In this document: one piece after another, positions 1-64,000 of the stretch
How positions within the stretch are numbered: the stretch's first letter is position 1
How the letters are laid out: each line of letters starts with the position of its first letter
NCBI RefSeq assembly: GCF_000384255.1
Contig: NZ_KB913035.1
Location: 2,123,093-2,187,092 of the forward strand
DNA length: 64,000 nt
Direction of reading: 5' to 3'
Source of the DNA: Methylotenera mobilis 13
GTDB taxonomy: Bacteria; Pseudomonadota; Gammaproteobacteria; Burkholderiales; Methylophilaceae
Notes under the pieces: generated by a model
Database searches by the model: none
What the model saw: only the letters and a program-made list of their open reading frames with translations
What the model was told of the DNA's origin: nothing
Program-made: the position numbers and the translations under genes

Positions 1-577
1 CCGTGTTCGGGGCGGCGTCTTCTGTGATGCTGGCGCTGTCGTTCACCGCCACTGGGCTGCTGTCGGTAGCTATTTCAGCAGCATCTTCCTGATTAATCAC
101 ATCTGCAAAACTATTGCCCGACACCGCCGTATCACCAGGCGTCACAGAACCAAACTCATAAGCAAATCTAAAATTGTTAAGGTCATCGTTAATTCTGACG
201 AGGTCAACAAAGCTAAAACCATAACTATTAGAAGATCCACCAGGACCTGCGGCAGTCTCCTCTAACACCTCACTAATATCTTTACCGTCTTCTATCGCTT
301 TAACAACAGTATCTATCGTCGCAACATCCACCGAAGCATCTAACGAAGCAGGAATAAATGCATCTACAAGTTCATCAGCAAAAGCAATTAACTGCTCAGC
401 GCCAATGTGGATCACCTGACCATTGGCTAACTGCAAATCAACCTCAACACCAGCACCTGTTTTGATCGTGTCTGCAGTCTGAATGTTGTCACCTAGTTTC
501 AAATCACGTTGATTACCATTATTTGAAATCAATGACGCTGTACCTGTCATTGCGATGATTTTGCCGATTAATGCCAT
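1..577 (-). CDS. lapA: LapA-like giant adhesin, N-terminal retention module (partial, runs off the left edge)
   Basis: Only the first 192 codons are in the window; the frame is open at base 1. The protein begins MALIGKIIAMTGTASLISNN, typical of the retention module that plugs LapA-type adhesins into their outer-membrane TolC-like pore. Residues 108-111 are Thr-Ala-Ala-Gly (codons at 245-256), followed by Pro-Gly-Gly-Ser. This matches in sequence and position the LapG cleavage site known from Pseudomonas LapA. From about residue 175 a VCBS/cadherin-like repeat region starts (SPVAVNDSASITEDAAPNT). The neighbours lapG, lapD, lapB and lapC support the call. Expected role: cell-surface attachment and biofilm formation, released by LapG when c-di-GMP falls. 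Total length and C-terminal secretion signal cannot be seen. Confidence 0.88.
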   Translation of the reverse strand, partial: MALIGKIIAMTGTASLISNNGNQRDLKLGDNIQTADTIKTGAGVEVDLQLANGQVIHIGAEQLIAFADELVDAFIPASLDASVDVATIDTVVKAIEDGKDISEVLEETAAGPGGSSNSYGFSFVDLVRINDDLNNFRFAYEFGSVTPGDTAVSGNSFADVINQEDAAEIATDSSPVAVNDSASITEDAAPNT

Positions 578-799
578 GTTAATATCCTAAGAAATATTAG
601 ATGTTACGGTTAAACTTTTATGAATTACTTAGCATTAAATACCCTAATATAATTAAAGCATATTGTACTGATGGCCAATAAAGCGTTAATCGGGCTAGAA
701 CAGTATTAAGCCACCTATAAATTTTCAAAAATCGAGTTTAGTTAAGGTATGATATTTCAGGGCATTAATGTCAATATGACATTAAATTTTGGAGCATGA

Positions 800-1501
800 G
801 TGGCAACTATCCTTAACAAAACATTGAACACACAAAAGTTGCGATTATGCACCCTTGTGATCATGATGTTTTTGTCATTATTTTTTAGCTATCTCGCAGC
901 AGAAGGCTATGACGCTAACAAACTAGCAACATTAGCCAAACAGAAATATGGGGATGAAGCACATAATGACTTCCTCGAGCTTCAACAACTCATCACAAAT
1001 CTAAAAAACTCAACCGACTCAGAGAAACTGTCGCAAATTAATAGTTTCTTCAACCAAAAAGTCATGTTTGCAGACGACATTCATGTTTGGGGCCAATCAG
1101 ACTACTGGGCAACACCACTTGAACTGATAGGCTTACACGCCGGAGACTGTGAAGACTTTAGTATTGCTAAATATGTATTTTTGAAGGCAGTTAATATTCC
1201 CAATGATAAGTTAAGACTCACCTATGTAAGGGCAGAGCTTTTAGAAAACAATAGAAAAGTCATTAAAGCGCACATGGTGCTGAGCTATTATGCGACACCT
1301 CAATCAGAACCACTTATTTTGGATAACCTGATACCTCAGATATCACCAGCATCTAGCAGAAGAGATTTGTCACCGGTATTTAGCTTTAACGATAAGGGGC
1401 TTTGGGTTGGTAATAGCACTAAACCAAAATCTGACTCACTATCAAACCTATCAAGATGGCGTGATGTATTGGCACGTATGCGTGCGGATGGAATTGAATA
1501 A
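800..1501 (+). CDS. lapG: LapG-type periplasmic transglutaminase-like cysteine protease
   Basis: A 233-residue protein with an N-terminal hydrophobic export segment (about residues 15-34) and the bacterial transglutaminase-like cysteine proteinase (BTLCP) fold. The candidate triad is Cys117 in AGDCEDF, His158 in KAHMV and Asp175 in LILDNL. The acidic residues around Cys117 resemble the calcium-binding site of LapG. LapG cleaves the TAAG site of the LapA retention module, and the divergent gene at 1-577 carries such a site. The chosen start is GTG at 800, preceded by GGAG at 791-794; an ATG at 796 is out of frame and stops at once. It lies 20 bases upstream of lapD, as usual for lapGD pairs. 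Confidence 0.9.
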   Translation: MATILNKTLNTQKLRLCTLVIMMFLSLFFSYLAAEGYDANKLATLAKQKYGDEAHNDFLELQQLITNLKNSTDSEKLSQINSFFNQKVMFADDIHVWGQSDYWATPLELIGLHAGDCEDFSIAKYVFLKAVNIPNDKLRLTYVRAELLENNRKVIKAHMVLSYYATPQSEPLILDNLIPQISPASSRRDLSPVFSFNDKGLWVGNSTKPKSDSLSNLSRWRDVLARMRADGIE

Positions 1502-1521
1502 ATGAAAGTAAGGATGAATTT

Positions 1522-3438
1522 ATGTCACTAATTAAGCAATTATGGTTAGCTATTATTCTAATTCTAGCGTTGGCTTCTAGCGGTAGTTTTATTTTAAGTA
1601 CCTTGTCTGGCAAGCAATATCTAGAAAAACAATTGCAGATGAAAAACAATGATAATGCAGTGACGCTTGCTTTATCGATGACTCAATTACCTAAAGACCC
1701 AGTGACACTAGACTTATTGCTCTCAGCGCAATTTGATTCTGGTTATTACCAACACATCGCACTAACAGACACCAATGGAAAAGTACTCAGTGAGCGTATT
1801 AACAAATCCAACAAAACCTATGCACCTCAATGGTTTGTCAATGCAATCCCTTTACAAGTAGATGCTGGTGTTGCTGAAATACAGGAAGGCTGGTCACAAT
1901 TTGGTACCTTAAAAGTTGAAAGCAACACTTCATTTGCCTATAACAAACTCTGGGATGCCACCATACAAATTGCATTATGGGTGTTATTGATTGGCCTCAT
2001 CAGTTGCTATTTAGCTGGGCAATTATTGAAAAAAATACTCAAACCACTTGATGAGGTGGTAGACCAAGCAAAGGCGATTGGTGACAGTAAGTTCATTATG
2101 ATTAAAGTACCAAAAACTAAAGAGTTTAAGGCTGTCGTCAATGCAATGAACACACTCTCAAACAGAGTTAAAAAAACAGTCAGTGAAGAGTCTGCAAGAC
2201 TTGATCAGCTCAGGTTTGATAATAACTTTGATCATGTCACAGGCCTAATGAACCATGATTACTTTGTTAAAAAAGTGAATGCTAGCATCAGCCATGAGGA
2301 GTATTTTAATGAAGGTGTGATGGTCATCACCAGAATTCTTAACATTGCAGAAATCGATCAAAAACTAGGCTACAAAGAAACCAATCAACTTCTAAAAACG
2401 ATAGGTGATATGCTACAACACCTTTGCAATCAAGGCCCGGCGCTTTCTGCTGGCCGACTGAGTGGCGCTGACTTTTCAGTATTTTCTAACCAACCAGCAG
2501 ACTGCTACAGCCTAGGCACCACCATTAACAGCGCATTTGAAAAAGTAAGCAACATCACTGGACAAGATATTTTAGTCAATTTTCTTACTATATCAACGCG
2601 CGTAACCAAGTCAGACACTGCCGAAAACATCATCAACTCAGTACACCACGTACTAGACGACATCGGCAATGAAAGTAGCAACAGTTTACATGTCATTAAC
2701 TCTGGCGAACTTCATCAATATCAAGATCACAATCTACAAGAGTGGAAGAACTTACTCACTTCAGCTTTAGATCACAATAGAATCAAGCTTGAAAGCTACC
2801 CAGTCATTAATCAAGTCGGTGAATTAATCCACTACGAATCCCCAGTAAGGTTACAACTTGCAACTGATGGAAAATGGTTTTGTGCAGGTGAGTTCATTAC
2901 ATGGGCAGATAAGCTAAATTTAATTAATCGTGTAGATGAACTCGTATTACAAACTGCTATCAACTCACTCGCTAATGGTGCAATGCCGATTGGGCTAAAC
3001 ATATCAGCCAGTGCAATTTGCAACCCTGCATTTATTGACATAGCAATGGCAAGTATTAAGAATCAAGCGCAAGTCGCTAATAAACTTTATTTTGAAGTTC
3101 CGGAACAAAGTGCTTTTGATCATTTTCCAGAGTTCCGTCAATTCTGCATTGCAGTTAAAGCATTGGGATGCAAAGTGGGTATCGAGCACGTGGGCACACG
3201 TATCTCACGCTTAGGCGAGTTACATGATATTGGCTTAGACTATATTAAAATTGACGCTTCAGTTATTCGCGACATCAATAAGAACGAAGCTAATAAAACA
3301 CTACTCAGAGGCTTATGCATGATTGCACATTCGATAGGAGTAATTGCAATTGCCGAAGGCGTGCAAAATGATGATGAGATTAGTACACTAAAATTAATTG
3401 GAATTGATGGAATGACTGGACCAGGTATTTCACTTTAG
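1522..3438 (+). CDS. lapD: LapD-like inner-membrane c-di-GMP receptor (degenerate GGDEF-EAL)
   Basis: A 638-residue protein: TM helix at about 6-28, a periplasmic LapD/MoxY-type domain at 29-145, TM helix at 147-165, HAMP at about 167-220, GGDEF-like domain at about 233-385 and EAL-like domain at 400-638. The GGDEF signature is degenerate (Ser-Gly-Ala-Asp-Phe at 314-318), and the EAL signature is replaced by Glu-Ser-Pro at 439-441. It should therefore be a binding protein rather than a cyclase or phosphodiesterase. In known LapD proteins, c-di-GMP binding to the EAL domain lets the periplasmic domain sequester LapG, keeping LapA on the surface. The RBS AAGGAT precedes the ATG. It is co-directional with lapG and probably in one operon. 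Confidence 0.9.
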   Translation: MSLIKQLWLAIILILALASSGSFILSTLSGKQYLEKQLQMKNNDNAVTLALSMTQLPKDPVTLDLLLSAQFDSGYYQHIALTDTNGKVLSERINKSNKTYAPQWFVNAIPLQVDAGVAEIQEGWSQFGTLKVESNTSFAYNKLWDATIQIALWVLLIGLISCYLAGQLLKKILKPLDEVVDQAKAIGDSKFIMIKVPKTKEFKAVVNAMNTLSNRVKKTVSEESARLDQLRFDNNFDHVTGLMNHDYFVKKVNASISHEEYFNEGVMVITRILNIAEIDQKLGYKETNQLLKTIGDMLQHLCNQGPALSAGRLSGADFSVFSNQPADCYSLGTTINSAFEKVSNITGQDILVNFLTISTRVTKSDTAENIINSVHHVLDDIGNESSNSLHVINSGELHQYQDHNLQEWKNLLTSALDHNRIKLESYPVINQVGELIHYESPVRLQLATDGKWFCAGEFITWADKLNLINRVDELVLQTAINSLANGAMPIGLNISASAICNPAFIDIAMASIKNQAQVANKLYFEVPEQSAFDHFPEFRQFCIAVKALGCKVGIEHVGTRISRLGELHDIGLDYIKIDASVIRDINKNEANKTLLRGLCMIAHSIGVIAIAEGVQNDDEISTLKLIGIDGMTGPGISL

Positions 3439-3529
3439 CCCCATAAAACCTAGACTATCTGACAATAAAACCATTAGCGCTAATTTGTCCAAGAGTATTT
3501 AAAGCCCTTAAAAATACGAATTTGAGCAA

Positions 3530-4162
3530 TTAGCGCTTATTGAGCATCAATGCCAACTGCAACCGATCTTTAGCGCCTAAACGCTCAAAGGTTGCAGCTA
3601 AATGCGCCTTCACTGTACGTTCTGTAATATTAAGTACTCTTGCCACCTCTTTGTTGCTCAACCCCTTGGCCACCTCGACAGCCACATCTCTTTCTCGGCT
3701 CGTTAATTGGGCAAGTAATCCATCCACATAGTCTGGCTGATTACCCGCTAACTTAGTGGATGTTTCTATTAATCGCTGAAGCAACTCTTGCCCCAACCAT
3801 AAACCACCGTGCCCGATCACTGTTTTAATTTCGTTCAACATTGCAGCTGGTGAATACGCGTGTGCATATCCAACAGCACCAGCGCTTAATGCAGCAAAAC
3901 AGTCGGCCTGATTAGGTGTATTGGCAAGCACAACAATTTTTGCGAATTTAAACTGATTAATAATATTGGTCACCGTAGCACTTAATCGGCTGGGGTTTTC
4001 TTCATTAACATGTAACCAAAATACCAACTCGCCATTGTCAGCAGTAGCGCTATCAAGTTTCTTAGGAATATTTGAAAGGTCTGCGACTATTTTTGATTCT
4101 GGAAAAGCATCAACCCAATGACTGAGACGTTCAGGTAAGGTACTAACAAATATATCCTGCAT
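3530..4162 (-). CDS. LuxR/NarL-type transcriptional regulator with atypical receiver domain
   Basis: A 210-residue protein with a receiver-like N-terminal half and a C-terminal LuxR helix-turn-helix (about 145-205; LTSRERDVAVEVAKGLSNKE and TERTVKAHL). The usual phospho-acceptor Asp at the end of beta-3 is missing: that strand reads ELVFWLHV. Phosphorylation-independent action is therefore likely. It starts directly after the stop codon of the HlyD-family gene, so it is the last gene of the lapBC operon. Regulators of this kind often accompany Lap-type type I secretion loci. It probably controls adhesin or secretion genes, but its target is unknown. It converges with lapD across a 91-base gap. 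Confidence 0.8.
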   Translation of the reverse strand: MQDIFVSTLPERLSHWVDAFPESKIVADLSNIPKKLDSATADNGELVFWLHVNEENPSRLSATVTNIINQFKFAKIVVLANTPNQADCFAALSAGAVGYAHAYSPAAMLNEIKTVIGHGGLWLGQELLQRLIETSTKLAGNQPDYVDGLLAQLTSRERDVAVEVAKGLSNKEVARVLNITERTVKAHLAATFERLGAKDRLQLALMLNKR

Positions 4163-5575
4163 CTATCTCTCACTGAAAGCGTAAGACTTCGCTTTTAAAA
4201 CTGGTTTTAATAAATAAGAAAGTATGGTTTTTTTACCAGTCATAATATCAACCTGTGCCACCATGCCAGGAATAATCGGCAGCCCTGTACCTAAGTTAGA
4301 TTTAAGCGTGCGCACACGTACAATATAATAAGCATTACCTTTTTCATCGACAATAGAATCTGGCGCAATATTTTCTACGATGGCATCCAATGCACCATAG
4401 ACCGTGTAGTCATATGCAGTCAACTTAACAACAGCAGGCTGTAATAAACTAATAAAAGCAATATCTCTAATTTGGATTTTGGTTTCCAATATTAAAGCAT
4501 CATCAGTCGGCACAACCTCAAGTACCTCTTTACCTGGCTGAATTACGCCACCAACCGTGTTGTAGAAAAGACGGCTTACCTTACCATTGACAGGCGACTT
4601 CAACGTGGACTGATTCACTTTGTCTTTCAATGAAACACTCACTTCAGAGACACTATTCAAACGTGCAGTAATGTCGTTTAATTCAGTACGCACTTTACTC
4701 TGAAAGGTTTGCTGTACCTCTGAAACTTTACGCCTTGCCTCACCAATAGAGCTCTCGATTCGACTAATCTGAGCACGCGCTTGATCAATATCACCTTTAG
4801 CTTTATTAGTTTCTCGCTCTAGTTTCAGTATATCAATCTCAGAGACAGCGCCACTGGATAACAAAGGTTTATTAGCAGCCAGCTCTTTCTTTGCTGATTC
4901 ATAATTTTTTTCGGCAATTTCTTTTCGAAACTGCACTTCAAGCAGCTCTTTCTCACGCTGAACCACCTGATCACGCGCAATCTCAATTGCGGACTGCAAC
5001 TCTTCCTTGCTTGAATTATAAAGTGCGTATTCTTGATCGTATGTCTCTGGCACCTCTTTACGCACCTCGTCAGGCGGATTAAAGCTTGTCCCTTCAGCTA
5101 AAGCCCTGAGCCGATATTGTTTAGCTAAGTAAGCTAAATATTGTGACTGATTCTCTCTCAATGAAGATATTGCACGTGTCTCATCAATGCGAATCAGCGG
5201 GGTTCCCACAGCGACAGACTCACCCTCGCTCACTAGAATCTCTGAAACGATCCCGCCGTCGAGTGATTGAATCACTTGTACCTGTTTAGATGGAATAACA
5301 CGCCCATCACCACGCACAACTTCATCAACCTTAGCAAAGAAAGCCCATAAGACTAACAACAACATTGTCACTGCAATTGTATACAGCAACAACCTAGCCC
5401 TCACTGGCGTTTGCTCAAGAATGACTAAGTCGGATTCTTCATACCATGGCAAATCTTCTTTAGTTTCAGTCGGCGTCCATTTATCCAAAAAGTAATAAAT
5501 AGGCTTAGTTAACCACGACTGACTTTTAAGAAATTGGTTAATTGTTTCTAGCTTTTTGAACAGATTTTCACTCAT
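4163..5575 (-). CDS. lapC: HlyD-family membrane fusion protein of type I secretion (LapC-like)
   Basis: A 470-residue periplasmic adaptor that links the inner-membrane ABC exporter to an outer-membrane TolC-type channel. A short cytoplasmic N-terminus is followed by one TM helix at about 61-80, a lipoyl-like half (QVIQSLDGGIVSEILVSEGE), a long alpha-helical hairpin (about 135-320), and the returning lipoyl/beta-barrel half with the HlyD signature (LKSPVNGKVSRL, VPTDDALILE). The length is usual for the family. The gene overlaps lapB by 4 bases (ATGA) and abuts the LuxR gene, so the three are one transcript. No TolC/LapE-type gene is seen in the window, so that partner must lie elsewhere. Confidence 0.9.
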   Translation of the reverse strand: MSENLFKKLETINQFLKSQSWLTKPIYYFLDKWTPTETKEDLPWYEESDLVILEQTPVRARLLLYTIAVTMLLLVLWAFFAKVDEVVRGDGRVIPSKQVQVIQSLDGGIVSEILVSEGESVAVGTPLIRIDETRAISSLRENQSQYLAYLAKQYRLRALAEGTSFNPPDEVRKEVPETYDQEYALYNSSKEELQSAIEIARDQVVQREKELLEVQFRKEIAEKNYESAKKELAANKPLLSSGAVSEIDILKLERETNKAKGDIDQARAQISRIESSIGEARRKVSEVQQTFQSKVRTELNDITARLNSVSEVSVSLKDKVNQSTLKSPVNGKVSRLFYNTVGGVIQPGKEVLEVVPTDDALILETKIQIRDIAFISLLQPAVVKLTAYDYTVYGALDAIVENIAPDSIVDEKGNAYYIVRVRTLKSNLGTGLPIIPGMVAQVDIMTGKKTILSYLLKPVLKAKSYAFSER

Positions 5576-7725
5576 AGCGCTTTACCTATCTTGCCATTTC
5601 TCAATGCATCTGTCACTTGCTCTTTCGGGCCATCTGCAACAATTCTGCCTGAATCAATCACGATAATTCTATTCACTAAAGCATAAAGAGATGATCTGTG
5701 TGAAATTAACAACAATGTTTTGTTTTGGGTATTCTCAACCAAACGAGTCCTAATTGCATCCTCGCCAGAGTGATCCATCGCACTGGTAGGCTCATCTAAT
5801 AACAATATGGTAGGTTTGTTAATGAAAGCACGCGCGACACCAACGCCTTGACGCTGTCCTCCAGACAATGTTTCACCACGCTCGCCAATCAGCATATCAA
5901 AACCTTTGGGGTGTGAGTTTACGAATTCATCAATACCACCAACCCGTGCAGCTGCAATCACAGCAGCATCATCCACATGTGGGGCAGAAATCGTTAAATT
6001 ATCGCGCATCGAGCCATAAAATAACTGTGTATCTTGCTGCACATAGCCAACACTGCGACGTAATTCTGCAGGGTCAATTTGTCGCGCATCGATACCATCA
6101 ATCAGTACTGCACCTTCTGTCGGTTGATAAAGGCCAAGAATCAATTTATGTATCGTTGACTTACCTGAACCCATGCGTCCAAGTATCGCAACATGTTCCC
6201 CTGCTTTAATTTTAAAAGACACTTTAGTGAGCGCATTGGTCTCAGCGCCAGGGTAACTGAAAGATACTTCTCTAAACTCAATATCTCCGTTAAAAATGGG
6301 CCTAGATAGAAACGTACTATCTGCCGGACGCTCCACTGGCCTTTGCATAATTTCATCAAGAGAATTGAGAGACGTTGCTGCATTATGGTACTGCGTCAGT
6401 AATCCAGCAGTTTGTGCAATAGGCACTAATGCGCGCGAAGCAAGCATCGTACAAGCAATTAAACCACCCATGGTCAATTCACCGTTAATCACCAGATAAA
6501 CACCAAGAATCACCAAACTGACAGCAATTAACTGCTGCATCGTGGTTGCACCATTATTAATGGATGACGATAACAAACGTAACTTACTAGAAACCTCTGT
6601 CAGAAAATGTGCACTATGCTCCCACTTGCGTTGCATTTGCCCCTCAATACCTAACGCCTTCACCGTTTCTAATCCGACTAAACTCTCAATCAATGTAGCA
6701 TTTCTGATTGCACTGGCGCGATACATGGTTTCTGACAAATCATGCATTTTGGTTTGCACGCTAAATGAATAGATAAGAATAACTACCGCCCCTAACAACA
6801 CCGGAATAATCATCGGCCAAGCAATCCATGCAATCACACCAATAAAAATCAGTGCAAACGGAATGTCTATCAGGGTAGTAATGGTTGCTGAAGTAATAAA
6901 ATCGCGTACCGTTTCAAACGAACGCAAATTGGAAGCAAAAGACCCGACGGAGTTTGGTCGTTGCTCTAAACGAATGCCCAACACCTGCTCCATGATACGT
7001 GCGGTGAGCTTGATGTCAATTCTAGTACTCGCCCAATCAAGAAAGTAACCACGCATCGTACGCAGGATTAGATCACCAATAAATATCAAAGACACACCTA
7101 GTGATAATACCCACAAGGTTTCTGTTGCCTGATTAGGTAACACGCGATCATAAACATTCATGGTGAACAAAGGCATCGCTAATGCAAACACATTCACAAC
7201 AAATGCTGCCACCATAATATCTCGGTAAATACGGCTATTTTCGGCTAAAGAACCCCAAAACCAATGCCGCACGGAAACCTCACCAACACTAGGCGCACGC
7301 TGGTCAAAAGTAAACCTGAGCTTAGCAACAATAAAGTAGCCCGCACTTCTCGCCATTAAGTCTTCTAATGGCACTGAAACTTCGGCATCACCTAACTCAG
7401 GATAAATGACACCAACTAATTTAGCTTCAAGATTAATGTTGGTAATGACGCAAGCTTCATCGTCTTTTAGTAACAAAATCGCCGGTAAGAACTCTTGCCT
7501 AGTTTTATCTAGTGATTTTTTTAAAATGGTGGTTGCTAAATGCACACGACTAGCTGACCGTTTGACTAATGCTGGCGTCATTTTTCCATCACGCAATGGC
7601 AATCCAGCGACAAGTGCATCACGAGATGTCGCTACGCCATGCAGACGACAAACCAAAAGCAAACTCTCTAATAGAGTATCAACAACATCTTCATTAGCTA
7701 ACTGGCTCACATCATCCTGACGCAT
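5572..7725 (-). CDS. lapB: Type I secretion ABC exporter with degenerate C39-like domain (LapB-like)
   Basis: A 717-residue permease-ATPase. The N-terminal domain (about 1-140) has the C39-peptidase fold but lacks the catalytic Cys context, as in HlyB/LapB exporters of adhesins without a leader peptide. Six TM helices lie at about 165-440. The nucleotide-binding domain at 480-717 has Walker A (GRMGSGKST), signature LSGGQRQG, Walker B (ILLLDEPTSAMD) and H-loop (ISHR). It should export the LapA-like adhesin encoded at 1-577. It is the first gene of the lapB-lapC-luxR operon; the promoter probably lies in the AT-rich 7726-7944 interval. Confidence 0.92.
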   Translation of the reverse strand: MRQDDVSQLANEDVVDTLLESLLLVCRLHGVATSRDALVAGLPLRDGKMTPALVKRSASRVHLATTILKKSLDKTRQEFLPAILLLKDDEACVITNINLEAKLVGVIYPELGDAEVSVPLEDLMARSAGYFIVAKLRFTFDQRAPSVGEVSVRHWFWGSLAENSRIYRDIMVAAFVVNVFALAMPLFTMNVYDRVLPNQATETLWVLSLGVSLIFIGDLILRTMRGYFLDWASTRIDIKLTARIMEQVLGIRLEQRPNSVGSFASNLRSFETVRDFITSATITTLIDIPFALIFIGVIAWIAWPMIIPVLLGAVVILIYSFSVQTKMHDLSETMYRASAIRNATLIESLVGLETVKALGIEGQMQRKWEHSAHFLTEVSSKLRLLSSSINNGATTMQQLIAVSLVILGVYLVINGELTMGGLIACTMLASRALVPIAQTAGLLTQYHNAATSLNSLDEIMQRPVERPADSTFLSRPIFNGDIEFREVSFSYPGAETNALTKVSFKIKAGEHVAILGRMGSGKSTIHKLILGLYQPTEGAVLIDGIDARQIDPAELRRSVGYVQQDTQLFYGSMRDNLTISAPHVDDAAVIAAARVGGIDEFVNSHPKGFDMLIGERGETLSGGQRQGVGVARAFINKPTILLLDEPTSAMDHSGEDAIRTRLVENTQNKTLLLISHRSSLYALVNRIIVIDSGRIVADGPKEQVTDALRNGKIGKAL

Positions 7726-7944
7726 CGATTTACCTTCTTAGAATCAACTTTGACTATATTATGCTATGAATATGCATATGGTACTTAGTATAAGTCGACT
7801 ACTACAATATAAACAATGTTAAATACTATTAACTTTTGAGGAAATTAGCACCTAGCCATTTGGATGATTGACATTACTATAATATTTATATGATAGAAGT
7901 CATAAGTAAAACACTCACGCTACAAAATCTACGTTATCAGCCCA

Positions 7945-8613
7945 CTAACGGCATATTCTCCGACTTTTTCCCTTACAGCCCTCAAACAACCAAGCCTCAT
8001 CTTTTTCTATGTAATAGGCATCCGCATTAAGCATGACATATCGACTATTATGAATAATTGAGGTTGAAACTAGTAACTCAACACCAGTTTCCCCTGGATT
8101 AACTGCTTTATATCCATCATACGCACCAGCTACTGCAACTGAACCAACAGCAAATGCTGTGCTACTGCCATATTTTAATGCATCACGTAGCACCCAGAAT
8201 CCCGTAACGCCGCCTGTCGCCATTCCAGGTTGATAGCCTAATGTTTTAGGGTCAAAAGATGATCCATGGCGAATCACCTGTGCCTCATAGCCAACTTCAA
8301 TTGCACCCTCCTTTGTTGCAGAGACAGCATAACCAGCATCAATCAACCCGGCAATCATGTACTTTCGAAATGCGCGACCAAAGTCACTATTGCTATTATC
8401 AGAAACGTATAAAGGGCTACCAGCTAAAGGTGCTTGTTTCGCCAATGCTAACTTAGTCCTCTCAACAGCATCGGTAGCAATCATGCCCCAATGTTGCACC
8501 GCCATTGCTTTTCTTTGTGCCATAGATTCAAAGTTTTTTGCTTGTGGAATATTTGTAGCACAAGCTGTTAAAAAAACTGATAAAACGATCAAAAACAAAC
8601 CAGTTAATTTCAT
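7945..8613 (-). CDS. Outer-membrane lipoprotein of unknown function, last gene of the MSHA-like operon
   Basis: A 222-residue protein with a lipoprotein signal peptide and lipobox (LTAC, Cys18). The rest has a mixed alpha/beta pattern (FRKYMIAGLIDAGYAVS, AIEVGYEAQVIRHG) that loosely recalls FlgO/CsgG-like outer-membrane lipoproteins; this is only a resemblance. A Gly/Ala-rich hydrophobic stretch lies at about 130-170. The gene starts 34 bases after the secretin gene on the same strand, so it could help secretin assembly or surface anchoring. No firm family was recognised. Confidence 0.6.
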   Translation of the reverse strand: MKLTGLFLIVLSVFLTACATNIPQAKNFESMAQRKAMAVQHWGMIATDAVERTKLALAKQAPLAGSPLYVSDNSNSDFGRAFRKYMIAGLIDAGYAVSATKEGAIEVGYEAQVIRHGSSFDPKTLGYQPGMATGGVTGFWVLRDALKYGSSTAFAVGSVAVAGAYDGYKAVNPGETGVELLVSTSIIHNSRYVMLNADAYYIEKDEAWLFEGCKGKSRRICR

Positions 8614-8647
8614 ATTCTGTCTTTCAAATTTTGTGTTAAGTTCATCA

Positions 8648-10498
8648 TTACCACGCTTGCTCGGTCATTGGCTCCACGACATCTCGGGTAATATCATCAG
8701 ACTCAGCAGCAGTGCTAATAATATGTGGCGTAATCAGTAGCACCATTTCCGTACGGCTACTCACGTCTTTTTTACCTTTAAAAAGCTCTCCTAACAAAGG
8801 GATACTGCTAAATACAGGCACTCTTGTATCAACCTTACTATCACTGTTTTTAATTAACCCACCAATCGCAACAGTCAGTCCATCTTTAGCTGTGACAATC
8901 CCATTAATCGTTGCAACATTTAAACCATCAACAAACTGCTGTGTAAGGTTACCTGTCGCATCGGGCACGAGAACCTGAGATAAGTCACGAATGATACTTG
9001 TCACAGCTTGATCAATTTCTATTGTTACTGTTTTATCTGCGTTAATCTTTGGTGTAATGGTCAACTTAGGCCCTACATCCTGTAATTCAGTAATAGGAGT
9101 AGGTGCGACGGTTACTGGTGAACCATTCGCTGGTGTTACCACTGTGCCTGGATTAAAACCAGTTGTGATTAAGTTCTGTGTACCTACAAACAACTCTGAC
9201 TTACGGTTATTCGATGCCAACAGAACAGGAGAACTAATTGTTTTTACTTTATTCTTTGTTTCAAGTAACTGTATTTTTGCGCTGATTTTGTCGCTCAAGA
9301 ATTGGTAAACAAGTGAACCCGCACCAAGCGTTAAATTATTTTGATTGCTTAGCGTACCTATAGGCAAAGTTGGTGTCGCTGTTGAAAAAACACCTGGTCC
9401 TTTTGTTGTAGTACCAGCTTGATAATTTAAGTCGAACAACTGCTCAAAACTATCCCCCATTGTTAATTCTAGTATTTTCATTTCCAATAATACTTGGGGT
9501 ACAGGCCTATCCATTTCCTTAATCAGATGCTCTATATCTTTAATCGCAGCATTATCACTAGTGCGTAAGATAATTAAATTATGCTCACAATTTACACTCA
9601 AATAAATTAAAGGATCACTACTACCAACTTTATTTAAATCCTCTGACCTAACAAAATTGGTGCTCCCATTCTCGGTAACCTCCTCAAGCGCTTGCAATTG
9701 ATCAGGTGTCAACTGTTCATTTACACGGCTAGAAAATTGATTATTTATTCCTTGGTTACGATTATTCTGACCTAAGTTGTTACGGTTAATCTGATTGCCT
9801 ACACCCCGATTGATTCCACCATTAAATCCCCCTGTAGCGCCTCTATTCCCAACACCAGAAATACCACCCTGGCCGCCAGCAATGCCTGTATTACTGCCGC
9901 CTAATTTCCTTACCGCTCCAGCATCACATAACTGTGAAACAATAACGCGTTGGTTATAAATATCACGAATAACAGTTGCAACCTCTGTTGGGTTCGGATG
10001 CAATAGATTAAAGATTCTTGTTGTATCCTCTCTATATACAACAACATCCCGCTGATACTCATCAGTAGTCATAATTCTAAATGTCTTGCTAACTTTATCT
10101 TGCCTGTACCAAAGGCCACTATTTTTAGTAATAGTATCTAGCGCATCTTTAACTGAGATATTTTGCAAAAACACGGTGACTACTTTTTTTGTTGCAGCTT
10201 CAGTAGCCACAATATTCAAACCCGACATATCTGCAAGCGCACGAACTACATCAACAATATTAGCTTGCTTAAATTCAAGCTTACTGATGATGGCATCCTC
10301 CCCTGAAGAAGAGCTTTTCTTAGTTGTAGCAACCTTATTGCTAGATTGCACAAGTGAATTAAGTGCTGAAGAGTTCACTGGAACAACCTTCTCAGAATCA
10401 GTTAAGGCTAACCCAGTATCATCAGCAGCATACAAATACGACATGTACATCATGCCTAACAACATTGCATTTAAGAGCAAGCTTAAACACCTAATCAT
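8648..10498 (-). CDS. mshL: Secretin of MSHA/type II-like pilus (MshL-like)
   Basis: Outer-membrane pore through which the pilus passes. After a signal peptide (MIRCLSLLLNAMLLGMMY) comes an STN/N0-like domain (LEFKQANIVDVVRALADMSG), an N1-like domain, a Gly/Asn-rich linker of about 60 residues, and the C-terminal secretin domain (VPQVLLEMKILELTMGD, VGPKLTITPKI, VPVFSSIPLLGELFKG). I prefer the ATG at 10498, which has AGAGG 6 bases upstream and gives a good signal peptide. A longer form from ATG 10579 overlaps the upstream stop as ATGA and may be translationally coupled. The Gly/Asn-rich linker is unusually long for MshL. Confidence 0.88.
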   Translation of the reverse strand: MIRCLSLLLNAMLLGMMYMSYLYAADDTGLALTDSEKVVPVNSSALNSLVQSSNKVATTKKSSSSGEDAIISKLEFKQANIVDVVRALADMSGLNIVATEAATKKVVTVFLQNISVKDALDTITKNSGLWYRQDKVSKTFRIMTTDEYQRDVVVYREDTTRIFNLLHPNPTEVATVIRDIYNQRVIVSQLCDAGAVRKLGGSNTGIAGGQGGISGVGNRGATGGFNGGINRGVGNQINRNNLGQNNRNQGINNQFSSRVNEQLTPDQLQALEEVTENGSTNFVRSEDLNKVGSSDPLIYLSVNCEHNLIILRTSDNAAIKDIEHLIKEMDRPVPQVLLEMKILELTMGDSFEQLFDLNYQAGTTTKGPGVFSTATPTLPIGTLSNQNNLTLGAGSLVYQFLSDKISAKIQLLETKNKVKTISSPVLLASNNRKSELFVGTQNLITTGFNPGTVVTPANGSPVTVAPTPITELQDVGPKLTITPKINADKTVTIEIDQAVTSIIRDLSQVLVPDATGNLTQQFVDGLNVATINGIVTAKDGLTVAIGGLIKNSDSKVDTRVPVFSSIPLLGELFKGKKDVSSRTEMVLLITPHIISTAAESDDITRDVVEPMTEQAW

Positions 10499-10575
10499 CG
10501 CAGCCTCTAAAGTTTTATATTGCATTATTTGATTCATACTTATTTTGTCCAAAATTTGGTATATCACTAACGTGC

Positions 10576-11061
10576 TCATCGAACCAGAATCACTTGATTC
10601 ACCCGACCGGCTTGGACTCTAACGCCATTAATATCAATTTTAACGACCTTAATGACTGAATTCTGACCAAGTGCCTGTAAACCGATTTCATCACCTTCAC
10701 TGACTAAGTAGACGCCCGCGCCCTCTACTTCTAGTAATGCAACCATTTTTTTTGCACCTCTATTCATAAAGCCTTTAAGGCGCATTTTGGGTGCAGTCTG
10801 CGGACCATACCCAGGCACAAACCCTTGTGCACCGCCTGCACGTTGAGGGTTGCCTACCTCTGAATACATCAAGTCGCTAGTGGTAAATGGATCTCTTTGC
10901 GGTAATGCACCTGACTGAGTACTTTCAGGATAATTACTTGTAGCCGCATAAGAAAACGTTATATTCATGGCAGTAAGTAGCGACACTGCTGCAAAAACAC
11001 ATGGTTTGTATAAGTTGTATAAATATGCTCTTAATCGAGATAAGTTATTGTTACCAATTTT
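10576..11061 (-). CDS. MshK/PilP-like periplasmic protein of the pilus apparatus
   Basis: A small exported protein. Its C-terminal half (MRLKGFMNRGAKKMVALLEV, VYLVSEGDEIG, VIKVVKIDINGVRVQAG) resembles the compact beta domain of MshK/PilP/GspC-type proteins that bridge the inner-membrane complex and the secretin. The open frame extends back to 11136 and overlaps the platform gene by 65 bases. I suggest a TTG start at 11061, just after the platform stop, which gives an N-terminal membrane or signal segment (FAAVSLLTAMNITFSYAA). The start is uncertain. The 3' end overlaps the long form of the secretin gene by 4 bases. Confidence 0.65.
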   Translation of the reverse strand, partial: KIGNNNLSRLRAYLYNLYKPCVFAAVSLLTAMNITFSYAATSNYPESTQSGALPQRDPFTTSDLMYSEVGNPQRAGGAQGFVPGYGPQTAPKMRLKGFMNRGAKKMVALLEVEGAGVYLVSEGDEIGLQALGQNSVIKVVKIDINGVRVQAGRVNQVILVR

Positions 11062-11071
11062 CAAAATAAGC

Positions 11072-12304
11072 TTAGCCTTTCGCCAATGAAAACATTGCTT
11101 GAAAAAATGCATAATAGACAAAACCAACAATCCCACCGATAACCAAAATTAGGGCTGGTTCGATCATCGCACTTAAACGTTTAATACCTACCTGCAGCTG
11201 CGCCTCGTAAAAAACGCCTAACTCCATTAACACATGATCTAAAGTACCGGTGCGCTCACCAATTGAGACCATTTGCGTGACAAGCTCGGGAATGGCAGGG
11301 TTACGGATACTAGATGCCATATCTTTACCCGTTAAAATCATTTCGGAGGCGGATTTTAGTTTCGTAGAAATCAAGCGGTTTGCAATTACATTTGCACTGA
11401 TTTTTAGGGCATCAAACACTGTTAAACCACTTCGTAGCATCATAGAAAGTGACCAAGTCAATTCAGCAATTGCGCCGCAGGTTAACAACTTACCTATGAT
11501 GGGAATTCGCAATAAAAACCCGTCAATTTTCAGGCGCCCATTGGGGGTGTTGTAGGTAATAACAATTGCAACCACTAGTGCAACCAATACTCCAATGATG
11601 TGTAGACCATATTTCAATGCGAAATTTGAAGCATCGATTAAGAACTGTGTAGATGGTGGCAAAGCGTTACCCTTACCAGCTAAGAATTTTGCAAATGTTG
11701 GGATAATTTTAACGACCAAGAATGTCACAACACCCAACGCCACTAGCACTACCACGCCTGGGTAAATTAATGCGTTAATCGTTTGAGATTTTAGTGCCAC
11801 ACGCTTTTCAAGATGGGTTGCTAAACGGTCTGCAATTGCATCGATATCTCCGGTAAATTCTCCAGCCACCATTAAATTGACAGCAATAAGCGGGAACACA
11901 CCAGGATGCTTACCCATCGCCTGCGATAGCTGACTACCTGTTTCAATATCTGTAATCATTCGGCCAATCACGTTACGTAAGCGCCCAGCAGACACTTGCG
12001 TATGCGAAAGTTGCAAGGCTTGCAAAACAGGCAAACCCGCACGTAACATAAAGGATAACTGCTTAAAAAAGAACACCAAATCACGTGTTGGCACAGAACG
12101 CAAATCACTTAAACCAGCAAAACTTATTTCCTTAGATAACCCACCAGAGCCAGCAGATGCTGCTGATACGCTTTCATCAATCTTTACTACAAATAAATTT
12201 TGTTGCCGTAATTGTGCAATAGCAGAACGAGAGTCAGCCGCTTGTACAGCTCCTTTACTCTCTTTACCTTTTGCATCCACCGCAATATATTTAAACGTAG
12301 GCAT
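11072..12304 (-). CDS. mshG: Type II/IV secretion platform protein, GspF/MshG family
   Basis: A 410-residue inner-membrane platform protein with the family start MPTFKYIAVDAKGKE, two repeated T2SSF domains (about 70-195 and 275-400; FKQLSFMLRAGLPVLQAL and LTWSLSMMLRSGLTVFDALK) and three hydrophobic helices. It connects the cytoplasmic ATPase to pseudopilin assembly. Length and pattern are normal. It lies 2 bases downstream of the ATPase gene, as usual for gspE-gspF or mshE-mshG pairs. Confidence 0.93.
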   Translation of the reverse strand: MPTFKYIAVDAKGKESKGAVQAADSRSAIAQLRQQNLFVVKIDESVSAASAGSGGLSKEISFAGLSDLRSVPTRDLVFFFKQLSFMLRAGLPVLQALQLSHTQVSAGRLRNVIGRMITDIETGSQLSQAMGKHPGVFPLIAVNLMVAGEFTGDIDAIADRLATHLEKRVALKSQTINALIYPGVVVLVALGVVTFLVVKIIPTFAKFLAGKGNALPPSTQFLIDASNFALKYGLHIIGVLVALVVAIVITYNTPNGRLKIDGFLLRIPIIGKLLTCGAIAELTWSLSMMLRSGLTVFDALKISANVIANRLISTKLKSASEMILTGKDMASSIRNPAIPELVTQMVSIGERTGTLDHVLMELGVFYEAQLQVGIKRLSAMIEPALILVIGGIVGFVYYAFFQAMFSLAKG

Positions 12305-12306
12305 CG

Positions 12307-13947
12307 TTAATCTCGTTTAATCGCTACGGTTTGTATTTCAGCTAATGTGGTGGCGCCACTTAAAACCTTAGTACAGCCATCGTTCCACATTGATCTCAAG
12401 CGACTTCCTGCGCACGACACCAACTCCTCCTCAGTGCAATTGCGTGAAACCAACTTACTTAACTCTTCGTCAAACCATAAAGTCTCAAATAGACCTAGAC
12501 GTCCACGATAACCAGTCCCTTGGCAATAAGCACAACCCTTTGGCTCATAGACGTTGACCTTTTTCTCCGTCACGCATAATAAATGGCGCTCTTCTTCAGT
12601 TGCTGTCCGCTCTAACCTACAATGTGGACATAAGCGACGCACCAAACGTTGGGCAATTACTGCATTCATGGTTGAACCAATCAAAAATGGCTCGCAACCA
12701 ATATCAATCAAACGCGCTACCGTGCCAGCAGCAGTATTGGTATGCAATGTTGAAAACACTAAATGTCCTGTCATCGCTGCTTTTAGCGCAACATCAGCAG
12801 TTTCTTCATCTCTAATCTCACCTACCATCAATACATCTGGGTCATGACGCAACAGCGAACGCAATGCCCCTGCAAAACTAATCTTAGGTCCCGTTTGTAT
12901 TTGCGAAACGCCCTCCATGACATACTCGATGGGGTTTTCCACCGTCATAATATTCAGGTCTGGGGAGTTAATTTCTTGCAGTGCTGCAAATAGTGTTGTG
13001 GACTTACCGCTACCTGTAGGTCCTGTAAGCAATATCATGCCAAAAGGCTTACGGATTGCTTGGCGAAACATCACCAAGTCATCCGCAGACATTCCTAATT
13101 TTTCTAAGGTTAAATTCTGTGCTTCTTGCCCTAAAATACGCATAGTAACGCGCTCACCCAAGCGCGTAGGTGCAGTTGCAACACGTATATTAAACTCACT
13201 GTCTATAGGTGGAGGTAAGTAATACGACATGCCGCCATCTTGTGGCTCACGCTGTTCAGCAATATCTAAGTTAGACAGTACTTTAATCCGTGAAATCAAA
13301 CCATTCGCCACGGTATTATTGCCATCAGTATTTAAGTTATAGTCTTGAAGTGCGCCATCTACACGCAAACGCACACGCAGCCCAAACTCTTCTTGAACGA
13401 TGTGTACATCAGAGGCACGTCGCAAAAATGCTTCTTTTAACACATCATTCAACAAAGCTACTAAATCCACCTCAGCAGCCTGAGATACTGCAGTGGCTGC
13501 TTGACCCTGACTAGTAGCAGCTAAGCTACGGCTAATCATCGCGTTAAGTGTATTAGGATCCGCCACAGCTAAACGTACGTTCCGCCCTAATAAACGTTGG
13601 ATGCTATCGATGGTTGCTCGATCGTCTGGGTCAGCAACAGCAAGCAATATGCCCTCAGTATTTTCTGATAATGGGAGGATTGCTTTACGTCTCAACAATG
13701 CTTGCGGGATTTTTTTTAGTAAATCAGGAGGAGGCGTTGTGCCAGTTGGGTCAACAAATGGCAAACCTCTTAGCTCAGCAACTGCCCTATAAAACGCAGA
13801 AACTGGCAGCCGGTAATGTGCAGTGACTGCATCCAGCAAGTCAACACGCTTGCGGCGTGCCTCTGTACGCAAATGCGCCAAAATTTCCGCGTCAATAAGA
13901 CGCTGCCTAACAGCAGCATCAATCAGTTGTTCAATCGCAATCGACAT
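12307..13947 (-). CDS. mshE: Pilus assembly ATPase, GspE/MshE family
   Basis: A 546-residue hexameric assembly ATPase. The N-terminal domain (about 1-150) is of the GspE/MshE N-domain type; in MshE this domain binds c-di-GMP, but here the match is only partial. The catalytic part has Walker A (GPTGSGKSTTL), the Asp box, Walker B (LMVGEIRDEET) and the His box, followed by a zinc-binding CxxC...CxxC module (CPHC and CAYC) typical of GspE. It powers pseudopilin polymerisation. No PilT-like retraction ATPase gene is present in the operon. Confidence 0.93.
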   Translation of the reverse strand: MSIAIEQLIDAAVRQRLIDAEILAHLRTEARRKRVDLLDAVTAHYRLPVSAFYRAVAELRGLPFVDPTGTTPPPDLLKKIPQALLRRKAILPLSENTEGILLAVADPDDRATIDSIQRLLGRNVRLAVADPNTLNAMISRSLAATSQGQAATAVSQAAEVDLVALLNDVLKEAFLRRASDVHIVQEEFGLRVRLRVDGALQDYNLNTDGNNTVANGLISRIKVLSNLDIAEQREPQDGGMSYYLPPPIDSEFNIRVATAPTRLGERVTMRILGQEAQNLTLEKLGMSADDLVMFRQAIRKPFGMILLTGPTGSGKSTTLFAALQEINSPDLNIMTVENPIEYVMEGVSQIQTGPKISFAGALRSLLRHDPDVLMVGEIRDEETADVALKAAMTGHLVFSTLHTNTAAGTVARLIDIGCEPFLIGSTMNAVIAQRLVRRLCPHCRLERTATEEERHLLCVTEKKVNVYEPKGCAYCQGTGYRGRLGLFETLWFDEELSKLVSRNCTEEELVSCAGSRLRSMWNDGCTKVLSGATTLAEIQTVAIKRD

Positions 13948-13955
13948 TTATAATT

Positions 13956-14690
13956 TCAAAGCGCTAAAATCATGGTAACTAATAGGGGCTGGGGATAACC
14001 AGCAGGCGGGGTTTGTGCTGAGAGCTCTACTTGAATTTGTGTCACAGTCACCATTGAAGGCAACTTACCAAGCTCATCAATAAAGCGTTGTAGCTGATAA
14101 AAATTCCCCTCCAAACTAACTCTTTGAAATGGTCTTGGTGAATCCAAGTCATTCACTAACCTATAGCTCAATTCTCCTGGCAAAGGTGCAGTGCCCATGA
14201 CAGCATCAGCACCTACTCCACCAAGCCTTCCACCAGCAGCTTTTCTTGCTGCCTTTTGTGCACGTCTGGTTAAATTAGCCTTTGGTGAGGCTTGGCTTTT
14301 TACACCAGCAGCACTAGGGATTACGTAAGGAATATTTTCGCGGATTCTCACGCCAACATTATTGGCTAAATTAGAAATACTTAGCCTGAGCTCTTGAGAC
14401 TCTTCAGGTGCTAAGCGCTGTTCCAATTGAGTAAACCTTGCGTTCATGGTCTCTAATGTTTTATCTGCATAGGCAATGTCAGCCTCTAATTCCTCTGGGT
14501 TATCATTTGGCTCATCTGGAATCACAGCTTTTTTAGTACGCTCTGCCGTTTCTACATTAGTAGCTTGCAACTTGGCAAGCTCTGCTAACGCTGGACGATA
14601 ACGTAACAACCCATAACCACCGCCAATAAAAACGAGTGCCACCACAAAAATCAGGATTTGTTCGCGTGTGGAAATGTTGCGTAAATTCAT
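13956..14690 (-). CDS. PilO/GspM-like inner-membrane assembly protein
   Basis: A 244-residue bitopic membrane protein: a short cytoplasmic tail, a TM helix at about 12-30, a coiled coil (about 33-110; LEADIAYADKTLETMNARFT) and a periplasmic ferredoxin-like domain ending in a VTVTQIQVEL strand. This is the PilO/GspM layout. It should pair with the PilN-like part of the gene just upstream and with the MshK-like protein to form the alignment complex beneath the secretin. A basic, Ala-rich insert (about 135-160) is unusual. Confidence 0.75.
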   Translation of the reverse strand: MNLRNISTREQILIFVVALVFIGGGYGLLRYRPALAELAKLQATNVETAERTKKAVIPDEPNDNPEELEADIAYADKTLETMNARFTQLEQRLAPEESQELRLSISNLANNVGVRIRENIPYVIPSAAGVKSQASPKANLTRRAQKAARKAAGGRLGGVGADAVMGTAPLPGELSYRLVNDLDSPRPFQRVSLEGNFYQLQRFIDELGKLPSMVTVTQIQVELSAQTPPAGYPQPLLVTMILAL

Positions 14691-14738
14691 TATTTATACC
14701 AGTATCTTTATACTTAAGTTATTTTGAGCGACTAAGCA

Positions 14739-16475
14739 CTATGTCTTACCAACAGCCACATCAGTTGCTGTTGGTGCTGGTTGTTTATCTAACCTTAATC
14801 TCAAAATATATCCAGTCAGACCAAGCCTACCTACCTGACTGCCAACGCTAACCTCTACGACTTTTAATCCATATGGATCCATTGCAGACTGAAAGCTTTT
14901 TACAAACTGTTGTGCAGACTTTTCACTCAATGACCAAGCTGTAAACCTAAATCCATCTCTAGGCGTTTCTTCAATGCGTTCAAGCACCATGTCATCTGGC
15001 GTGACACTACTTAGTTCGATTAATAAAGCCTGCAAAAAGGCAGAACGCTTAGGTGCATCTACAGCCAATAAATCAGTGCGTGTTTTTAATAAATCTATCT
15101 CATCATTTTTAGCTTTTAAAGACTCTTTTAATTTATTAATTGCATCAATTTGTACCTGTACACGGCCAACTGCCTCATCCATCACTGCAGCCTGCGCTGT
15201 TATTTCTTCATGTGCTTGCTCGGCTAAGTTTTGGCGTAATTGCAGTATTGTTTCCGCTGCTCCAACACCTAGCAACAATAACAGCGCGGCTGCAATGGCA
15301 CGCGCTTCTACACTTTGCCAAATTGGCACTGAAGGACCTAACACAGAAACACCACAACAACGTGCTGCACCTTCCATCTCTAGTAAATGACGCGCAGCCC
15401 CTAACATGCCTGGGGTCACTTGACTACTAATCGAACTTAGTTGGTTCACCGGGCGACCCAGCATGCTAGTTAAGCTAATCTCAAGGCCATCAGATTCGCC
15501 AATCGCACTACCTAACCAAATCGCTTTGACATCTGGCGGTGTTAATACATGAAAAGCCTCTAAACATGCATCTAAGGTATTTTTTAACGTACTTTGTTGT
15601 AGATTAATAGCAGAAACTGAACCCGATACAACCCTAATAGCAGCAACCAATCCAGCATGCGCCTCTATTAATAATTGATCACCTGCTTCACTCGCGGATA
15701 GCTCAAATGACGTTGCAGCACACCCAACCAATGGGTAAACACGCTGCAATATAACGTGACTCTCTGCAAAGGCAGCAGACCACTGTTGCATCATGCCTTG
15801 ATTAATGCCGCACACCAGCCAAGGGTATTGGCCTTCATCAGTAGTTTGTCCTTTTGCAACAGGCTGTGCAGACCAGCCACACGCAATTTCATCTCCACTA
15901 CCTTGTAGCCATGCCTGACGTGTTAAACACTCTTCCATTTGGCGATGCGTGATGTACCCCATTTCAATCGCCATTTCGCCATAGCGTTTAAAAGAATATA
16001 CATCTAATGCAGAAGCATCTTCTACGCCTTTACGACCTTGCTGGCGGTCAAGCACCTCTGTTGCTTGTGCTTCAGTGAGATACCCTAACCCCACTAAAAT
16101 CCTACCAACAGACCATAAGGTCGTATGTTGCATTAGCAGTGGCTCAAGCTCCCAACGCACCAGCTCCAGCATTTGCTCAGGTGGTCGCTTACTATTTGGC
16201 GCAACGGGAAGATCAACCAATGTAGAAAGTGCGCCCGGGGTGAGTAAAATGGCTGTTTTTCCCTGCCATCCCTGTGCTTTTACATTAGTCACAATTTCAG
16301 CAACAGCATCTTTAAACTCGAGCGCTTCCGAGCGTGACGAATACGACACCACCAAACCATCACCGCTACGGCTGACAATAGCCCCTCGCAACGTAAATCC
16401 ATCGGTCTCACAGACGAGAACAGAAGATATGCGCCGAGAAAAAGGGAGTAATTGAGCAATACTTTTCAAACTCAT
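14739..16475 (-). CDS. PilM-PilN-like assembly protein with an embedded MshE-N-type repeat domain
   Basis: About 578 residues from the preferred ATG at 16475, which overlaps the previous stop as ATGA; an ATG at 16487 is also possible. Numbering here counts from 16487. The N-terminal and middle parts look like a PilM/actin-like (MshI-type) domain (SSVLVCETDGFTLRGA; later LLIEAHAGLVAAIRVVSGS). Between them, at about 125-195, are two repeats of the type found at the N-terminus of GspE/MshE ATPases (GRILVGLGYLTEAQ and GEMAIEMGYITHRQ). A TM helix lies near 390-410, then a coiled coil and a PilN-like periplasmic domain. The position between the pseudopilins and PilO fits an MshI/PilMN role. The embedded repeat domain is the odd part. 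Confidence 0.75.
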   Translation of the reverse strand: MSLKSIAQLLPFSRRISSVLVCETDGFTLRGAIVSRSGDGLVVSYSSRSEALEFKDAVAEIVTNVKAQGWQGKTAILLTPGALSTLVDLPVAPNSKRPPEQMLELVRWELEPLLMQHTTLWSVGRILVGLGYLTEAQATEVLDRQQGRKGVEDASALDVYSFKRYGEMAIEMGYITHRQMEECLTRQAWLQGSGDEIACGWSAQPVAKGQTTDEGQYPWLVCGINQGMMQQWSAAFAESHVILQRVYPLVGCAATSFELSASEAGDQLLIEAHAGLVAAIRVVSGSVSAINLQQSTLKNTLDACLEAFHVLTPPDVKAIWLGSAIGESDGLEISLTSMLGRPVNQLSSISSQVTPGMLGAARHLLEMEGAARCCGVSVLGPSVPIWQSVEARAIAAALLLLLGVGAAETILQLRQNLAEQAHEEITAQAAVMDEAVGRVQVQIDAINKLKESLKAKNDEIDLLKTRTDLLAVDAPKRSAFLQALLIELSSVTPDDMVLERIEETPRDGFRFTAWSLSEKSAQQFVKSFQSAMDPYGLKVVEVSVGSQVGRLGLTGYILRLRLDKQPAPTATDVAVGKT

Positions 16476-17539
16476 TGGATATTCCATTGAATATTAATTG
16501 GCGGTGCAAACGCACGTGGTAACAAAGGAAAGTAGAACGGTGAAATATCAACATCACTATCACAGTTACCATCGAAAATATGGCCATCTTCACACACAAG
16601 AACGGCAGCCAACTTACCGATAGGTAGTACGCTGGTACCACTCTCATGAGCCACATCAAACACTTGTGCAGGCACGCCTGAAACAGCAGTCATTGCATTA
16701 CTCACAAACGCTTCAGAGTAACTAGAGGCCGCGTTGCTTTTCATAAAGAAAACATATAAACGCAAGTTAGGAAAATTTTGGTTGAGCAGTCCGTTAATCG
16801 TGACTCTAAAAGCAGGATCTATCGCAGAAAAATCAACTTGCCAGTCTTTAGGCTCCACTAAATTTCCAGAAGCTGGGTAATCTTCCTCATACACACTAGT
16901 ACCTGTCCCGGTAGGACCATCTGATCCATAACTTTTAATACTAAGCGCACTATGGTTGGGTGATGTACCACTGATAGCGACAGCCCAACCAAAATTATCA
17001 GTGCCATCGTCATTAGCCCATCCATCACGAAAAGCACGCACAGCGGATGCACCAGCACTTGGCATCACATCAAGGTAAGGGCCACGCCACCCAGCATATA
17101 CTTCACCAACTGCCGATGCTGAAGAGGTGGCGATAGGGAAACCCTGCCAAACATTAGCACCAGTGGGCAGTTCAACCAACTCGTTAATATTGGTTGGTAA
17201 GCGCCCCATATCTATGGCAAACCCGCTTAACACAGGCTCACCATTGAATGTGCGCGATGTATCACCAATAATCGCCGTTCTTATTTGCTGCAAACGTGTG
17301 CGTGTTAACTCAAAGCGCTGTTGGTCATCAGTGTTATCTACCATCACCGTTGTAGCAAGTGCCAACATACCAAGCAGAGAGACCACCACCAAAAGTTCCA
17401 GCAGTGAAAATCCACCGACAAAAGGCTTTTGCTTATTCAAACACCTAGATTGATTAAACTTAGCTCCAATCAGGGCTCTAGTGTGAGCAAGCAATCCAGC
17501 GCCACCCATTGATGACATTAGATTTACATAAGTAGACAT
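16472..17539 (-). CDS. Pseudopilin with long prepilin leader
   Basis: A 355-residue protein with a type IV prepilin motif, G|FSLLELLVVVSLLGM, cleaved after Gly43 if translation starts at 17539. The leader of about 42 residues is far longer than the usual 6-15, so one of the internal ATGs (17518 or 17509) may be the real start; even these leave more than 30 residues. The mature part is a GspG/MshD-type pseudopilin with a large C-terminal domain (WRGPYLDVMPSAG). It overlaps the next gene by 4-16 bases. It is a minor pilin or tip component of the operon at 7945-19260. Confidence 0.78.
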   Translation of the reverse strand: MSTYVNLMSSMGGAGLLAHTRALIGAKFNQSRCLNKQKPFVGGFSLLELLVVVSLLGMLALATTVMVDNTDDQQRFELTRTRLQQIRTAIIGDTSRTFNGEPVLSGFAIDMGRLPTNINELVELPTGANVWQGFPIATSSASAVGEVYAGWRGPYLDVMPSAGASAVRAFRDGWANDDGTDNFGWAVAISGTSPNHSALSIKSYGSDGPTGTGTSVYEEDYPASGNLVEPKDWQVDFSAIDPAFRVTINGLLNQNFPNLRLYVFFMKSNAASSYSEAFVSNAMTAVSGVPAQVFDVAHESGTSVLPIGKLAAVLVCEDGHIFDGNCDSDVDISPFYFPLLPRAFAPPINIQWNIQ

Positions 17540-18309
17540 AGCACCAAATCATCCTTGCCTGAAGCTGAAGCATCGTTCGCTTTACAAATGTCTACAGGGT
17601 CAACAACCGCATGGTCTCCGCCATAAGCGCCATCTGCACCAAAACTGATGATGCGGATATCACTACTAGAGCCTCTCAACACATAGGCGTTACCCCAAGG
17701 GTCATTCACAAACACCGTATTACCATCACGCGATAAATACGGCCCATGCCAACCACGCGCAGTGTCTATATTCCAATCTTTACAATGCACATCATAAGTA
17801 GGCTCAGCGAGCGTCACTTTTCCAATGTCTGTTGCTTGGCAAGTTCTTAATAAATTTAACTTAGCCGCCTCATATTTCATCTCTTCAATGGGGTCTGGAG
17901 TGCCCACGTACTTAATCTCATCATCAGCATCAGGGAAATGTCCAACATCGCGCTTAAACAGCTTTAATGCTTTGCTGATTTCAACCATTTCGCTGCGCGC
18001 TACTTGAACAGCCGCAGTATCATCCACATTATCTAGTGACATCACCGCAGCAACCGCCACCACAGACATCAATGCAACCACTACCAACAGCTCAAGCAAA
18101 GTAAAACCCCCATTGCGTTGATTCGCATGAATGACTTGCCTACGGTTAACACTTAATTTACCGCAAGCACTAGATAAAAACAGACGTAATACCTTAGAAA
18201 AAACACACCCAACCCGATGCGCAAAGCACAAGGCAGCTACTAACATCGTGTGTTTTTTCTGAAATATCACCAACATAAAATCAATCATTAGGCCTAATGT
18301 TGAATACAC
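17524..18309 (-). CDS. Pseudopilin (GspG-like) with long leader
   Basis: Up to 261 residues, with prepilin motif G|FTLLELLVVVALMS and a GspG-like body (ARGWHGPYLSRDG, VNDPWGNAYVLRG) carrying the Asp-rich calcium-type end (FGADGAYGGDHAVVD). The start is unclear. ATG 18309 gives a leader of about 68 residues; ATG 18249 (MLVAALCFAHRV) gives about 48. No start codon lies close to the cleavage site. It is the first gene after the terminator that follows the main pilin gene, so it should be expressed at a lower level than the pilin. Confidence 0.78.
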   Translation of the reverse strand: MYSTLGLMIDFMLVIFQKKHTMLVAALCFAHRVGCVFSKVLRLFLSSACGKLSVNRRQVIHANQRNGGFTLLELLVVVALMSVVAVAAVMSLDNVDDTAAVQVARSEMVEISKALKLFKRDVGHFPDADDEIKYVGTPDPIEEMKYEAAKLNLLRTCQATDIGKVTLAEPTYDVHCKDWNIDTARGWHGPYLSRDGNTVFVNDPWGNAYVLRGSSSDIRIISFGADGAYGGDHAVVDPVDICKANDASASGKDDLVLCLLM

Positions 18310-18314
18310 AAAAA

Positions 18315-18342
18315 GGCAGGGTTCTTAGAACCCTGCCATGCT
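18315..18342 (-). terminator. Intrinsic terminator between main pilin and downstream pilus genes
   Basis: Perfect 10-bp inverted repeat (GGCAGGGTTC at 18315-18324 and GAACCCTGCC at 18328-18337, 3-base loop). On the minus strand it is followed by a short U-rich run (TTTTTG). It sits 28 bases after the pilin stop and just before the next gene, so it would cut most transcripts after the pilin and let some read through. Confidence 0.8.
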
Positions 18343-18369
18343 TTATTACATTAAGATAGTTCTAAAATC

Positions 18370-19260
18370 TTATTGCGCAGCAGCGATAGCATCATCAATC
18401 ACTCTGCCATCTGGTGTAATTACAGCTACTAAACGAGCTTTATCTAAGAACCCTTCAGTTGCAGTACCAGCATCATTTGAGCCAGCCACTTGGAATAAAC
18501 CAATGTAGCGTGCGTAGTCTGTTGCTGGATTTACACTATTAACTCTAGTGTATGTAGGCGCTTGTGAAATAGCCACTTTTGAACTTGTTGTGCTTGCAGC
18601 AGCATCACTACCGAAACCTAACGCAACCACTAGGTGGCATTCATCCGCTTCCATAGAATCGTTAAATTTATTTTGAATGGTGTTTGCATCAGACGCAGTT
18701 AAAGTACGACTGAATGCGCTAGCCAAAGAAACGCCTGTAGCACCAACTTGGCATGCACCACCAGCACCACCAGATGGAACGATAGAGATAAATGGAACAT
18801 CCGCTTGCGTATCAACATCACGCTCTGTTGCATCTGGGTTCACACTCTCGTTGTGCGCACGGTTTGGATTAATACCTGGTTGCAAAACAGCTGTCATATA
18901 TTGAAGCTCATCAATACCTGCTGCTAACAAGGCATTACTTACACCAGCATAAACTGTAGCATCAGCTAAAGACAATGCACCAAAGATACCAGAAGCTGCG
19001 CTTGGCAATGTTGAGATTGCAGAACCAGTTGTTGTAGCAAGCACGTCCCATTGGTTTGGATAAACCTTCTCAACTGCACGGTAAGTACGAATCGCGCTAT
19101 CTAATGTCACGTTTGCATTCGCAGCCGCTGCAGCTTCCGCATTGTCACCCACATCTTCATAAGCCACTAAAGCGCCAACAGCTAACACTGCCAGTAAAGT
19201 AATCACCACCAGCAACTCAAGCAAGGTGAAACCTTGTTGTTTTGATTTCATCATAAACAT
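18370..19260 (-). CDS. Major type IV pilin-like protein (prepilin, short leader)
   Basis: A 296-residue prepilin beginning MFMMKSKQQG|FTLLELLVVITLLAV, with a 10-residue leader, the invariant Glu5 of mature pilins and a hydrophobic N-terminal helix. The start at 19260 has AAGGAG at good spacing. The mature protein is Ala/Ser/Thr-rich with Cys residues that may form a disulfide, and is large for a major pilin (about 286 residues). Position as first gene, sigma-54-type promoter, structured leader and private terminator all suggest it is the abundant subunit. A Wzy/PglL-type ligase gene upstream could glycosylate it (inference). Confidence 0.82.
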   Translation of the reverse strand: MFMMKSKQQGFTLLELLVVITLLAVLAVGALVAYEDVGDNAEAAAAANANVTLDSAIRTYRAVEKVYPNQWDVLATTTGSAISTLPSAASGIFGALSLADATVYAGVSNALLAAGIDELQYMTAVLQPGINPNRAHNESVNPDATERDVDTQADVPFISIVPSGGAGGACQVGATGVSLASAFSRTLTASDANTIQNKFNDSMEADECHLVVALGFGSDAAASTTSSKVAISQAPTYTRVNSVNPATDYARYIGLFQVAGSNDAGTATEGFLDKARLVAVITPDGRVIDDAIAAAQ

Positions 19261-19439
19261 TTAAAACTCCTTGGTTTTGAAATTTAATTTTAAAAAATTT
19301 TATTTACTTAATTTAATTAAAAACTTCACGTTACTCCCCATGCTGTATTCAAGTGATCACTTAAACCTAGCTTTTTAACTAACGCTTTTTTCAACTAAAC
19401 AAAACCTGACTCAATCAATAGCTGCTTTATATATACAGC

Positions 19440-19524
19440 AACCAATGATTAAGGGCGGGAGGAACAGGCAGTCCCGACACACGGCTGGCCTGGCTCCCAG
19501 CGCATACCCCTTGTGTGCGGGTCT
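19440..19524 (-). promoter_or_regulatory. Structured 5' leader of the pilin mRNA with two competing folds
   Basis: GC-rich island in an AT-rich 505-base gap. On the minus strand a long stem forms between 19513-19521 and 19473-19482 (one bulge) and encloses a hairpin (19484-19488 with 19497-19501). A second possible stem pairs 19456-19460 with 19472-19476, reusing bases of the first, so the two folds exclude each other. It starts at the predicted transcript start and ends about 180 bases before the pilin ATG. It matches no riboswitch class that I recognise; a protein- or RNA-binding leader is possible. Confidence 0.5.
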
Positions 19525-19529
19525 ATATA

Positions 19530-19546
19530 AGCAACGAATATGCCAA
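19530..19546 (-). promoter_or_regulatory. Sigma-54-type (-24/-12) promoter of the pilin gene
   Basis: The minus strand reads TTGGCATATTCGTTGCT: GG and GC elements exactly 10 bases apart, as in the RpoN consensus TGGCAC-N5-TTGCW. The predicted start is near 19519-19522, at the first base of the structured leader and about 260 bases before the pilin ATG. RpoN with a PilR-like activator is the classical control of type IV pilin genes. Confidence 0.7.
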
Positions 19547-19650
19547 CAAATTGAAAAAAATTGTAACTATATGTAAATTATGAGTAATTCCTGAAATATA
19601 TCCAGAAAACATCACAACGATTATTAGGATAATTGGTGGTTATTATGAAT

Positions 19651-19676
19651 AGTGGTGGTTGTTAACAACCACCACC
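19651..19676 (-). terminator. Strong stem-loop downstream of the ligase gene
   Basis: Perfect inverted repeat, 19652-19663 with 19664-19675 (GTGGTGGTTG...CAACCACCAC). It lies about 90 bases past the ligase stop and upstream of the pilin promoter, so it probably ends the ligase transcript. It has no clear U-run, so factor-assisted termination or mRNA 3'-end protection are alternatives. The rest of 19261-19765 is AT-rich and shows no gene. Confidence 0.5.
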
Positions 19677-19765
19677 TTACTTATTTACACCCAATTATTT
19701 TCTACACCACCACTAAGCTAATAGATTTAATTACTTAATAAGAATTTATTATTAGTTGAGGGTTG

Positions 19766-21535
19766 TTAGCTGGATTTCTTGTCGGCTAGCGCCTGTCTTT
19801 TTAGTTTGCCAGCGTTTTGCAGGACCGAAGCAATTAAAGGCATGGTACGTGCATCACCCTGCCTTAATAATTGCACGGCATATTGATTGGCATATTGAGG
19901 ATATCTGATTAACGCAAGCTTCAGCTGCTGCTGCGCTGCAGGTAATTGCCCGCTCATGGCTAGCAAAGTGGCATGCTGGTAAACTTCTTTATCGCCTGGA
20001 ATAAACTTAACCACTTGCGAACTTATGGCAAGCTTGTGTGGCAGTATTTCGCTCACATTAGGGAGTATTCTTAGCACGACAAAATCGATATGCGGCGCCA
20101 ACAGCGATTTGTTGCGAATCACCAGCATTTCATCCAGCATACGATCTACCTCGGCAGGCTTCACCTGCTTAGCCTGACCACGGGTAAACCAATCTTCTAG
20201 TTTGTAATAATGCATGCCAATATTCACCAAACTAATTGCACCAAACAAAATGAGCGCACCCATGGCAATTGGCCCAAGCTCCATCTTCCACTCAATAAAC
20301 TTTTCATCTCCCAAGCCTAAGGCAATTGCAGCAATACCAAGAAAATAAGCATACCAAAGTGGATACTCTAACGAGCTATGAATGGCTAATACTGCAAGCA
20401 ACGCATATACCAAAAATCGCTCTGGCGTGAGTGAATTACGCCATGCATTCACCAAAAAATAGATGAATCCAGCCAGTATTAATAAAGCACCAACCACACC
20501 TGCCTCAACCATTAAATTCATCACGATGTTATGGGTATGGTGATACCAACCCATATGTTGGTCAAAAGACTCTGCTAAGAGAAAGTCTTGCCAGCCAAAT
20601 TGCGAGAAGCCGATACCCAACCATGGCTGCTGCAAGAATACTTGCCAAGCCTCAGTAATTAATTCCAAACGAATAGAGGAGCCTTGCATACCAACCACTA
20701 CTTTTTCGGTAGGCATGGCAGGCAGCCCTGAAATAGGCAACATGGGGATAATTAATTGCACAACAACAAAAGCCGGCACCAGTAAAAGCAATACCCACGG
20801 ACGCAGATATTCTGAATTTTTACTAAACTTTCTAACGGCCCACCAACCGCCAATAGAAAGGATAAGGATATAAAGCCACCCCATACGCTGGCCAGTCATC
20901 GCAATTGGGAATAATAATAATATTGCGAATGTCAGCGCAAACTTTGGTTTAATTTTTGCTGTGACATATAAATAAATAAGCGAGCCAAGCGCCAATGCAA
21001 GATAATTTGCTAGGTGATTTACTTGGCTAAGATTAGCGCCATTTCTAGCCTGGTTATGTGGAACAATTACATTAGCTAACTCAACGCCAGAAATCTGTAA
21101 AACGACTATCAGTATATTAAGCAAACCGCCGATAATAACCGCCCAAGCCATTACAGAGACAACTTTTGGCATACCAAACTCACGCTTAAGCTCCGCGCCA
21201 AGCGAAATCAACAGCACAGCCCAAAGTAAGTACAAACCTAGTAAAAAATTCTGTTGCCAATAGTTCACCAAACCCAAGGGCACCTGTATTGCAAATATAG
21301 CGATTAAACCCAACGGCACTAAAGCCACTACAGGCAACCTAAATGATTGCCAAGTGATTGGGCGTAACAACAACATTGAAGCTAACAAACCCAATACGGC
21401 AGCCGACCATTCACCATAGAAAGTAGTGAGTGGGAATCGATGATGTGGGATTAAAAACGGCACTACGCACATGAGCGCAATCAATAACAAACTAAGATCA
21501 GGAAGCCTATAAGACTGAAAATACTTATTTATCAT
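19766..21535 (-). CDS. Wzy/WaaL/PglL-type O-oligosaccharyl transferase or ligase
   Basis: A 589-residue polytopic membrane protein with about 11-12 TM helices. It has the O-antigen ligase (Wzy_C) signature around GIGFSQFGWQDFL and MGWYHHTHNIVMNLMVEAG, with the key His residues, preceded by the PglL_A-type motif (NHLANYLALALG). A soluble C-terminal part (about 440-589, Wzy_C_2 type) contains TPR-like helices. Proteins of this layout transfer lipid-linked glycan to pilin (PglL/PilO type) or polymerise or ligate surface polysaccharide. Its position next to the pilin gene favours pilin glycosylation (inference). Confidence 0.8.
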   Translation of the reverse strand: MINKYFQSYRLPDLSLLLIALMCVVPFLIPHHRFPLTTFYGEWSAAVLGLLASMLLLRPITWQSFRLPVVALVPLGLIAIFAIQVPLGLVNYWQQNFLLGLYLLWAVLLISLGAELKREFGMPKVVSVMAWAVIIGGLLNILIVVLQISGVELANVIVPHNQARNGANLSQVNHLANYLALALGSLIYLYVTAKIKPKFALTFAILLLFPIAMTGQRMGWLYILILSIGGWWAVRKFSKNSEYLRPWVLLLLVPAFVVVQLIIPMLPISGLPAMPTEKVVVGMQGSSIRLELITEAWQVFLQQPWLGIGFSQFGWQDFLLAESFDQHMGWYHHTHNIVMNLMVEAGVVGALLILAGFIYFLVNAWRNSLTPERFLVYALLAVLAIHSSLEYPLWYAYFLGIAAIALGLGDEKFIEWKMELGPIAMGALILFGAISLVNIGMHYYKLEDWFTRGQAKQVKPAEVDRMLDEMLVIRNKSLLAPHIDFVVLRILPNVSEILPHKLAISSQVVKFIPGDKEVYQHATLLAMSGQLPAAQQQLKLALIRYPQYANQYAVQLLRQGDARTMPLIASVLQNAGKLKRQALADKKSS

Positions 21536-21923
21536 AAAAATCCGAAAGAATATCGAGTGATTTAAGTTGCAAGTAATATAGAAATACTACCCACATGCTT
21601 TACTATCAAATTGATAAAAGCTAATGCAAAAAAGATAGGGTGATTAAGTCAAACCATGCTAACCAGTTAGTGTTACGCAAACACAATTTGACCATCACCC
21701 ATCATTAAAAGATTAAAGTTGTGCTGTACAACGCTCAGTTAAATTGAAGCAAATCTAGACAGCACATTTTTATATATTTCTTTTATTAAGCATCAACCAA
21801 AAATTGATTTGCTTATTTGCCAGCACTATTTATGCCACAGATATAAATATAATGAATAACCATTTAAAAACAATAAGATAAAGATTATCAGCATTAATTA
21901 TTTCAGTTCATTCATATAAAATT

Positions 21924-21959
21924 GGCTGTAATCAACCAGAAATAAGGCTGATTTAAACC
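21924..21959 (+). promoter_or_regulatory. Tandem 14-bp operator-like repeats upstream of the PepSY gene
   Basis: GGCTGTAATCAACC (21924-21937) and GGCTGATTTAAACC (21946-21959) are direct repeats with starts 22 bp apart, two helical turns. The first is the exact reverse complement of the repeat at 49675-49688 upstream of the MocR gene. They lie about 65-100 bases before the predicted start of the PepSY transcript. The rest of 21536-22089 is AT-rich with no visible gene. Confidence 0.6.
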
Positions 21960-22011
21960 AAAACAACGCTAAGTTCTTTACTCATAAATTTATAATCGTT
22001 TTGAAGAATGC

Positions 22012-22043
22012 TATAATGCGCCCGCCTGTGCCTAGGCAGGTGG
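22012..22043 (+). promoter_or_regulatory. -10 element and leader hairpin of the PepSY gene
   Basis: A perfect TATAAT lies at 22012-22017; the -35 region (TTTATA at 21989-21994) is poor, as in activator-dependent promoters. A 7-bp hairpin (CCGCCTG 22022-22028 with CAGGTGG 22037-22043) would lie at the very 5' end of the mRNA. Confidence 0.5.
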
Positions 22044-22089
22044 CTAAACTGGTTGCCAAAATCAGTGGTCATCTTAGAAAGGAAGTAAA

Positions 22090-22611
22090 ATGAAAAAACT
22101 CGCAATGTTATCTATTATTGTTGGCGCATTTGCTGCAACTAACGCTCAAGCGGCAGAGACCGTTTTCCCTAAATCAAAAGCTGGTGTTGAAAAGTGCTTA
22201 AGCGCTGCGCTTGCTGCAAAACCTGGCAATGTCGTTAAAGTAGAATACAAACTTGAAGACAAAGTACCTGTTTATGAGTTTGATATTGAAACAGCAGACG
22301 GTAAAGCTTGGGATGTTGAGTGCAACAGCAAAACTGGCAAAATCACTGAAATTGAAGAAGAAGTGGCTAATGCAGATGCTGCAGCATTTAAGGCTAAAGT
22401 GAAAGTTTCAGAAGCAGATGCTAAGAAAACAGCCCTTGCTGCATTTCCTGGTGAAGTCGTTGAAACAGAATTTGAAATTGAGCCAGATGGTGCAGCTTCA
22501 TATGAATTCGACATCAAAACTAAAGATGGTGAAATGAAGGTTGAAGTCGATGCTACCAGCGGTAAAATTGTTGAAAGTAGCAAAGAGCTATATCAAATCG
22601 GGAAAGAGTAA
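22090..22611 (+). CDS. Exported protein with two PepSY domains
   Basis: A 173-residue protein with a cleavable signal peptide ([22 protein letters not shown]) and two PepSY repeats (about 30-95 and 105-170; [20 protein letters not shown] and [20 protein letters not shown]). The mature protein is very acidic and periplasmic. PepSY domains are thought to inhibit proteases or bind metals or other ligands; no specific role can be assigned. The RBS AGGAAG lies just before the ATG. It is a single-gene unit with its own promoter and terminator, and carries operator-like repeats shared with the MocR gene. Confidence 0.8.
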
Positions 22612-22641
22612 TTAACGCGCTTACCTGTTAATGCAATGCAA

Positions 22642-22667
22642 AAGCCCTCGGTGATGAGGGCTTTTTT
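22642..22667 (+). terminator. Intrinsic terminator of the PepSY gene
   Basis: Stem GCCCTC (22644-22649) / GAGGGC (22656-22661), extended by AA/TT, followed by TTTTTT. Confidence 0.85.
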
Positions 22668-23012
22668 ACATCTTAATCAAGCCTAGCCAGCACTCAAAGT
22701 TAGCATATTCATAATACAAATATAGAACTTATCAAACAAAGTCCCTTGCCTACATAAACCTAATGATAGTGTGCATTTCTGCAGCACTATCTGCTCCCCC
22801 ATTGCGGCTAAGCCAATACTAGGCATTACCAAAGAAATAATCAGCCTAATCAAATGATGATGGTGAGAGTCTTGTCTATATATGTTCGACACCCAAACAA
22901 CATGTTATTTCGTTAATTGTTTGACAAAGTCAGGAGCATAAGTAGCTGTGAATGTTCTCAGACGCCATTATTGAAGCTATTCAAGGATTATCTGAGCGCC
23001 ATCTTAAAAATT

Positions 23013-23048
23013 GGCTGTAAACAACCAAGTGGTTCTTTAAAAGCAACC
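23013..23048 (+). promoter_or_regulatory. Operator-like repeat upstream of the structured RNA
   Basis: GGCTGTAAACAACC at 23013-23026 matches the motif found before the PepSY and MocR genes. A degraded second copy, keeping only the final CAACC, ends at 23048, exactly 22 bases further on. The site lies about 120 bases before the predicted sigma-54 start, a usual enhancer distance. The rest of 22668-23012 shows no convincing gene. Confidence 0.5.
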
Positions 23049-23119
23049 AAATCCACTTTCAATCAAACCATACAGATAAAAATTAAATAATAATCAATGG
23101 GTTAATCATAGATTTTGCT

Positions 23120-23136
23120 TTGGCATAGCTTTTGCT
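23120..23136 (+). promoter_or_regulatory. Sigma-54-type promoter of the structured RNA
   Basis: TTGGCATAGCTTTTGCT has GG (23122-23123) and GC (23134-23135) exactly 10 bases apart. The predicted start is about A23147. An overlapping weaker sigma-70 reading (TTGCTT at 23115-23120, TATTAA at 23138-23143) cannot be excluded. Confidence 0.6.
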
Positions 23137-23146
23137 ATATTAATTT

Positions 23147-23380
23147 AGCGCAACTATGCGTTATGGGAGGGTGCTGGACCTAGGCCATGCAAAGTATTGT
23201 AAAGATATCAGCATGTTCAGTTGCCCTCCCGCCCAACCATAGGGCTAAAGTGTTTCTTGTCTCGTTGCTTTAGCAATGACAATTTCAAGTAATACGAGTT
23301 TAGGTAATACCAATTCAGGTTGAAGTTTGATATGTTGATTGCGAGTTAGCCCGAGGTGTTTTACGCCTCGGGCTTTTTTT
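23147..23380 (+). ncRNA. Probable stand-alone structured small RNA, about 230 nt
   Basis: From the predicted start to the terminator there is no convincing gene but strong pairing. An outer stem CTATG (23154-23158) / CATAG (23238-23242) nests around GGGAGGG (23165-23171) / CCCTCCC (23224-23230). A second hairpin pairs GCTAAAG (23244-23250) with CTTTAGC (23268-23274), and the unit ends in a strong intrinsic terminator. Nothing lies downstream on this strand (the next gene converges), so it is not a leader. A 28-codon frame inside (23187-23273) has poor RBS spacing and looks incidental. It is not recognisable as 6S, 4.5S, tmRNA or RNase P. It shares CCTCCCGCCC and a sigma-54 promoter with the pilin leader. 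Confidence 0.6.
23348..23380 (+). terminator. Intrinsic terminator of the structured RNA
   Basis: 11-bp stem (23348-23358 with 23364-23374; core GCCCGAGG/CCTCGGGC), 5-base loop and a run of seven T. Confidence 0.9.
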
Positions 23381-23504
23381 ATGATCATCAATATAGTGGT
23401 TGGCAATATTCAAGAACAATCATTACAAATTGACTGATTGATTAACTACATTAAAACCTAGATCAGTTTAGTGAGAATAAAGCTATCTAATAGAAAGTCG
23501 ATGG

Positions 23505-24470
23505 TTAATGAATCACTACCCCCCAAGGTAATTGCCCAACAGGAATGTCTTTAATCAGTTTGTTTTGATCGGTATCAATCACAGAAACACTGTTACTACG
23601 GCCATTGGCGACATAAAGCTTTTTACCGTCAGGTGTGATTGCCATATTCCACGGACGCTTACCTACAGGAATTGTTGCAATCACTTTTTGTGTTTTTGCA
23701 TCAATGACACTCACATTACCATCGCCACCGTTACTCACATAAACACGGCTTCCATCAGCGCTAACTTTTACGCCATTTGAACGCAAACCTACTGGTATTT
23801 TTTTAATCACTTTCCAGTCAGCCACATTCACAACCTCTAAGATATTGGCAGCCTCGTTAGCAATGTATGCTAGTTTACTATCTGGTGAGAAGCCGATACC
23901 ACGAGGGTGCTTGGTAGATTTAATCAGTGCGATTGATGCATGTTTAGCGGTATCAATCACATCCACATCACCGCTTTCTTCATTGCTTGCTAACAGCCAT
24001 TTACCGTCTGGTGAATAGACACAGTGCTCTGGGTTTTTACCTTGTGTTTTTGCCGTGTGCGTTAATTTAAACGTGGTTAAATCTACAAAAGAAACTGCGT
24101 TTTCTTCCTCTAGGCATGCAGCTAATGTTTTGCCATCTGGCGATACGCTAATACCTTCAGGTTCATCACCAACTTGAATACGAAACTGCTCTTTCTTAGA
24201 GATTAAATCTATCATAGCGACAGCATTATCATCACGCACGACGACATATAGTTTTTGTCCTGCTGGATCCATGGCAACCGCCTGAATTTTATTACCTAAC
24301 TTCCCTTTTGCGGGTAAGTTGTACAACACTTTATCTGACTGAGTGTCTATCACAGATACATTGCCGTCCTTCTCGTTTGGTACGTAGGCTAAGGGAGAAG
24401 CAATTGCCATTTGGGCAATGCTGCTTAATGTAACGAGCAAAAGACTTGGTGCTGAGATTAACTTAATCAT
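23505..24470 (-). CDS. Periplasmic YVTN beta-propeller protein linked to PQQ-dependent catabolism
   Basis: A 321-residue protein with a signal peptide (about 1-24) and seven blades of the YVTN/PQQ-associated beta-propeller type, each with a pattern like VSVIDTQSDKVLYNLPA or LYVVVRDDNAVAMIDL. This family is common next to PQQ alcohol dehydrogenase genes (the PQQ-dependent catabolism-associated propeller group), but its biochemical role is not known; a chaperone or electron-transfer scaffold is possible. It has its own upstream region with the paired GGGA...TCCC motif (24560-24594). A second, related propeller is encoded at 27154-28134. Confidence 0.82.
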   Translation of the reverse strand: MIKLISAPSLLLVTLSSIAQMAIASPLAYVPNEKDGNVSVIDTQSDKVLYNLPAKGKLGNKIQAVAMDPAGQKLYVVVRDDNAVAMIDLISKKEQFRIQVGDEPEGISVSPDGKTLAACLEEENAVSFVDLTTFKLTHTAKTQGKNPEHCVYSPDGKWLLASNEESGDVDVIDTAKHASIALIKSTKHPRGIGFSPDSKLAYIANEAANILEVVNVADWKVIKKIPVGLRSNGVKVSADGSRVYVSNGGDGNVSVIDAKTQKVIATIPVGKRPWNMAITPDGKKLYVANGRSNSVSVIDTDQNKLIKDIPVGQLPWGVVIH

Positions 24471-24559
24471 AATTTACCTTTAATAAATTGGGCTTGTAAT
24501 CGCGTGAACACACGTATTACAGTAATTACGATTTTAGTTTGCACTGGACATATGCCCTA

Positions 24560-24595
24560 TTCCTAAACTCCCGAATAGTATCGGGAGTTATTCCC
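24560..24595 (-). promoter_or_regulatory. Paired GGGANTTATCCC-type repeats upstream of the beta-propeller gene
   Basis: On the minus strand GGAATAACTCCC (24583-24594) and GGAGTTTAGGAA (24560-24571) begin 23 bp apart, as upstream of xoxF and xoxG. The stretch also folds into an 8-bp hairpin (ACTCCCGA/TCGGGAGT) and so could instead be the terminator of the upstream operon. It lies 90-125 bases before the ATG. Confidence 0.5.
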
Positions 24596-24597
24596 GT

Positions 24598-25416
24598 TCA
24601 TGGCTTTAAGTTAATCGTATAACTAAAAGATTTACGCTCATTATCTAATAACTGAATGTGCACTTGATTCACATTGGTTTGATGATGTGTTGCTGGTAAA
24701 TCAAAATTAAATGTTAAATGCGGGTTCTCAGCTGTACCCACGTTAAAATCCACCTGCATGACGCTAGACTCTTCAAACATGATGTTAGCGTGCTGTATAT
24801 AAAATGCTGGCTTTAATTGCTTGGTTTTAGCATCGATTTGCAAGCCTGTGTACATCGGATGCTTGATTTGTAAGGTGGCAGAGGCTGTTTTTTGTGGTTT
24901 ATAAGGCGGGTTTAGTTGAAATTTAATTTTGCCTGCATTTTCCCTGACAATGGCTTCATCTTCAGCAACAGTGCCAGCACAACCACCACCAGCATTCACT
25001 ATTGTACTTGCCATCAAAAGTGCACCGCTCTCGGTTTCTGCAATGGCACGAATGTGCGAATCATTCTGCATACGGATTCTGGTACTAAGCGCTAATGTAT
25101 TAAAACTGAGTGGAAATTGATAGTGAGCAACTATTGGCACTGGGTTAGCATCAACCAGTAAATAAATGCTTTTGATAGGGTCTTGCTGCTGATTGCTAAC
25201 TTTAAGCATCACTGGCACCTGTGCTGCATTTTCAGCGCCTAATGGTGCAATCACTTGTATTAAATTGGTTGGGTTAATTGGCCGATGATTAAAAAAACGT
25301 TCTTTAATCATCGGCCAATTTTGCGCTGATAGCTCAGCATTGACAGTACCAGATAGCAGCACAAGGCTACATAGCAGAACTTTTAAAATCAATGCTTTGA
25401 TACGCGTAACCATCAC
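24598..25416 (-). CDS. Quinoprotein dehydrogenase-associated SoxYZ-like carrier protein
   Basis: A 272-residue exported protein (signal peptide about 1-27) fusing a SoxY-like and a SoxZ-like domain. The SoxY part ends in a Gly-rich arm with a single Cys (GGGCAGT, about residue 145), like the GGCGG swinging arm that carries sulfur intermediates in SoxYZ. The SoxZ-like part follows (about 165-272; IKFQLNPPYKPQ, KHPMYTGLQ). This fusion family is known beside PQQ alcohol dehydrogenases; its substrate is unknown. It is the last gene of the operon from xoxG (28709) to here. Confidence 0.85.
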   Translation of the reverse strand: MMVTRIKALILKVLLCSLVLLSGTVNAELSAQNWPMIKERFFNHRPINPTNLIQVIAPLGAENAAQVPVMLKVSNQQQDPIKSIYLLVDANPVPIVAHYQFPLSFNTLALSTRIRMQNDSHIRAIAETESGALLMASTIVNAGGGCAGTVAEDEAIVRENAGKIKFQLNPPYKPQKTASATLQIKHPMYTGLQIDAKTKQLKPAFYIQHANIMFEESSVMQVDFNVGTAENPHLTFNFDLPATHHQTNVNQVHIQLLDNERKSFSYTINLKP

Positions 25417-25454
25417 GTTGGTAAATAGTCTCTTAAAAAATTGATGTTCTTCAC

Positions 25455-26000
25455 CTAATTTTCTAGGGATTTTTTCAAACCTACCATGGCTGCGTCATAA
25501 AGTTCGTTAATTGCTTTATTTGCAGTAGGATTATCTAACCCTGGTGGTGCCTCCATACTGTTCGCTTTGTTATAAAAGCGTGCTGTAATGGTAAGTATTG
25601 ATTCTTGTGGCGTTGTACCTGCTTTCACTTGCATCACAGTACGATAATTACTCACAGGGATTGTGCTTTCTTTGGATTCCAACATTTTGTAATCAACTTT
25701 CATGCTGGCATCATTCACCTCACGCAGTTTTTCTAGGAAACCATTTCCGTTTTTTAGTATTACCTCACGGTGCAATAGCTCTGCTCCTGTTTCTGCATCT
25801 GGTCTAGTATCTATTTTCACACTGACAACATCAGGATGCCATTTTCCAATCGCAGCAAAGTCTTTCACTAGGCTCCAAACCTTTGCAGGCTCTGATTTAA
25901 TGACGATTTCTTTTACTACTTTTTGCGGGCTTGGTCCATGTGCGAAAGCACTCATTGGTATTAAACTCAAACCCACAAATAACAACAAAAACTTTTTCAT
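25455..26000 (-). CDS. Exported SRPBCC-fold protein (MxaD-like), copy 1
   Basis: A 181-residue protein with signal peptide (MKKFLLLFVGLSLIPMSAFA|H) and an SRPBCC/polyketide-cyclase-like domain (VVKEIVIKSEPAKVWSLVKD; IGKWHPDVVSV; STIPVSNYRTVMQVKAG). It closely resembles the neighbouring copy at 26039-26575 and MxaD at 51424-51933, sharing the GPSPQK and KWHPDVV segments. MxaD is reported to aid electron transfer between methanol dehydrogenase and cytochrome c-L. By analogy these copies may serve XoxF (inference). Confidence 0.82.
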   Translation of the reverse strand: MKKFLLLFVGLSLIPMSAFAHGPSPQKVVKEIVIKSEPAKVWSLVKDFAAIGKWHPDVVSVKIDTRPDAETGAELLHREVILKNGNGFLEKLREVNDASMKVDYKMLESKESTIPVSNYRTVMQVKAGTTPQESILTITARFYNKANSMEAPPGLDNPTANKAINELYDAAMVGLKKSLEN

Positions 26001-26038
26001 TGATATATCCTTAACAATCTACAACGCTCAGTTAGCGA

Positions 26039-26575
26039 CTACTGAGCCTCAAGTACTTTTTTTAGATTATGTAGGCCCGTGTCATAAACGCCCTCGATAG
26101 CTTTCACAGCGGTAGCGTTATCTTCACCTGCTGGCGCATCCACTTTATTGGCTTTGTTATAAAAACGACCGGTCCATGTGACTGTGGCTTCATCAGCATT
26201 AGGGCCTGCTTTGACTTGCATAATTGCACGATAACCACTGACAGGCAGCACACCTTCTACAATTCGGTATTCAATTTTCATCGTGCTATCAGTCACACCA
26301 ATTAGTTTTTCAAGTAATGTACCGCCACCATTTAGGGTAAGCAAACGATGCTGTGCTTCCGCACCAGCGTCATCTTTACGTGTTTCTAGCTTTGTTTCTG
26401 CCACGGCTGGGTGCCATTGATGAATAGCACCAAAATCTTTTACTAGGGTCCAAACTTTTTCTGGACTTGCTTTGATCACTACTTCACGAATCACTTTTTG
26501 CTGGCTTGGCGCGTTGGCAGCTGTAGCCGTTAACGGAATCGTGCAGATTGCTAATAACGCTAATAAATATTTCAT
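26039..26575 (-). CDS. Exported SRPBCC-fold protein (MxaD-like), copy 2
   Basis: A 178-residue tandem paralogue of the gene 39 bases downstream: signal peptide (about 1-19), then QKVIREVVIKASPEKVWTLV, HQWHPAV and VLPVSGYRAIMQVKAG. The SRPBCC fold forms a deep hydrophobic pocket, so it could bind a small ligand such as a quinone-type cofactor (inference). It belongs to the xoxG-SoxYZ operon and starts 74 bases after the SoxX-like cytochrome. Confidence 0.82.
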   Translation of the reverse strand: MKYLLALLAICTIPLTATAANAPSQQKVIREVVIKASPEKVWTLVKDFGAIHQWHPAVAETKLETRKDDAGAEAQHRLLTLNGGGTLLEKLIGVTDSTMKIEYRIVEGVLPVSGYRAIMQVKAGPNADEATVTWTGRFYNKANKVDAPAGEDNATAVKAIEGVYDTGLHNLKKVLEAQ

Positions 26576-26649
26576 ATTTTTCCTTTAAAATCAAATATCA
26601 ATATAAAAGCAGAGATGTCTGCCATCTATTGTAAAAAATTAATGTTGTA

Positions 26650-27126
26650 TTACTTTTTGCTCGGTGCTTTTTCAGTTAACAAGTAGGCAATATAGTTAGC
26701 TTTCTCTTGTGGTGAGCAATCACTGCCTACGACTTCATTACAATGTTTAGTAAAATTTTTTTCTACATCACGCGTTGATTGGAAACGCTTTTTATTGATA
26801 TGTGGTGATAGTGGTTTAATCAATTTACCTGTCACAATGTGCTTGCCAGCATCGGCTGGATTTGCTGTATGGCATGACGCGCATGCAATTGCCTTACCTG
26901 GCGCGTTGACATCACCCTTGAACTGAATCACCTCACGGTTGAAAAATACTTTACCCTCTTCCGCAGATGGGCCTGCGTAGGTTGGGTCTATCGCTTTGGC
27001 TGCTGCTGCGTATTTATCTGCTATTTTTTGTGCAGTGGCTACATCGGCAGACGCACTAACAGAAAATATTGTTAATAGCGCAGCTAGCAAGCAATGGCTA
27101 GATTTCATAGAATGACTTAACTTCAT
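26650..27126 (-). CDS. Periplasmic c-type cytochrome, SoxX-like
   Basis: A 158-residue protein with signal peptide and one haem site, CASCH (about residues 82-86), followed by a SoxX-like C-terminal region (INKKRFQSTRDVEKNFTKHC, GSDCSPQEKANYIAYLL). Two further Cys near the C-terminus may form a disulfide. SoxX is the monohaem subunit of the SoxAX cytochrome, but no SoxA is seen here. Together with the SoxYZ-like protein it suggests a Sox-derived redox module recruited to the XoxF system. Confidence 0.8.
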   Translation of the reverse strand: MKLSHSMKSSHCLLAALLTIFSVSASADVATAQKIADKYAAAAKAIDPTYAGPSAEEGKVFFNREVIQFKGDVNAPGKAIACASCHTANPADAGKHIVTGKLIKPLSPHINKKRFQSTRDVEKNFTKHCNEVVGSDCSPQEKANYIAYLLTEKAPSKK

Positions 27127-27153
27127 GGAATGCTCCTTGATTTTAAAATATGA

Positions 27154-28134
27154 TTAATTGGTAATGTTGCCAATAAACTGACCAAAAGCGCGACTTTGTG
27201 AGCCTGTGGGAATTGAGCTTATTTTTTTGTTTGTTTTTGCGTCAATGACAGAGACTGCGTTATCCATCCAACTTGCAACATACACACGGCTACTCTTTGC
27301 ATCAAAAGCAACGCCTTCTGGAAAACCATCAACAGAGATGGTCGCGATGACTTTTTTTGCCACTGTATCAATCACGGAAACGGTGTCGGCACCAGTATTA
27401 GTGACATAAGCTCGGGTGCCATCTGCATTAGTCGTCACGCAATAGGGGTGCTCACCTACTGATATGGTTGCAACGACTATGTCTTTTCTTGTATCAATCA
27501 TGCTGACTGAGTTACTCTCAACATTGACGACATAAAGCGTTTTTCCATCACCGCCGAGTGCAACGCCAAATGGATGTTTACCCACTGAAATTTTATTCAC
27601 AAGCTTTTGACTACGGATATCAATCACACCGACATCATCACTATCACGGTTTGCAACATATAAGGTTGCACCCTCGTGGCTGACGACCATGCCTGATGGC
27701 GCTTTGCCTATTGCAACAGCGCCTGTTTGATTAAGCGTGGTTGTGTCAAATACAAGTACCTGATCATGAAACCAATCTGCAACAAAAAGTTGTCTGCCAC
27801 TTTTACTTAAGGTAATACCAACAGGGGCTATCTTAAGTTTTATTTCGCTCATCACTGCATTGGTTTTCATGTTAATGACTGAAATAGATCGACTTTCAAC
27901 ATTTGACACATAAAGCTTGTGTTCAATATCATCAATCGCCACCCCAACTGGGGCTTTAGCTGTCACGATTGTTGAAATTACCTGATTAGTCATCAGTGAG
28001 ATGACAGACACTGAATTTTCGCCCTGATTAGTAATATAAGCACGAGGTTCAGCATCTGCCGTATTCATGACACATAAAAAAAGACCGCCGGTGATCACTG
28101 GCAAGCTTTTGATTAACACCCTAAAGATTGGCAT
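27154..28134 (-). CDS. YVTN beta-propeller protein, second copy
   Basis: About 326 residues, with a signal peptide and seven propeller blades (VSVISLMTNQVISTIVTAKAP, VSMIDTRKDIVVATISVGEHP). The frame can also start at a TTG (28149) that overlaps xoxG by 7 bases; I prefer the ATG at 28134. It is related to the propeller at 23505-24470. It lies directly between the xoxG cytochrome and the SoxX-like cytochrome, suggesting work on or with these periplasmic redox proteins. Function unknown. Confidence 0.8.
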   Translation of the reverse strand: MPIFRVLIKSLPVITGGLFLCVMNTADAEPRAYITNQGENSVSVISLMTNQVISTIVTAKAPVGVAIDDIEHKLYVSNVESRSISVINMKTNAVMSEIKLKIAPVGITLSKSGRQLFVADWFHDQVLVFDTTTLNQTGAVAIGKAPSGMVVSHEGATLYVANRDSDDVGVIDIRSQKLVNKISVGKHPFGVALGGDGKTLYVVNVESNSVSMIDTRKDIVVATISVGEHPYCVTTNADGTRAYVTNTGADTVSVIDTVAKKVIATISVDGFPEGVAFDAKSSRVYVASWMDNAVSVIDAKTNKKISSIPTGSQSRAFGQFIGNITN

Positions 28135-28142
28135 GAATTCAA

Positions 28143-28709
28143 TTACCAATCAGCTCTTGATGGGTCACCGCGATAGATAGAGCGCAAGAATGTCACGATT
28201 CTCCACACTTCATCATCTGTTTTGATAATGCCGCCGAAAGCGGGCATTGGGCCAACAACGTTTTCACGGCCTTTGCGTGTTTTACCTGTTTGTTTCATAT
28301 ACTCATCACTACCTAATGCAATGAGGCGGAACAAAGTATCATCATCACTACCATATACCCAAGTTTCGTTGGAGATTGGTGGGCACATACCACCGCCACC
28401 CGTGCCGCCGTGGCAACCATTACAGCTGTTGCCCATGTAGCGCTTTTGACCCCATTTCACCATATCAGCATTATCTTTGTAAGGATTTTTCAACTCGCCA
28501 ATCGGCGTGATCTTCACGCGCTCTAGTGGGGACATCGCATCAGCAGGTGGTGGCGGTGCATCACCTAACTTTTTCTTCTGCTGAGGAATCGCAAAGCCAT
28601 CAGCACCAATCGCCTGTTCGGCCGCTACTGGCTCATCTGCGGCTTTGGCAGTAGCAGATAACAGGCCAAAACTGAGGGACAGAATCAACAATAAATGATG
28701 CAACTTCAT
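28143..28709 (-). CDS. xoxG: XoxG-like cytochrome c-L, electron acceptor of XoxF
   Basis: A 188-residue protein with signal peptide (about 1-23) and a single haem site CNGCH (about residue 98), followed by the cytochrome c-L pattern (WVYGSDDDTLFRLIALGSDE, VVGPMPAFGG with the Met ligand, and EVWRIVTFLRSIYRGDP). The same C-terminal motif ends MxaG at 57951-58526 (IMSWIRSVYVGDP). It should accept electrons from XoxF and pass them to a small cytochrome c. It heads a six-gene operon running to 24598. Confidence 0.85.
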   Translation of the reverse strand: MKLHHLLLILSLSFGLLSATAKAADEPVAAEQAIGADGFAIPQQKKKLGDAPPPPADAMSPLERVKITPIGELKNPYKDNADMVKWGQKRYMGNSCNGCHGGTGGGGMCPPISNETWVYGSDDDTLFRLIALGSDEYMKQTGKTRKGRENVVGPMPAFGGIIKTDDEVWRIVTFLRSIYRGDPSRADW

Positions 28710-28793
28710 ATACTACCTTTCAAAAAATAATCTACTTCAAAATGTTATTGCGACTAACATGCCATTTAACGATGAATAGCTAACTTTCATTCA

Positions 28794-28829
28794 CGGACTA
28801 AATCCTAATAAGCATTGGGATTTAATCCT
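28794..28829 (-). promoter_or_regulatory. Paired GGATTWARTCC repeats upstream of xoxG
   Basis: On the minus strand GGATTAAATCCC (28817-28828) and GGATTTAGTCCG (28794-28805) start 23 bp apart, the same arrangement as upstream of xoxF. They lie about 85-120 bases before the xoxG ATG. Confidence 0.55.
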
Positions 28830-28849
28830 TACACTTAATCACTACCGTT

Positions 28850-30475
28850 TTAAATTGATTTTTCTAACTGTATGATGGCTTTAGCAGCATCGCTTTCTTT
28901 AGCAAGCATGAGTGCTGTTTTTCCATGGTCATCTTTAAACTTAGGATTAGCGCCTGCCTTTAATAGCAATGACACAATCATGTCGTGATTAGAAAATGCT
29001 GCAATCATCAGTGGTGTTAATCCACCTGTATTTTTAGCATTTGGGTTAGCTTTATATTGCAATAAGGTTTGTGCCATTTGCTGATTGCCTTTTTTAACAG
29101 CCAGCATCAATGCATTGTACTTAGCCGCGCCCATTGCAAAGTCTGGTTTTGCGCCGTTGTCTAACATAGCGACTGCTGCATTGGCTTTGTTATTCATCAC
29201 AGCCATGGCTAATGCGGTCATGTCATCACTATTCACTAAGTTGTAGTTAGCTTTATATTGCCCCATTAAGCGAAATATTTTTGGCTCGTTTGAACGCACC
29301 GCATGCATGGCTGCGGTCCAACCATCATGATCTTGCGCGTTTGGATCTGCGCCATAAGCAAGTAAACCACTGATTAAACTAATATCTCCACTTGCTACTG
29401 CGACTATTAGAGGTGTCTTACCTTCATCATCTCTAGCATTTACTTTTGCACCACGCTTTAACAAATACTCAACCCTTGTTGCATCACGTGCAATTGTGGC
29501 GTTATGTAGCTCTTTATCTAAGGTAGAACCCTGCTTTAACGCTTCATCTATCAATGCTGGTAATGTTGAAATGTCAGAACTTTTAGGCACATAAGTTTTT
29601 CTTACCAAAGCCTGATATGGGCCATGTGATGGAATATCACCTGAAATGACACATTCATTACATTCGACTAACGGCACACCGTATTCATCAAATATCTGTT
29701 TGATTTTATCTTTCTCTTTGAGCATCACTGATTCAATTTGCACTTTTAAATCTTTAGCGTTTTTACGCATACCAATCGCTAGTGGAAACTCCATAGGTGT
29801 TTTATCTTCTAGACGATTGAGCGGTAAAATTGTGACTGGCTCTTTTTTAATGGTTCTGTACCAACCAGCCATCGGCCCCCATATAGCAGCAACATCAAAT
29901 TGACCATCGAGCATTAACTGCACATCCATATGCGGCTGCCTTTCTGGTCTTAAATCAGCATCATGCGCAATGGTGCGTACTATCGTGTTTGCACGATTCA
30001 TACCATTCTCTTGTAGCACGGTACGAATTGCAGAGTGTTGAAATACGCCCACTTTGTAATCATTTAACAACTTAGGGTCTGATAGATCTTTAATATCGAT
30101 GCCTTTGTCACTTCTGTAAGCCAACACAAAGGTACTTTTATAAAGCGGTTTAGTGGTTAGCATGCGCTCATCGTCTGGCGTCATATCCATCAGAACATCA
30201 CACTCGTTATTATCAAAAGTTTGGCGAGTTAACCCTCTATTTAAGTAAGGTCGATAAAAGTAAGTCACACTTTTACCCATACCCTCTGCAATCACTTTGG
30301 CAATTTTGTTAGAAAAACCTTCTCCCTTATCGTTTGACATGGGCATGTTACCTGGGTCTGCACATACTCTTAAAATACTATCATTGTTAGCAAATACTGT
30401 AGAGCTTGATGCCATTCCAAGCGTTAACAACGTAAGGATTGGGATGACTTTTTTAGGCGCTAAATGCTTTAACAT
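28850..30475 (-). CDS. xoxJ: XoxJ-like periplasmic binding protein fused to ankyrin repeats
   Basis: A 541-residue protein. Residues 1-29 are a signal peptide. Residues 30 to about 300 match the quinoprotein dehydrogenase-associated substrate-binding protein family (VCADPGNMPMSNDKGEGFSN, RQTFDNNECDVLMDM), the same family as MxaJ (58577-59410, 277 residues). The extra part, about 310-541, consists of roughly seven ankyrin repeats (DDEGKTPLIVAVASGDISLI, GLLAYGADPNAQDHDGWTAA). XoxJ is thought to help activate apo-XoxF; the ankyrin tail would add a periplasmic protein-protein contact surface. It is encoded 225 bases downstream of xoxF. Confidence 0.85.
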   Translation of the reverse strand: MLKHLAPKKVIPILTLLTLGMASSSTVFANNDSILRVCADPGNMPMSNDKGEGFSNKIAKVIAEGMGKSVTYFYRPYLNRGLTRQTFDNNECDVLMDMTPDDERMLTTKPLYKSTFVLAYRSDKGIDIKDLSDPKLLNDYKVGVFQHSAIRTVLQENGMNRANTIVRTIAHDADLRPERQPHMDVQLMLDGQFDVAAIWGPMAGWYRTIKKEPVTILPLNRLEDKTPMEFPLAIGMRKNAKDLKVQIESVMLKEKDKIKQIFDEYGVPLVECNECVISGDIPSHGPYQALVRKTYVPKSSDISTLPALIDEALKQGSTLDKELHNATIARDATRVEYLLKRGAKVNARDDEGKTPLIVAVASGDISLISGLLAYGADPNAQDHDGWTAAMHAVRSNEPKIFRLMGQYKANYNLVNSDDMTALAMAVMNNKANAAVAMLDNGAKPDFAMGAAKYNALMLAVKKGNQQMAQTLLQYKANPNAKNTGGLTPLMIAAFSNHDMIVSLLLKAGANPKFKDDHGKTALMLAKESDAAKAIIQLEKSI

Positions 30476-30630
30476 TGCTTGATAACCTCTAAAATAAAAT
30501 GGTATTGGAAGATATTGCTAAAATTTTGACGATGATATTGGTGATAAATAGACTTGTTTGCGCAAGCTGGTTTGTAATGAACGTATCGTTATATTCATTA
30601 CAAACAAACCTAAGAAACATTTGATCAATG

Positions 30631-30671
30631 AAAAAATCAGCAGGCAATGCTTAAGCACCACCTACTGATTT
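30631..30671 (-). terminator. Intrinsic terminator after xoxF
   Basis: Stem 30634-30644 with 30661-30671 (one G-U pair in the minus-strand RNA), followed on the minus strand by UUUUUU. It separates xoxF from xoxJ. Confidence 0.7.
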
Positions 30672-30700
30672 ATTTAGATAAACTTCTGTTTAACTAACCA

Positions 30701-32605
30701 TTAATCAACACGGAAAGTGAACAATGTGCCGCCTTGAGGAATCTTATCAAGACCAGTTGCTTTAGCCATTGCTGTTGCACCAATTGCACCGTACTTATCA
30801 TCCATATCTAGGCCAGCAGTGACAGGTAAACCAATCCAGCCACCGATACCTGTCCATACAGACACATATTGTTTGCCTTTTACTTTGTAAGTGATTGGGT
30901 TGCCGATAATGCCTGATGCCAATTTACGTTGCCATAACACTTTGCCTGTTTTACGATCAACAGCACGGAAATCACCGCCTAATGAACCGTAGAATGCTAA
31001 GCCACCATCAGTCACTAACACACCACTCCAGTTTGGATATGGATCTGATACTTCCCAGATTGTTTTACCAGTCACGACGTCGAATTTTTTCAACTTACCA
31101 GTCACACCTGGTTTTTCTGGGTACATATACACGTTAGCAAATACATAAACAGTACCTTGTTGTGTATGCGTACGTTCTTGTGGTTCATCTTCCATACACC
31201 AGTTATTTGTTGGTACATAGAACAAGTTTGGTTCTTTTGGATCAACTGCTGCTGGTTGTTGATCTTTACCACCCATTGCAGATGGACAAGCTTGTGTATT
31301 TACATCACGATCAAATGGTGAATGCTCTTTCACTTTAACGGGACGACCTGATTTCAAGTCAACTTTTTCAGCCCAGTTTACAGTCACAAATTTATGCGCA
31401 CGTAACAATGTACCGTCTTTACGATCTAACACATACGCAAAACCATTACGGTCGAAGTTCACTAAAGCATCATGTTTTTTACCATCAACAACCAAGTTGT
31501 CTACCAAGATGTTTTCGTTTACACCGTCATAATCCCATTGGTCAAATGGTGTTTTTTGGTATGCCCACACCATTTCACCAGTGTCTACCTTACGCGCCAT
31601 AATGGTCATAGACCATTTATTGTCGTATTTACCTACATTCGTTTTTGGATCAGGTGTGTTACATTTTTCATGCGTTAAATTTGCACCTGTTTCACCGCAA
31701 CGATAAGCTGGAGACCAGTGACCTGGATTGCCTGTACCTGCATACATAATGCGTAATTTTGGGTCATAGCTAAACCATGCCCAAGGTGCACCGCCACCAA
31801 TTTTCCACTCATCACCTGGGTAAGTTAAACCAGTGTTTTGGCCATATAAACCATAATGTGGGTTCGCTTTGTTAGTTTCCGGTGTCATACAGAGGTCTTT
31901 ATCTGAACCTGTGCTGTGACATTTCCACACTTCTTTACCTGTTTTTAGATCATAGGCAACAGTACGACCGCGCGCAGCAAACTCATCGCCGCCAAAACCA
32001 GCAATCACCAAACCTTCAGCCACCATTGCAGGGCCTGAGTGTGTTTCACCTTTTTCTGGAAAAGCATGCTTAGTGACCCAAATTTCTTTACCTGTGGCAG
32101 CATCGAGTGCAATCAAGAAGCCATCCAAGGTATGGAACACCACTTTACCATCAGCGTAGTTCAAACCACGGTTGATCGTATCGCAACATGCACGTGGCAC
32201 AGCTGATTCATCACGGTCAGTTTTTTTGGTGTAGTTCCAAATTTGTTTTGGATGATCAGGATCAGATAAGTCTAGCGCTTGCACAATATTTGGCCAACCT
32301 GAAACCATATACATCATGGTTTTACCATTATGCTCAACAACGACTGGCTGACCTTCATGACCACGTAATGTGCCTGAAGATTGTGACCAGATCATTTGTA
32401 GGTCTTTTACGTTTTTAGTATTGATATCTTTTAACTGGCTATGACGATGCAAAGCCAAGTTTTGGCCTGGTGCAGCCCACATATTGTGATCTTTACTGCG
32501 TTTGATGATTTCCTCATTCGCAGACGCCTGACCTACCATCCCTATAAATGCCAAAGCACCTAAAGCTAGTAAACCTGAGCGTAATGTAAAGTTTGGTTGT
32601 TTCAT
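30701..32605 (-). CDS. xoxF: XoxF-type lanthanide-dependent PQQ methanol dehydrogenase
   Basis: A 634-residue periplasmic enzyme that oxidises methanol with PQQ. Signal peptide at about 1-29, then an eight-bladed propeller with tryptophan-docking motifs. The vicinal disulfide Cys140-Cys141 lies in RACCDT. The catalytic Asp358 is followed two residues later by Asp360 (QWDYDGVNEN); this second Asp is the lanthanide ligand that marks XoxF enzymes. A Cys-containing insertion at about 300-327 makes it longer than MxaF (599), and FDQWDYDGVNE recalls the XoxF4 group of Methylophilaceae (clade call is inference). It has its own promoter region with the paired GGGA...TCCC motif and its own terminator. 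Confidence 0.95.
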   Translation of the reverse strand: MKQPNFTLRSGLLALGALAFIGMVGQASANEEIIKRSKDHNMWAAPGQNLALHRHSQLKDINTKNVKDLQMIWSQSSGTLRGHEGQPVVVEHNGKTMMYMVSGWPNIVQALDLSDPDHPKQIWNYTKKTDRDESAVPRACCDTINRGLNYADGKVVFHTLDGFLIALDAATGKEIWVTKHAFPEKGETHSGPAMVAEGLVIAGFGGDEFAARGRTVAYDLKTGKEVWKCHSTGSDKDLCMTPETNKANPHYGLYGQNTGLTYPGDEWKIGGGAPWAWFSYDPKLRIMYAGTGNPGHWSPAYRCGETGANLTHEKCNTPDPKTNVGKYDNKWSMTIMARKVDTGEMVWAYQKTPFDQWDYDGVNENILVDNLVVDGKKHDALVNFDRNGFAYVLDRKDGTLLRAHKFVTVNWAEKVDLKSGRPVKVKEHSPFDRDVNTQACPSAMGGKDQQPAAVDPKEPNLFYVPTNNWCMEDEPQERTHTQQGTVYVFANVYMYPEKPGVTGKLKKFDVVTGKTIWEVSDPYPNWSGVLVTDGGLAFYGSLGGDFRAVDRKTGKVLWQRKLASGIIGNPITYKVKGKQYVSVWTGIGGWIGLPVTAGLDMDDKYGAIGATAMAKATGLDKIPQGGTLFTFRVD

Positions 32606-32652
32606 ACATCCCCCATTGATTCGGTTATTAGGAACTACTGCATACCCAACGT

Positions 32653-32661
32653 GTTACATCT
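32653..32661 (-). promoter_or_regulatory. GTTACATCT element shared with the mxaF upstream region
   Basis: GTTACATCT occurs here, 48 bases before the xoxF ATG, and again at 61541-61549 upstream of mxaF in the same orientation relative to the gene. Both continue with another GTTAC- or GTAAC-type half site. Confidence 0.3.
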
Positions 32662-32715
32662 AGTTACATGTTGATTACGTGTTAGCACTATAGGCAAAGT
32701 TGCATTGCACTACAT

Positions 32716-32751
32716 GAGAAGAGTTCCTGCGTATGGTCGGGATAAAATCCT
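32716..32751 (-). promoter_or_regulatory. Paired GGATTTTATCCC repeats upstream of xoxF
   Basis: On the minus strand GGATTTTATCCC (32739-32750) and GGAACTCTTCTC (32716-32727) start 23 bp apart, each preceded by ACGCA. They lie about 110-145 bases before the xoxF ATG. Confidence 0.6.
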
Positions 32752-32773
32752 GCGTGGATCGGGATATTAAAAT

Positions 32774-32796
32774 AAAAAAAGCCATCGTTAGATGGC
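32774..32796 (-). terminator. Intrinsic terminator after the Sel1-repeat gene
   Basis: Stem GCCATC (32781-32786) / GATGGC (32791-32796), 4-base loop; on the minus strand it is followed by TTTTTTT. It insulates the xoxF promoter from upstream transcription. Confidence 0.8.
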
Positions 32797-32824
32797 CTTA
32801 ATATGGAGACTATAAAGATATTAA

Positions 32825-33667
32825 TTATTTTAATTTCAATGGGTTAGCATCTGATATTATGATGGGGCTAGCTTTAACCCATTGAGAAGCAAGCAACTTA
32901 CCTTGTGCAATTTGCTCTGGCGTCGCGACCTTAAGTAACGCATCACGCTCTTGAACTGCCGCGCCATGTCCATCACGCCCTGCAACATCAAACAAGGCAT
33001 ATGAAAGTGCATTATTCTTTATGACGCCACGGCCATCTCTATACATTTGTGCAAGGGCATATTGCGCTTTCATGTGGCCCTGCTCTGCGGATTTTTGGGT
33101 CCATTTAGCCGCTTCTTTTTCACTTTTAGGTACACCCCGTCCTTCAGCGCATATCTGTCCATAAACCAACTGGGCTTTAAAGTGATTTTGTTCAGCCGCC
33201 TTGCGATACCACTTTGCTGCTACCTTATCATCCTGCTTTACGCCCCGACCTATGGTATAGATTCTACCCAAGGCAAATTGGGAAAGTACATGTCCTTTTT
33301 CAGCCGCTTTGTTAAACCATGAAGCAGACTTCTCATCACTTCTTGCAACTCCTTGTCCCTGTGCGTACATCACACCCAAGTTATACTGAGAGTCTAAGTC
33401 ACCTTGCAACGCAGCTTTTTCATACCAAAGCGCTGCATCTACATAACTTTGCTTCACTCCCTGACCTTCGTCATACATCATGCCTACAATGTGTTGCGAC
33501 TTAACATCACCATTTTTAGCTAATGGCAAAAACTCTTGCATCGCTTTAGTGTAATCATGGCTTAGCATCGCAGCCTTACCTTCATCAAACCCAGCGAAGG
33601 TAAGATGACTAGAGAATAAAAAGAGCAATATCAGAGGTAATTTCCGCAACGAAAAAGATTGATTCAT
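32825..33667 (-). CDS. Exported Sel1-like (SLR/TPR) repeat protein
   Basis: A 280-residue protein with signal peptide (ending about LTFAG) and five consecutive Sel1-like repeats of about 36 residues (for example SQYNLGVMYAQGQGVARSDE; SQFALGRIYTIGRGVKQDDK). Sel1 proteins act as scaffolds or signalling partners. It follows the two-component genes on the same strand with a 100-base gap, so it may share their transcript. A link to methanol dehydrogenase regulation is suggested by position only. Confidence 0.8.
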   Translation of the reverse strand: MNQSFSLRKLPLILLFLFSSHLTFAGFDEGKAAMLSHDYTKAMQEFLPLAKNGDVKSQHIVGMMYDEGQGVKQSYVDAALWYEKAALQGDLDSQYNLGVMYAQGQGVARSDEKSASWFNKAAEKGHVLSQFALGRIYTIGRGVKQDDKVAAKWYRKAAEQNHFKAQLVYGQICAEGRGVPKSEKEAAKWTQKSAEQGHMKAQYALAQMYRDGRGVIKNNALSYALFDVAGRDGHGAAVQERDALLKVATPEQIAQGKLLASQWVKASPIIISDANPLKLK

Positions 33668-33767
33668 GTAACGTCCTTATACAAAATTAGGGTAACTGCC
33701 GAAACTTAATCGGTAAAACTTGTGATGGTGGTGGTAACTCAAGGGATCAATCTAAAAATATCTTAGC

Positions 33768-34409
33768 TTAACTCTCTATCACGCCATGACGCATTGCCAA
33801 TCTGACCAACTCTACTGGACTGGATATTCCGAGCTTTTGCTTTAATAAGGTTTGATAGTTTGCCACTGTTTTTTGGCTAATTTTGAGCGTTAACGCGATA
33901 TCTTCAACATTGCTACCTTCTGCTAGCATCCGAAAAACCTCAAACTCTCTAGCAGATAAGCGCTGTGTAGGATTTTCGCCACCAGACATTGTTTGTAATA
34001 CGATATTTTGTGCAACTGACGGACTTAGGTAACCTCTACCAGCAAAAGCCTCTTTAACTGCACGGACCAAATCATCAGCTGCGCCAGACTTTGCAACATA
34101 ACAACGCGCACCAGCAGATAATGCCTGTGATGCAAATGCAGCGTTCTCATGCATCGAAAAAATAACAATTCGTGCTGATGGGTAACGCGTCAGAATTCTT
34201 CTTAACGACTCTAGCCCTCCCATCCCTGGCATCGACATGTCCATCACTAAAACATCCGGCAAATGCTCACCATACAACTGATATGCTTGCTCCCCACTAT
34301 CTGCCTCTGCAATGACTTGCATCCCTGTGTTTTGCTCTAACAAACGTCTCAAGCCAGAACGCACCACGGCATGATCGTCAACTAGCACAATACGAATACC
34401 AATACTCAT
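33768..34409 (-). CDS. moxX: NarL/FixJ-type response regulator (MoxX-like)
   Basis: A 213-residue response regulator: receiver domain with Asp57 as phospho-acceptor (VLVMDMSMPG), Asp11-Asp12 in the acidic pocket and the conserved Lys (VAKSG), then a LuxR/NarL helix-turn-helix (about 148-205; LSAREFEVFRMLAEGSNVED). Its start overlaps the kinase stop as ATGA. Together they match the MoxY-MoxX pairs reported to control methanol dehydrogenase genes. It is a good candidate to bind the GGGANTTATCCC repeats in this window (inference). A close relative is encoded at 62643-63281. Confidence 0.85.
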   Translation of the reverse strand: MSIGIRIVLVDDHAVVRSGLRRLLEQNTGMQVIAEADSGEQAYQLYGEHLPDVLVMDMSMPGMGGLESLRRILTRYPSARIVIFSMHENAAFASQALSAGARCYVAKSGAADDLVRAVKEAFAGRGYLSPSVAQNIVLQTMSGGENPTQRLSAREFEVFRMLAEGSNVEDIALTLKISQKTVANYQTLLKQKLGISSPVELVRLAMRHGVIES

Positions 34410-35761
34410 TGAATCACTTTCTTTTTAAATGGCAGGCTTGCTTGAATTTGCACGCCAAAACCAACACGGCTGTTCAGTTCAAAATGACCACCCAACCCTT
34501 GCACGCGCTCTCGCATACCAGCAACCCCAAATCCAGATGAAACTAATCTAGGATCGAACCCCTTACCATTATCTTCAACACTCAATATCAGTTCATCAGA
34601 CTTTCGGTGGAGAGTAACAATTACTTTATTAGCATCTGAATGTCGCGCAATATTCGTTAAACACTCTTGCACAATACGATATATAGCAATTGCTACTGTT
34701 TCATCCACACCCACAAAATCACCTAAGAGTGACACATCCGCAATGACACTGCTGTTTCTTTGTAGCCACGTATCAATTAAATCTTGCAAGGCGGCCTTAA
34801 GCCCAAGCTCGTCTAAGCTACCAGGCCTTAAGCGTTGCAACATACCGTGGACGATATTCATCATTTGCCTTGCTACCACATCAATGGCTTTAGCACTCTC
34901 ACGTGCGTCAGCAATCGTCTTGGCATGTAAAATTGTAGAGGCATCAATATGAATAGCGGTTAAATGCTGCCCAACTTCATCATGCAAATCTCGAGCGAGG
35001 CTTTTTCTTTCATCCTCTTGCAAGCTAATCATTTGTTGGGTTAATTGATGGTTACTTTTAATGCTATTTTGTAACGTCTCTGCCATTGCGTTAAATTTAC
35101 TACTGATACCTGTCAATTCAGGTAATGTAAAACTTGGTAAGCGTGAATCTAAGTTACCTTGTTCTAATTCTGACAAAGCAACTAGGACACGATTAACTGG
35201 GCGAAGCGCTCGCCCAACTGCCCAATAAATCATTGCGTTTACCACGACAAAAAAGATGGACACCAATACCAGTATTCCTAGTATGTCACTCCAGATTTCT
35301 GCAATCTCATAAGATGGGTCAGGCGTAACAACTAACTCACCTAATATTCTTCCATTCGCAAATATTTGTCTTTTAATGGGAGGCATCGTCTCAGAAACGG
35401 CATCCATTGCGTTCAAAAACCATGGGGGGGCAGGCCACTCATCTACTTTAGCTACAGGGCGATTACTATCTCTAAGGTTCCCTCTGGCATCAAAAAAGTC
35501 AATGCGCAAATGACGCACATTCTCTAGACTCTGCAATCTAAATATTGATGCCCTGTTAGGATTAACGCCGTTTAACCACACATAATCTGAGGTGTAGTGC
35601 AGAATCTCCGCATCTAACAAATGTAATGCTAGCAATGCAGTTGACTCCACCTCAGCACGCACATCATCTCGTGCATTACGAATCATCAACAAAGCACCAA
35701 TCAACATCACTATTAAAAGCAATGCTGTAATAATTAAATTGAGTCGGAATTTAAGGTTCAT
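34406..35761 (-). CDS. moxY: Sensor histidine kinase, MoxY-like
   Basis: A 451-residue membrane kinase: TM helix about 8-26, a periplasmic LapD/MoxY-type domain at 27-157, TM about 160-182, HAMP about 183-236, HisKA_3 dimerisation domain with phospho-acceptor His260 (SLARDLHDEVGQHLTA) and an HATPase domain (IAIYRIVQECLTNIARHSDA; VEDNGKGFDP). MoxY-type kinases control methanol oxidation genes; the signal they sense is not established. The gene is divergent from the first extra RSACKL module across a 412-base intergenic region rich in candidate operators. Confidence 0.86.
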   Translation of the reverse strand: MNLKFRLNLIITALLLIVMLIGALLMIRNARDDVRAEVESTALLALHLLDAEILHYTSDYVWLNGVNPNRASIFRLQSLENVRHLRIDFFDARGNLRDSNRPVAKVDEWPAPPWFLNAMDAVSETMPPIKRQIFANGRILGELVVTPDPSYEIAEIWSDILGILVLVSIFFVVVNAMIYWAVGRALRPVNRVLVALSELEQGNLDSRLPSFTLPELTGISSKFNAMAETLQNSIKSNHQLTQQMISLQEDERKSLARDLHDEVGQHLTAIHIDASTILHAKTIADARESAKAIDVVARQMMNIVHGMLQRLRPGSLDELGLKAALQDLIDTWLQRNSSVIADVSLLGDFVGVDETVAIAIYRIVQECLTNIARHSDANKVIVTLHRKSDELILSVEDNGKGFDPRLVSSGFGVAGMRERVQGLGGHFELNSRVGFGVQIQASLPFKKKVIQ

Positions 35762-35818
35762 GAAGAATGACGATTAAGTAACCAATGCATTTTAATGAGT
35801 TTTTCAAAAACAGATACA

Positions 35819-35871
35819 GGAGAAACTCCCGACCTAGGCAAAAAAAAACCATGCAGGGTTAGCTGCATGGT
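35819..35871 (-). promoter_or_regulatory. Leader terminator-like hairpin and GGAGAAACTCCC palindrome ahead of moxY
   Basis: A perfect 9-bp stem (35848-35856 with 35863-35871) is followed on the minus strand by eight to nine U, a complete intrinsic terminator about 75 bases upstream of the moxY start. No minus-strand gene lies just upstream, so it could be an attenuator in the moxY leader. GGAGAAACTCCC (35819-35830) lies between it and the gene. Confidence 0.55.
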
Positions 35872-35946
35872 TAAGAGAGGTACTTATCTAGCTAATTTGG
35901 AGATTAACTGTTGACCAGTTTAGCAATAACAACATCAATGCTCCTA

Positions 35947-36077
35947 GGGAGTTATGCCACTTTAAACTTGGGATTTTATCCCTTCATGCTTCATGCACAT
36001 ATTGCATCTCGCTAGATACAGCATAGACGCTTTATCGATAAAGTTTCAACTATTTAACAAAGTCGGGAAAACTTCCC
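35947..36077 (+). promoter_or_regulatory. Cluster of GGGA...TCCC palindromes upstream of the first RSACKL module
   Basis: GGGAGTTATGCC (35947-35958) and GGGATTTTATCCC (35970-35982) start 23 bp apart. A third site, GGGAAAACTTCCC with a 5' TC (36065-36077), lies 97 bases before the mxaR-like ATG. These lie in the 412-base divergent region 35762-36173, which holds no gene. Confidence 0.6.
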
Positions 36078-36173
36078 TATCCAATTACCTAAGTAGAAGA
36101 TTCTAATAGCGCTTAACTCTACTTTGGCAATTTCAATATTGCCAGTTATCAATAAAATAATTTAAGGAGCGCT

Positions 36174-37190
36174 ATGTCAGAAGTAGCCTTGCAACAATGG
36201 CGTAATCACGCGCTTGCTTTAGAACAAGCATTAAACCATGTAGTTCTGGGTTTAAAACCAGCTGTACGTTTACTGATTATTTCCATTTTCTCCCGTGGTC
36301 ATGTTTTGTTAGAAGGTAATGTTGGTGTAGGAAAAACCACACTACTAAGAGCTGCAGCTAGGGGCATTGGTGGTGGCTATCAACGCGTTGAAGGTACGAT
36401 TGATTTAATGCCACAAGATTTGATATACCACACTTACATTAGTAGCGAGGGTAAACCGAAAGTAGATCCTGGTCCATTGTTAATGCAAGGTGAAAATTTA
36501 TCTGTTTTCTTTTTTAATGAGATTAATCGTGCCCGACCGCAAGTACACTCACTATTGCTACGCGTCATGGCTGAGCGTTCGGTAAGCGCATTTAACCGCG
36601 AATATCAATTTCCGCATTTACAAGTATTTGCAGATAGAAATGCCGTTGAAAAAGAGGAAACCTTCGAGCTACCAGGTGCCGCACGTGACCGGTTCTTGAT
36701 GGAGATTGAAATCGCACCAGAAAATGATACTGATATCCATAAGGCACTCACTTTTGACAGTCGCTTTCACGATACTGATCAACTGATAGAATCAGTCACC
36801 GAGAATAGCCTTAACTTTTCCGAACTCTCCGCACTTGCACCTATCATTCAAAACGCGGTAGTTGCTGGCAGCTCTGTTCAAGATTTTGTAGAACACTTAA
36901 GGCGAGCGACGCATCGTCCACAAGATTACGGCATTCATTTGCCTGATGTAGAGATGGATGAACTTATGATTGCAGGCATTGGGCCACGCGGTAGCAGTAT
37001 GCTGGTACGTGCCGCAAAAGTATCGGCATGGCTCAATGGGCGCGCTCACTTAACACCCGAAGATATTGCGAGTGTATTTCATGAAGTTGTCGCACATCGT
37101 GTGTTTTTCAGACCAATCTATGAACTACAACGCACTTGGCTTGCTCGTGCTTATACACAGGCTATTTTGAACAACGTGCCAACACCGTAA
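36174..37190 (+). CDS. MxaR-like MoxR AAA+ ATPase, module 1
   Basis: A 338-residue MoxR-family ATPase with Walker A (EGNVGVGKTTLL), Walker B (LSVFFFNEINRARPQVHSLL), a sensor segment (VFADRNAVEKEETFELPGAA) and the AAA lid (about 230-330). MoxR ATPases work with vWA-domain partners as chaperones; MxaR belongs to the set needed to activate methanol dehydrogenase. It is very similar to MxaR of the mxa operon (56348-57373), for example FSRGHVLLEG and LMPQDLIYH against LMPSDFLYH. It is the first of six plus-strand genes (R-S-A-C-K-L) ending at 41662. The RBS AAGGAGCG is strong. Confidence 0.88.
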   Translation: MSEVALQQWRNHALALEQALNHVVLGLKPAVRLLIISIFSRGHVLLEGNVGVGKTTLLRAAARGIGGGYQRVEGTIDLMPQDLIYHTYISSEGKPKVDPGPLLMQGENLSVFFFNEINRARPQVHSLLLRVMAERSVSAFNREYQFPHLQVFADRNAVEKEETFELPGAARDRFLMEIEIAPENDTDIHKALTFDSRFHDTDQLIESVTENSLNFSELSALAPIIQNAVVAGSSVQDFVEHLRRATHRPQDYGIHLPDVEMDELMIAGIGPRGSSMLVRAAKVSAWLNGRAHLTPEDIASVFHEVVAHRVFFRPIYELQRTWLARAYTQAILNNVPTP

Positions 37191-37225
37191 ATATCTCTTA
37201 AAACATTGTCTATCAAGATGTCAGC

Positions 37226-38080
37226 ATGACTAAGAACGCACTTATTCACTATCGTATTCTATGGAAACCAACAGGAAACCAGCCTGGTGCTAAACGTGGC
37301 TCATCTGCGGGGATAGGTGATCAATTACGTGCACTAGTATTGCTACGTGACCATCCTGACCCAAGGCGTACAGACTTACGCGCTAGTATGCGCGACCCTT
37401 TTGAACAAATATGGGTGAGAGACTTTAACCTAAATGCGTCACTAAAAGTGATTGTGTTGGCTGATGCGTCAGCATCCATGGGCTACCAAGGCACTGTGAA
37501 CCGCTTAGCTGTGACTGAGGACATCACCTCACAGTTGGCGCTATCTGCTTATCGCTCTGGTGATGCTTTTGGTTTCTATGCGGCTAACAGTGAAATGATT
37601 AATAAATTAACATTACCTACCAGAATTAACCGCTCCGCATGGTTATGGGTAAAACAACATTTATCAACACTTGAGCCATCAGGTAATAATGCAGATGGAT
37701 TACTTAAGGTTTCATCGTTATTACCTAAGCAGCGTTGTCTGGTGTTTGTGATTTCAGACTTCAGATGGACTAAAGATAAAACCGCAAAATTATTTAAAGC
37801 ACTCAATCATCATGATGTTGTACCTATTGTGCTACAAGACCCCAGCGAAATTGATCAAATACCGAACCGCGGCATTGCCACTTTACAAGACATGGAAACT
37901 GGTAGAACACAATTTGTGTGGATGAGACCTGCCTTAAAAACACAAATAGCTAAAGCCAGAATTGAGCATATTAAAACCCTGCAAGACACTAGTCGAATAT
38001 ACGGCTACAAGCCATTTCTAGTGAAAGGGAAATTTAAACCAGAGTCTTTAACACAGTACTTTATGGATAGAAGCGTATGA
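37226..38080 (+). CDS. MxaS-like DUF58/vWA protein, module 1
   Basis: A 284-residue cytoplasmic protein of the DUF58 family with a vWA-like fold. It has the family signature PDPRRTDLRASMRDPFEQ and a metal-ion-dependent adhesion site core, Asp-Ala-Ser-Ala-Ser (IVLADASASMGYQG). It aligns along its length with MxaS (55449-56378) and with the module 2 copy (47563-48423). Such proteins are the usual partner of MoxR ATPases. It starts 35 bases after the mxaR-like gene and overlaps the next gene by 4 bases. Confidence 0.85.
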   Translation: MTKNALIHYRILWKPTGNQPGAKRGSSAGIGDQLRALVLLRDHPDPRRTDLRASMRDPFEQIWVRDFNLNASLKVIVLADASASMGYQGTVNRLAVTEDITSQLALSAYRSGDAFGFYAANSEMINKLTLPTRINRSAWLWVKQHLSTLEPSGNNADGLLKVSSLLPKQRCLVFVISDFRWTKDKTAKLFKALNHHDVVPIVLQDPSEIDQIPNRGIATLQDMETGRTQFVWMRPALKTQIAKARIEHIKTLQDTSRIYGYKPFLVKGKFKPESLTQYFMDRSV

Positions 38081-38997
38081 TTCGACAACGCATCAAAGTA
38101 TTCATGTTGCTCGTGATGATTTGCCAGATTGTAATTGCCAAACCAGCTAATGTGGATAATGAGTTGAAGGTGAGCGTTCGTATGAGAGACAGCGGCTACA
38201 CCATGGGTGACTATATCAAGATGCATGTAGAAATTCCTACACAAAATAAATTATCTATAGACCCTGAAAGCTTACCTCTGATTGGCCGTGTAAAACCTTG
38301 GTTAGACTTACAGGATCTAAAGGTTGATACTCAACAAGATAAACTCAGCTTAGATGTTACTTGGCAAATTTTCGCGACTGTAGAGATTGCGCAAGCACTT
38401 AAAACACCCAAGCTATTATTAAAAACACTTGATAACCCAAAACAAAACATTACGATACCAGCACAAATATTTTACTATTCGCCAGTATTACCTTATCCAT
38501 TGGGTGAAGTAAAACGTCATCAGAATATTCCCCCGCCAAAATTTGATATGCAGACCCCACTCGCCATTGTCGGCATATGCCTAGCCATGGCAACTATCTT
38601 GTGTGGAGTTTTATTATGGATTAAAGATTTAATTCCTTGGCTACCTCATCAACCTGGGCCAATGACAATATTAGCGCGCCATTTAAAAAAATTAGACAAT
38701 GAAACCATGCAATATGATCAATTGCTAAAAGTTCATCATGCTTTAAACAGCACAGCAAAACAAAGCTTGTATCCAAACACGTTAGATATCTTATTTAAAA
38801 ATGCACCCTACTTAAAAAACGAACGCGATGCTATTCATCAATTTTTTAATGATTCATGGAGCAATATTTATGAAAGCCCATCCCACACACATCCAATAAC
38901 TGTAGCGCAAACGCTTGCTTGGGTTAATCGTGCCGCAGTGGCTGAGCGAATTTTTAGAAATCGTTCTAAAGCTAAAGCTGTTCATAAAAGAACTTAG
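38077..38997 (+). CDS. MxaA-like membrane protein, module 1
   Basis: A 306-residue protein: N-terminal signal or anchor (about 1-21), a periplasmic beta-rich domain (about 22-160; LKVSVRMRDSGYTMGDYIKM), one TM helix (about 165-188; IVGICLAMATILCGVLLWI) and a cytoplasmic helical domain. This is the MxaA layout; MxaA is implicated in calcium insertion or assembly of methanol dehydrogenase. Sequence conservation with MxaA of the mxa operon is moderate. It overlaps the upstream gene as ATGA. Confidence 0.78.
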   Translation: MIRQRIKVFMLLVMICQIVIAKPANVDNELKVSVRMRDSGYTMGDYIKMHVEIPTQNKLSIDPESLPLIGRVKPWLDLQDLKVDTQQDKLSLDVTWQIFATVEIAQALKTPKLLLKTLDNPKQNITIPAQIFYYSPVLPYPLGEVKRHQNIPPPKFDMQTPLAIVGICLAMATILCGVLLWIKDLIPWLPHQPGPMTILARHLKKLDNETMQYDQLLKVHHALNSTAKQSLYPNTLDILFKNAPYLKNERDAIHQFFNDSWSNIYESPSHTHPITVAQTLAWVNRAAVAERIFRNRSKAKAVHKRT

Positions 38998-39000
38998 CTC

Positions 39001-40047
39001 ATGAACACCCTACATTTTTTTAAACCTGAGTTACTATGGTTAATGCCTATTGCTGGCTTACCTTTTATCTCCCATGGTATTAAACAATTTAAGTTTCCAG
39101 GCTTAGAGGATTGGCCTATAGATAAAACCTCTCAATATCTACGCTGGGGACTACGTGGCCTTGCCAGCCTAACTATTGCTTGCTTAATTATTGCATCAGC
39201 GGCACCTTTTACAGAAGGTGGAACTACCAGCAGAGTGGGTGAAGGTGCTGAAATTGTCGTGGTGCTGGATCGTAGCGGAAGTATGTCAGAAGGCATAAAA
39301 GGCAGAGACTACAATCGACAATCGGCAGAGGCTGGAGAGTCTTCGAACCATTTTTTGAGCAAAATTGAGGCTGCTCGCCAAGTGCTACTAAAGTTCATGC
39401 AGCAAAGACCTGCTGACACGTTTGGGATGGTTGCTTTTAATGCATCATCCATTAGTGTTGCACCGCTATCGTCTGATAGAGCATTAGCAGAAGCAGCTTT
39501 ATTAAGTGCCCAAAGCCAAAGTACTGGGTTTACCGCATTAGGGCGTGCTTTAGCACTTGCATTGGATTACTTTGAAGGCAGACCATATACCGCAACTAGA
39601 CTAATTTTATTAGTTTCTGATGGTGATGCGATTATTGAAGGTGAAGATCAGGCGATTCTCAAACAGGAGTTTATTAGACAGCGTGCGCAATTAATGTGGA
39701 TTTACGTTCGGGGCGAACGAGAAATGAGTATTTTAGACTCTGTCATCGCTGGTGATAATGAGATTGAAACACAAGCAGATATTGCTTATGCAGCAACAAA
39801 GCAATCAGCTTCTATGCATGAAGTTTTTCAACAACTTGGCATGCCTTATCAAGCATTTGAAGTTGAAAGCGAAGAAGGGCTACAAACGGCAATTAAAGCA
39901 ATTAGCCAAGCGACCAACAAACCCACAAGATATGAGTTACGTTTACCGCGCAAAGATTATGGTGTCTATTTCTACATGCTCACTATGTTGCTACTAACAA
40001 CACTCATTTTTATTAAACGCTTAGAAATAAAAGTATGGAAGCCATGA
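39001..40047 (+). CDS. MxaC-like vWA membrane protein, module 1
   Basis: A 348-residue protein: TM near the N-terminus (about 50-68), a periplasmic vWA domain with MIDAS Asp-Arg-Ser-Gly-Ser (VVVLDRSGSMSEG), the Thr of the site (STGFTALGRAL), the Asp of LLVSDGDA, and a C-terminal TM (about 320-340). It is close to MxaC (53488-54483), sharing LALDYFEGRPYTATRLILLV against LALDYFEGKPMTGSRVVLLV. It likely binds a divalent or trivalent cation through MIDAS, but its role in metal insertion is inferred. Confidence 0.85.
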   Translation: MNTLHFFKPELLWLMPIAGLPFISHGIKQFKFPGLEDWPIDKTSQYLRWGLRGLASLTIACLIIASAAPFTEGGTTSRVGEGAEIVVVLDRSGSMSEGIKGRDYNRQSAEAGESSNHFLSKIEAARQVLLKFMQQRPADTFGMVAFNASSISVAPLSSDRALAEAALLSAQSQSTGFTALGRALALALDYFEGRPYTATRLILLVSDGDAIIEGEDQAILKQEFIRQRAQLMWIYVRGEREMSILDSVIAGDNEIETQADIAYAATKQSASMHEVFQQLGMPYQAFEVESEEGLQTAIKAISQATNKPTRYELRLPRKDYGVYFYMLTMLLLTTLIFIKRLEIKVWKP

Positions 40048-40667
40048 CCTTTCAATTAAAGTCAATCAACGCTTTTAAATACGCATGGGTCCAATATTTA
40101 CCCAATGTCTTAGTTTGTACAATCATCCTGCTATTAAGTTTAGCAAGCTACCAAACTTATGTATATTGGAAAGCCTACCAGCTAAATACAGAGTACATCA
40201 GTGGCTCTATCGTTAAACAAGCGCTTAACCCTGATGAGCATTTGCATGCTTACAGCATTGCTTATCGATTATCTCAACAAAAGAAATCTACATTACAACT
40301 GGCACAAACTGCCAAAGCTTTTACTTTAGCAGAAGCATCGAAAGATACTCAAATACGCGCACTTGCTAAATTTGGTCTGGGTAATTTATATTTTGATTTA
40401 GCGTTAAGCGCTGCCAATGTTGAAGCGGGAGGCTCACACCAGCAAGCGGTTGCACAGATTGAACTTGCCAGAGAAGCCTACAAAGGCGCTTTAAGGCTCA
40501 AACCTGATTTATCTCAGGCTAAATTTAACTTAGAGCTATTAGATCGATTAAGCCCAGAAAAACGGACTGAGGCATGGCTAACAGAAACAGACGGTGTAAC
40601 GCTTCAACCATTTAAGCGTAATGGAACAGCAATGATGCGAGACAACAAGCGCAGAGGCTTACCATAA
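40044..40667 (+). CDS. MxaK-like protein, module 1
   Basis: About 207 residues, with an N-terminal membrane anchor (VLVCTIILLLSLASYQTYVYW) and a TPR-like helical domain ending in AREAYKGALRLKPDLSQAKF, matching MxaK's AKESYRDALRLKPDWMDAKY. The preferred ATG at 40044 overlaps the mxaC-like stop as ATGA; a frame start at 40035 is also open. It ends in a Pro-terminated tail (RGLP), as MxaK does (RGMP). The TPR domain probably docks the vWA proteins on either side (inference). Confidence 0.78.
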   Translation: MTFQLKSINAFKYAWVQYLPNVLVCTIILLLSLASYQTYVYWKAYQLNTEYISGSIVKQALNPDEHLHAYSIAYRLSQQKKSTLQLAQTAKAFTLAEASKDTQIRALAKFGLGNLYFDLALSAANVEAGGSHQQAVAQIELAREAYKGALRLKPDLSQAKFNLELLDRLSPEKRTEAWLTETDGVTLQPFKRNGTAMMRDNKRRGLP

Positions 40668-41662
40668 TGCATCACGCTCTTAAATATCACTGGTATCAGC
40701 TACTGATTGCATTACGTCATGCTTGGCAAAACGGCTCTATATTTTTCATGCTAGCAGGTTTTGTATTGCTACCTGTTTGGTTTTATCCCCATATTCAATT
40801 AAAAAGCACGGTACAAGATACACTATTTGTGATTGATATTAGCGAAAGTATGAATGTGCGTGATGTTGATTATCCTAGCCCGCAAACATCGCGTATTGAG
40901 TTAGCCAAACTTTCTGTTAGAGATGCCATGGCATCTTTACCTTGTGGTTCCCGTGTATCTATTGGGCTATTTGCAGGCGACGAAGTCACCGTGTTATTTG
41001 AGCCATTAGAAGTATGTCAACATTTTCCAGCCATTGAACAAGTCATTTCAAAAATAAACACCAATATGCGCTGGGTTGGCGACTCATGGATAATTAGAGC
41101 ATTAATCTCTGCTATCAAAGAGGCTCATAAAAGAAAATTAAATCTCGTCATGGTGACAGATGCGGATGAAATGCCACATCGCAGCGCTCCAAGGCTCACA
41201 GAATTACTCGAACTCAAGGAAAAAGTAAATGGTTTGTTACTAGGTGTAGGGAACGAAGCACCGCAACCTATCCCAAAACTTGATGGAAATCATCAAATTA
41301 TTGCTTACTGGACTCGAGAAGAAGCCGTTTTAGAGGGTAACCACCCTAATTTACTCGCTTATGTTAAGGCACTTACGCCAGGAGAAGCTATTCCAGAGGG
41401 TTTGTTAGATGAAGTAGGCGAGCATTTATCTGCATTTAATCAATCCCTCATGTTCAGTGTCGCACAATCTGCAGCAATGCAAGCCGCCCATATAAAAACG
41501 CCAAATGATGCGATCAAATCATTAAATATCAATGACTTTAAGAAAGAAGCAATTGCTGAGCGCGATGCTAGATGGCTGTTTGGCTTAACCTCTGCGATAT
41601 TGGTATTAATTGGATGGTTTTGGAAACCTATTTCAATATTATTAAAAACGAAGCATAGTTAA
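40667..41662 (+). CDS. MxaL-like vWA membrane protein, module 1
   Basis: A 331-residue protein with a TM helix (about 28-46), a periplasmic vWA domain with MIDAS Asp-Ile-Ser-Glu-Ser (LFVIDISESMNVRDVD), the conserved LPCGSRVSIGLFAGDEVTVL segment, MRWVGDSW, and a C-terminal TM (about 302-322). It is similar to MxaL (51930-52940) with ALPCGSRVALGLFTERNTTT. Start and upstream stop overlap by one base (TAATG). It is the last gene of module 1. Confidence 0.83.
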   Translation: MHHALKYHWYQLLIALRHAWQNGSIFFMLAGFVLLPVWFYPHIQLKSTVQDTLFVIDISESMNVRDVDYPSPQTSRIELAKLSVRDAMASLPCGSRVSIGLFAGDEVTVLFEPLEVCQHFPAIEQVISKINTNMRWVGDSWIIRALISAIKEAHKRKLNLVMVTDADEMPHRSAPRLTELLELKEKVNGLLLGVGNEAPQPIPKLDGNHQIIAYWTREEAVLEGNHPNLLAYVKALTPGEAIPEGLLDEVGEHLSAFNQSLMFSVAQSAAMQAAHIKTPNDAIKSLNINDFKKEAIAERDARWLFGLTSAILVLIGWFWKPISILLKTKHS

Positions 41663-41668
41663 ACATCG

Positions 41669-41707
41669 GGAATTTATCCCATATCGTTACGTGAATTAGC
41701 TCACGTA
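41669..41707 (+). promoter_or_regulatory. GGGAATTTATCCC palindrome and inverted repeat upstream of the TonB receptor
   Basis: TCGGGAATTTATCCC (core 41669-41680) matches the motif seen upstream of xoxF. A weaker copy (TGAATTAGCTCA) starts 23 bp later at 41692. The second part also forms the inverted repeat TACGTGA-N6-TCACGTA. It lies about 85 bases before the receptor ATG. Confidence 0.5.
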
Positions 41708-41763
41708 TTGGCGTGACTTTTTAACATGATAATTGAGCCTCTAAAGTAAATCCGAGGTTTGAT

Positions 41764-43974
41764 ATGATGTTTAAAAAGAAAGTATTAGCTACCCTAATTC
41801 CGCTTGTATTTATACAACCAGTATACGCGGACGAAACTAAAGAAGCGATTAAGTTAGATAAAGTGGAAGTGACTGGCATTTTGCCTGAAAAATTGGAGTC
41901 AGTGCCCGGTTCTTTCGATATTGTTACCGAAAAAGAGTTAGAAGCTAGCCGCCCTTTCTCAATTAAAGAAGCATTAGGTAATGTACCTGGTGTGAATGTA
42001 GTACAAAATGAAGACCCACTGGGTTTAGCACAAAACATCGGTATCCGTGGTATGGATCCTCGCCGTACGTCACGCACACTCTTACTTGAAGACGGAATGC
42101 CGTTATTCTTAGCCCCTTATGGTGACCCTTCTTCACATTATGTGCCTATGCTTGAACGTGTTGGTCGTATTGAAGTCGTTAAAGGCTCAGGCCAAGTGCT
42201 TTATGGCCCACAAACAGTAGGTGGCATGATTAACTTTGTTAGCAAACCAGTACCAAAAGATGGTTTTGCAGGTAGCGTATCTGCGGTTGGTGGTAATAAC
42301 GACTTTTATGGCTTACATGCCAATGTTGGTTACGGTACTGACCTAGGTGGATTCATGGTCGACGCCATTAAAAAAGAAGGCGATGGCATTCGTGAGAATC
42401 ACGAGTTTGATGTAGAAGAATACACGTTAAAGGGTCAATTAAACATCACAGACCGTCAAACACTGATTGCTAAAGTTGGTTACTACAAAGAAGACTCAAA
42501 CGTATCTGAAACTGGCCTAGGTGAAGTAGACTACATCAACGATAAGTTTCAAGCACCATCTGGCAAGAATGACTTTTTTGAGCATGAACGTAAGTCTGCA
42601 CAGTTACAGCATATTTTCCAAATTGATGACAAAATGAAGTTATCGACCCAAGCCTACTATGCTGATTCATATCGTACTTCGTTCCGTCAAACAGATGCAC
42701 CTGGTGGCTACGATGAAGCAAACAATGCGACTGGTATTACTGTTTTAGAAAGATGTGACACACCTGGTGTGCCATTTACTGAAGCGCAGGCGAATGCATG
42801 TGGTGGCCGCCATCGCCCAAGAAGCTATAACTACTGGGGCATTGAGCCACGTTTAGACGTAAGCCATAATCTGTTTGGTGTAGACAGTGATGCAGTACTT
42901 GGCTTCCGCTACCATGAAGAGGATATCAGACGTGAACAATACCGTGGAGATACAGCAGACTTTCAAAGCCTCTCTTTTGCTAAAGCTAACTCATTATCCC
43001 GTGAAGATATTGGAATCAAGGTTGAAGCTAAATCTTATTATGCCCAAAACACGTTTCACGTAAACGACTGGGCTATCACACCTGGTGTGCGAGTTGAAGA
43101 CATCCAAATTAAAACGGATATTCGTCGCGCAGGCAATGCTGTGCAAAATAATCCTGAATCAAACTCAACCAATAACCAAACAGAAGTATTGCCTGGATTT
43201 GGTGTCGCTTGGAATGGCATTGCCAACACCACACTCTTTGGTGGCGTGCATAAAGGCTTTGCACCACCTCGTCCAGACAGAGATTTACGTGTAGCTGGTG
43301 CAAATACTGCCGTAGTAGATAAAACTAAGCCTGAAACCAGCACTAATTGGGAAATCGGCGTGCGTTCTAACTATTTCAAAGGTGTAAACTTTTCATCGAC
43401 ACTATTTCATACTAAGTTTGATGATATCGTCGTCAATAATGGTGCTGGCAACTTTGTGAATGGTGGCGAATCAGCCATGTCTGGTTTGGAATTAGGCGGC
43501 CGTATTGATTTTGGTACGATTTATAACACCTCGCATAACATCTATTTGTTGGGTTCATATACCAATACGTTCACAGCGGAATTTAAGAAAGATGGTCAGG
43601 TGGCAAGTAGCGGTATTCAAAGTGGTTCACGTTTACCCTATGCACCTCGTCATTTAGCTTCTGTGAGTTTAGGCTACCAACATTCTGTTGGTCTTGACGC
43701 TCGTGTTGGTGTGACATATACCAGTCAACAAGAAGTTGATGCTTTTGCTAGAGCACTTGGTCCAGTGGATGCAGCGCTCTCTGGTCTTGCTGGCAACATT
43801 CCTGCATACACACTTCTTAACGCATCTGTGAATTTTAAACCAGTAGGTTCTAAAGTGACGTATTTCGCAAGTGGTCATAACTTGGCAGACCGTGAATATT
43901 TGGCAAGCCGTGTTGATGGTATGTCTGTAGGACGTGGGCGTCAGGTGTTTGGTGGTATTCGCTACGATTTCTAA
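41764..43974 (+). CDS. TonB-dependent outer-membrane receptor
   Basis: A 736-residue receptor: signal peptide (about 1-23), TonB box-like start (DKVEVTGI), plug domain (about 30-160; NIGIRGMDPRRTSRTLLLED, VEVVKGSGQVLYGPQT) and a 22-strand barrel ending in GGIRYDF with the terminal Phe. It belongs to the FecA-like group of metal-chelate receptors. The substrate is unknown. Its location between two RSACKL modules, in a locus with lanthanide-type XoxF, and the shared upstream motif make a lanthanide-chelate receptor (LutH-like role) plausible, but iron chelates are an equal alternative from sequence alone. No FecI/FecR genes adjoin it. Confidence 0.88.
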   Translation: MMFKKKVLATLIPLVFIQPVYADETKEAIKLDKVEVTGILPEKLESVPGSFDIVTEKELEASRPFSIKEALGNVPGVNVVQNEDPLGLAQNIGIRGMDPRRTSRTLLLEDGMPLFLAPYGDPSSHYVPMLERVGRIEVVKGSGQVLYGPQTVGGMINFVSKPVPKDGFAGSVSAVGGNNDFYGLHANVGYGTDLGGFMVDAIKKEGDGIRENHEFDVEEYTLKGQLNITDRQTLIAKVGYYKEDSNVSETGLGEVDYINDKFQAPSGKNDFFEHERKSAQLQHIFQIDDKMKLSTQAYYADSYRTSFRQTDAPGGYDEANNATGITVLERCDTPGVPFTEAQANACGGRHRPRSYNYWGIEPRLDVSHNLFGVDSDAVLGFRYHEEDIRREQYRGDTADFQSLSFAKANSLSREDIGIKVEAKSYYAQNTFHVNDWAITPGVRVEDIQIKTDIRRAGNAVQNNPESNSTNNQTEVLPGFGVAWNGIANTTLFGGVHKGFAPPRPDRDLRVAGANTAVVDKTKPETSTNWEIGVRSNYFKGVNFSSTLFHTKFDDIVVNNGAGNFVNGGESAMSGLELGGRIDFGTIYNTSHNIYLLGSYTNTFTAEFKKDGQVASSGIQSGSRLPYAPRHLASVSLGYQHSVGLDARVGVTYTSQQEVDAFARALGPVDAALSGLAGNIPAYTLLNASVNFKPVGSKVTYFASGHNLADREYLASRVDGMSVGRGRQVFGGIRYDF

Positions 43975-44023
43975 GTTTAAAAATTCGGCCACTTAATACA
44001 ATTAACAGCCGATCTTTCAATGG

Positions 44024-44052
44024 GCGTCTAAACCCTTTAAAAGTTTAGACGC
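44024..44052. terminator. Stem-loop between convergent TonB receptor and module 2
   Basis: Perfect 10-bp inverted repeat (GCGTCTAAAC 44024-44033 / GTTTAGACGC 44043-44052) between convergent genes, without a long U-run. A bidirectional terminator is likely. The remainder of the gap 43975-44169 shows nothing else. Confidence 0.5.
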
Positions 44053-44169
44053 TCAACATTCACAACTATGGTGCATTAAAACGCTAGACATTCAAATAAT
44101 ATTGTAATAACAGCTAAAAATCATCACTACTTTTACACTATCGTCCGAGCAACTTTTCACCACAGCAAA

Positions 44170-45108
44170 CTATCGCTTTATAAAACTTGGGATGTAGGTA
44201 GATAAGATCAATATTATTGCGAGTAATAAATATATCCAACGCACTGAATAAGCCGTCACAAAACTAGCAGCAGGTTTTTGCTCCTGCACGTACTCATAAA
44301 ACTGTGGCGTATTGCTACCTTCTATATAACTGGCTTTAATTTCCGCTGCTAACTCTTTAAGGTGCTCATCCTCAAGCTTCGATAAGTAACGATCATATTC
44401 TGCGGAAGCAACTTGAGGGTCAGGCTCATCCTGACTAGTATCTGTGTAGTTCACACCACCACCTGTACTATTATTCTCCCCTGATGGCCAAAACCCCACC
44501 CATTTATTTAAGGAATTATAGCGTGGCACAGCGACATGTTCTTTGCCCCCAACACCAACGAACAGAACGTGTTTACCTATTTGTACGCCATCTAGGTTCT
44601 GCCTAATGGTTACATTAAGCTTTGGCGCTTCGTCACCATCAGTAAAGAAAAGTAGCTTTGCTGGTGTGTTTAAAGAGTCGAATAAAGTTGCAGCGGCGCG
44701 CACACCAATCGTTAGTCGACTATCACCTTTCCACGCCATACGCCATTCAATATGGTCGATGGTGTCATTAAGCACATCATAGTTTTCACACACCTCTAAA
44801 GGGTTTATCAACAAAGCAACATTGTCTGATGCAAAAACTCCGACACTGATATGTGTACCACATGGTGATGATTCTACAGTTTTAGTCATTAAGTGCTTTG
44901 TATATGCCATACGGCTGACATTTTGGTTGTTGAGTTTCACATCCTCAGCATTCATACTTTGTGAAACATCTGCCAATAACAGGTAATTATGCACTTCCTG
45001 CTTTAATTGAATTTCAGGCTTAATTAAAGCAAGCAATAATAGTGCTGATGCCGCTATGTAGAGAGCCGTTTCGTAGTTAGTTTTAAACCAAGTGAATAGC
45101 TTATTCAT
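44170..45108 (-). CDS. MxaL-like vWA membrane protein, module 2
   Basis: A 312-residue protein: TM about 14-30, periplasmic vWA domain with MIDAS Asp-Val-Ser-Gln-Ser (YLLLADVSQSMNAEDV), SSPCGTHISVGVFASDNVALL, MAWKGDSR and a C-terminal TM (about 288-305). It is the last gene of a second extra R-S-A-C-K-L module on the minus strand (49463 to 44170). It is more divergent from MxaL than the module 1 copy is. Its start overlaps the mxaK-like stop as ATGA. Confidence 0.82.
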   Translation of the reverse strand: MNKLFTWFKTNYETALYIAASALLLLALIKPEIQLKQEVHNYLLLADVSQSMNAEDVKLNNQNVSRMAYTKHLMTKTVESSPCGTHISVGVFASDNVALLINPLEVCENYDVLNDTIDHIEWRMAWKGDSRLTIGVRAAATLFDSLNTPAKLLFFTDGDEAPKLNVTIRQNLDGVQIGKHVLFVGVGGKEHVAVPRYNSLNKWVGFWPSGENNSTGGGVNYTDTSQDEPDPQVASAEYDRYLSKLEDEHLKELAAEIKASYIEGSNTPQFYEYVQEQKPAASFVTAYSVRWIYLLLAIILILSTYIPSFIKR

Positions 45109-45641
45109 GGCAATCCAATCGGTAGGTTGCTAAGTTCCATTGCAGACTGTTCCTTAAGCGCTATTTTTGTATTTTGGGCTAAAGTGGATTGCAACAAACT
45201 AAGGTTAAACCTTGCTGAGCCCAAGGTTGGATCTAAACGTAACGATTGCTCGTAGGCCATTTTGGCTTGCGTATAAGCATACCTTGCATCATCTTGCAGC
45301 GAACCATCCTCATTCACTCGGCGAATAAGACCTAATATAAATAAATTGTTCGCGATGTTAAATTGTATTTTGGCCTGCTCAGTCATAGAGGGGTTTGTTT
45401 CCAACAGTTGCCCATAAGTCTGAACTGCATGCTTATAATCTTGCTTGCTCCCCTGACCATAAGCTGCTGCAAACTTTTGTTGATATGGGAAGGCATTGTC
45501 ATTAATTTGTTGATTAGTCGCAATTGCTTGATTGACCAATAAAATTTTTCTATATTGGTAAGCTTCATATATGGTCCCAATCAGACCTGCAACAAGAAGC
45601 AGCCCAAATATAACGTTGCTGTGTTTTATGTATTTTGCCAT
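45105..45641 (-). CDS. MxaK-like protein, module 2
   Basis: A 178-residue protein with one N-terminal TM helix (VIFGLLLVAGLIGTIYEAYQ) and a TPR-like region (YTQAKMAYEQSLRLDPTLGS), followed by a short tail ending NLPIGLP, like the GLP/GMP ends of the other two MxaK-like proteins. It overlaps the mxaC-like gene by 16 bases and the mxaL-like gene by 4. Confidence 0.75.
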   Translation of the reverse strand: MAKYIKHSNVIFGLLLVAGLIGTIYEAYQYRKILLVNQAIATNQQINDNAFPYQQKFAAAYGQGSKQDYKHAVQTYGQLLETNPSMTEQAKIQFNIANNLFILGLIRRVNEDGSLQDDARYAYTQAKMAYEQSLRLDPTLGSARFNLSLLQSTLAQNTKIALKEQSAMELSNLPIGLP

Positions 45642-46606
45642 GAATGTACCCTTAAATTTTTAATGATTAATATAATTAAGGCAAGTACCAATGCCATGAT
45701 AATTAAGTTTTTTGAGTAATCATGCCCCGGGACAGTCACTGTATATTGGATGACATTTTTCTCTTTTGAATCGATATACTGCAAAGCAGTTTGTAGTGTC
45801 GTTGGGTTATCTGCCTCAAATGCCTTGTACTTAATTTTAAGGCTACTAAAGTATTTATGTAGCTCAAGGCTTGTGACCTCGCCCTCTCTAAATTTTTGCT
45901 TGGTGAAAATACTGACTTGGTCTGGCTCATGCAACACTATCCAATACAAATTTATTTTTTTATCCGTCAGTTGCTCTGCAATTTTTTGCTTAACACGAGG
46001 GCTAATTTTCCCTGCACCATCCGACAACAAAATCACTGCACGAGAGCCTGAGCTTTGAATCTTATCGAACATAGCAATACCCTCCGTTACTCCAGAGCCG
46101 ATATTAGTTTGATTCAATGCCGAACTAGTAGCCGCTTTGATAGCGGAGTGAATTGCCTCTCGATTATTTGTGATTTTCACGTTATACAAAGCTGAGTTTG
46201 TAAAACTCACTACCCCCATCATATCGTCTGGGCGTTCATTAATAAACTTGGTGATAAGGCGCCTAGCAGCAGCCGACTTAATTTCAGTCGCCACACCGCT
46301 AGTAGGGTCCCCAGCAAATGGTTTGTCCATACTTACGCTGCGATCAATCACTAATACAGTCTGTGCACCTTTACCAATTTTTTGTATTTTTCTTTCAGCA
46401 CCTTGAGGTGACGCAAGTGCAAAAATAATAGTCAATATGAGTAAGGCAATCATTGCTTTAAGCATATAGTTGGCAATTTCAGAAAATTTATCTTCTGGTG
46501 CTAAGGCTAGCCAAGAGTACATCTGACCTTGATGGCTCTTAAGCCAAAATGGCACAAATGCGAGTGGAAGTAGCAGAAGAAACCATGGATTAAGTAATGT
46601 CATCAA
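45626..46606 (-). CDS. MxaC-like vWA membrane protein, module 2
   Basis: A 326-residue protein: N-terminal TM (about 5-20), second TM (about 48-66), vWA domain with MIDAS Asp-Arg-Ser-Val-Ser (VLVIDRSVSMDKP), the Thr region (TNIGSGVTEGIAMF), RAVILLSDGAG, and a C-terminal TM (about 299-315). It has the MxaC domain order but lower similarity than module 1 (no LALDYFEG segment), so module 2 is the older or faster-evolving copy. The stop of the mxaA-like gene overlaps the start as ATGA. Confidence 0.83.
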   Translation of the reverse strand: MMTLLNPWFLLLLPLAFVPFWLKSHQGQMYSWLALAPEDKFSEIANYMLKAMIALLILTIIFALASPQGAERKIQKIGKGAQTVLVIDRSVSMDKPFAGDPTSGVATEIKSAAARRLITKFINERPDDMMGVVSFTNSALYNVKITNNREAIHSAIKAATSSALNQTNIGSGVTEGIAMFDKIQSSGSRAVILLSDGAGKISPRVKQKIAEQLTDKKINLYWIVLHEPDQVSIFTKQKFREGEVTSLELHKYFSSLKIKYKAFEADNPTTLQTALQYIDSKEKNVIQYTVTVPGHDYSKNLIIMALVLALIILIIKNLRVHSWQNT

Positions 46607-47520
46607 ACGCCCCGTTCACAATCACGTAAGCGACGACTTAATACCATTAAGTCAGCCATCAGCTGGTCACTACTTTGAGTTTTCTGTGCAAATAGCGCTT
46701 GATTAGACTGCTCAAAGAACGCTTCAATTTCTTTTGTGAGCTTCACAAATGCTGGATGTTTAGTCAAAAATATATTCAATTCATTTGCAAAGAGATTGCT
46801 ACCATGCAGTTGATTAAATGCTTGGTGCATATCACTTAGTGCCTGCTTCTCACCCTCGGCATTTTTAGGTAGTTTCTTCAGTTTTCGATGTGCTTTAGCA
46901 AAAGCGCCATTCATAAACGGCAACCAGCGCTTATCTGCGTTGATGTAAACCAAGCCTAGTAAACCAACTATTAGGATTCCAGTAAAAACAATCAGCTTAT
47001 TTTTATGTTGCTGCAAATCAATTTGGGTAGGTTTAAACTGCATATGCATGTTTTCTCTTGCTTTAGTCATCCCTTTCGGGGCTAAAGGAGAAAACCAGAA
47101 TTTCCAAGCAGGAAGATTAACCGACAATGCCTGCGGACCCCCAGTAAGTGCAAATCTTTCTGCTGGTAATTGCAGCACACTGGGCACAAATACTGCACTA
47201 AACACCTGGTACCGCAAATCAATGTTGTACTGTACTCCCTCTTTAGAGGCTGACTGAGTAATGCTGATCTGGCTTAACTCAACGTCGTCATGTCTTACTC
47301 CCTTCATTGGCAATGTTTGTAGTGATAACTGATAAGGTGCCTTAACGTCTAATATAATTTTTCTAGACAATACATCACCGACTTGAATATTGTGGCTCTG
47401 CAATGGATTAATAACACTAATGATTTTAGCTTCAGATATTTTCGATTCCTGCGCGATAGCACCGTTAAAAATCGCAAACATCCCTAATAAAACATAACAC
47501 TTGGTTTTAAAATTTTTCAT
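46603..47520 (-). CDS. MxaA-like membrane protein, module 2
   Basis: A 305-residue protein with signal peptide (about 1-23), a beta-rich periplasmic domain (SHNIQVGDVLSRKIILDVKA; NIDLRYQVFSAVFVPSVLQL), a TM helix (about 177-194; LIVFTGILIVGLLGLVYI) and a cytoplasmic helical tail. It is recognised as MxaA-like mainly by layout and position between S- and C-type genes; sequence similarity is weak but visible. Confidence 0.72.
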   Translation of the reverse strand: MKNFKTKCYVLLGMFAIFNGAIAQESKISEAKIISVINPLQSHNIQVGDVLSRKIILDVKAPYQLSLQTLPMKGVRHDDVELSQISITQSASKEGVQYNIDLRYQVFSAVFVPSVLQLPAERFALTGGPQALSVNLPAWKFWFSPLAPKGMTKARENMHMQFKPTQIDLQQHKNKLIVFTGILIVGLLGLVYINADKRWLPFMNGAFAKAHRKLKKLPKNAEGEKQALSDMHQAFNQLHGSNLFANELNIFLTKHPAFVKLTKEIEAFFEQSNQALFAQKTQSSDQLMADLMVLSRRLRDCERGV

Positions 47521-47562
47521 AGATTCTTAATATCTTTTTTAAGGTGTGTGCAAAAGCCTTAC

Positions 47563-48423
47563 TTAGCCCATAAATTGTTCGAAATACTCAGACATCAATT
47601 CAGCATTAAAGGACTCTTTCATGTAAATTGGCTGGTAATCAAAACTTGCGAAGATGTTTTCCAACTGTTCTTTACGTTTCATAAAAACTGCTTCAAATTG
47701 CTTTCTCACTGAATCTCTAAAGAAAATGCTGCGACTCATTCCTGTTTCGGGGTCTAGCATGTTGCCAAACCCAAACTTAGGCAGCTTTTTATACTCCTGA
47801 TCATCCCAAAGCACTACCGGAACAATTTGATGCACAGACATCGCGTTGAGTGCCTGCTCAAGCAGTTCTAATGGCATGTGAAAATCAGAAATCCAAAATA
47901 CCAAACCTCGATGCTGACTAAGATATTGCGGCACTTCTAGAATGCCATCAGCATCAATATGCATCTGTTTATAATTTTTTAACTGATCAATCAATTCAAA
48001 AGATTGATAGACGTGATGACTTAAAGGCAAAGTAAAATCTTCAAGTACTTCATGGTTGTAGCCTATCAAGCTAAACACATCCCCAGCATTAAAAGCTGAA
48101 TAAGCGACAGATGCAGCGACTTCCATAGCCAAATCAAGCTTACGCACATATCCCTTATACTGCATTGAGCTGGAGCAGTCGCATACGGCAAAAATAGGCG
48201 TCGTATTATCCTGATTGAACAACTTAACTTGTATCTGCTCATAAGGGTCTCGCAAGGTCTGACGTAAATCCATGCGCCTAGCATCTGGATGATCAATCAG
48301 CGAAACGTTACCCCTGTATTCAAACCCTAATCCGCGCTGGGAGCCTCGGTGGTCACCAGCATGAATGCTGCTGGACTTCCAGGGGATTTGATATGAGAAT
48401 GATTTGGCGTATGCTGGAATCAT
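47563..48423 (-). CDS. MxaS-like DUF58/vWA protein, module 2
   Basis: A 286-residue DUF58 protein with the family signature DHPDARRMDLRQTLRDPYEQ and MIDAS Asp-Cys-Ser-Ser-Ser (FAVCDCSSSMQYKG), then GLVFWISDFHMPLELLEQAL and a QIVPVVLWDD segment shared with MxaS of the mxa operon (DVVPIVLWDS). It overlaps the mxaR-like gene as ATGA. Partner of the MoxR ATPase encoded just upstream. Confidence 0.84.
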   Translation of the reverse strand: MIPAYAKSFSYQIPWKSSSIHAGDHRGSQRGLGFEYRGNVSLIDHPDARRMDLRQTLRDPYEQIQVKLFNQDNTTPIFAVCDCSSSMQYKGYVRKLDLAMEVAASVAYSAFNAGDVFSLIGYNHEVLEDFTLPLSHHVYQSFELIDQLKNYKQMHIDADGILEVPQYLSQHRGLVFWISDFHMPLELLEQALNAMSVHQIVPVVLWDDQEYKKLPKFGFGNMLDPETGMSRSIFFRDSVRKQFEAVFMKRKEQLENIFASFDYQPIYMKESFNAELMSEYFEQFMG

Positions 48424-49463
48424 GCTGCTTTAGCCTGTGCTGGTACAGCAACAGTGTTTAATATCTGTGTTGTAAACTCACGCGCCAACTGAGTTCTGCG
48501 ATTCTCATACATAGAGTTAAATACTAGTCTATGTGCAATTAACTCATGAAACACGGCATGAATATCTTCAGGATACAAACTATCTCGATTCATCAACCAT
48601 GCATTGACACGAGCCGCCTTAAGCAGCATACCCATGCCACGAGGACTAGCACCCGTATGGACTAAACGATTCACATCAACGCTGTCCATTTTTATGCCAA
48701 ATTTGGCTGGCGACTGAGTGGATTCCCATAAGTCGATTGCGTAATCTTCCAGCGTTGGGCTTGATTTGATGTGGCTTTGTAGCGTATCTGAAAATTGATT
48801 GAGTTGATCAAACTGCAGTACATTAGACTCTACTTGCTTGGTCAGATTTTCAGCATGTTGGAACTTCACATTGAACATGAGTGATTTTCTTAATTCGCGA
48901 TCCTCTGGAATCTCAATCGGTATTTCCATCATAAATCTGTCACGTGCTGCTGATGGGATTTCAAAGGTTTCATTTTTTTCAACCTGATTTCTATCTGCAA
49001 ACACCACCATATGTGGCAGCCGGTATTCTTTTTTGAAGGCACTAATATGTCGCTCTGCCATCACGCGCAACATTAGGGCATGTACTTGCGGTCTGGCCCG
49101 ATTGATTTCATTAAAAAAGAAAACAGATAAATTTTCACCTGCGCGTAATAAAGGACCTTCATCAATTTTCGGCCTACCATCTTCACCTAAATATGTGTGA
49201 TAAATTAAATCGTTCGGCATTAAGTCTACCGTACCTTCAATTCGCTCGTAAGCACCGCCAATACATCGTGCAATAGACTGTAACAATGTGGTTTTGCCCA
49301 CACCTACGCCACCTTCCAGCAATACATGGCCACGCGCAAAAATGGCAATATTCATTAACCTAATGGCTTTATCTTGGCCTACGATAACTTTTTTAACTTC
49401 ATTTTCTAACTTTAAAGCATGATTACGCCAGTCTGTTAATTGATGATCTAGTGGTGGTGACAT
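48420..49463 (-). CDS. MxaR-like MoxR AAA+ ATPase, module 2
   Basis: About 347 residues from the preferred ATG at 49463 (MSPPLDHQ), which has AGGA 8 bases upstream; the frame is open to 49502. Walker A EGGVGVGKTTLL, Walker B LSVFFFNEINRARPQVHAL, and VFADRNQVEKNETFEIPSAA. It is the first gene of the module 2 operon and divergent from the MocR regulator across a 281-base region with operator-like repeats. It is clearly paralogous to the R genes at 36174 and 57373. Confidence 0.87.
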   Translation of the reverse strand: MSPPLDHQLTDWRNHALKLENEVKKVIVGQDKAIRLMNIAIFARGHVLLEGGVGVGKTTLLQSIARCIGGAYERIEGTVDLMPNDLIYHTYLGEDGRPKIDEGPLLRAGENLSVFFFNEINRARPQVHALMLRVMAERHISAFKKEYRLPHMVVFADRNQVEKNETFEIPSAARDRFMMEIPIEIPEDRELRKSLMFNVKFQHAENLTKQVESNVLQFDQLNQFSDTLQSHIKSSPTLEDYAIDLWESTQSPAKFGIKMDSVDVNRLVHTGASPRGMGMLLKAARVNAWLMNRDSLYPEDIHAVFHELIAHRLVFNSMYENRRTQLAREFTTQILNTVAVPAQAKAA

Positions 49464-49643
49464 GAGTATTCCTTTACTAACCATTGTTGTTAAAAGGTTC
49501 AATGAGTGGAACCAAGTTAAGCGTTACAAAACTTTCAATTTCGTTGTAACAAGTAGTGAATGCAATGTAACAGAATGTAAAAACCAAAGAACCATCCAGT
49601 TTAAATAAGCTAACTGGTCCAGCAGAATTTAGAGTTACAATAT

Positions 49644-49688
49644 GGTTTACATCAGCCAGTTTTATGTAAATTTCGGTTGATTACAGCC
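49644..49688 (+). promoter_or_regulatory. MocR-type operator repeats between module 2 and the MocR gene
   Basis: GGTTTACATCAGCC (49644-49657) and GGTTGATTACAGCC (49675-49688) are direct repeats with starts 31 bp apart (three helical turns). Direct repeats of this sort are typical of MocR/PdxR-type operators. The second is the exact reverse complement of the repeat at 21924-21937. Nearby lies an inverted repeat GTTACAA...TTGTAAC (about 49523-49551). Confidence 0.6.
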
Positions 49689-49744
49689 GTTTTTTGTTTT
49701 TCTAATGCGTTTTATCAGCTAAATAATGTTGTAAAGGATAAGAA

Positions 49745-51211
49745 ATGCTTCGCTCATGGAGTCTCAACTTAACGATTACGCACACTTCTGGATTAGCTGT
49801 GTATTTGCAAATTGCACAACAAATCATTGATGAAATTCAAAGAGGTCGGCTTGCACCGTCAACTGCAATGCCGGGCACAAGGGATTTATCTGAAAAACTC
49901 AAGGTAAATAGAAAAACCGTTGTACTGGCATATGATGAACTGATTGCTCAAGGCTGGCTTACCACACAAAGCAGAAGAGGTACTTTTGTTTCTGCTGACT
50001 TACCTAACTTCACTGCCTTGGAAAGTGCCAGCCAAGTAAACGACAAGCTAGCTTCTAGCTCAGAAGATACAACAGGTGCGCAAACTTTATATCAAACATC
50101 TTCTGCTAGTACGATTGATTTCAACGACGGGATTCCAGATACACGTTTGATTCCTTGCGATACACTTTCGCGTGCATTTAGGCATATATTACTCGGCCCA
50201 AAAAAAGCCAATAAGCTTGGGTATGGTGACCCAAGAGGCTCCATAGCTTTACGTCAAGCCATTGCGACCATGCTCAATATGGAAAGAGGTCTTAATGTTG
50301 ATGAAAATAAAGTTTGTACTACACGCGGTAGCCAAATGGGGATTTTTTTGGCTGCTCGCGTTTTAACCAAGCATGATGATTATGTCGTTGTGGAAGATTT
50401 AAGTTACCCACCTGCAAGGGAAGCATTCCAGTCATGTGGTGCAAAAATCCTGACCGTAGGTCAGGATAAATATGGCATAGATGTGGTCGCACTTGAAAAA
50501 CTGTGCAGAAAATACCCCATTAAAGCCATTTACGTCACACCTCACCATCAGTTTCCTACCACCGTCATTATGACTGCAGAACGTAGACTAAAACTACTCA
50601 TGCTTGCCAAGAAATATGATTTCACCATTGTAGAAGATGACTACGACCACGAGTTTCACTTTTCGCATCGCCCAGTATTTCCACTGGCAAGCACCAATCA
50701 TGGTGATAGAGTTGTCTATGTAGGATCACTATCCAAGGTTCTCGCACCTGGGCTGCGCGTTGGTTATCTCGTTGCATCAAAAGCATTTATTGATCAGTGT
50801 GCGCATGAGGTGATGTTAATTGATAGACAAGGTAACTCAATCACTGAGTTAGCGGTTGCAGAGTTGATGATCTCTGGCGAGATTAAACGGCATATTCGCA
50901 GAACATTTAAAATTTATAATGAACGTCGGAATGTCTTAATGAATCTAGTGAATAGCCAGTTAAGTGATTTTGTAAATTTTGATGAGCCTAGCGGAGGGCT
51001 TGCATTCTGGTTACGCCTTAATCACGGAATAAATATAAATGAGATAGAGAAAAATGCGCTAAATAAGAACGTACGCATTCTACCAGGTACGCTTTTCTCA
51101 GCCTCATCTCAAGAAGTCCATGCAATTAGACTTGGTTTTGGTAGTCTAGATGTTAAGGAGCTAACGCTAGGTATTAGAAAATTACGTGATGCCTTTTGTG
51201 AGAAAGGCTAA
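49745..51211 (+). CDS. MocR/PdxR-type transcriptional regulator (GntR HTH plus aminotransferase domain)
   Basis: A 488-residue protein with an N-terminal GntR winged helix (about 12-80; YLQIAQQIIDEIQRGRLAPS, KLKVNRKTVVLAYDELIAQG), a linker, and a fold-type I aminotransferase domain (about 115-485). The PLP lysine is in GSLSKVLAPGLRVGY and the cofactor motif in VEDDYDHEF. Such regulators sense PLP or amino compounds such as GABA, taurine or PLP itself; the effector here is not evident. The repeated 14-mers upstream and before the PepSY gene and structured RNA suggest a small regulon. Confidence 0.88.
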   Translation: MLRSWSLNLTITHTSGLAVYLQIAQQIIDEIQRGRLAPSTAMPGTRDLSEKLKVNRKTVVLAYDELIAQGWLTTQSRRGTFVSADLPNFTALESASQVNDKLASSSEDTTGAQTLYQTSSASTIDFNDGIPDTRLIPCDTLSRAFRHILLGPKKANKLGYGDPRGSIALRQAIATMLNMERGLNVDENKVCTTRGSQMGIFLAARVLTKHDDYVVVEDLSYPPAREAFQSCGAKILTVGQDKYGIDVVALEKLCRKYPIKAIYVTPHHQFPTTVIMTAERRLKLLMLAKKYDFTIVEDDYDHEFHFSHRPVFPLASTNHGDRVVYVGSLSKVLAPGLRVGYLVASKAFIDQCAHEVMLIDRQGNSITELAVAELMISGEIKRHIRRTFKIYNERRNVLMNLVNSQLSDFVNFDEPSGGLAFWLRLNHGININEIEKNALNKNVRILPGTLFSASSQEVHAIRLGFGSLDVKELTLGIRKLRDAFCEKG

Positions 51212-51212
51212 T

Positions 51213-51243
51213 CTGATAGCCCTAAGATATTAGAGGCTATCAG
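51213..51243 (+). terminator. Stem-loop after the MocR gene
   Basis: CTGATAGCC (51213-51221) pairs with GGCTATCAG (51235-51243), starting next to the stop codon. No clear U-run follows, so termination is probable but not certain. Confidence 0.45.
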
Positions 51244-51423
51244 CTCAGATGCACTAGCTAAAATTTCAGCTAATGTTAAGGAAAGATTAAATGCAGGCAT
51301 CAAATTGGTAATGCGCATTTCACTCACTCATGTTACATATTGTTGTTAAACAACTTTAACTAAATAAGCGCTTAAATTTCCCCCACCAAGAATCCTGCCC
51401 TTTTGTTGATTCTTTAGGGGGTT

Positions 51424-51933
51424 TCACTTTTTTGGCACAGGCTTTTCTAAACCAAGTAAAGCTGCTTTCACGTAAGCGTTGACGGCATTTAATGCAGATT
51501 CATCATCCAGACCTTTTGGGGGTTCGTTCGTTGTGTCAGCACGATAATAACGTGCCACCCACACTACTTTAGAACTGGTGCCATCCGCAGTGACTTTAAG
51601 TCGACCTGTCAATGAACTAACAGGTAGTGCTTTAATATCAATATCTCCTAGGCGATATGAAATACTCATTTCGCTAGGTAATATCTCATCAATTTCCTCG
51701 TTAATTTTGCTACCATTTTTTAGTACTAATGTACGCTTAAGTGGAGTTATTGACTCACATCCAACGACATCAGGATGCCAATCTTTAATCGCACATGGTT
51801 CACTTAGTAGTTTCCAAACCGCATCAGGTGCTGCGCCAATCAGCACAGACTGATCAGTTTTTTGTGGAGTTGGTCCGTGTGCAATCGCTGGTGCTGCAAC
51901 GGCCATCAATATCAGTGCGTATATTTTCTTCAT
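51424..51933 (-). CDS. mxaD: MxaD, periplasmic SRPBCC protein of the methanol dehydrogenase system
   Basis: A 169-residue protein with signal peptide (MKKIYALILMAVAAPAIA|H) and an SRPBCC domain (LIGAAPDAVWKLLSEPCAIK; DWHPDVVGC). It is the last gene of the mxaFJGIRSACKLD operon; its start overlaps mxaL as ATGA. MxaD is reported to promote electron transfer from methanol dehydrogenase to cytochrome c-L. Two paralogues lie in the xox operon (25455-26000, 26039-26575). No mxaE/mxaH-type genes follow. Confidence 0.88.
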   Translation of the reverse strand: MKKIYALILMAVAAPAIAHGPTPQKTDQSVLIGAAPDAVWKLLSEPCAIKDWHPDVVGCESITPLKRTLVLKNGSKINEEIDEILPSEMSISYRLGDIDIKALPVSSLTGRLKVTADGTSSKVVWVARYYRADTTNEPPKGLDDESALNAVNAYVKAALLGLEKPVPKK

Positions 51934-52940
51934 TTTCTCTTTCTCTTAATCACACGTTGAAATAACTGGTTTAAAAAGGTAGCTGGTATAAAAAATAAAA
52001 TAATCAGGCACATCGCTGGTATAGCAAACCATGGACTTAAATCAGTATCAGCCATGCGCCATACCGATGTTTTTCTGCTAGAAAATGCATCGTTAAGTTG
52101 ATTAACCTCTTGGAGATTTAGGTAGTTAAGCCTTGTTTCGTTTGCCAATTTTTTTAAACTAGCCTGATCTTGTCCCGAAAGATTGGCATGATTCACTTCT
52201 GTCGGGGCACTACCATGAGGTGCATTTCTTCCATGCATTCCATCTGCTTGCTGTTGTTCCATTTCCAATGCTGATTGCACTCTTGCCATGCCAAAAGTTG
52301 CATATCGTTGCACGTCATCTAACTCCCAATAGCCAGTAATATTATCTTTGTCATCTAACTTAGGAATTAAACTTGGCTTTAATCCACCAACCCCTACGAT
52401 TAAACCTTTTACCTGCCCGGCTTTACCTTCAAACTTAGGCATATAGTCAGGGTTTCCTGGTGGAGCCTGATGGCCGTCAGTGATGAATGCAATATTCATT
52501 TGGTCATCAATTTTTGCAGTTTTTGCAATTCCATCAAATAGGCCATGGCTAATAAAAGAGTCTGCAGCCCAAGCCATACGCCAATCTACACGTGAGACAG
52601 TTTCATCTATTGCACTAAAGTGTGTACAGACTTCTAATGGATGTGTAATGGTGGTTGTGTTTCGCTCTGTAAATAAGCCTAACGCGACCCGCGAGCCACA
52701 TGGTAATGCCCGCAATGACTCACGAATACTTGCTTTAGAAAACGCTAGGCGGCTTATCGAGCGATCATTTATGCTCATGTCACGCACATTCATGCTTTGT
52801 GTAATATCAATGACAATCAACCAGTCATAGACGCGTTTAGGTAACTTCATATGTGGCTGAAATAAGCAAATCATCAACAAAATGATTGCCAGTAATAATG
52901 CTTTACCACGTGTATCTAGCTTACGCCACCAACTTATCAT
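51930..52940 (-). CDS. mxaL: MxaL, vWA membrane protein
   Basis: About 336 residues from ATG 52940 (overlapping the mxaK stop as ATGA); the frame extends to 52976. TM about 15-32, periplasmic vWA domain with the MIDAS core Asp-Ile-Thr-Gln-Ser (LIVIDITQSMNVRD), where Thr replaces the usual first Ser, then ALPCGSRVALGLF, MAWAADSF and a C-terminal TM. MxaL acts with MxaA, C and K in forming active calcium-containing methanol dehydrogenase. Confidence 0.87.
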   Translation of the reverse strand: MISWWRKLDTRGKALLLAIILLMICLFQPHMKLPKRVYDWLIVIDITQSMNVRDMSINDRSISRLAFSKASIRESLRALPCGSRVALGLFTERNTTTITHPLEVCTHFSAIDETVSRVDWRMAWAADSFISHGLFDGIAKTAKIDDQMNIAFITDGHQAPPGNPDYMPKFEGKAGQVKGLIVGVGGLKPSLIPKLDDKDNITGYWELDDVQRYATFGMARVQSALEMEQQQADGMHGRNAPHGSAPTEVNHANLSGQDQASLKKLANETRLNYLNLQEVNQLNDAFSSRKTSVWRMADTDLSPWFAIPAMCLIILFFIPATFLNQLFQRVIKRKRK

Positions 52941-53503
52941 GGCATACCACGTGGGAACCCAGGAATTGATGGCCAACCATCGGGAGGAACGCCCATGTCT
53001 TTCTCTTCCTCATCTTCTTTAGATGCTTTTCCACCCTGACTCTCTATGATGGGAGATAGCCTGAGAGCTAGTTCATAGTTGTACTTAGCATCCATCCAGT
53101 CTGGTTTAAGGCGTAATGCGTCGCGGTAACTTTCTTTAGCCAACGATAATAGTGGCATGGCTTTATCCCATGCTTCTAGCCCATGCTCATCGAGTAGACT
53201 AAGGGCTTGTTTTAAATAAATATTAGCGCTGTTGTAATGTGCTGATTGTGCAATGCTCGCATCTTTTGAGTTTGTAATACTGGCATATAAAGCTAATGAC
53301 TTTTGGTCGTTCACTTTTTGTTTCCAAAGGTAAGCATCTGCAAAAACAGCCTCATGTAGCGTGCTGTTATGTAGTCGATTGCTATTGAGGTTGTCGTTAT
53401 AGCGATTGGCTAAATAAAGACCTCTAGCACTCATCACGAGTGTTATCACAGATGCTATCAATACAACCATCATCAATGGCATAATATTTAGGCGGCGCGC
53501 CAT
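52937..53503 (-). CDS. mxaK: MxaK, TPR-like membrane protein
   Basis: A 188-residue protein: N-terminal TM (about 9-28), helical repeats (AKESYRDALRLKPDWMDAKY), an acidic/basic stretch (KASKEDEEEKD) and a Pro/Gly-rich end. It overlaps mxaC by 16 bases. Member of the methanol dehydrogenase activation set; probably a scaffold for MxaC and MxaL. Confidence 0.85.
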   Translation of the reverse strand: MARRLNIMPLMMVVLIASVITLVMSARGLYLANRYNDNLNSNRLHNSTLHEAVFADAYLWKQKVNDQKSLALYASITNSKDASIAQSAHYNSANIYLKQALSLLDEHGLEAWDKAMPLLSLAKESYRDALRLKPDWMDAKYNYELALRLSPIIESQGGKASKEDEEEKDMGVPPDGWPSIPGFPRGMP

Positions 53504-54483
53504 TGCTTAACCTCCGTTAAATGTAATGCAAACAAACCACAGCCACACAACAGTGCTAGTAGATAAAACACACTAGATAAATTGTGCCTAGGGGCCGTCT
53601 CAAAATAGCGTACAGGTTGGTTTTTTAAACGCGCAATATCTGCGATGGCAGTCTCAACAGCGCTAGGGCTTTCAGCCTCATAAGCTTTGTATGGCACCCC
53701 TAATGTGCTAAAAAATTGATGTAAGTGATACTCTGGATAGGCGTCCTCACGCCCCTCTTCTGGTGGCGCAGATATGCTGGCACCATTGGCTGACCGCATA
53801 AAAATCCAATAAAGTGAGGCGTGTTGCCTAATAAACATCGCTCGTAGCATATCTTGCGTTTTGCTATCTAAATGTGCACCGCCATCAGAGACTAATAAAA
53901 CAACGCGTGAACCTGTCATAGGTTTTCCTTCAAAATAATCCAGCGCTAATCCCAACCCTCGCGCAATCGCAGTAAACCCCATCCCACCAGCGTCAGTTGC
54001 CTTTAAGGCAGACTTCACAGCCTCTCTGTCCCCACCTAACGGTGCGACTAAAATGGGTGATGTGCTGAATGTCACCATGCCGATTAAATCTTCATGGCCT
54101 TTATCTACAAATGTTTGTAATACACGTCGCGCCGCAGCCATTTTAGAGGCACTACCTTCTGCTGGTTTATCTGCAAAGTCATCATTCATACTCGCGCTTC
54201 TATCAAGCACCATCATGATGTGAGCACCACGACCGACCCTTTCAACCACTGGTTCGCCCCAGTAAATACCAGCAAGAGCAAGTACAATAAACATGATGAG
54301 TAGCGAGCCGAGCAAACGCCATACGCGCTCTACCCAAATTGAAAGCGTATCTTTAGGTAGGCTCATCATAGATGGATGTGGGAATGACTCATGTCCGCTT
54401 GCAAACCAAGGGAATAATCCCAAAAAAAGCAGCATCAGCAGCCAAGGACACTCAATACCTGAATGATGAAAAAAATCGCTCAT
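53488..54483 (-). CDS. mxaC: MxaC, vWA membrane protein
   Basis: A 331-residue protein with N-terminal TM segments (about 12-26 and 54-72), vWA domain with MIDAS Asp-Arg-Ser-Ala-Ser (MMVLDRSASMNDD), GFTAIARGLGLALDYFEGKP, RVVLLVSDGGA and a C-terminal TM (about 300-320). Its periplasmic MIDAS domain is a plausible calcium-handling site in methanol dehydrogenase assembly. Confidence 0.88.
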   Translation of the reverse strand: MSDFFHHSGIECPWLLMLLFLGLFPWFASGHESFPHPSMMSLPKDTLSIWVERVWRLLGSLLIMFIVLALAGIYWGEPVVERVGRGAHIMMVLDRSASMNDDFADKPAEGSASKMAAARRVLQTFVDKGHEDLIGMVTFSTSPILVAPLGGDREAVKSALKATDAGGMGFTAIARGLGLALDYFEGKPMTGSRVVLLVSDGGAHLDSKTQDMLRAMFIRQHASLYWIFMRSANGASISAPPEEGREDAYPEYHLHQFFSTLGVPYKAYEAESPSAVETAIADIARLKNQPVRYFETAPRHNLSSVFYLLALLCGCGLFALHLTEVKQWRAA

Positions 54484-54510
54484 TTAAACAATAATCATAT
54501 ATTTTAAGAT

Positions 54511-55446
54511 TTAGATAGACTCTAAACGCATCAGTTGATGACTCAATTTTTTGAGTTGTATCAGACTTAACTTTGGCTGTTCTCCTGCAAAGAATGCAAG
54601 CTCAGAAACCAAATAAAAACGCTCAATGTCCTGCTGCTTAGGTAGTAACCATGCGCAATGTTGATAGAGTAGTGACAAACGCTCTATCGTGAGTGTGAAT
54701 TCTGCACTGTCATCAAAAGCGCTACGCAAAATCCCCATTGCTTTAAAGGTATTTGCAATCTCTGCACTGTTGGCTTTGCTCAATCTTTTAATATCACGGT
54801 AAGCTCGTCTAAATGGCTGAGCCTTACGCACTCGCAAATGAAACCAATCAAAGTGCCAAATAAAATAGACGAGTGTCAATAAAAACGTAAATGAGGATAG
54901 CCAGAGCATTGCTACATAGATTGATATATTGCGTAGTTTAGGTTTAATATCCGCACGCAGCGTCATCGTTTCTTTATTCATCTGCGAAGGTAATACAGAT
55001 GAAACCAACACTTGCGCTGGTTGAATATCAATCGCTATAGCTCGTTTCTTTTGTTTGAACTGTAAATGCAATGGTCTTAAAGCGTAGTATCTTGCCTCCT
55101 GCATCACTCTAAATACCTGCCATTCCAAAGTAACGAAGTGACGAGTCTTGTTACTAAAATCGGTTTGTTTCCAATCTGCATGCCGTAACTCTATATTGGC
55201 AGCCCCCTTACCTATGGCTGGTATTGAGGTTTCATCTAAGCGATACCCTTTCGGTGTAATCACTTCAACGGTCTGATGCGCAATATCACCAACACGGTAG
55301 CCAAGCTCTTCAACGTTGGACTTCACTAAAACTGCACGATCTTGAAGCGCTACATTGATGACTTTATTTTGCGCATCTGAGGCATAAGCGAATGAAGTGA
55401 TTAAAATAAAAAGTGAGCCATATAAAGGCATACAAGCGTTCGACAT
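54511..55446 (-). CDS. mxaA: MxaA, methanol dehydrogenase calcium-insertion protein
   Basis: A 311-residue protein with signal peptide (about 1-23), a periplasmic domain (GYRVGDIAHQTVEVITPKGY; RHFVTLEWQVFRVMQEARYY), a TM helix (about 175-195; LWLSSFTFLLTLVYFIW) and a cytoplasmic helical region. MxaA is required for incorporation of calcium into methanol dehydrogenase in Methylobacterium. It begins directly after mxaS. Confidence 0.87.
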   Translation of the reverse strand: MSNACMPLYGSLFILITSFAYASDAQNKVINVALQDRAVLVKSNVEELGYRVGDIAHQTVEVITPKGYRLDETSIPAIGKGAANIELRHADWKQTDFSNKTRHFVTLEWQVFRVMQEARYYALRPLHLQFKQKKRAIAIDIQPAQVLVSSVLPSQMNKETMTLRADIKPKLRNISIYVAMLWLSSFTFLLTLVYFIWHFDWFHLRVRKAQPFRRAYRDIKRLSKANSAEIANTFKAMGILRSAFDDSAEFTLTIERLSLLYQHCAWLLPKQQDIERFYLVSELAFFAGEQPKLSLIQLKKLSHQLMRLESI

Positions 55447-55448
55447 TG

Positions 55449-56378
55449 TTAACTAGCCTCCAACATATGACGTGTCAAAGCTTCTACATCAAAGTGATCT
55501 TCAATAAAAAATGGCATGCGTGTCCCAGCCAATAAACAGCTAGAAATAATCTCTGCACGTCGGCTTGCATAAGATTCCTTAATGCGCTTCACCAAGCTTG
55601 GCCTAAGGAATAAAGACTGATAATCACCTGTCTCTAAGTCACGCACGCGTGCCCACCCCCAGTTAGGAATATCACGATACTCTGCGCTATCCCATAGCAC
55701 GATTGGCACAACATCATGTGGTGATAGTGAGGCTAATGTCTCTTTTAGTAAGCGCTCATCTAAATGAAAGTCTGAAATTAAAAAGACTAAAGACCGTTTT
55801 TTCCTAAGTTGTTTCACTGCGCGAGGCAGAGCACTGGCGCCCACTTGGGCTAAACTACTGATGTTGATTAGTTTTTCATACACCTCGTCTGCAATGCCTC
55901 GTCGATACGAAGGCGCTTCAAACAAATCACTTCTCATCTCATCATCACAAGCAACCATGCCAAAGCCATCTCCATTGCGCTGTGCAGACCAAGCAATAGA
56001 TGCTGTGATATCAGCCATCAACTGAGTTTTATTGGATTTGCCTGAAAACCGCATGGATGCAGACAAATCAAGTATGGCATACACCGCAATCGCACCACGC
56101 TCATAGTAAGCACGCACCATCAGTTGCTGAGGAAATGTGCGTAAACTTGCACGTAAATCAATGCGCCTTGGATTAGTATTTTCTAAAAATGGTACATACC
56201 CACGAAAATCAGCACTTCCACCAGACGTGCGTGTAGCATGGCTACCTGGCTGTACGCTTCTAGAGCGCCACCCTAGCCGATAGTAAAATTCACTGGATAA
56301 AAAACGACTCAATTGAATGATGAAACCGATTGATGAATAAAAAATACTTAAGGGGCAGATACTTGATCTAACACGCAA
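55449..56378 (-). CDS. mxaS: MxaS, DUF58/vWA protein
   Basis: Up to 309 residues from a TTG at 56378 that overlaps mxaR by 31 bases. Homology with the other two S proteins begins only near residue 30, so a start further in (for example TTG 56312) is likely. It carries NTNPRRIDLRASLRTFPQQL, MIDAS Asp-Leu-Ser-Ala-Ser (YAILDLSASMRFSG) and SLVFLISDFHLDE. Cytoplasmic partner of the MxaR ATPase. Confidence 0.86.
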   Translation of the reverse strand: MRVRSSICPLSIFYSSIGFIIQLSRFLSSEFYYRLGWRSRSVQPGSHATRTSGGSADFRGYVPFLENTNPRRIDLRASLRTFPQQLMVRAYYERGAIAVYAILDLSASMRFSGKSNKTQLMADITASIAWSAQRNGDGFGMVACDDEMRSDLFEAPSYRRGIADEVYEKLINISSLAQVGASALPRAVKQLRKKRSLVFLISDFHLDERLLKETLASLSPHDVVPIVLWDSAEYRDIPNWGWARVRDLETGDYQSLFLRPSLVKRIKESYASRRAEIISSCLLAGTRMPFFIEDHFDVEALTRHMLEAS

Positions 56379-57373
56379 TTAAGTAAACGTGGCGCAATAC
56401 TTTCACGGCGTAACTCATAAGCTGGCGTGAAAAATATGCGATGCGCTACCGTTTCATAAAACACCGCTCTAATATCATCAGGTGTTAGATAGTCTCTCCC
56501 CTCTAGCCATGCTCTGCTCCTCGCAGCACGCATCAGCATCGCCATTCCTCTGGGGCTTGCACCTCCAGCCACTAATCTAGAGACATCAACATCTTCTAGC
56601 ACGACACCGAACTCACTTGGCGCGCGTAATGCACGCCACAAGTTAACGGCATAATCCTGCAAAGCTAACTCCGCACGAACGCTAGACTGAATTGCATCAG
56701 ACACCTCATTAAGTGCAGCATATGGCACTAACCCAGCAGGTAAGCTATCAATCAAAACATCTACATTGTGAAAACGTGCGTTAAACATCAACTCACGCTG
56801 TAAGTCTCTATCATTCGGCGCTTCAACTGAGATTTCCATAAAGAAGCGATCTCTTGCAGCGGCAGGCAGCTCAAATGTTTCTTCTCGCTCTAAGCGATTT
56901 CTATCGGCAAATACAGTGAGATGAGGAAATGAGTATTCACGATTAAATGCCTGCGTGCTACGCTCAGCCATTAAGCGCAATAACAAGCTATGCGCTTGTG
57001 GCCTAGCGCGGTTAATTTCGTTAAAGAAAAATACAGCTAAATTCTCTTCATGCTGTAATAAAGGGCCTGGCGAAACTGCTGGCTGCCCTTTTTCATCAAG
57101 ATACGCATGATATAAAAAGTCACTAGGCATTAAATCAATAGCGCCTTCAATACGCTGATATTCGCCACCAAGCAAATGCGCCGCCGCGCGTAATAAAGTT
57201 GTTTTACCTACCCCTACATCGCCTTCTAACAGGACATGTCCACGAGAAAAAATACTAATTGTCAACGCACGGACTTGATGATCTAACCCAAGCACAACAC
57301 TATTAAGTGACTGTTCAAATTGAATCGCACGTTCACGCCACTCTGGTAAATTAATATGATTGTTAAGCATCAT
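56348..57373 (-). CDS. mxaR: MxaR, MoxR AAA+ ATPase
   Basis: A 341-residue ATPase with Walker A EGDVGVGKTTLL, Walker B LAVFFFNEINRARPQAHSLL, VFADRNRLEREETFELPAAA, and the conserved GASPRGMAMLMRAARSRAWL in the lid. Founding type of the MoxR family, needed for active methanol dehydrogenase. It lies 154 bases after mxaI, with a terminator-like hairpin between them. Confidence 0.9.
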   Translation of the reverse strand: MMLNNHINLPEWRERAIQFEQSLNSVVLGLDHQVRALTISIFSRGHVLLEGDVGVGKTTLLRAAAHLLGGEYQRIEGAIDLMPSDFLYHAYLDEKGQPAVSPGPLLQHEENLAVFFFNEINRARPQAHSLLLRLMAERSTQAFNREYSFPHLTVFADRNRLEREETFELPAAARDRFFMEISVEAPNDRDLQRELMFNARFHNVDVLIDSLPAGLVPYAALNEVSDAIQSSVRAELALQDYAVNLWRALRAPSEFGVVLEDVDVSRLVAGGASPRGMAMLMRAARSRAWLEGRDYLTPDDIRAVFYETVAHRIFFTPAYELRRESIAPRLLNCVLDQVSAP

Positions 57374-57483
57374 GTTGATTGAATATCGCTCTAAAGTTAA
57401 ATAATGCTATGAATAAATGCAAAGGTGATTTCGGTAGCTTCTATCATTGTTATGTTTGCTCAGGCTCTACTGAAATAACCCTC

Positions 57484-57511
57484 AAAAAAGCCGATGCCAT
57501 AAGACATCGGC
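57484..57511 (-). terminator. Internal terminator between mxaI and mxaR
   Basis: Stem GCCGATG (57490-57496) / CATCGGC (57505-57511), followed on the minus strand by TTTTTT (57484-57489). It would limit expression of mxaRSACKLD relative to the abundant mxaFJGI products. Confidence 0.75.
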
Positions 57512-57527
57512 CCGCAATCAATATTGA

Positions 57528-57803
57528 TTAATCTACATCGTAATCAAATTTACCAGTGGCTTTTGCATTAGCAATCCGTTTGGCATTGCGTGCATCCATT
57601 GCCTGAATAGATGCTTGTTGTTTACCTACTTCTTTAGGGTCATGTTTTGGGTCGTATTTAGAACCAGCGATTTTTTCAGGGTAGCCAGGCTTAGCTTCCC
57701 AGCAATTGCCTGGTTCTTTACAGTTATGGCCGTCATATGCAAAAGCTGCGCCTGATGCAACCATTGCACTTGCGATTGCTACTAAAGTCAAAATTCGTTT
57801 CAT
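57528..57803 (-). CDS. mxaI: MxaI, small subunit of calcium-type methanol dehydrogenase
   Basis: A 91-residue protein with signal peptide (ending AFA|YDGHNCKEPGNC). The mature 69 residues are Lys/Asp-rich with two Cys that form a disulfide in known MxaI, the typical GNCWEAKPGYPEKIAGSKYD stretch and a long helix. It wraps around the MxaF subunit to make the alpha2-beta2 enzyme. XoxF has no such partner gene in the window. Confidence 0.95.
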   Translation of the reverse strand: MKRILTLVAIASAMVASGAAFAYDGHNCKEPGNCWEAKPGYPEKIAGSKYDPKHDPKEVGKQQASIQAMDARNAKRIANAKATGKFDYDVD

Positions 57804-57950
57804 TCAAATCTCCTTGTCATATGGTCGCTGGTGAAATTGCACTATTAACAAAACGCCACCAGTGAGCGTCTTGCTATGTTCATTTAATCTAACTATCAAC
57901 ATTAGCTTCTTGTGCTAAATTACTTTTACACTTTAATTTTTCCATCTAAA

Positions 57951-58526
57951 TTATTTTTTCCACTTGGCTTTCTTTGGGTCACCCACATACACACTACGAA
58001 TCCAACTCATGATTTGAAGAATCTCATCTTGTGAAATCAATCCTTTTTGTGGGCCCATCATGCCTTGCCCGCCGCCATAAATCGTCTCAAAAAAACCTTT
58101 GTCATAAGCATTGCCTGGGTATGTCCAGTAATCGTCGGCAAGTGCAGGTCCAAGCTTTCCTTCAGCCAAATGTCCATGACACCCTGAACATGCTGTTGAA
58201 AACAATGTGTAACCATTTTTAATCACGTCTTCATTCAGGTTATATGGGTTTTTTCCAGTTCTTTTAAACTCCTGAACGGCTGGAGAGTCAGTGCCCTTTC
58301 CATCATTAAAGTCTAGTGGTTCACCAGAAATAGTCCCTCTAAAGTCTAAAACAGGACCTAAAGACTCTGGATTTGGGTGAACTAGTGCTTCTTTTGCCAC
58401 AGCAGTCTTCTGCTCACCTGACGCAGCAGATTGTGGAGAGGCATGACATGCTGATAAGAAACTTGCCATCACTGCGGCTGTACAGAATGCTGAAATTTGG
58501 CTACGTTTAAAAGATAAAACTAACAT
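57951..58526 (-). CDS. mxaG: MxaG, cytochrome c-L
   Basis: A 191-residue periplasmic cytochrome. An N-terminal signal (with a possible lipobox LSACH) precedes one haem site CSGCH (about residue 114), YWTYPGNAYDKGFFETIYGG, the Met-rich GGQGMMGPQKG loop and the C-terminal EILQIMSWIRSVYVGDPKKA. It is the specific electron acceptor of MxaFI. It lies between mxaJ and mxaI, in the standard order. Confidence 0.93.
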   Translation of the reverse strand: MLVLSFKRSQISAFCTAAVMASFLSACHASPQSAASGEQKTAVAKEALVHPNPESLGPVLDFRGTISGEPLDFNDGKGTDSPAVQEFKRTGKNPYNLNEDVIKNGYTLFSTACSGCHGHLAEGKLGPALADDYWTYPGNAYDKGFFETIYGGGQGMMGPQKGLISQDEILQIMSWIRSVYVGDPKKAKWKK

Positions 58527-58576
58527 CTTGACCTCTACATATTTTCTAAATGGTATTAATTAACTGCGAAACTTTG

Positions 58577-59410
58577 TTAAATAGGCAACAGCGGGATGCC
58601 TTCTCGCTTAAGTACTGACTCAATCTCACTGCGTTTTTCATCTATGGCTTTATTAAGTGCCTGTTGTAATTGCACATCATCCTTACGCACCCCCATCACA
58701 ATCTCATAGTGCATTTGTACAGATTCACCATTAGATTTTTTTGCATCATCTTTCACCAACTGTACTTTCAATGGTTCTTTTGATTGCTTCACATAGCGTG
58801 CCGCCTCTGGCGCCCACAGCATGGCTGCATGGATATATTTATTAGACACATCGTTCACAACCTCTTGTGGGTCAACCCTCACATATTTATTACGTGTAGA
58901 CTGGTACTTTTGCTTCTCTGCAAAATAATCAAACATGTCATCAAATCGATTAATTTGTAGTAACATCACCTTGCCTGGACTATCTGGCATGACACCAATG
59001 CGGAAATTTCTCTCTTTCAATAAATCATCATTCCACGAAGAAATATCAATTTCACGATCTTCTCTAGTAATAAACACGTAACCAGTTTTGTAATAAGGTT
59101 TAGTCTTAAGCACGCGTGGATCTGTACTATCTACGCCAAGTACCATATCGCATTTCTTCTTATCTAAGAAAAAACCAACGGCATAGCGCGGATCATCCCA
59201 GTACACATAATTCAATTTTTTATTCAATGACTTCGCGATTATTTCTGCAATATCATTCTCAAAACCCTCTTTCTTATCATTAGAAAAAGGCATTTCATTT
59301 TTTCCAGCACATACGTTCAAATCATCGGCATACACCTGCACTGCCCACAAACTTAAAACACCAAGTACTAAAGACTTAAAACCAGAACGCAAAAACTTTT
59401 TATTTTTCAT
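58577..59410 (-). CDS. mxaJ: MxaJ, periplasmic solute-binding-protein-like assembly factor
   Basis: A 277-residue protein with signal peptide (about 1-28) and the type II periplasmic-binding fold (LNVCAGKNEMPFSNDKKEGF; CDMVLGVDSTDPRVLKTKPY). Its N-terminal motif is shared with XoxJ (28850-30475), but it lacks the ankyrin tail. MxaJ is needed for a functional methanol dehydrogenase, probably by binding the apo-enzyme. It follows mxaF, separated by a stem-loop. Confidence 0.92.
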   Translation of the reverse strand: MKNKKFLRSGFKSLVLGVLSLWAVQVYADDLNVCAGKNEMPFSNDKKEGFENDIAEIIAKSLNKKLNYVYWDDPRYAVGFFLDKKKCDMVLGVDSTDPRVLKTKPYYKTGYVFITREDREIDISSWNDDLLKERNFRIGVMPDSPGKVMLLQINRFDDMFDYFAEKQKYQSTRNKYVRVDPQEVVNDVSNKYIHAAMLWAPEAARYVKQSKEPLKVQLVKDDAKKSNGESVQMHYEIVMGVRKDDVQLQQALNKAIDEKRSEIESVLKREGIPLLPI

Positions 59411-59520
59411 GCTAAAAAATACTCCTCATGCTAAAAAATTCAGGACACATCCAAATAAACATCATGAAACATAAACTGATAGGTGATACATGAAACTCAT
59501 TTGGATAAGCCTTGGGTGAA

Positions 59521-59551
59521 TGCAGGATAGGTATCAACCACCCATCCTGCA
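59521..59551 (-). promoter_or_regulatory. Stem-loop between mxaF and mxaJ
   Basis: TGCAGGAT (59521-59528) pairs with ATCCTGCA (59544-59551), extended by two pairs after a mismatch, with no U-run. It may protect the 3' end of the abundant mxaF mRNA segment or attenuate transcription. Confidence 0.5.
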
Positions 59552-59597
59552 CTACCTTACTGATTCAGCTAATGACTAATTCAACTAGCGTTTTGGT

Positions 59598-61397
59598 TTA
59601 AAGACTAAACACCATCAAACCGCCACCCATGTTGGTGTGATTTTGTAGCTCTTTGAAAGCACCTACAGCACCAAGGCCAGCACTTGGGTCAGTCAAGTCA
59701 AACACTAGACCAACACCAGGCCAACCACCTACGCCATACATACTTGCAACGTATTGCTTGCCTTTAAATGCATAAGTCATAGGAGATCCGATACCACCTG
59801 AAGGCATTTTGAATTTCCACAACTCTTTACCGTTGTTTTTATCCAATGCTTTGATATGGCCGTCTAAAGTGTTGTACCAAACTAAGCCACCTTTGGTGTA
59901 CAAAGTACCACCCCAAGCCGCGAATTTTTCCCACTTAGACCATTTCACTTTACCTGTCACAGTGTCAAAGGCACGTACAGTACCCATCTCTGTTTTAGTC
60001 GGTCCACTAGGTCCAGGATACATTGCTAGCGTTGCACCAACAAAGAACTGGCCTGCACGGTATGGCAGCATGAACGGCTCCCAATCCATACAAATATGAT
60101 TCAAACCAGCATACAAAGTACGTGATTCTGGGTCATATGAATCGACACCTTGGTTGTGGAAACCCATCGCTGATGGACAGATATTAGTGCCTTTATGATC
60201 CATACGTGTTGAAAACTCTGGGTCACGCACTGGCAAACCTGTTTTCAAATCAACTTTCTTAAACACGTTAACCGCCGGATCAACTTTGTCAGCTAAAATT
60301 AATTTACCTGTATCACGATTGAGTGTGTACATAATGCCGTTACGGTCAATATGCGTAAGAAGCGGCGTCATTTTTCCTTGAACAGGTTGATCAGTCAGCA
60401 CCATTTGATTTACACCTGCAAAGTCCCACTCATCATGAGGTGTTTTTTGGTAGCCCCATTTTGCTTCGCCTGTATCTACATCACGCGCCCAAATTGTCAT
60501 CGTCCACTTATTATCACCAGGGCGCATGGTTTCATTCCAAGGTGCAGGGTTACCTGATCCGTAGTAGAACAAATTCAATTTAGGGTCATATGCATACCAA
60601 CCCCAGTTAGTACCGCCACCAATTTTCCAAGCATCGCCTTCCCATGTTTTGGTACCTAAACCAAATTGACCATAGTGAGGGTTATGTTCATTGAAGTTTT
60701 TTGCTAAGCGAATTTCACTATCAGGGCCTGTAGCAAATGCACGCCACTTCAATGCACCAGTTTTCAAATCAACAGCATTCACCGCACCACGAACCCCTAA
60801 TTCAGCACCTGAACAACCAATCAATACCGTATCTTTAACGACATAAGGTGCTTGCGTAAATGTCATACCAACTTTAGGATCGCAAAGTTCAACTTTCCAG
60901 TTCACCTTACCAGTTTTAGCGTCTAAAGCTAACAAGTGACCATCTGCTTGTTTTTTAACGATTTGACCAGCACCATAAGCCACGCCGCGGTCAACAATAT
61001 CGCAACACATCACGGCTTTAGTAGAGGCATCTTGTTTTGGCTTATGAGACCAAACAATTTTGCCCGGGTCATTTAAATTAACAGCGAACGTATTGTTTGG
61101 GAATGCAGAATGGATATACATCATGTCACCAATCACTAGCGGCGCACCTTCATGACCATGCAACACACCGGTTGAGAACGACCATGCAGCCTTTACATTC
61201 TTGACATTGTTTTTATTAATTTGATCTAGCGTACTATTATGCTGGCTGTTGTATCCACCAGTTTGCGTTGCCCATTGGTTTGGGTCATTCACACGTTTGG
61301 TTAAATCCTCATCTGCAAAAGCAGTTTGCACTGCTGCAAGAACAAGTAAACCGCCGATTGCTGCACTAACACTGACGTTAGCAACTTTGCGTTTCAT
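59598..61397 (-). CDS. mxaF: MxaF, large subunit of calcium-type PQQ methanol dehydrogenase
   Basis: A 599-residue enzyme with signal peptide (ending AFA|DEDL), eight-bladed propeller and vicinal disulfide Cys131-Cys132 (VMCCD). The catalytic base is Asp325 in [10 protein letters not shown]; the residue two further on is Ala327, not Asp, marking a calcium-dependent MxaF rather than a XoxF. Length is standard. It is the first gene of the mxaFJGIRSACKLD operon. Its promoter lies in 61398-61634, shared with a divergent two-component system, and contains inverted-repeat elements. Confidence 0.96.
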
Positions 61398-61508
61398 ATT
61401 GATCGTCTCCCTATAAATTGGTTAAACCGTATAAATCCGAAGCCATCATGATTATCAATTTGGCGAGGTGCATTATGTGCCCTCGCTATCTTCCAAATAA
61501 GATGAAAC

Positions 61509-61595
61509 ATTCCCGATGAAAAATGAAATTACTCATTACTGTTACATCTTGTAACTAGTCATTTACTCGATTTCATATCATCGGGAATTATTCCC
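61509..61595. promoter_or_regulatory. Inverted repeats in the mxaF/kinase divergent promoter region
   Basis: ATTCCCGATGA (61509-61519) and TCATCGGGAAT (61578-61588) form a perfect 11-bp inverted repeat with 58 bases between. The right arm continues into GGGAATTATTCCC (61583-61595), the palindrome also seen upstream of xoxF, xoxG and the TonB receptor. Between the arms lies GTTACATCTTGTAAC (61541-61555). Confidence 0.6.
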
Positions 61596-61634
61596 CTATT
61601 CAAGATCCTGTATTTACAGAACAATCACTCACTT

Positions 61635-62579
61635 ATGAAAATCAAAGAATTTTGGAATATACGTAAGCATTCTCAACGTGATGCAGCGGTGATAACCGTT
61701 GTGATTTCGCTGATATACATCTTCATATTGTGGATTGACTTGGCAGAAACCCTGACCAATTGGTTTGCACAATACGAAGAAGTACAGCTAGATGAAGTGC
61801 CATTTCTACTGTTGCTAATAGCGTTCGGAATGGCATGGTTCTCGAGAAGAAGAATGGTAGAACTCAATAACGAAATTCATTTACGTGTATCAGCAGAAGA
61901 AAAAATCATGCAATTACTAGTGCAAAACAAAGCACTCACTAGACATGTATTAAAAATACAAGAAGCCGAACGCCTACACCTTGCTAGAGATTTACATGAT
62001 GATATTGGCCAATACTTATTAGCGATTCGATTAGACGCCTCTGCATTGAATTTAAGTAAAAAAGATCAAAATCTACATGCATCTACTACTCTTTATGCAA
62101 AAAGAATTTTAGCTAATGCTCAACATATACAAGAGATGACCAGAACACTGATGCGTCGTCTAAGACCAGCACCAACCAGTAGCCAAGACTGTACAGCAGC
62201 TATCAGCATATTGATTAAAGAATGGCACGAGCAACAACCTCATATTCAGTTAGATATCAACGTTGAAGCATGCTCATCCTTATTTACAGAACAAATTAAC
62301 ATCACCATTTATAGATTCATTCAAGAAGCACTCACCAATATCTCAAAACATGCTGACGCGCTAAATGTCAGCATTTCGCTCAAGTCAATCTCAAATGAAC
62401 GTGGTCGGTTGCTATGTATAGAAATCATCGACGATGGCGTTGGATTTAAAGCTGAAGAAACTTCATATGGAATGGGAATCATCGGGATGCGCGAACGTAT
62501 AGATGCAGTGAATGGTACCTTCATTGCAAAAAACAATACCAGCAAAGGTGTAACCATCAGCGCACAAATCCCTATCTAG
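61635..62579 (+). CDS. Sensor histidine kinase next to mxaF (MxaY/MoxY-related)
   Basis: A 314-residue membrane kinase with two TM helices (about 18-36 and 55-71) and almost no periplasmic domain. The HisKA_3 domain has phospho-acceptor His121 (HLARDLHDDIGQYLLAIRLD), and the HATPase_c domain carries IIDDGVGFKAE and GMGIIGMRERID. It differs from the kinase at 34406-35761, which has a large MoxY-type sensor domain. It is divergent from mxaF, so it probably controls that operon together with the next gene. The signal is unknown. Confidence 0.85.
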   Translation: MKIKEFWNIRKHSQRDAAVITVVISLIYIFILWIDLAETLTNWFAQYEEVQLDEVPFLLLLIAFGMAWFSRRRMVELNNEIHLRVSAEEKIMQLLVQNKALTRHVLKIQEAERLHLARDLHDDIGQYLLAIRLDASALNLSKKDQNLHASTTLYAKRILANAQHIQEMTRTLMRRLRPAPTSSQDCTAAISILIKEWHEQQPHIQLDINVEACSSLFTEQINITIYRFIQEALTNISKHADALNVSISLKSISNERGRLLCIEIIDDGVGFKAEETSYGMGIIGMRERIDAVNGTFIAKNNTSKGVTISAQIPI

Positions 62580-62642
62580 ACTTTTTTAAAATACATAAAG
62601 CGATTAAAAATCAATGTCACAGAAATTACTTGGGGTAAATGA

Positions 62643-63281
62643 ATGAATAAAACAATTCTATTAGTGGATGACCATGCAGTAGTAAGACAAGGCTTAAAAA
62701 GTCTATTAGGTCAATGGGGATATCGTGTGGTGGCAGAAGCATCCAGCGGCGAGTCCGCAATATTGTTATGGCAAGAACATCAGCCCAGCTTAGTACTCAT
62801 GGACCTAGACATGCCAGGACTAGGTGGCCTAGAGGCATTACAAAGAATTTTAGCGCGTAGCAAAGATGCAAAAGTGCTCATCTACAGTATGCATGATGAC
62901 AACATCTATGCAATGCGTGCCATCCAAGCAGGTGCAAAAGGCTATGTGGTAAAGACAGATGACGTCAATATTTTATTAGAAGCGGTTGATAAAATCATGA
63001 AAGGTGGAAAATTTATAGAACAAAAACTAGCACAACATCTCGCCATCGATTTAATCAATGAAGCCAACAAACCTTTAGAAAAACTTTCCCCTAGAGAGTT
63101 TGAAGTATTTAGGCAACTAGCATCAGGTAACTCTCTTACTATCATTTCGGATAGTTTAAACATTAGCTATAAAACTGTTGCCAACATTCAAACCCAAATT
63201 AGACAAAAGCTTAACGTACATACAACCGCTAATCTTGTTCATCTCGCCATTCAGTTTGGCGTTACTCAGAGCAAAATCTAA
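62643..63281 (+). CDS. NarL/FixJ-type response regulator next to mxaF (MxaB/MoxX-related)
   Basis: A 212-residue regulator: receiver with Asp54 (VLMDLDMPGLGG), DD at 9-10 and the conserved Lys (VVKTD), and a C-terminal LuxR HTH (LSPREFEVFRQLASGNSLTI; YKTVANIQTQIRQKL). Its HTH closely resembles that of the regulator at 33768-34409 (FEVFRMLAEGSN; KTVANYQTLLKQKL), so both may recognise the same palindrome. It is paired with the upstream kinase. MxaB-type regulators control mxa transcription in other methylotrophs; that role here is inferred. Confidence 0.86.
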   Translation: MNKTILLVDDHAVVRQGLKSLLGQWGYRVVAEASSGESAILLWQEHQPSLVLMDLDMPGLGGLEALQRILARSKDAKVLIYSMHDDNIYAMRAIQAGAKGYVVKTDDVNILLEAVDKIMKGGKFIEQKLAQHLAIDLINEANKPLEKLSPREFEVFRQLASGNSLTIISDSLNISYKTVANIQTQIRQKLNVHTTANLVHLAIQFGVTQSKI

Positions 63282-63307
63282 CTATCAACCATTCAAGGAT
63301 CATCATT

Positions 63308-63688
63308 TTGAAAAATACAAAAACATTTTTAACACTGGCAATGACCAGTCTGATTATCGGTATTTTTATCAGCAACGTAAGCTTTGCAGAAAACACCAAA
63401 CCAAATAACACTTACCAAGAAATGGAGTTTATTCAAACATTCAAAGGTAAAAATAAAGCGTTTGTACTGCAAACACTAGGCCAGCCAACTAAAAAAAGTA
63501 AACCTGTCAAACCATCTAATGCAGACAGCATCGTAGGCCAATCAAATGGTCCGGCTAATTTAAAGAAGGATGAAATTGAGATGTGGTACTACTTTAATCT
63601 AGTCAAATACAACTCAAAAAATACTTATAAACAAACTGAAATTACCTTCATCAATGATGCTGCAACCAATATGATGTTTCTCAACTAA
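63308..63688 (+). CDS. Small exported protein of unknown function (BamE/SmpA-like hint)
   Basis: A 126-residue protein starting at TTG 63308 (RBS AAGGAT, 7 bases upstream) with a signal peptide (about 5-27). The mature part has GKNKAFVLQTLGQPTKKSKP and EIEMWYYFNLVKYN, which vaguely recalls the SmpA/OmlA (BamE-like) fold where a helix-turn precedes a GxP and a two-stranded sheet. No firm family was recognised. It lies 26 bases after the response regulator and 45 bases before a thioredoxin-like gene, suggesting a shared transcript. Confidence 0.65.
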   Translation: MKNTKTFLTLAMTSLIIGIFISNVSFAENTKPNNTYQEMEFIQTFKGKNKAFVLQTLGQPTKKSKPVKPSNADSIVGQSNGPANLKKDEIEMWYYFNLVKYNSKNTYKQTEITFINDAATNMMFLN

Positions 63689-63733
63689 ACATTCATGCAT
63701 CATAAAAACTAACCAATTAGGCAGACTATCAAC

Positions 63734-64000
63734 ATGGCAATTACTAATCTGACACAAGATAACTTCAAAACAGTGATTGAATCCAATCCTTTTGTCGTGA
63801 TCGACTTCTGGGCACAATGGTGTGAACCATGTTTAATGTTCAGTAATACTTTTAAAAATGCAGCTTCTAAACATCCAGATGTCATGTTCTGTATGCTAGA
63901 TACAGAAACCAATGCCGAGATTGCTGCTTACTTTAATATCGAGCAGATTCCATGCGTGCTAGCGATTAAAAACAAAATCGTGATTGATGGCATTGTCGGA
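63734..64000 (+). CDS. Thioredoxin-like protein (partial, runs off the right edge)
   Basis: 89 codons are visible and the frame is open at base 64000. The pattern is thioredoxin: FVVIDFWAQWCEPC, then a FNIEQIPCVLAI segment that keeps the cis-Pro. The active site is Cys-Glu-Pro-Cys rather than Cys-Gly-Pro-Cys. An extra Cys follows the cis-Pro (IPCV). There is no signal peptide, so it should be cytoplasmic. Confidence 0.85.
   Translation, partial: MAITNLTQDNFKTVIESNPFVVIDFWAQWCEPCLMFSNTFKNAASKHPDVMFCMLDTETNAEIAAYFNIEQIPCVLAIKNKIVIDGIVG

Follow-up and report, generated by a model that had tools for sequence, protein, structure and literature searches.

Four RSACKL gene sets of different descent in Methylotenera mobilis 13, one of which travels with and probably serves the XoxF1 system

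The mxaRSACKL genes form the known set of the MxaFI system, in which MxaACKL are held to seat calcium, and it is this activity that serves as the model for the role proposed below for a further set of the same make-up.

The island of Methylotenera mobilis 13 has been described before: the accessible text of PMC4109929 reports mxaFJGIRSACKLD together with two additional mxaRSACKL sets and a lateral xoxFJG, spaced as mxa cluster, one gene, set 2, one gene, set 3, three genes and xoxFJG, and its Table 4 counts four sets in the genome. The window analyzed here, a stretch of 64,000 nucleotides from this strain, agrees with that island in gene content, order and spacing. The island and the four-set count are already published; as far as the accessible text goes, that report gives BLAST affinities only, without linking the additional sets to particular dehydrogenases.

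As claimed in the original prediction, which was made from the sequence alone, the six-gene order R-S-A-C-K-L is complete three times in the window, at 36174-41662 (+, module 1), 49463-44170 (-, module 2, with an alternative R start at an upstream TTG, 49502) and 57373-51930 (-, module 3, within mxaFJGI-RSACKL-D), with all 18 reading frames intact and in order:

36174..37190, +, module 1 R, MoxR-type AAA ATPase (Pfam AAA_3, 1.2e-25; Walker A GNVGVGKT, Walker B FFFNEINR)
37226..38080, +, module 1 S, DUF58 (Pfam DUF58, 5.9e-21)
38077..38997, +, module 1 A, MxaA-like (no Pfam family above the cut-off; structure model)
39001..40047, +, module 1 C, vWA protein with DRSGSM (Pfam VWA_2, 1.4e-13)
40035..40667, +, module 1 K, weakly TPR-like (blastp to module 3 K, 31%, 6e-13; TPR_11 at E 0.04 only)
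40667..41662, +, module 1 L, vWA protein with DISESMN (Pfam VWA_2, 1.5e-9)
48420..49463, -, module 2 R (Pfam AAA_3, 5.8e-26)
47563..48423, -, module 2 S, DUF58 (Pfam, 2.6e-21)
46603..47520, -, module 2 A (blastp to module 4 A, 35%, 6e-48)
45626..46606, -, module 2 C, vWA (Pfam VWA_2, 6.3e-11)
45105..45641, -, module 2 K (blastp to module 4 K, 28%, 3e-19)
44170..45108, -, module 2 L, vWA (Pfam VWA_2, 1.6e-10)
56348..57373, -, module 3 (mxa) R (Pfam AAA_3, 1.5e-22)
55449..56378, -, module 3 S, DUF58 (Pfam, 1.5e-22)
54511..55446, -, module 3 A (blastp to module 4 A, 24%, 1.6e-14)
53488..54483, -, module 3 C, vWA (Pfam VWA_2, 5.6e-15)
52937..53503, -, module 3 K (blastp to module 1 K, 31%, 6e-13)
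51930..52976, -, module 3 L with DITQSMN (blastp to module 1 L, 38%, 5e-44)

Pfam recovered AAA_3 in R, DUF58 in S and VWA_2 in C of all three modules, and VWA_2 in L of modules 1 and 2 only; module 3 L, which received no family, was assigned via its 38% identity to module 1 L. No Pfam family above the cut-off was found for A and K of modules 1-3. Proteins at the same position in modules 1-3 matched one another by BLASTP at 20-57% identity (E 3e-142 to 6e-5), indicating that the likeness of the modules is not due to chance. The structure model of module 1 A (mean pLDDT 81, pTM 0.43) predicts a leading helix, a beta-sandwich, a long helix, taken as a membrane helix, and a helical tail, and comparison of this fold with the PDB gave no match at E 0.001 or better.

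The same genome holds a fourth RSACKL set (module 4, about G000:C1:1,139,800-1,145,500), the genes of which were assigned by blastp. All four sets have the R-S-A-C-K-L order, are 20-65% identical to one another, and only module 3 is adjoined by mxaF. The Walker and MIDAS motifs had been considered intact throughout, which holds for Walker A (G-x-VGVGKT) in R and for D-x-S/T-x-S in the vWA proteins, but the Walker B Asp is replaced by Asn in the R proteins of all four sets (FFFNEINR). The same Asn was present in 69 of 69 rows, a count biased by the underlying MoxR search, which used FFFNEIN itself as the pattern and kept the best 80 of 415 rows for likeness to module 1 R. Similarly, the suggested closeness of module 1 to mxa applies to C (37% identity to module 3), L (38% over 183 residues) and K (31%), but not to R and A, which are nearer to module 4 (R, 60% versus 57% to module 3; A, 30% versus 21%), nor to S, which is roughly equidistant from all sets (31-34%). 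Module 2, which had been called more divergent, groups with the module-4 family as its divergent sister in both tree and blastp comparisons.

The module tree comprised 65 sets from 63 of 80 loci together with the four from this genome, the 17 loci without full R, S, C and L being left out; the deep branching order of the module types has weak support (73), with long branches. Overall, the four RSACKL sets are of different descent: module 3 is the mxa set; module 4 represents the core set of the Methylophilaceae, which occurs whether or not MxaF is there; module 2, its divergent sister, has no clear dehydrogenase partner; and module 1 falls in a clade that moves laterally and is associated with XoxF enzymes, for the most part XoxF1. 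On plasmids, 11 records contained proteins related to module 1 R at E 1e-60, each of them below 60% identity, and module 1 itself was therefore not found there.

The dehydrogenase genes and further neighbours of the modules in the window are:

28143..28709, -, xoxG-type cytochrome c (TIGR03872, 7.6e-12, below the cut-off)
28850..30475, -, xoxJ-type binding protein fused to ankyrin repeats (TIGR03871, 9.8e-67, residues 35-270)
30701..32605, -, xoxF1-type dehydrogenase with GGDEF and WDYDG (TIGR03075)
32825..35761, -, Sel1/TPR-like protein, response regulator and histidine kinase, between xoxF1 and module 1
41764..43974, +, TonB-dependent receptor, FecA-like (Pfam TonB barrel and plug)
51424..51933, -, mxaD-like (Polyketide_cyc2, Pfam, 4.6e-20), which we take to be mxaD from its position
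57528..57803, -, reading frame of 91 aa between mxaG and R, mxaI candidate, presumably mxaI from its position
57951..58526, -, mxaG, cytochrome c (Pfam Cytochrome_CBB3, 3.4e-10)
58577..59410, -, mxaJ, solute-binding-like (Pfam SBP_bac_3, 3.6e-10)
59598..61397, -, mxaF, calcium-type methanol dehydrogenase large subunit (TIGR03075, 1.2e-191)

Module 1 thus lies on the xoxF side, as predicted, with the xoxF1-type gene on its flank. The product of this gene, whose best solved relative is 7o6z (3.8e-252), has the features of the XoxF1 clade, namely GGDEF, with an Asp before the metal-binding Glu that the accessible text of PMC8546591 calls diagnostic of this clade, and WDYDG, which supplies the additional lanthanide-binding Asp; relatives of the window MxaF at 61% identity or above carry WD[YF]AG in the loci read. 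Ankyrin-protein models match the xoxJ-type protein beyond residue 320. The Sel1/TPR-like protein, a label chosen here, matches MerG, ExoR and AlgK models, and its trio with regulator and kinase adjoins xoxF1 in L011, G051, G069, G014, G073, G064, G083 and G085 as well. The TonB receptor was considered as a lanthanide importer and rejected, its relatives being FecA-type receptors, some annotated as Fe(3+) dicitrate transport protein, with no pointer to a metal.

Among the matches listed for 80 Methylophilaceae genomes, module-3-type C and MxaF (at least 78% identity) were each present in 27, and these are the identical 27 genomes. Module-1-type C occurred in five genomes, all of them among the 10 whose XoxF1 match is at least 86%, and in none of the 70 without XoxF1 (again among the matches listed; Fisher 1e-5, shared descent ignored). 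When 38 large, complete genomes were considered, the module 1 type was present in four of eight XoxF1 genomes versus none of 30 others (p 9.5e-4). For these type counts, the G011 row (55%) was left out and two rows (50% and 51%) were counted as module-4 type. The co-occurrence with xoxF clades or mxaF put forward as a check in the original prediction accordingly emerged for module 3 with MxaF and for module 1 with XoxF1, but no tight partner was obtained for module 2. A second XoxF4-like type accompanied module 2 in 24 of 33 module-2 genomes (p 4e-10 over the 80 genomes, 6e-5 over all 53 MxaF-less ones and 0.01 in the 38 large, complete ones, where splitting by MxaF gave 0.1 and 0.18), a pairing that we do not claim because genome size confounds it; the association of module 2 with MxaF had p 2e-8 over all genomes, but 0.09 in the 38 large, complete ones. 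Module 4 and XoxF4, a label taken from the Methylophilaceae XoxF query (L175) and not a clade placement, are both nearly universal, and G021 has an XoxF4-like enzyme and no module 4, so that no pairing is claimed here either.

These distributions bear on an alternative in which all sets are interchangeable calcium loaders for MxaFI and module 1 lies near XoxF1 through methylotrophy-island clustering. RSACKL is known for MxaFI, module 1 is located directly behind mxa in L008, L009 and L013, MxaF is found in four of the five module-1 genomes (among the matches listed; p 0.04), and G051 and G069, both lacking module 1, have kept an MxaF that is 99-100% identical. Such interchangeability is, however, at odds with module-1-type sets in G060 (99% complete), Solimonas aquatica and a Hydrocarboniphaga MAG, in which MxaF was not found, and with 50 of the 80 family genomes that have neither MxaF nor XoxF1, yet a set; sets without MxaF agree with the accessible text of PMC4109929, where JLW8 and 301 have 2 copies and no mxaFJGI. 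We consider this alternative unlikely.

Beyond the family set, we analyzed the 15 genomes whose R is most similar to that of module 1 (from the best 80 of 415 rows), three of which are also among the 80. XoxF1 at 74% or above was present in 12 of the 15, and PQQ dehydrogenases in all 15; in 11 of the 15 module-1-like loci, the contig also encodes, no more than about 15 kb away, a XoxF with the lanthanide-type WDYDG motif, being XoxF1 in eight and another XoxF in three. In Solimonas aquatica (G094) and the Hydrocarboniphaga MAG (G091), xoxF1-J-G is immediately followed by a module-1-type set of the same orientation. No second set was found in either at E 1e-25 (genome completeness not given), nor was MxaF, the best match to the MxaF query (42-43%) being XoxF1 itself. 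An open-access literature search for Hydrocarboniphaga with xoxF and methanol dehydrogenase gave no match. Over 13 pairs, the XoxF1 and module trees were correlated (Mantel r 0.73, permutation p 0.001), with few well-supported XoxF1 branches; the comparison used 13 of 16 module-1 rows, L007, L014 and L020 having no XoxF1, and G060 was also omitted, a contig end truncating its XoxF1.

Sets of other types could instead point to RSACKL proteins as general envelope maturation factors, with the extra copies acting on other quinoproteins or on periplasmic enzymes of an unrelated kind. Of 10 non-module-1 sets from 58 genomes of the Solimonas aquatica family, nine have no XoxF/MxaF relative in the 5.8-20 kb read around each (four of these 10 stretches ended at contig ends), one closely inspected set sits among housekeeping genes, and a Caballeronia plasmid carries a full set beside heavy-metal and arsenic resistance genes. 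Yet these orphan sets are of types other than module 1, and the frequent XoxF neighbours and ubiquitous PQQ dehydrogenases of the 15 module-1-like loci argue against this explanation, which we regard as decidedly improbable.

The evidence linking module 1 to XoxF1 is correlative, and the pairing is not strict. In G051 and G069, XoxF1 is 99-100% identical, and module 1 is absent from an otherwise collinear island, as determined by blastn and gene order:

35985..41628, no strand, stretch without counterpart in G051
35985-41659, no strand, stretch without counterpart in G069

The missing stretch contains module 1 except for the last 34 (G051) or last 3 (G069) bases of L. XoxF1 is likewise present and module 1 absent in G014, G021 and G073 (among the matches listed), and G021 combines MxaF, XoxF1 and an XoxF4-like enzyme with a single set, also among the matches listed. 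A wider survey covered 369 genomes; no RSACKL set was found at E 1e-25 in G160 and G396, which have XoxF1 (66-68%), and G213 has one set, near its own MxaF. Moreover, the Methylophaga-like modules of L010 and L012 nest inside the Methylotenera modules (support 100/100), but their XoxF1 fall outside Methylotenera XoxF1 (91/92), and an XoxF of another clade adjoins the modules of L012 and L014, indicating that the module also moves apart from XoxF1. According to the accessible text of a 2024 review (PMC11845868), XoxF does not require the mxaACKLD and mxaRSEH genes. The proposal of a dedicated set for each dehydrogenase therefore captures how the module types are partitioned (27/27 with MxaF, 5/5 with XoxF1), but it is not a rule, with G021, G051, G069, G014, G073, G160 and G396 as counter-cases.

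Taken together, the occurrence of module-1-type sets in XoxF1 genomes, and of such a set as the only one found behind xoxF1-J-G where MxaF was not found, suggest that module 1 most likely matures XoxF1. We assign a probability of about 0.58 to a model in which the four sets differ in descent and maturation of the XoxF1 system falls to module 1. On the basis of sequence comparison, module 1 appears to travel with, and probably serves, the rare-earth-type enzyme and not the classical calcium enzyme. In this model, the MoxR ATPase R together with S (DUF58), the vWA proteins C and L, and A and K would act at the membrane or within the periplasm to remodel apo-XoxF1, allowing the active-site metal, either calcium or a lanthanide, to be seated with PQQ, and the pairing would reflect a preference and not an absolute need.

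The published XoxF1 metal data, as given in the accessible texts cited here, conflict, with calcium in one organism and neodymium in another. One outcome of the maturation model, the odds of which overlap with it, is that XoxF1 is a calcium or dual-metal enzyme for which module 1 seats calcium, with no lanthanide machine involved. RSACKL is otherwise known for calcium, M. oxyfera XoxF1 is reported with calcium (PMC6028718 and PMC9291206, citing Wu 2015), and Methylocella silvestris XoxF1 is La-repressed like MxaF (PMC9291206); in contrast, the window XoxF1 has the lanthanide-binding Asp of WDYDG, Methylacidimicrobium thermophilum XoxF1 holds neodymium (PMC8546591), and the M. oxyfera metal is called not known in PMC6094997, making this outcome possible but somewhat unlikely. 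More speculatively, module 1 may itself pick the metal, XoxF1 using calcium or either metal where the set is present, despite the lanthanide-type Asp, and lanthanide only where it is absent. Although we hold this to be doubtful, it would, if true, reconcile the M. oxyfera calcium, the Methylacidimicrobium neodymium and the La-repressed Methylocella XoxF1. The near-identical XoxF1 with module 1 in this genome and without it in G051 and G069 provide a natural comparison, and this strain and its near relatives make XoxF1 maturation directly testable.

RSACKL is generally associated with the loading of calcium into MxaFI. A set type accompanying XoxF1, and being the only one found in two genomes where MxaF was not found, suggests that this view may be incomplete for XoxF1. 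Compared with the mxaRSACKL(D) genes of the MxaFI system, gene order and domains are alike and module 3 is a member, whereas modules 1, 2 and 4 differ in having no mxaD beside them. MoxR, vWA and TPR-like proteins are also shared with the MoxR-Bat vWA operons (BatA, BatB, BatC), for which we know of no dehydrogenase link; module 3 C is hit by Leptospira BatA/BatB models and module 3 K by that of BatC, in every case far below the cut-off. In the accessible portions of the open-access literature searched, no description of a xoxF1-RSACKL operon was found. As in the known xoxFGJ clusters, the window has xoxF1-J-G, here near module 1; such clusters are named without RSACKL in the accessible text of PMC11845868, whereas RSACKL lies directly behind xoxF1-J-G in L018, L019 and L021.

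Reading frames and Pfam assignments bore out the prediction that three complete sets, each in the order R-S-A-C-K-L (MoxR ATPase, DUF58, MxaA-like, vWA C, K, vWA L), lie in the window, among the following features:

36174-41662, + strand: module 1, complete set
49463-44170, - strand: module 2, complete set
57373-51930, - strand: module 3, complete set within the mxa cluster
30701-32605: xoxF
28850-30475: fusion of a XoxJ-type binding protein with ankyrin repeats
23505-28149: behind xoxG, genes for beta-propeller proteins, a SoxYZ-like carrier and small frames
49745-51211: between modules 2 and 3, a MocR/PdxR-like regulator with an aminotransferase domain
3530-21535: left of the island, genes of type II secretion or pilus type, others for an ABC exporter and its HlyD partner, and one resembling O-antigen ligase genes

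With C of module 1 as query, the host genome (a single contig of 2.80 Mb) yielded four copies. The fourth belongs to a set (module 4) with housekeeping neighbours, which we read from their translations as, for example, genes for CTP synthase, enolase and fatty acid metabolism. Same-position proteins of modules 1-3 share 20-57% identity (BLASTP). As for the claim that the sets keep their Walker and MIDAS motifs, Walker A and the vWA D-x-S/T-x-S motif are intact in all four sets, but the Walker B aspartate is an asparagine in each of them. N-E instead of D-E is found in R of all 69 RSACKL MoxR rows of our tree set, which includes these four and was partly chosen by that motif.

The XoxF of the window carries GGDEF and WDYDG motifs, and its closest solved structure is 7o6z, presumably the XoxF1 with neodymium from Methylacidimicrobium. 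According to the part of PMC8546591 available to us, XoxF1 enzymes are recognised by an Asp preceding the metal-binding Glu; since GGDEF places an Asp at this position, we class the enzyme as XoxF1. Relatives of the fused XoxJ-ankyrin protein, matching over 95-97% of its length, come after xoxF1 at three further loci (L018, L019 and L021), and the genes behind xoxG are kept in similar order at other XoxF1 loci (L015 and those of genomes G036 and G014).

To relate set types to dehydrogenases, sets of 80 Methylophilaceae genomes were typed by their C protein. Module-1 type denotes at least 65% identity to module 1 C (next best 42%); by identity to module 2 C, the types of modules 2, 4 and 3 fall at at least 60%, 41-51% and 26-31%, respectively. 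At least one set is present in 79 of the 80 genomes, the exception being G070 (48% complete), and the module-4 type is absent solely from G021 and G070. In counts that take no account of shared descent, MxaF and the module-3 type occupy the identical 27 genomes, while XoxF1 occurs in 10 and the module-1 type in five, all with XoxF1 and four also with MxaF.

Beyond these 80 genomes, a 69-row tree (quick method) of the concatenated R, S, C and L proteins placed module 1 in a 16-member clade (SH-aLRT 100) that includes Nevskiaceae and Burkholderiales besides Methylotenera, Methylophilus and Methylophaga-like bacteria. In a Hydrocarboniphaga MAG, a Burkholderiales MAG and Solimonas aquatica, xoxF1-xoxJ(ankyrin)-xoxG is followed by the set in the same direction; neither MxaF nor a second set was found in the first and last of these, genomes of unstated completeness. 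Among the 15 genomes with the most module-1-like R (L007-L021, of which L015, L016 and L017 also belong to the 80, with identical coordinates), 12 possess XoxF1 and seven MxaF at at least 86%. Of the remaining three, L007 and L014 have a WDYDG enzyme other than XoxF1 near the set, and no dehydrogenase was found within the 21 kb read at L020. Module and XoxF1 trees correlate with r 0.73 over 13 pairs, the one conflict being the Methylophaga-like modules.

The pairing is not a strict one-to-one rule. The same island (DNA identity 87-95%, XoxF1 99-100%) occurs in G051 and G069, where it lacks module 1: the counterparts of window positions 35985-41628 and 35985-41659 are missing, with 182 and 199 unmatched bases in place, respectively. 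G021 has a single set, of module-3 type, yet encodes MxaF, XoxF1 and an enzyme that we label XoxF4-like. Among 369 genomes drawn from the class, three besides that of the window contain XoxF1 (at least 66%); no set adjoins xoxF1 within the stretch read (one stretch stops behind xoxJ), and one of the three genomes has a set near MxaF. In the Solimonas aquatica family, R of the RSACKL kind occurs in 12 of 58 genomes; two of the 12 sets are of module-1 type and adjoin xoxF1, one other adjoins MxaF, and the remaining nine (L178-L186) showed no XoxF/MxaF relative in the stretch read. One of these orphan sets (L178) has genes for glycyl-tRNA synthetase, photolyase and EPSP synthase on its flanks. 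A complete set on Caballeronia plasmid p3 (L176, 12001-17198) adjoins metal efflux, arsenic and transposase genes, with no dehydrogenase in the 25 kb read.

Taken together, the original prediction that each dehydrogenase has its own set is well supported for module 3 and MxaF, fairly supported for module 1 and XoxF1, and not supported for module 2. The proposed co-occurrence check gave a divided outcome: the module-3 and module-1 types do sort with MxaF and XoxF1, respectively, but two of the three class-level XoxF1 genomes yielded no set at E 1e-25, and 50 of the 80 family genomes have a set with neither enzyme.

With regard to mechanism, MxaACKL are held to put calcium into MxaFI (PMC6028718, as far as available), and chaperone-like roles are described for MoxR ATPases in the accessible part of PMC3893208. 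The module 1 A model comprises a leading helix, a beta-sandwich and a single long helix, taken as a membrane helix; its tail is helical. R and S might work from inside and, at the membrane, C, L and A; this would open apo-XoxF1 for entry of metal and PQQ. That this metal may be a lanthanide rests on the WDYDG motif. Neodymium in Methylacidimicrobium XoxF1, reported in the portion of PMC8546591 at hand, counts for a lanthanide machine, whereas two observations in the available text of PMC9291206 count against a simple one: calcium is reported for M. oxyfera XoxF1, and Methylocella silvestris XoxF1 drops with La, as MxaF does.

The three-set observation, confirmed here, is already published in outline. 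According to the available part of PMC4109929, Methylotenera mobilis 13 has an island of 58 proteins in which mxaFJGIRSACKLD is followed by a second mxaRSACKL (closest to M. versatilis 301), then a third (closest to M. glucosotrophus SIP3-4) and then xoxFJG, which is of lateral origin; these four are separated by one, one and three genes, respectively. Its Table 4, as seen there, assigns four sets to strain 13 and likewise to five other strains, and two each to JLW8 and 301, both without mxaFJGI. The gene order of that island is common to the window. The sets are of a known kind, but the variant bound to XoxF1 opens a disputed question to testing.
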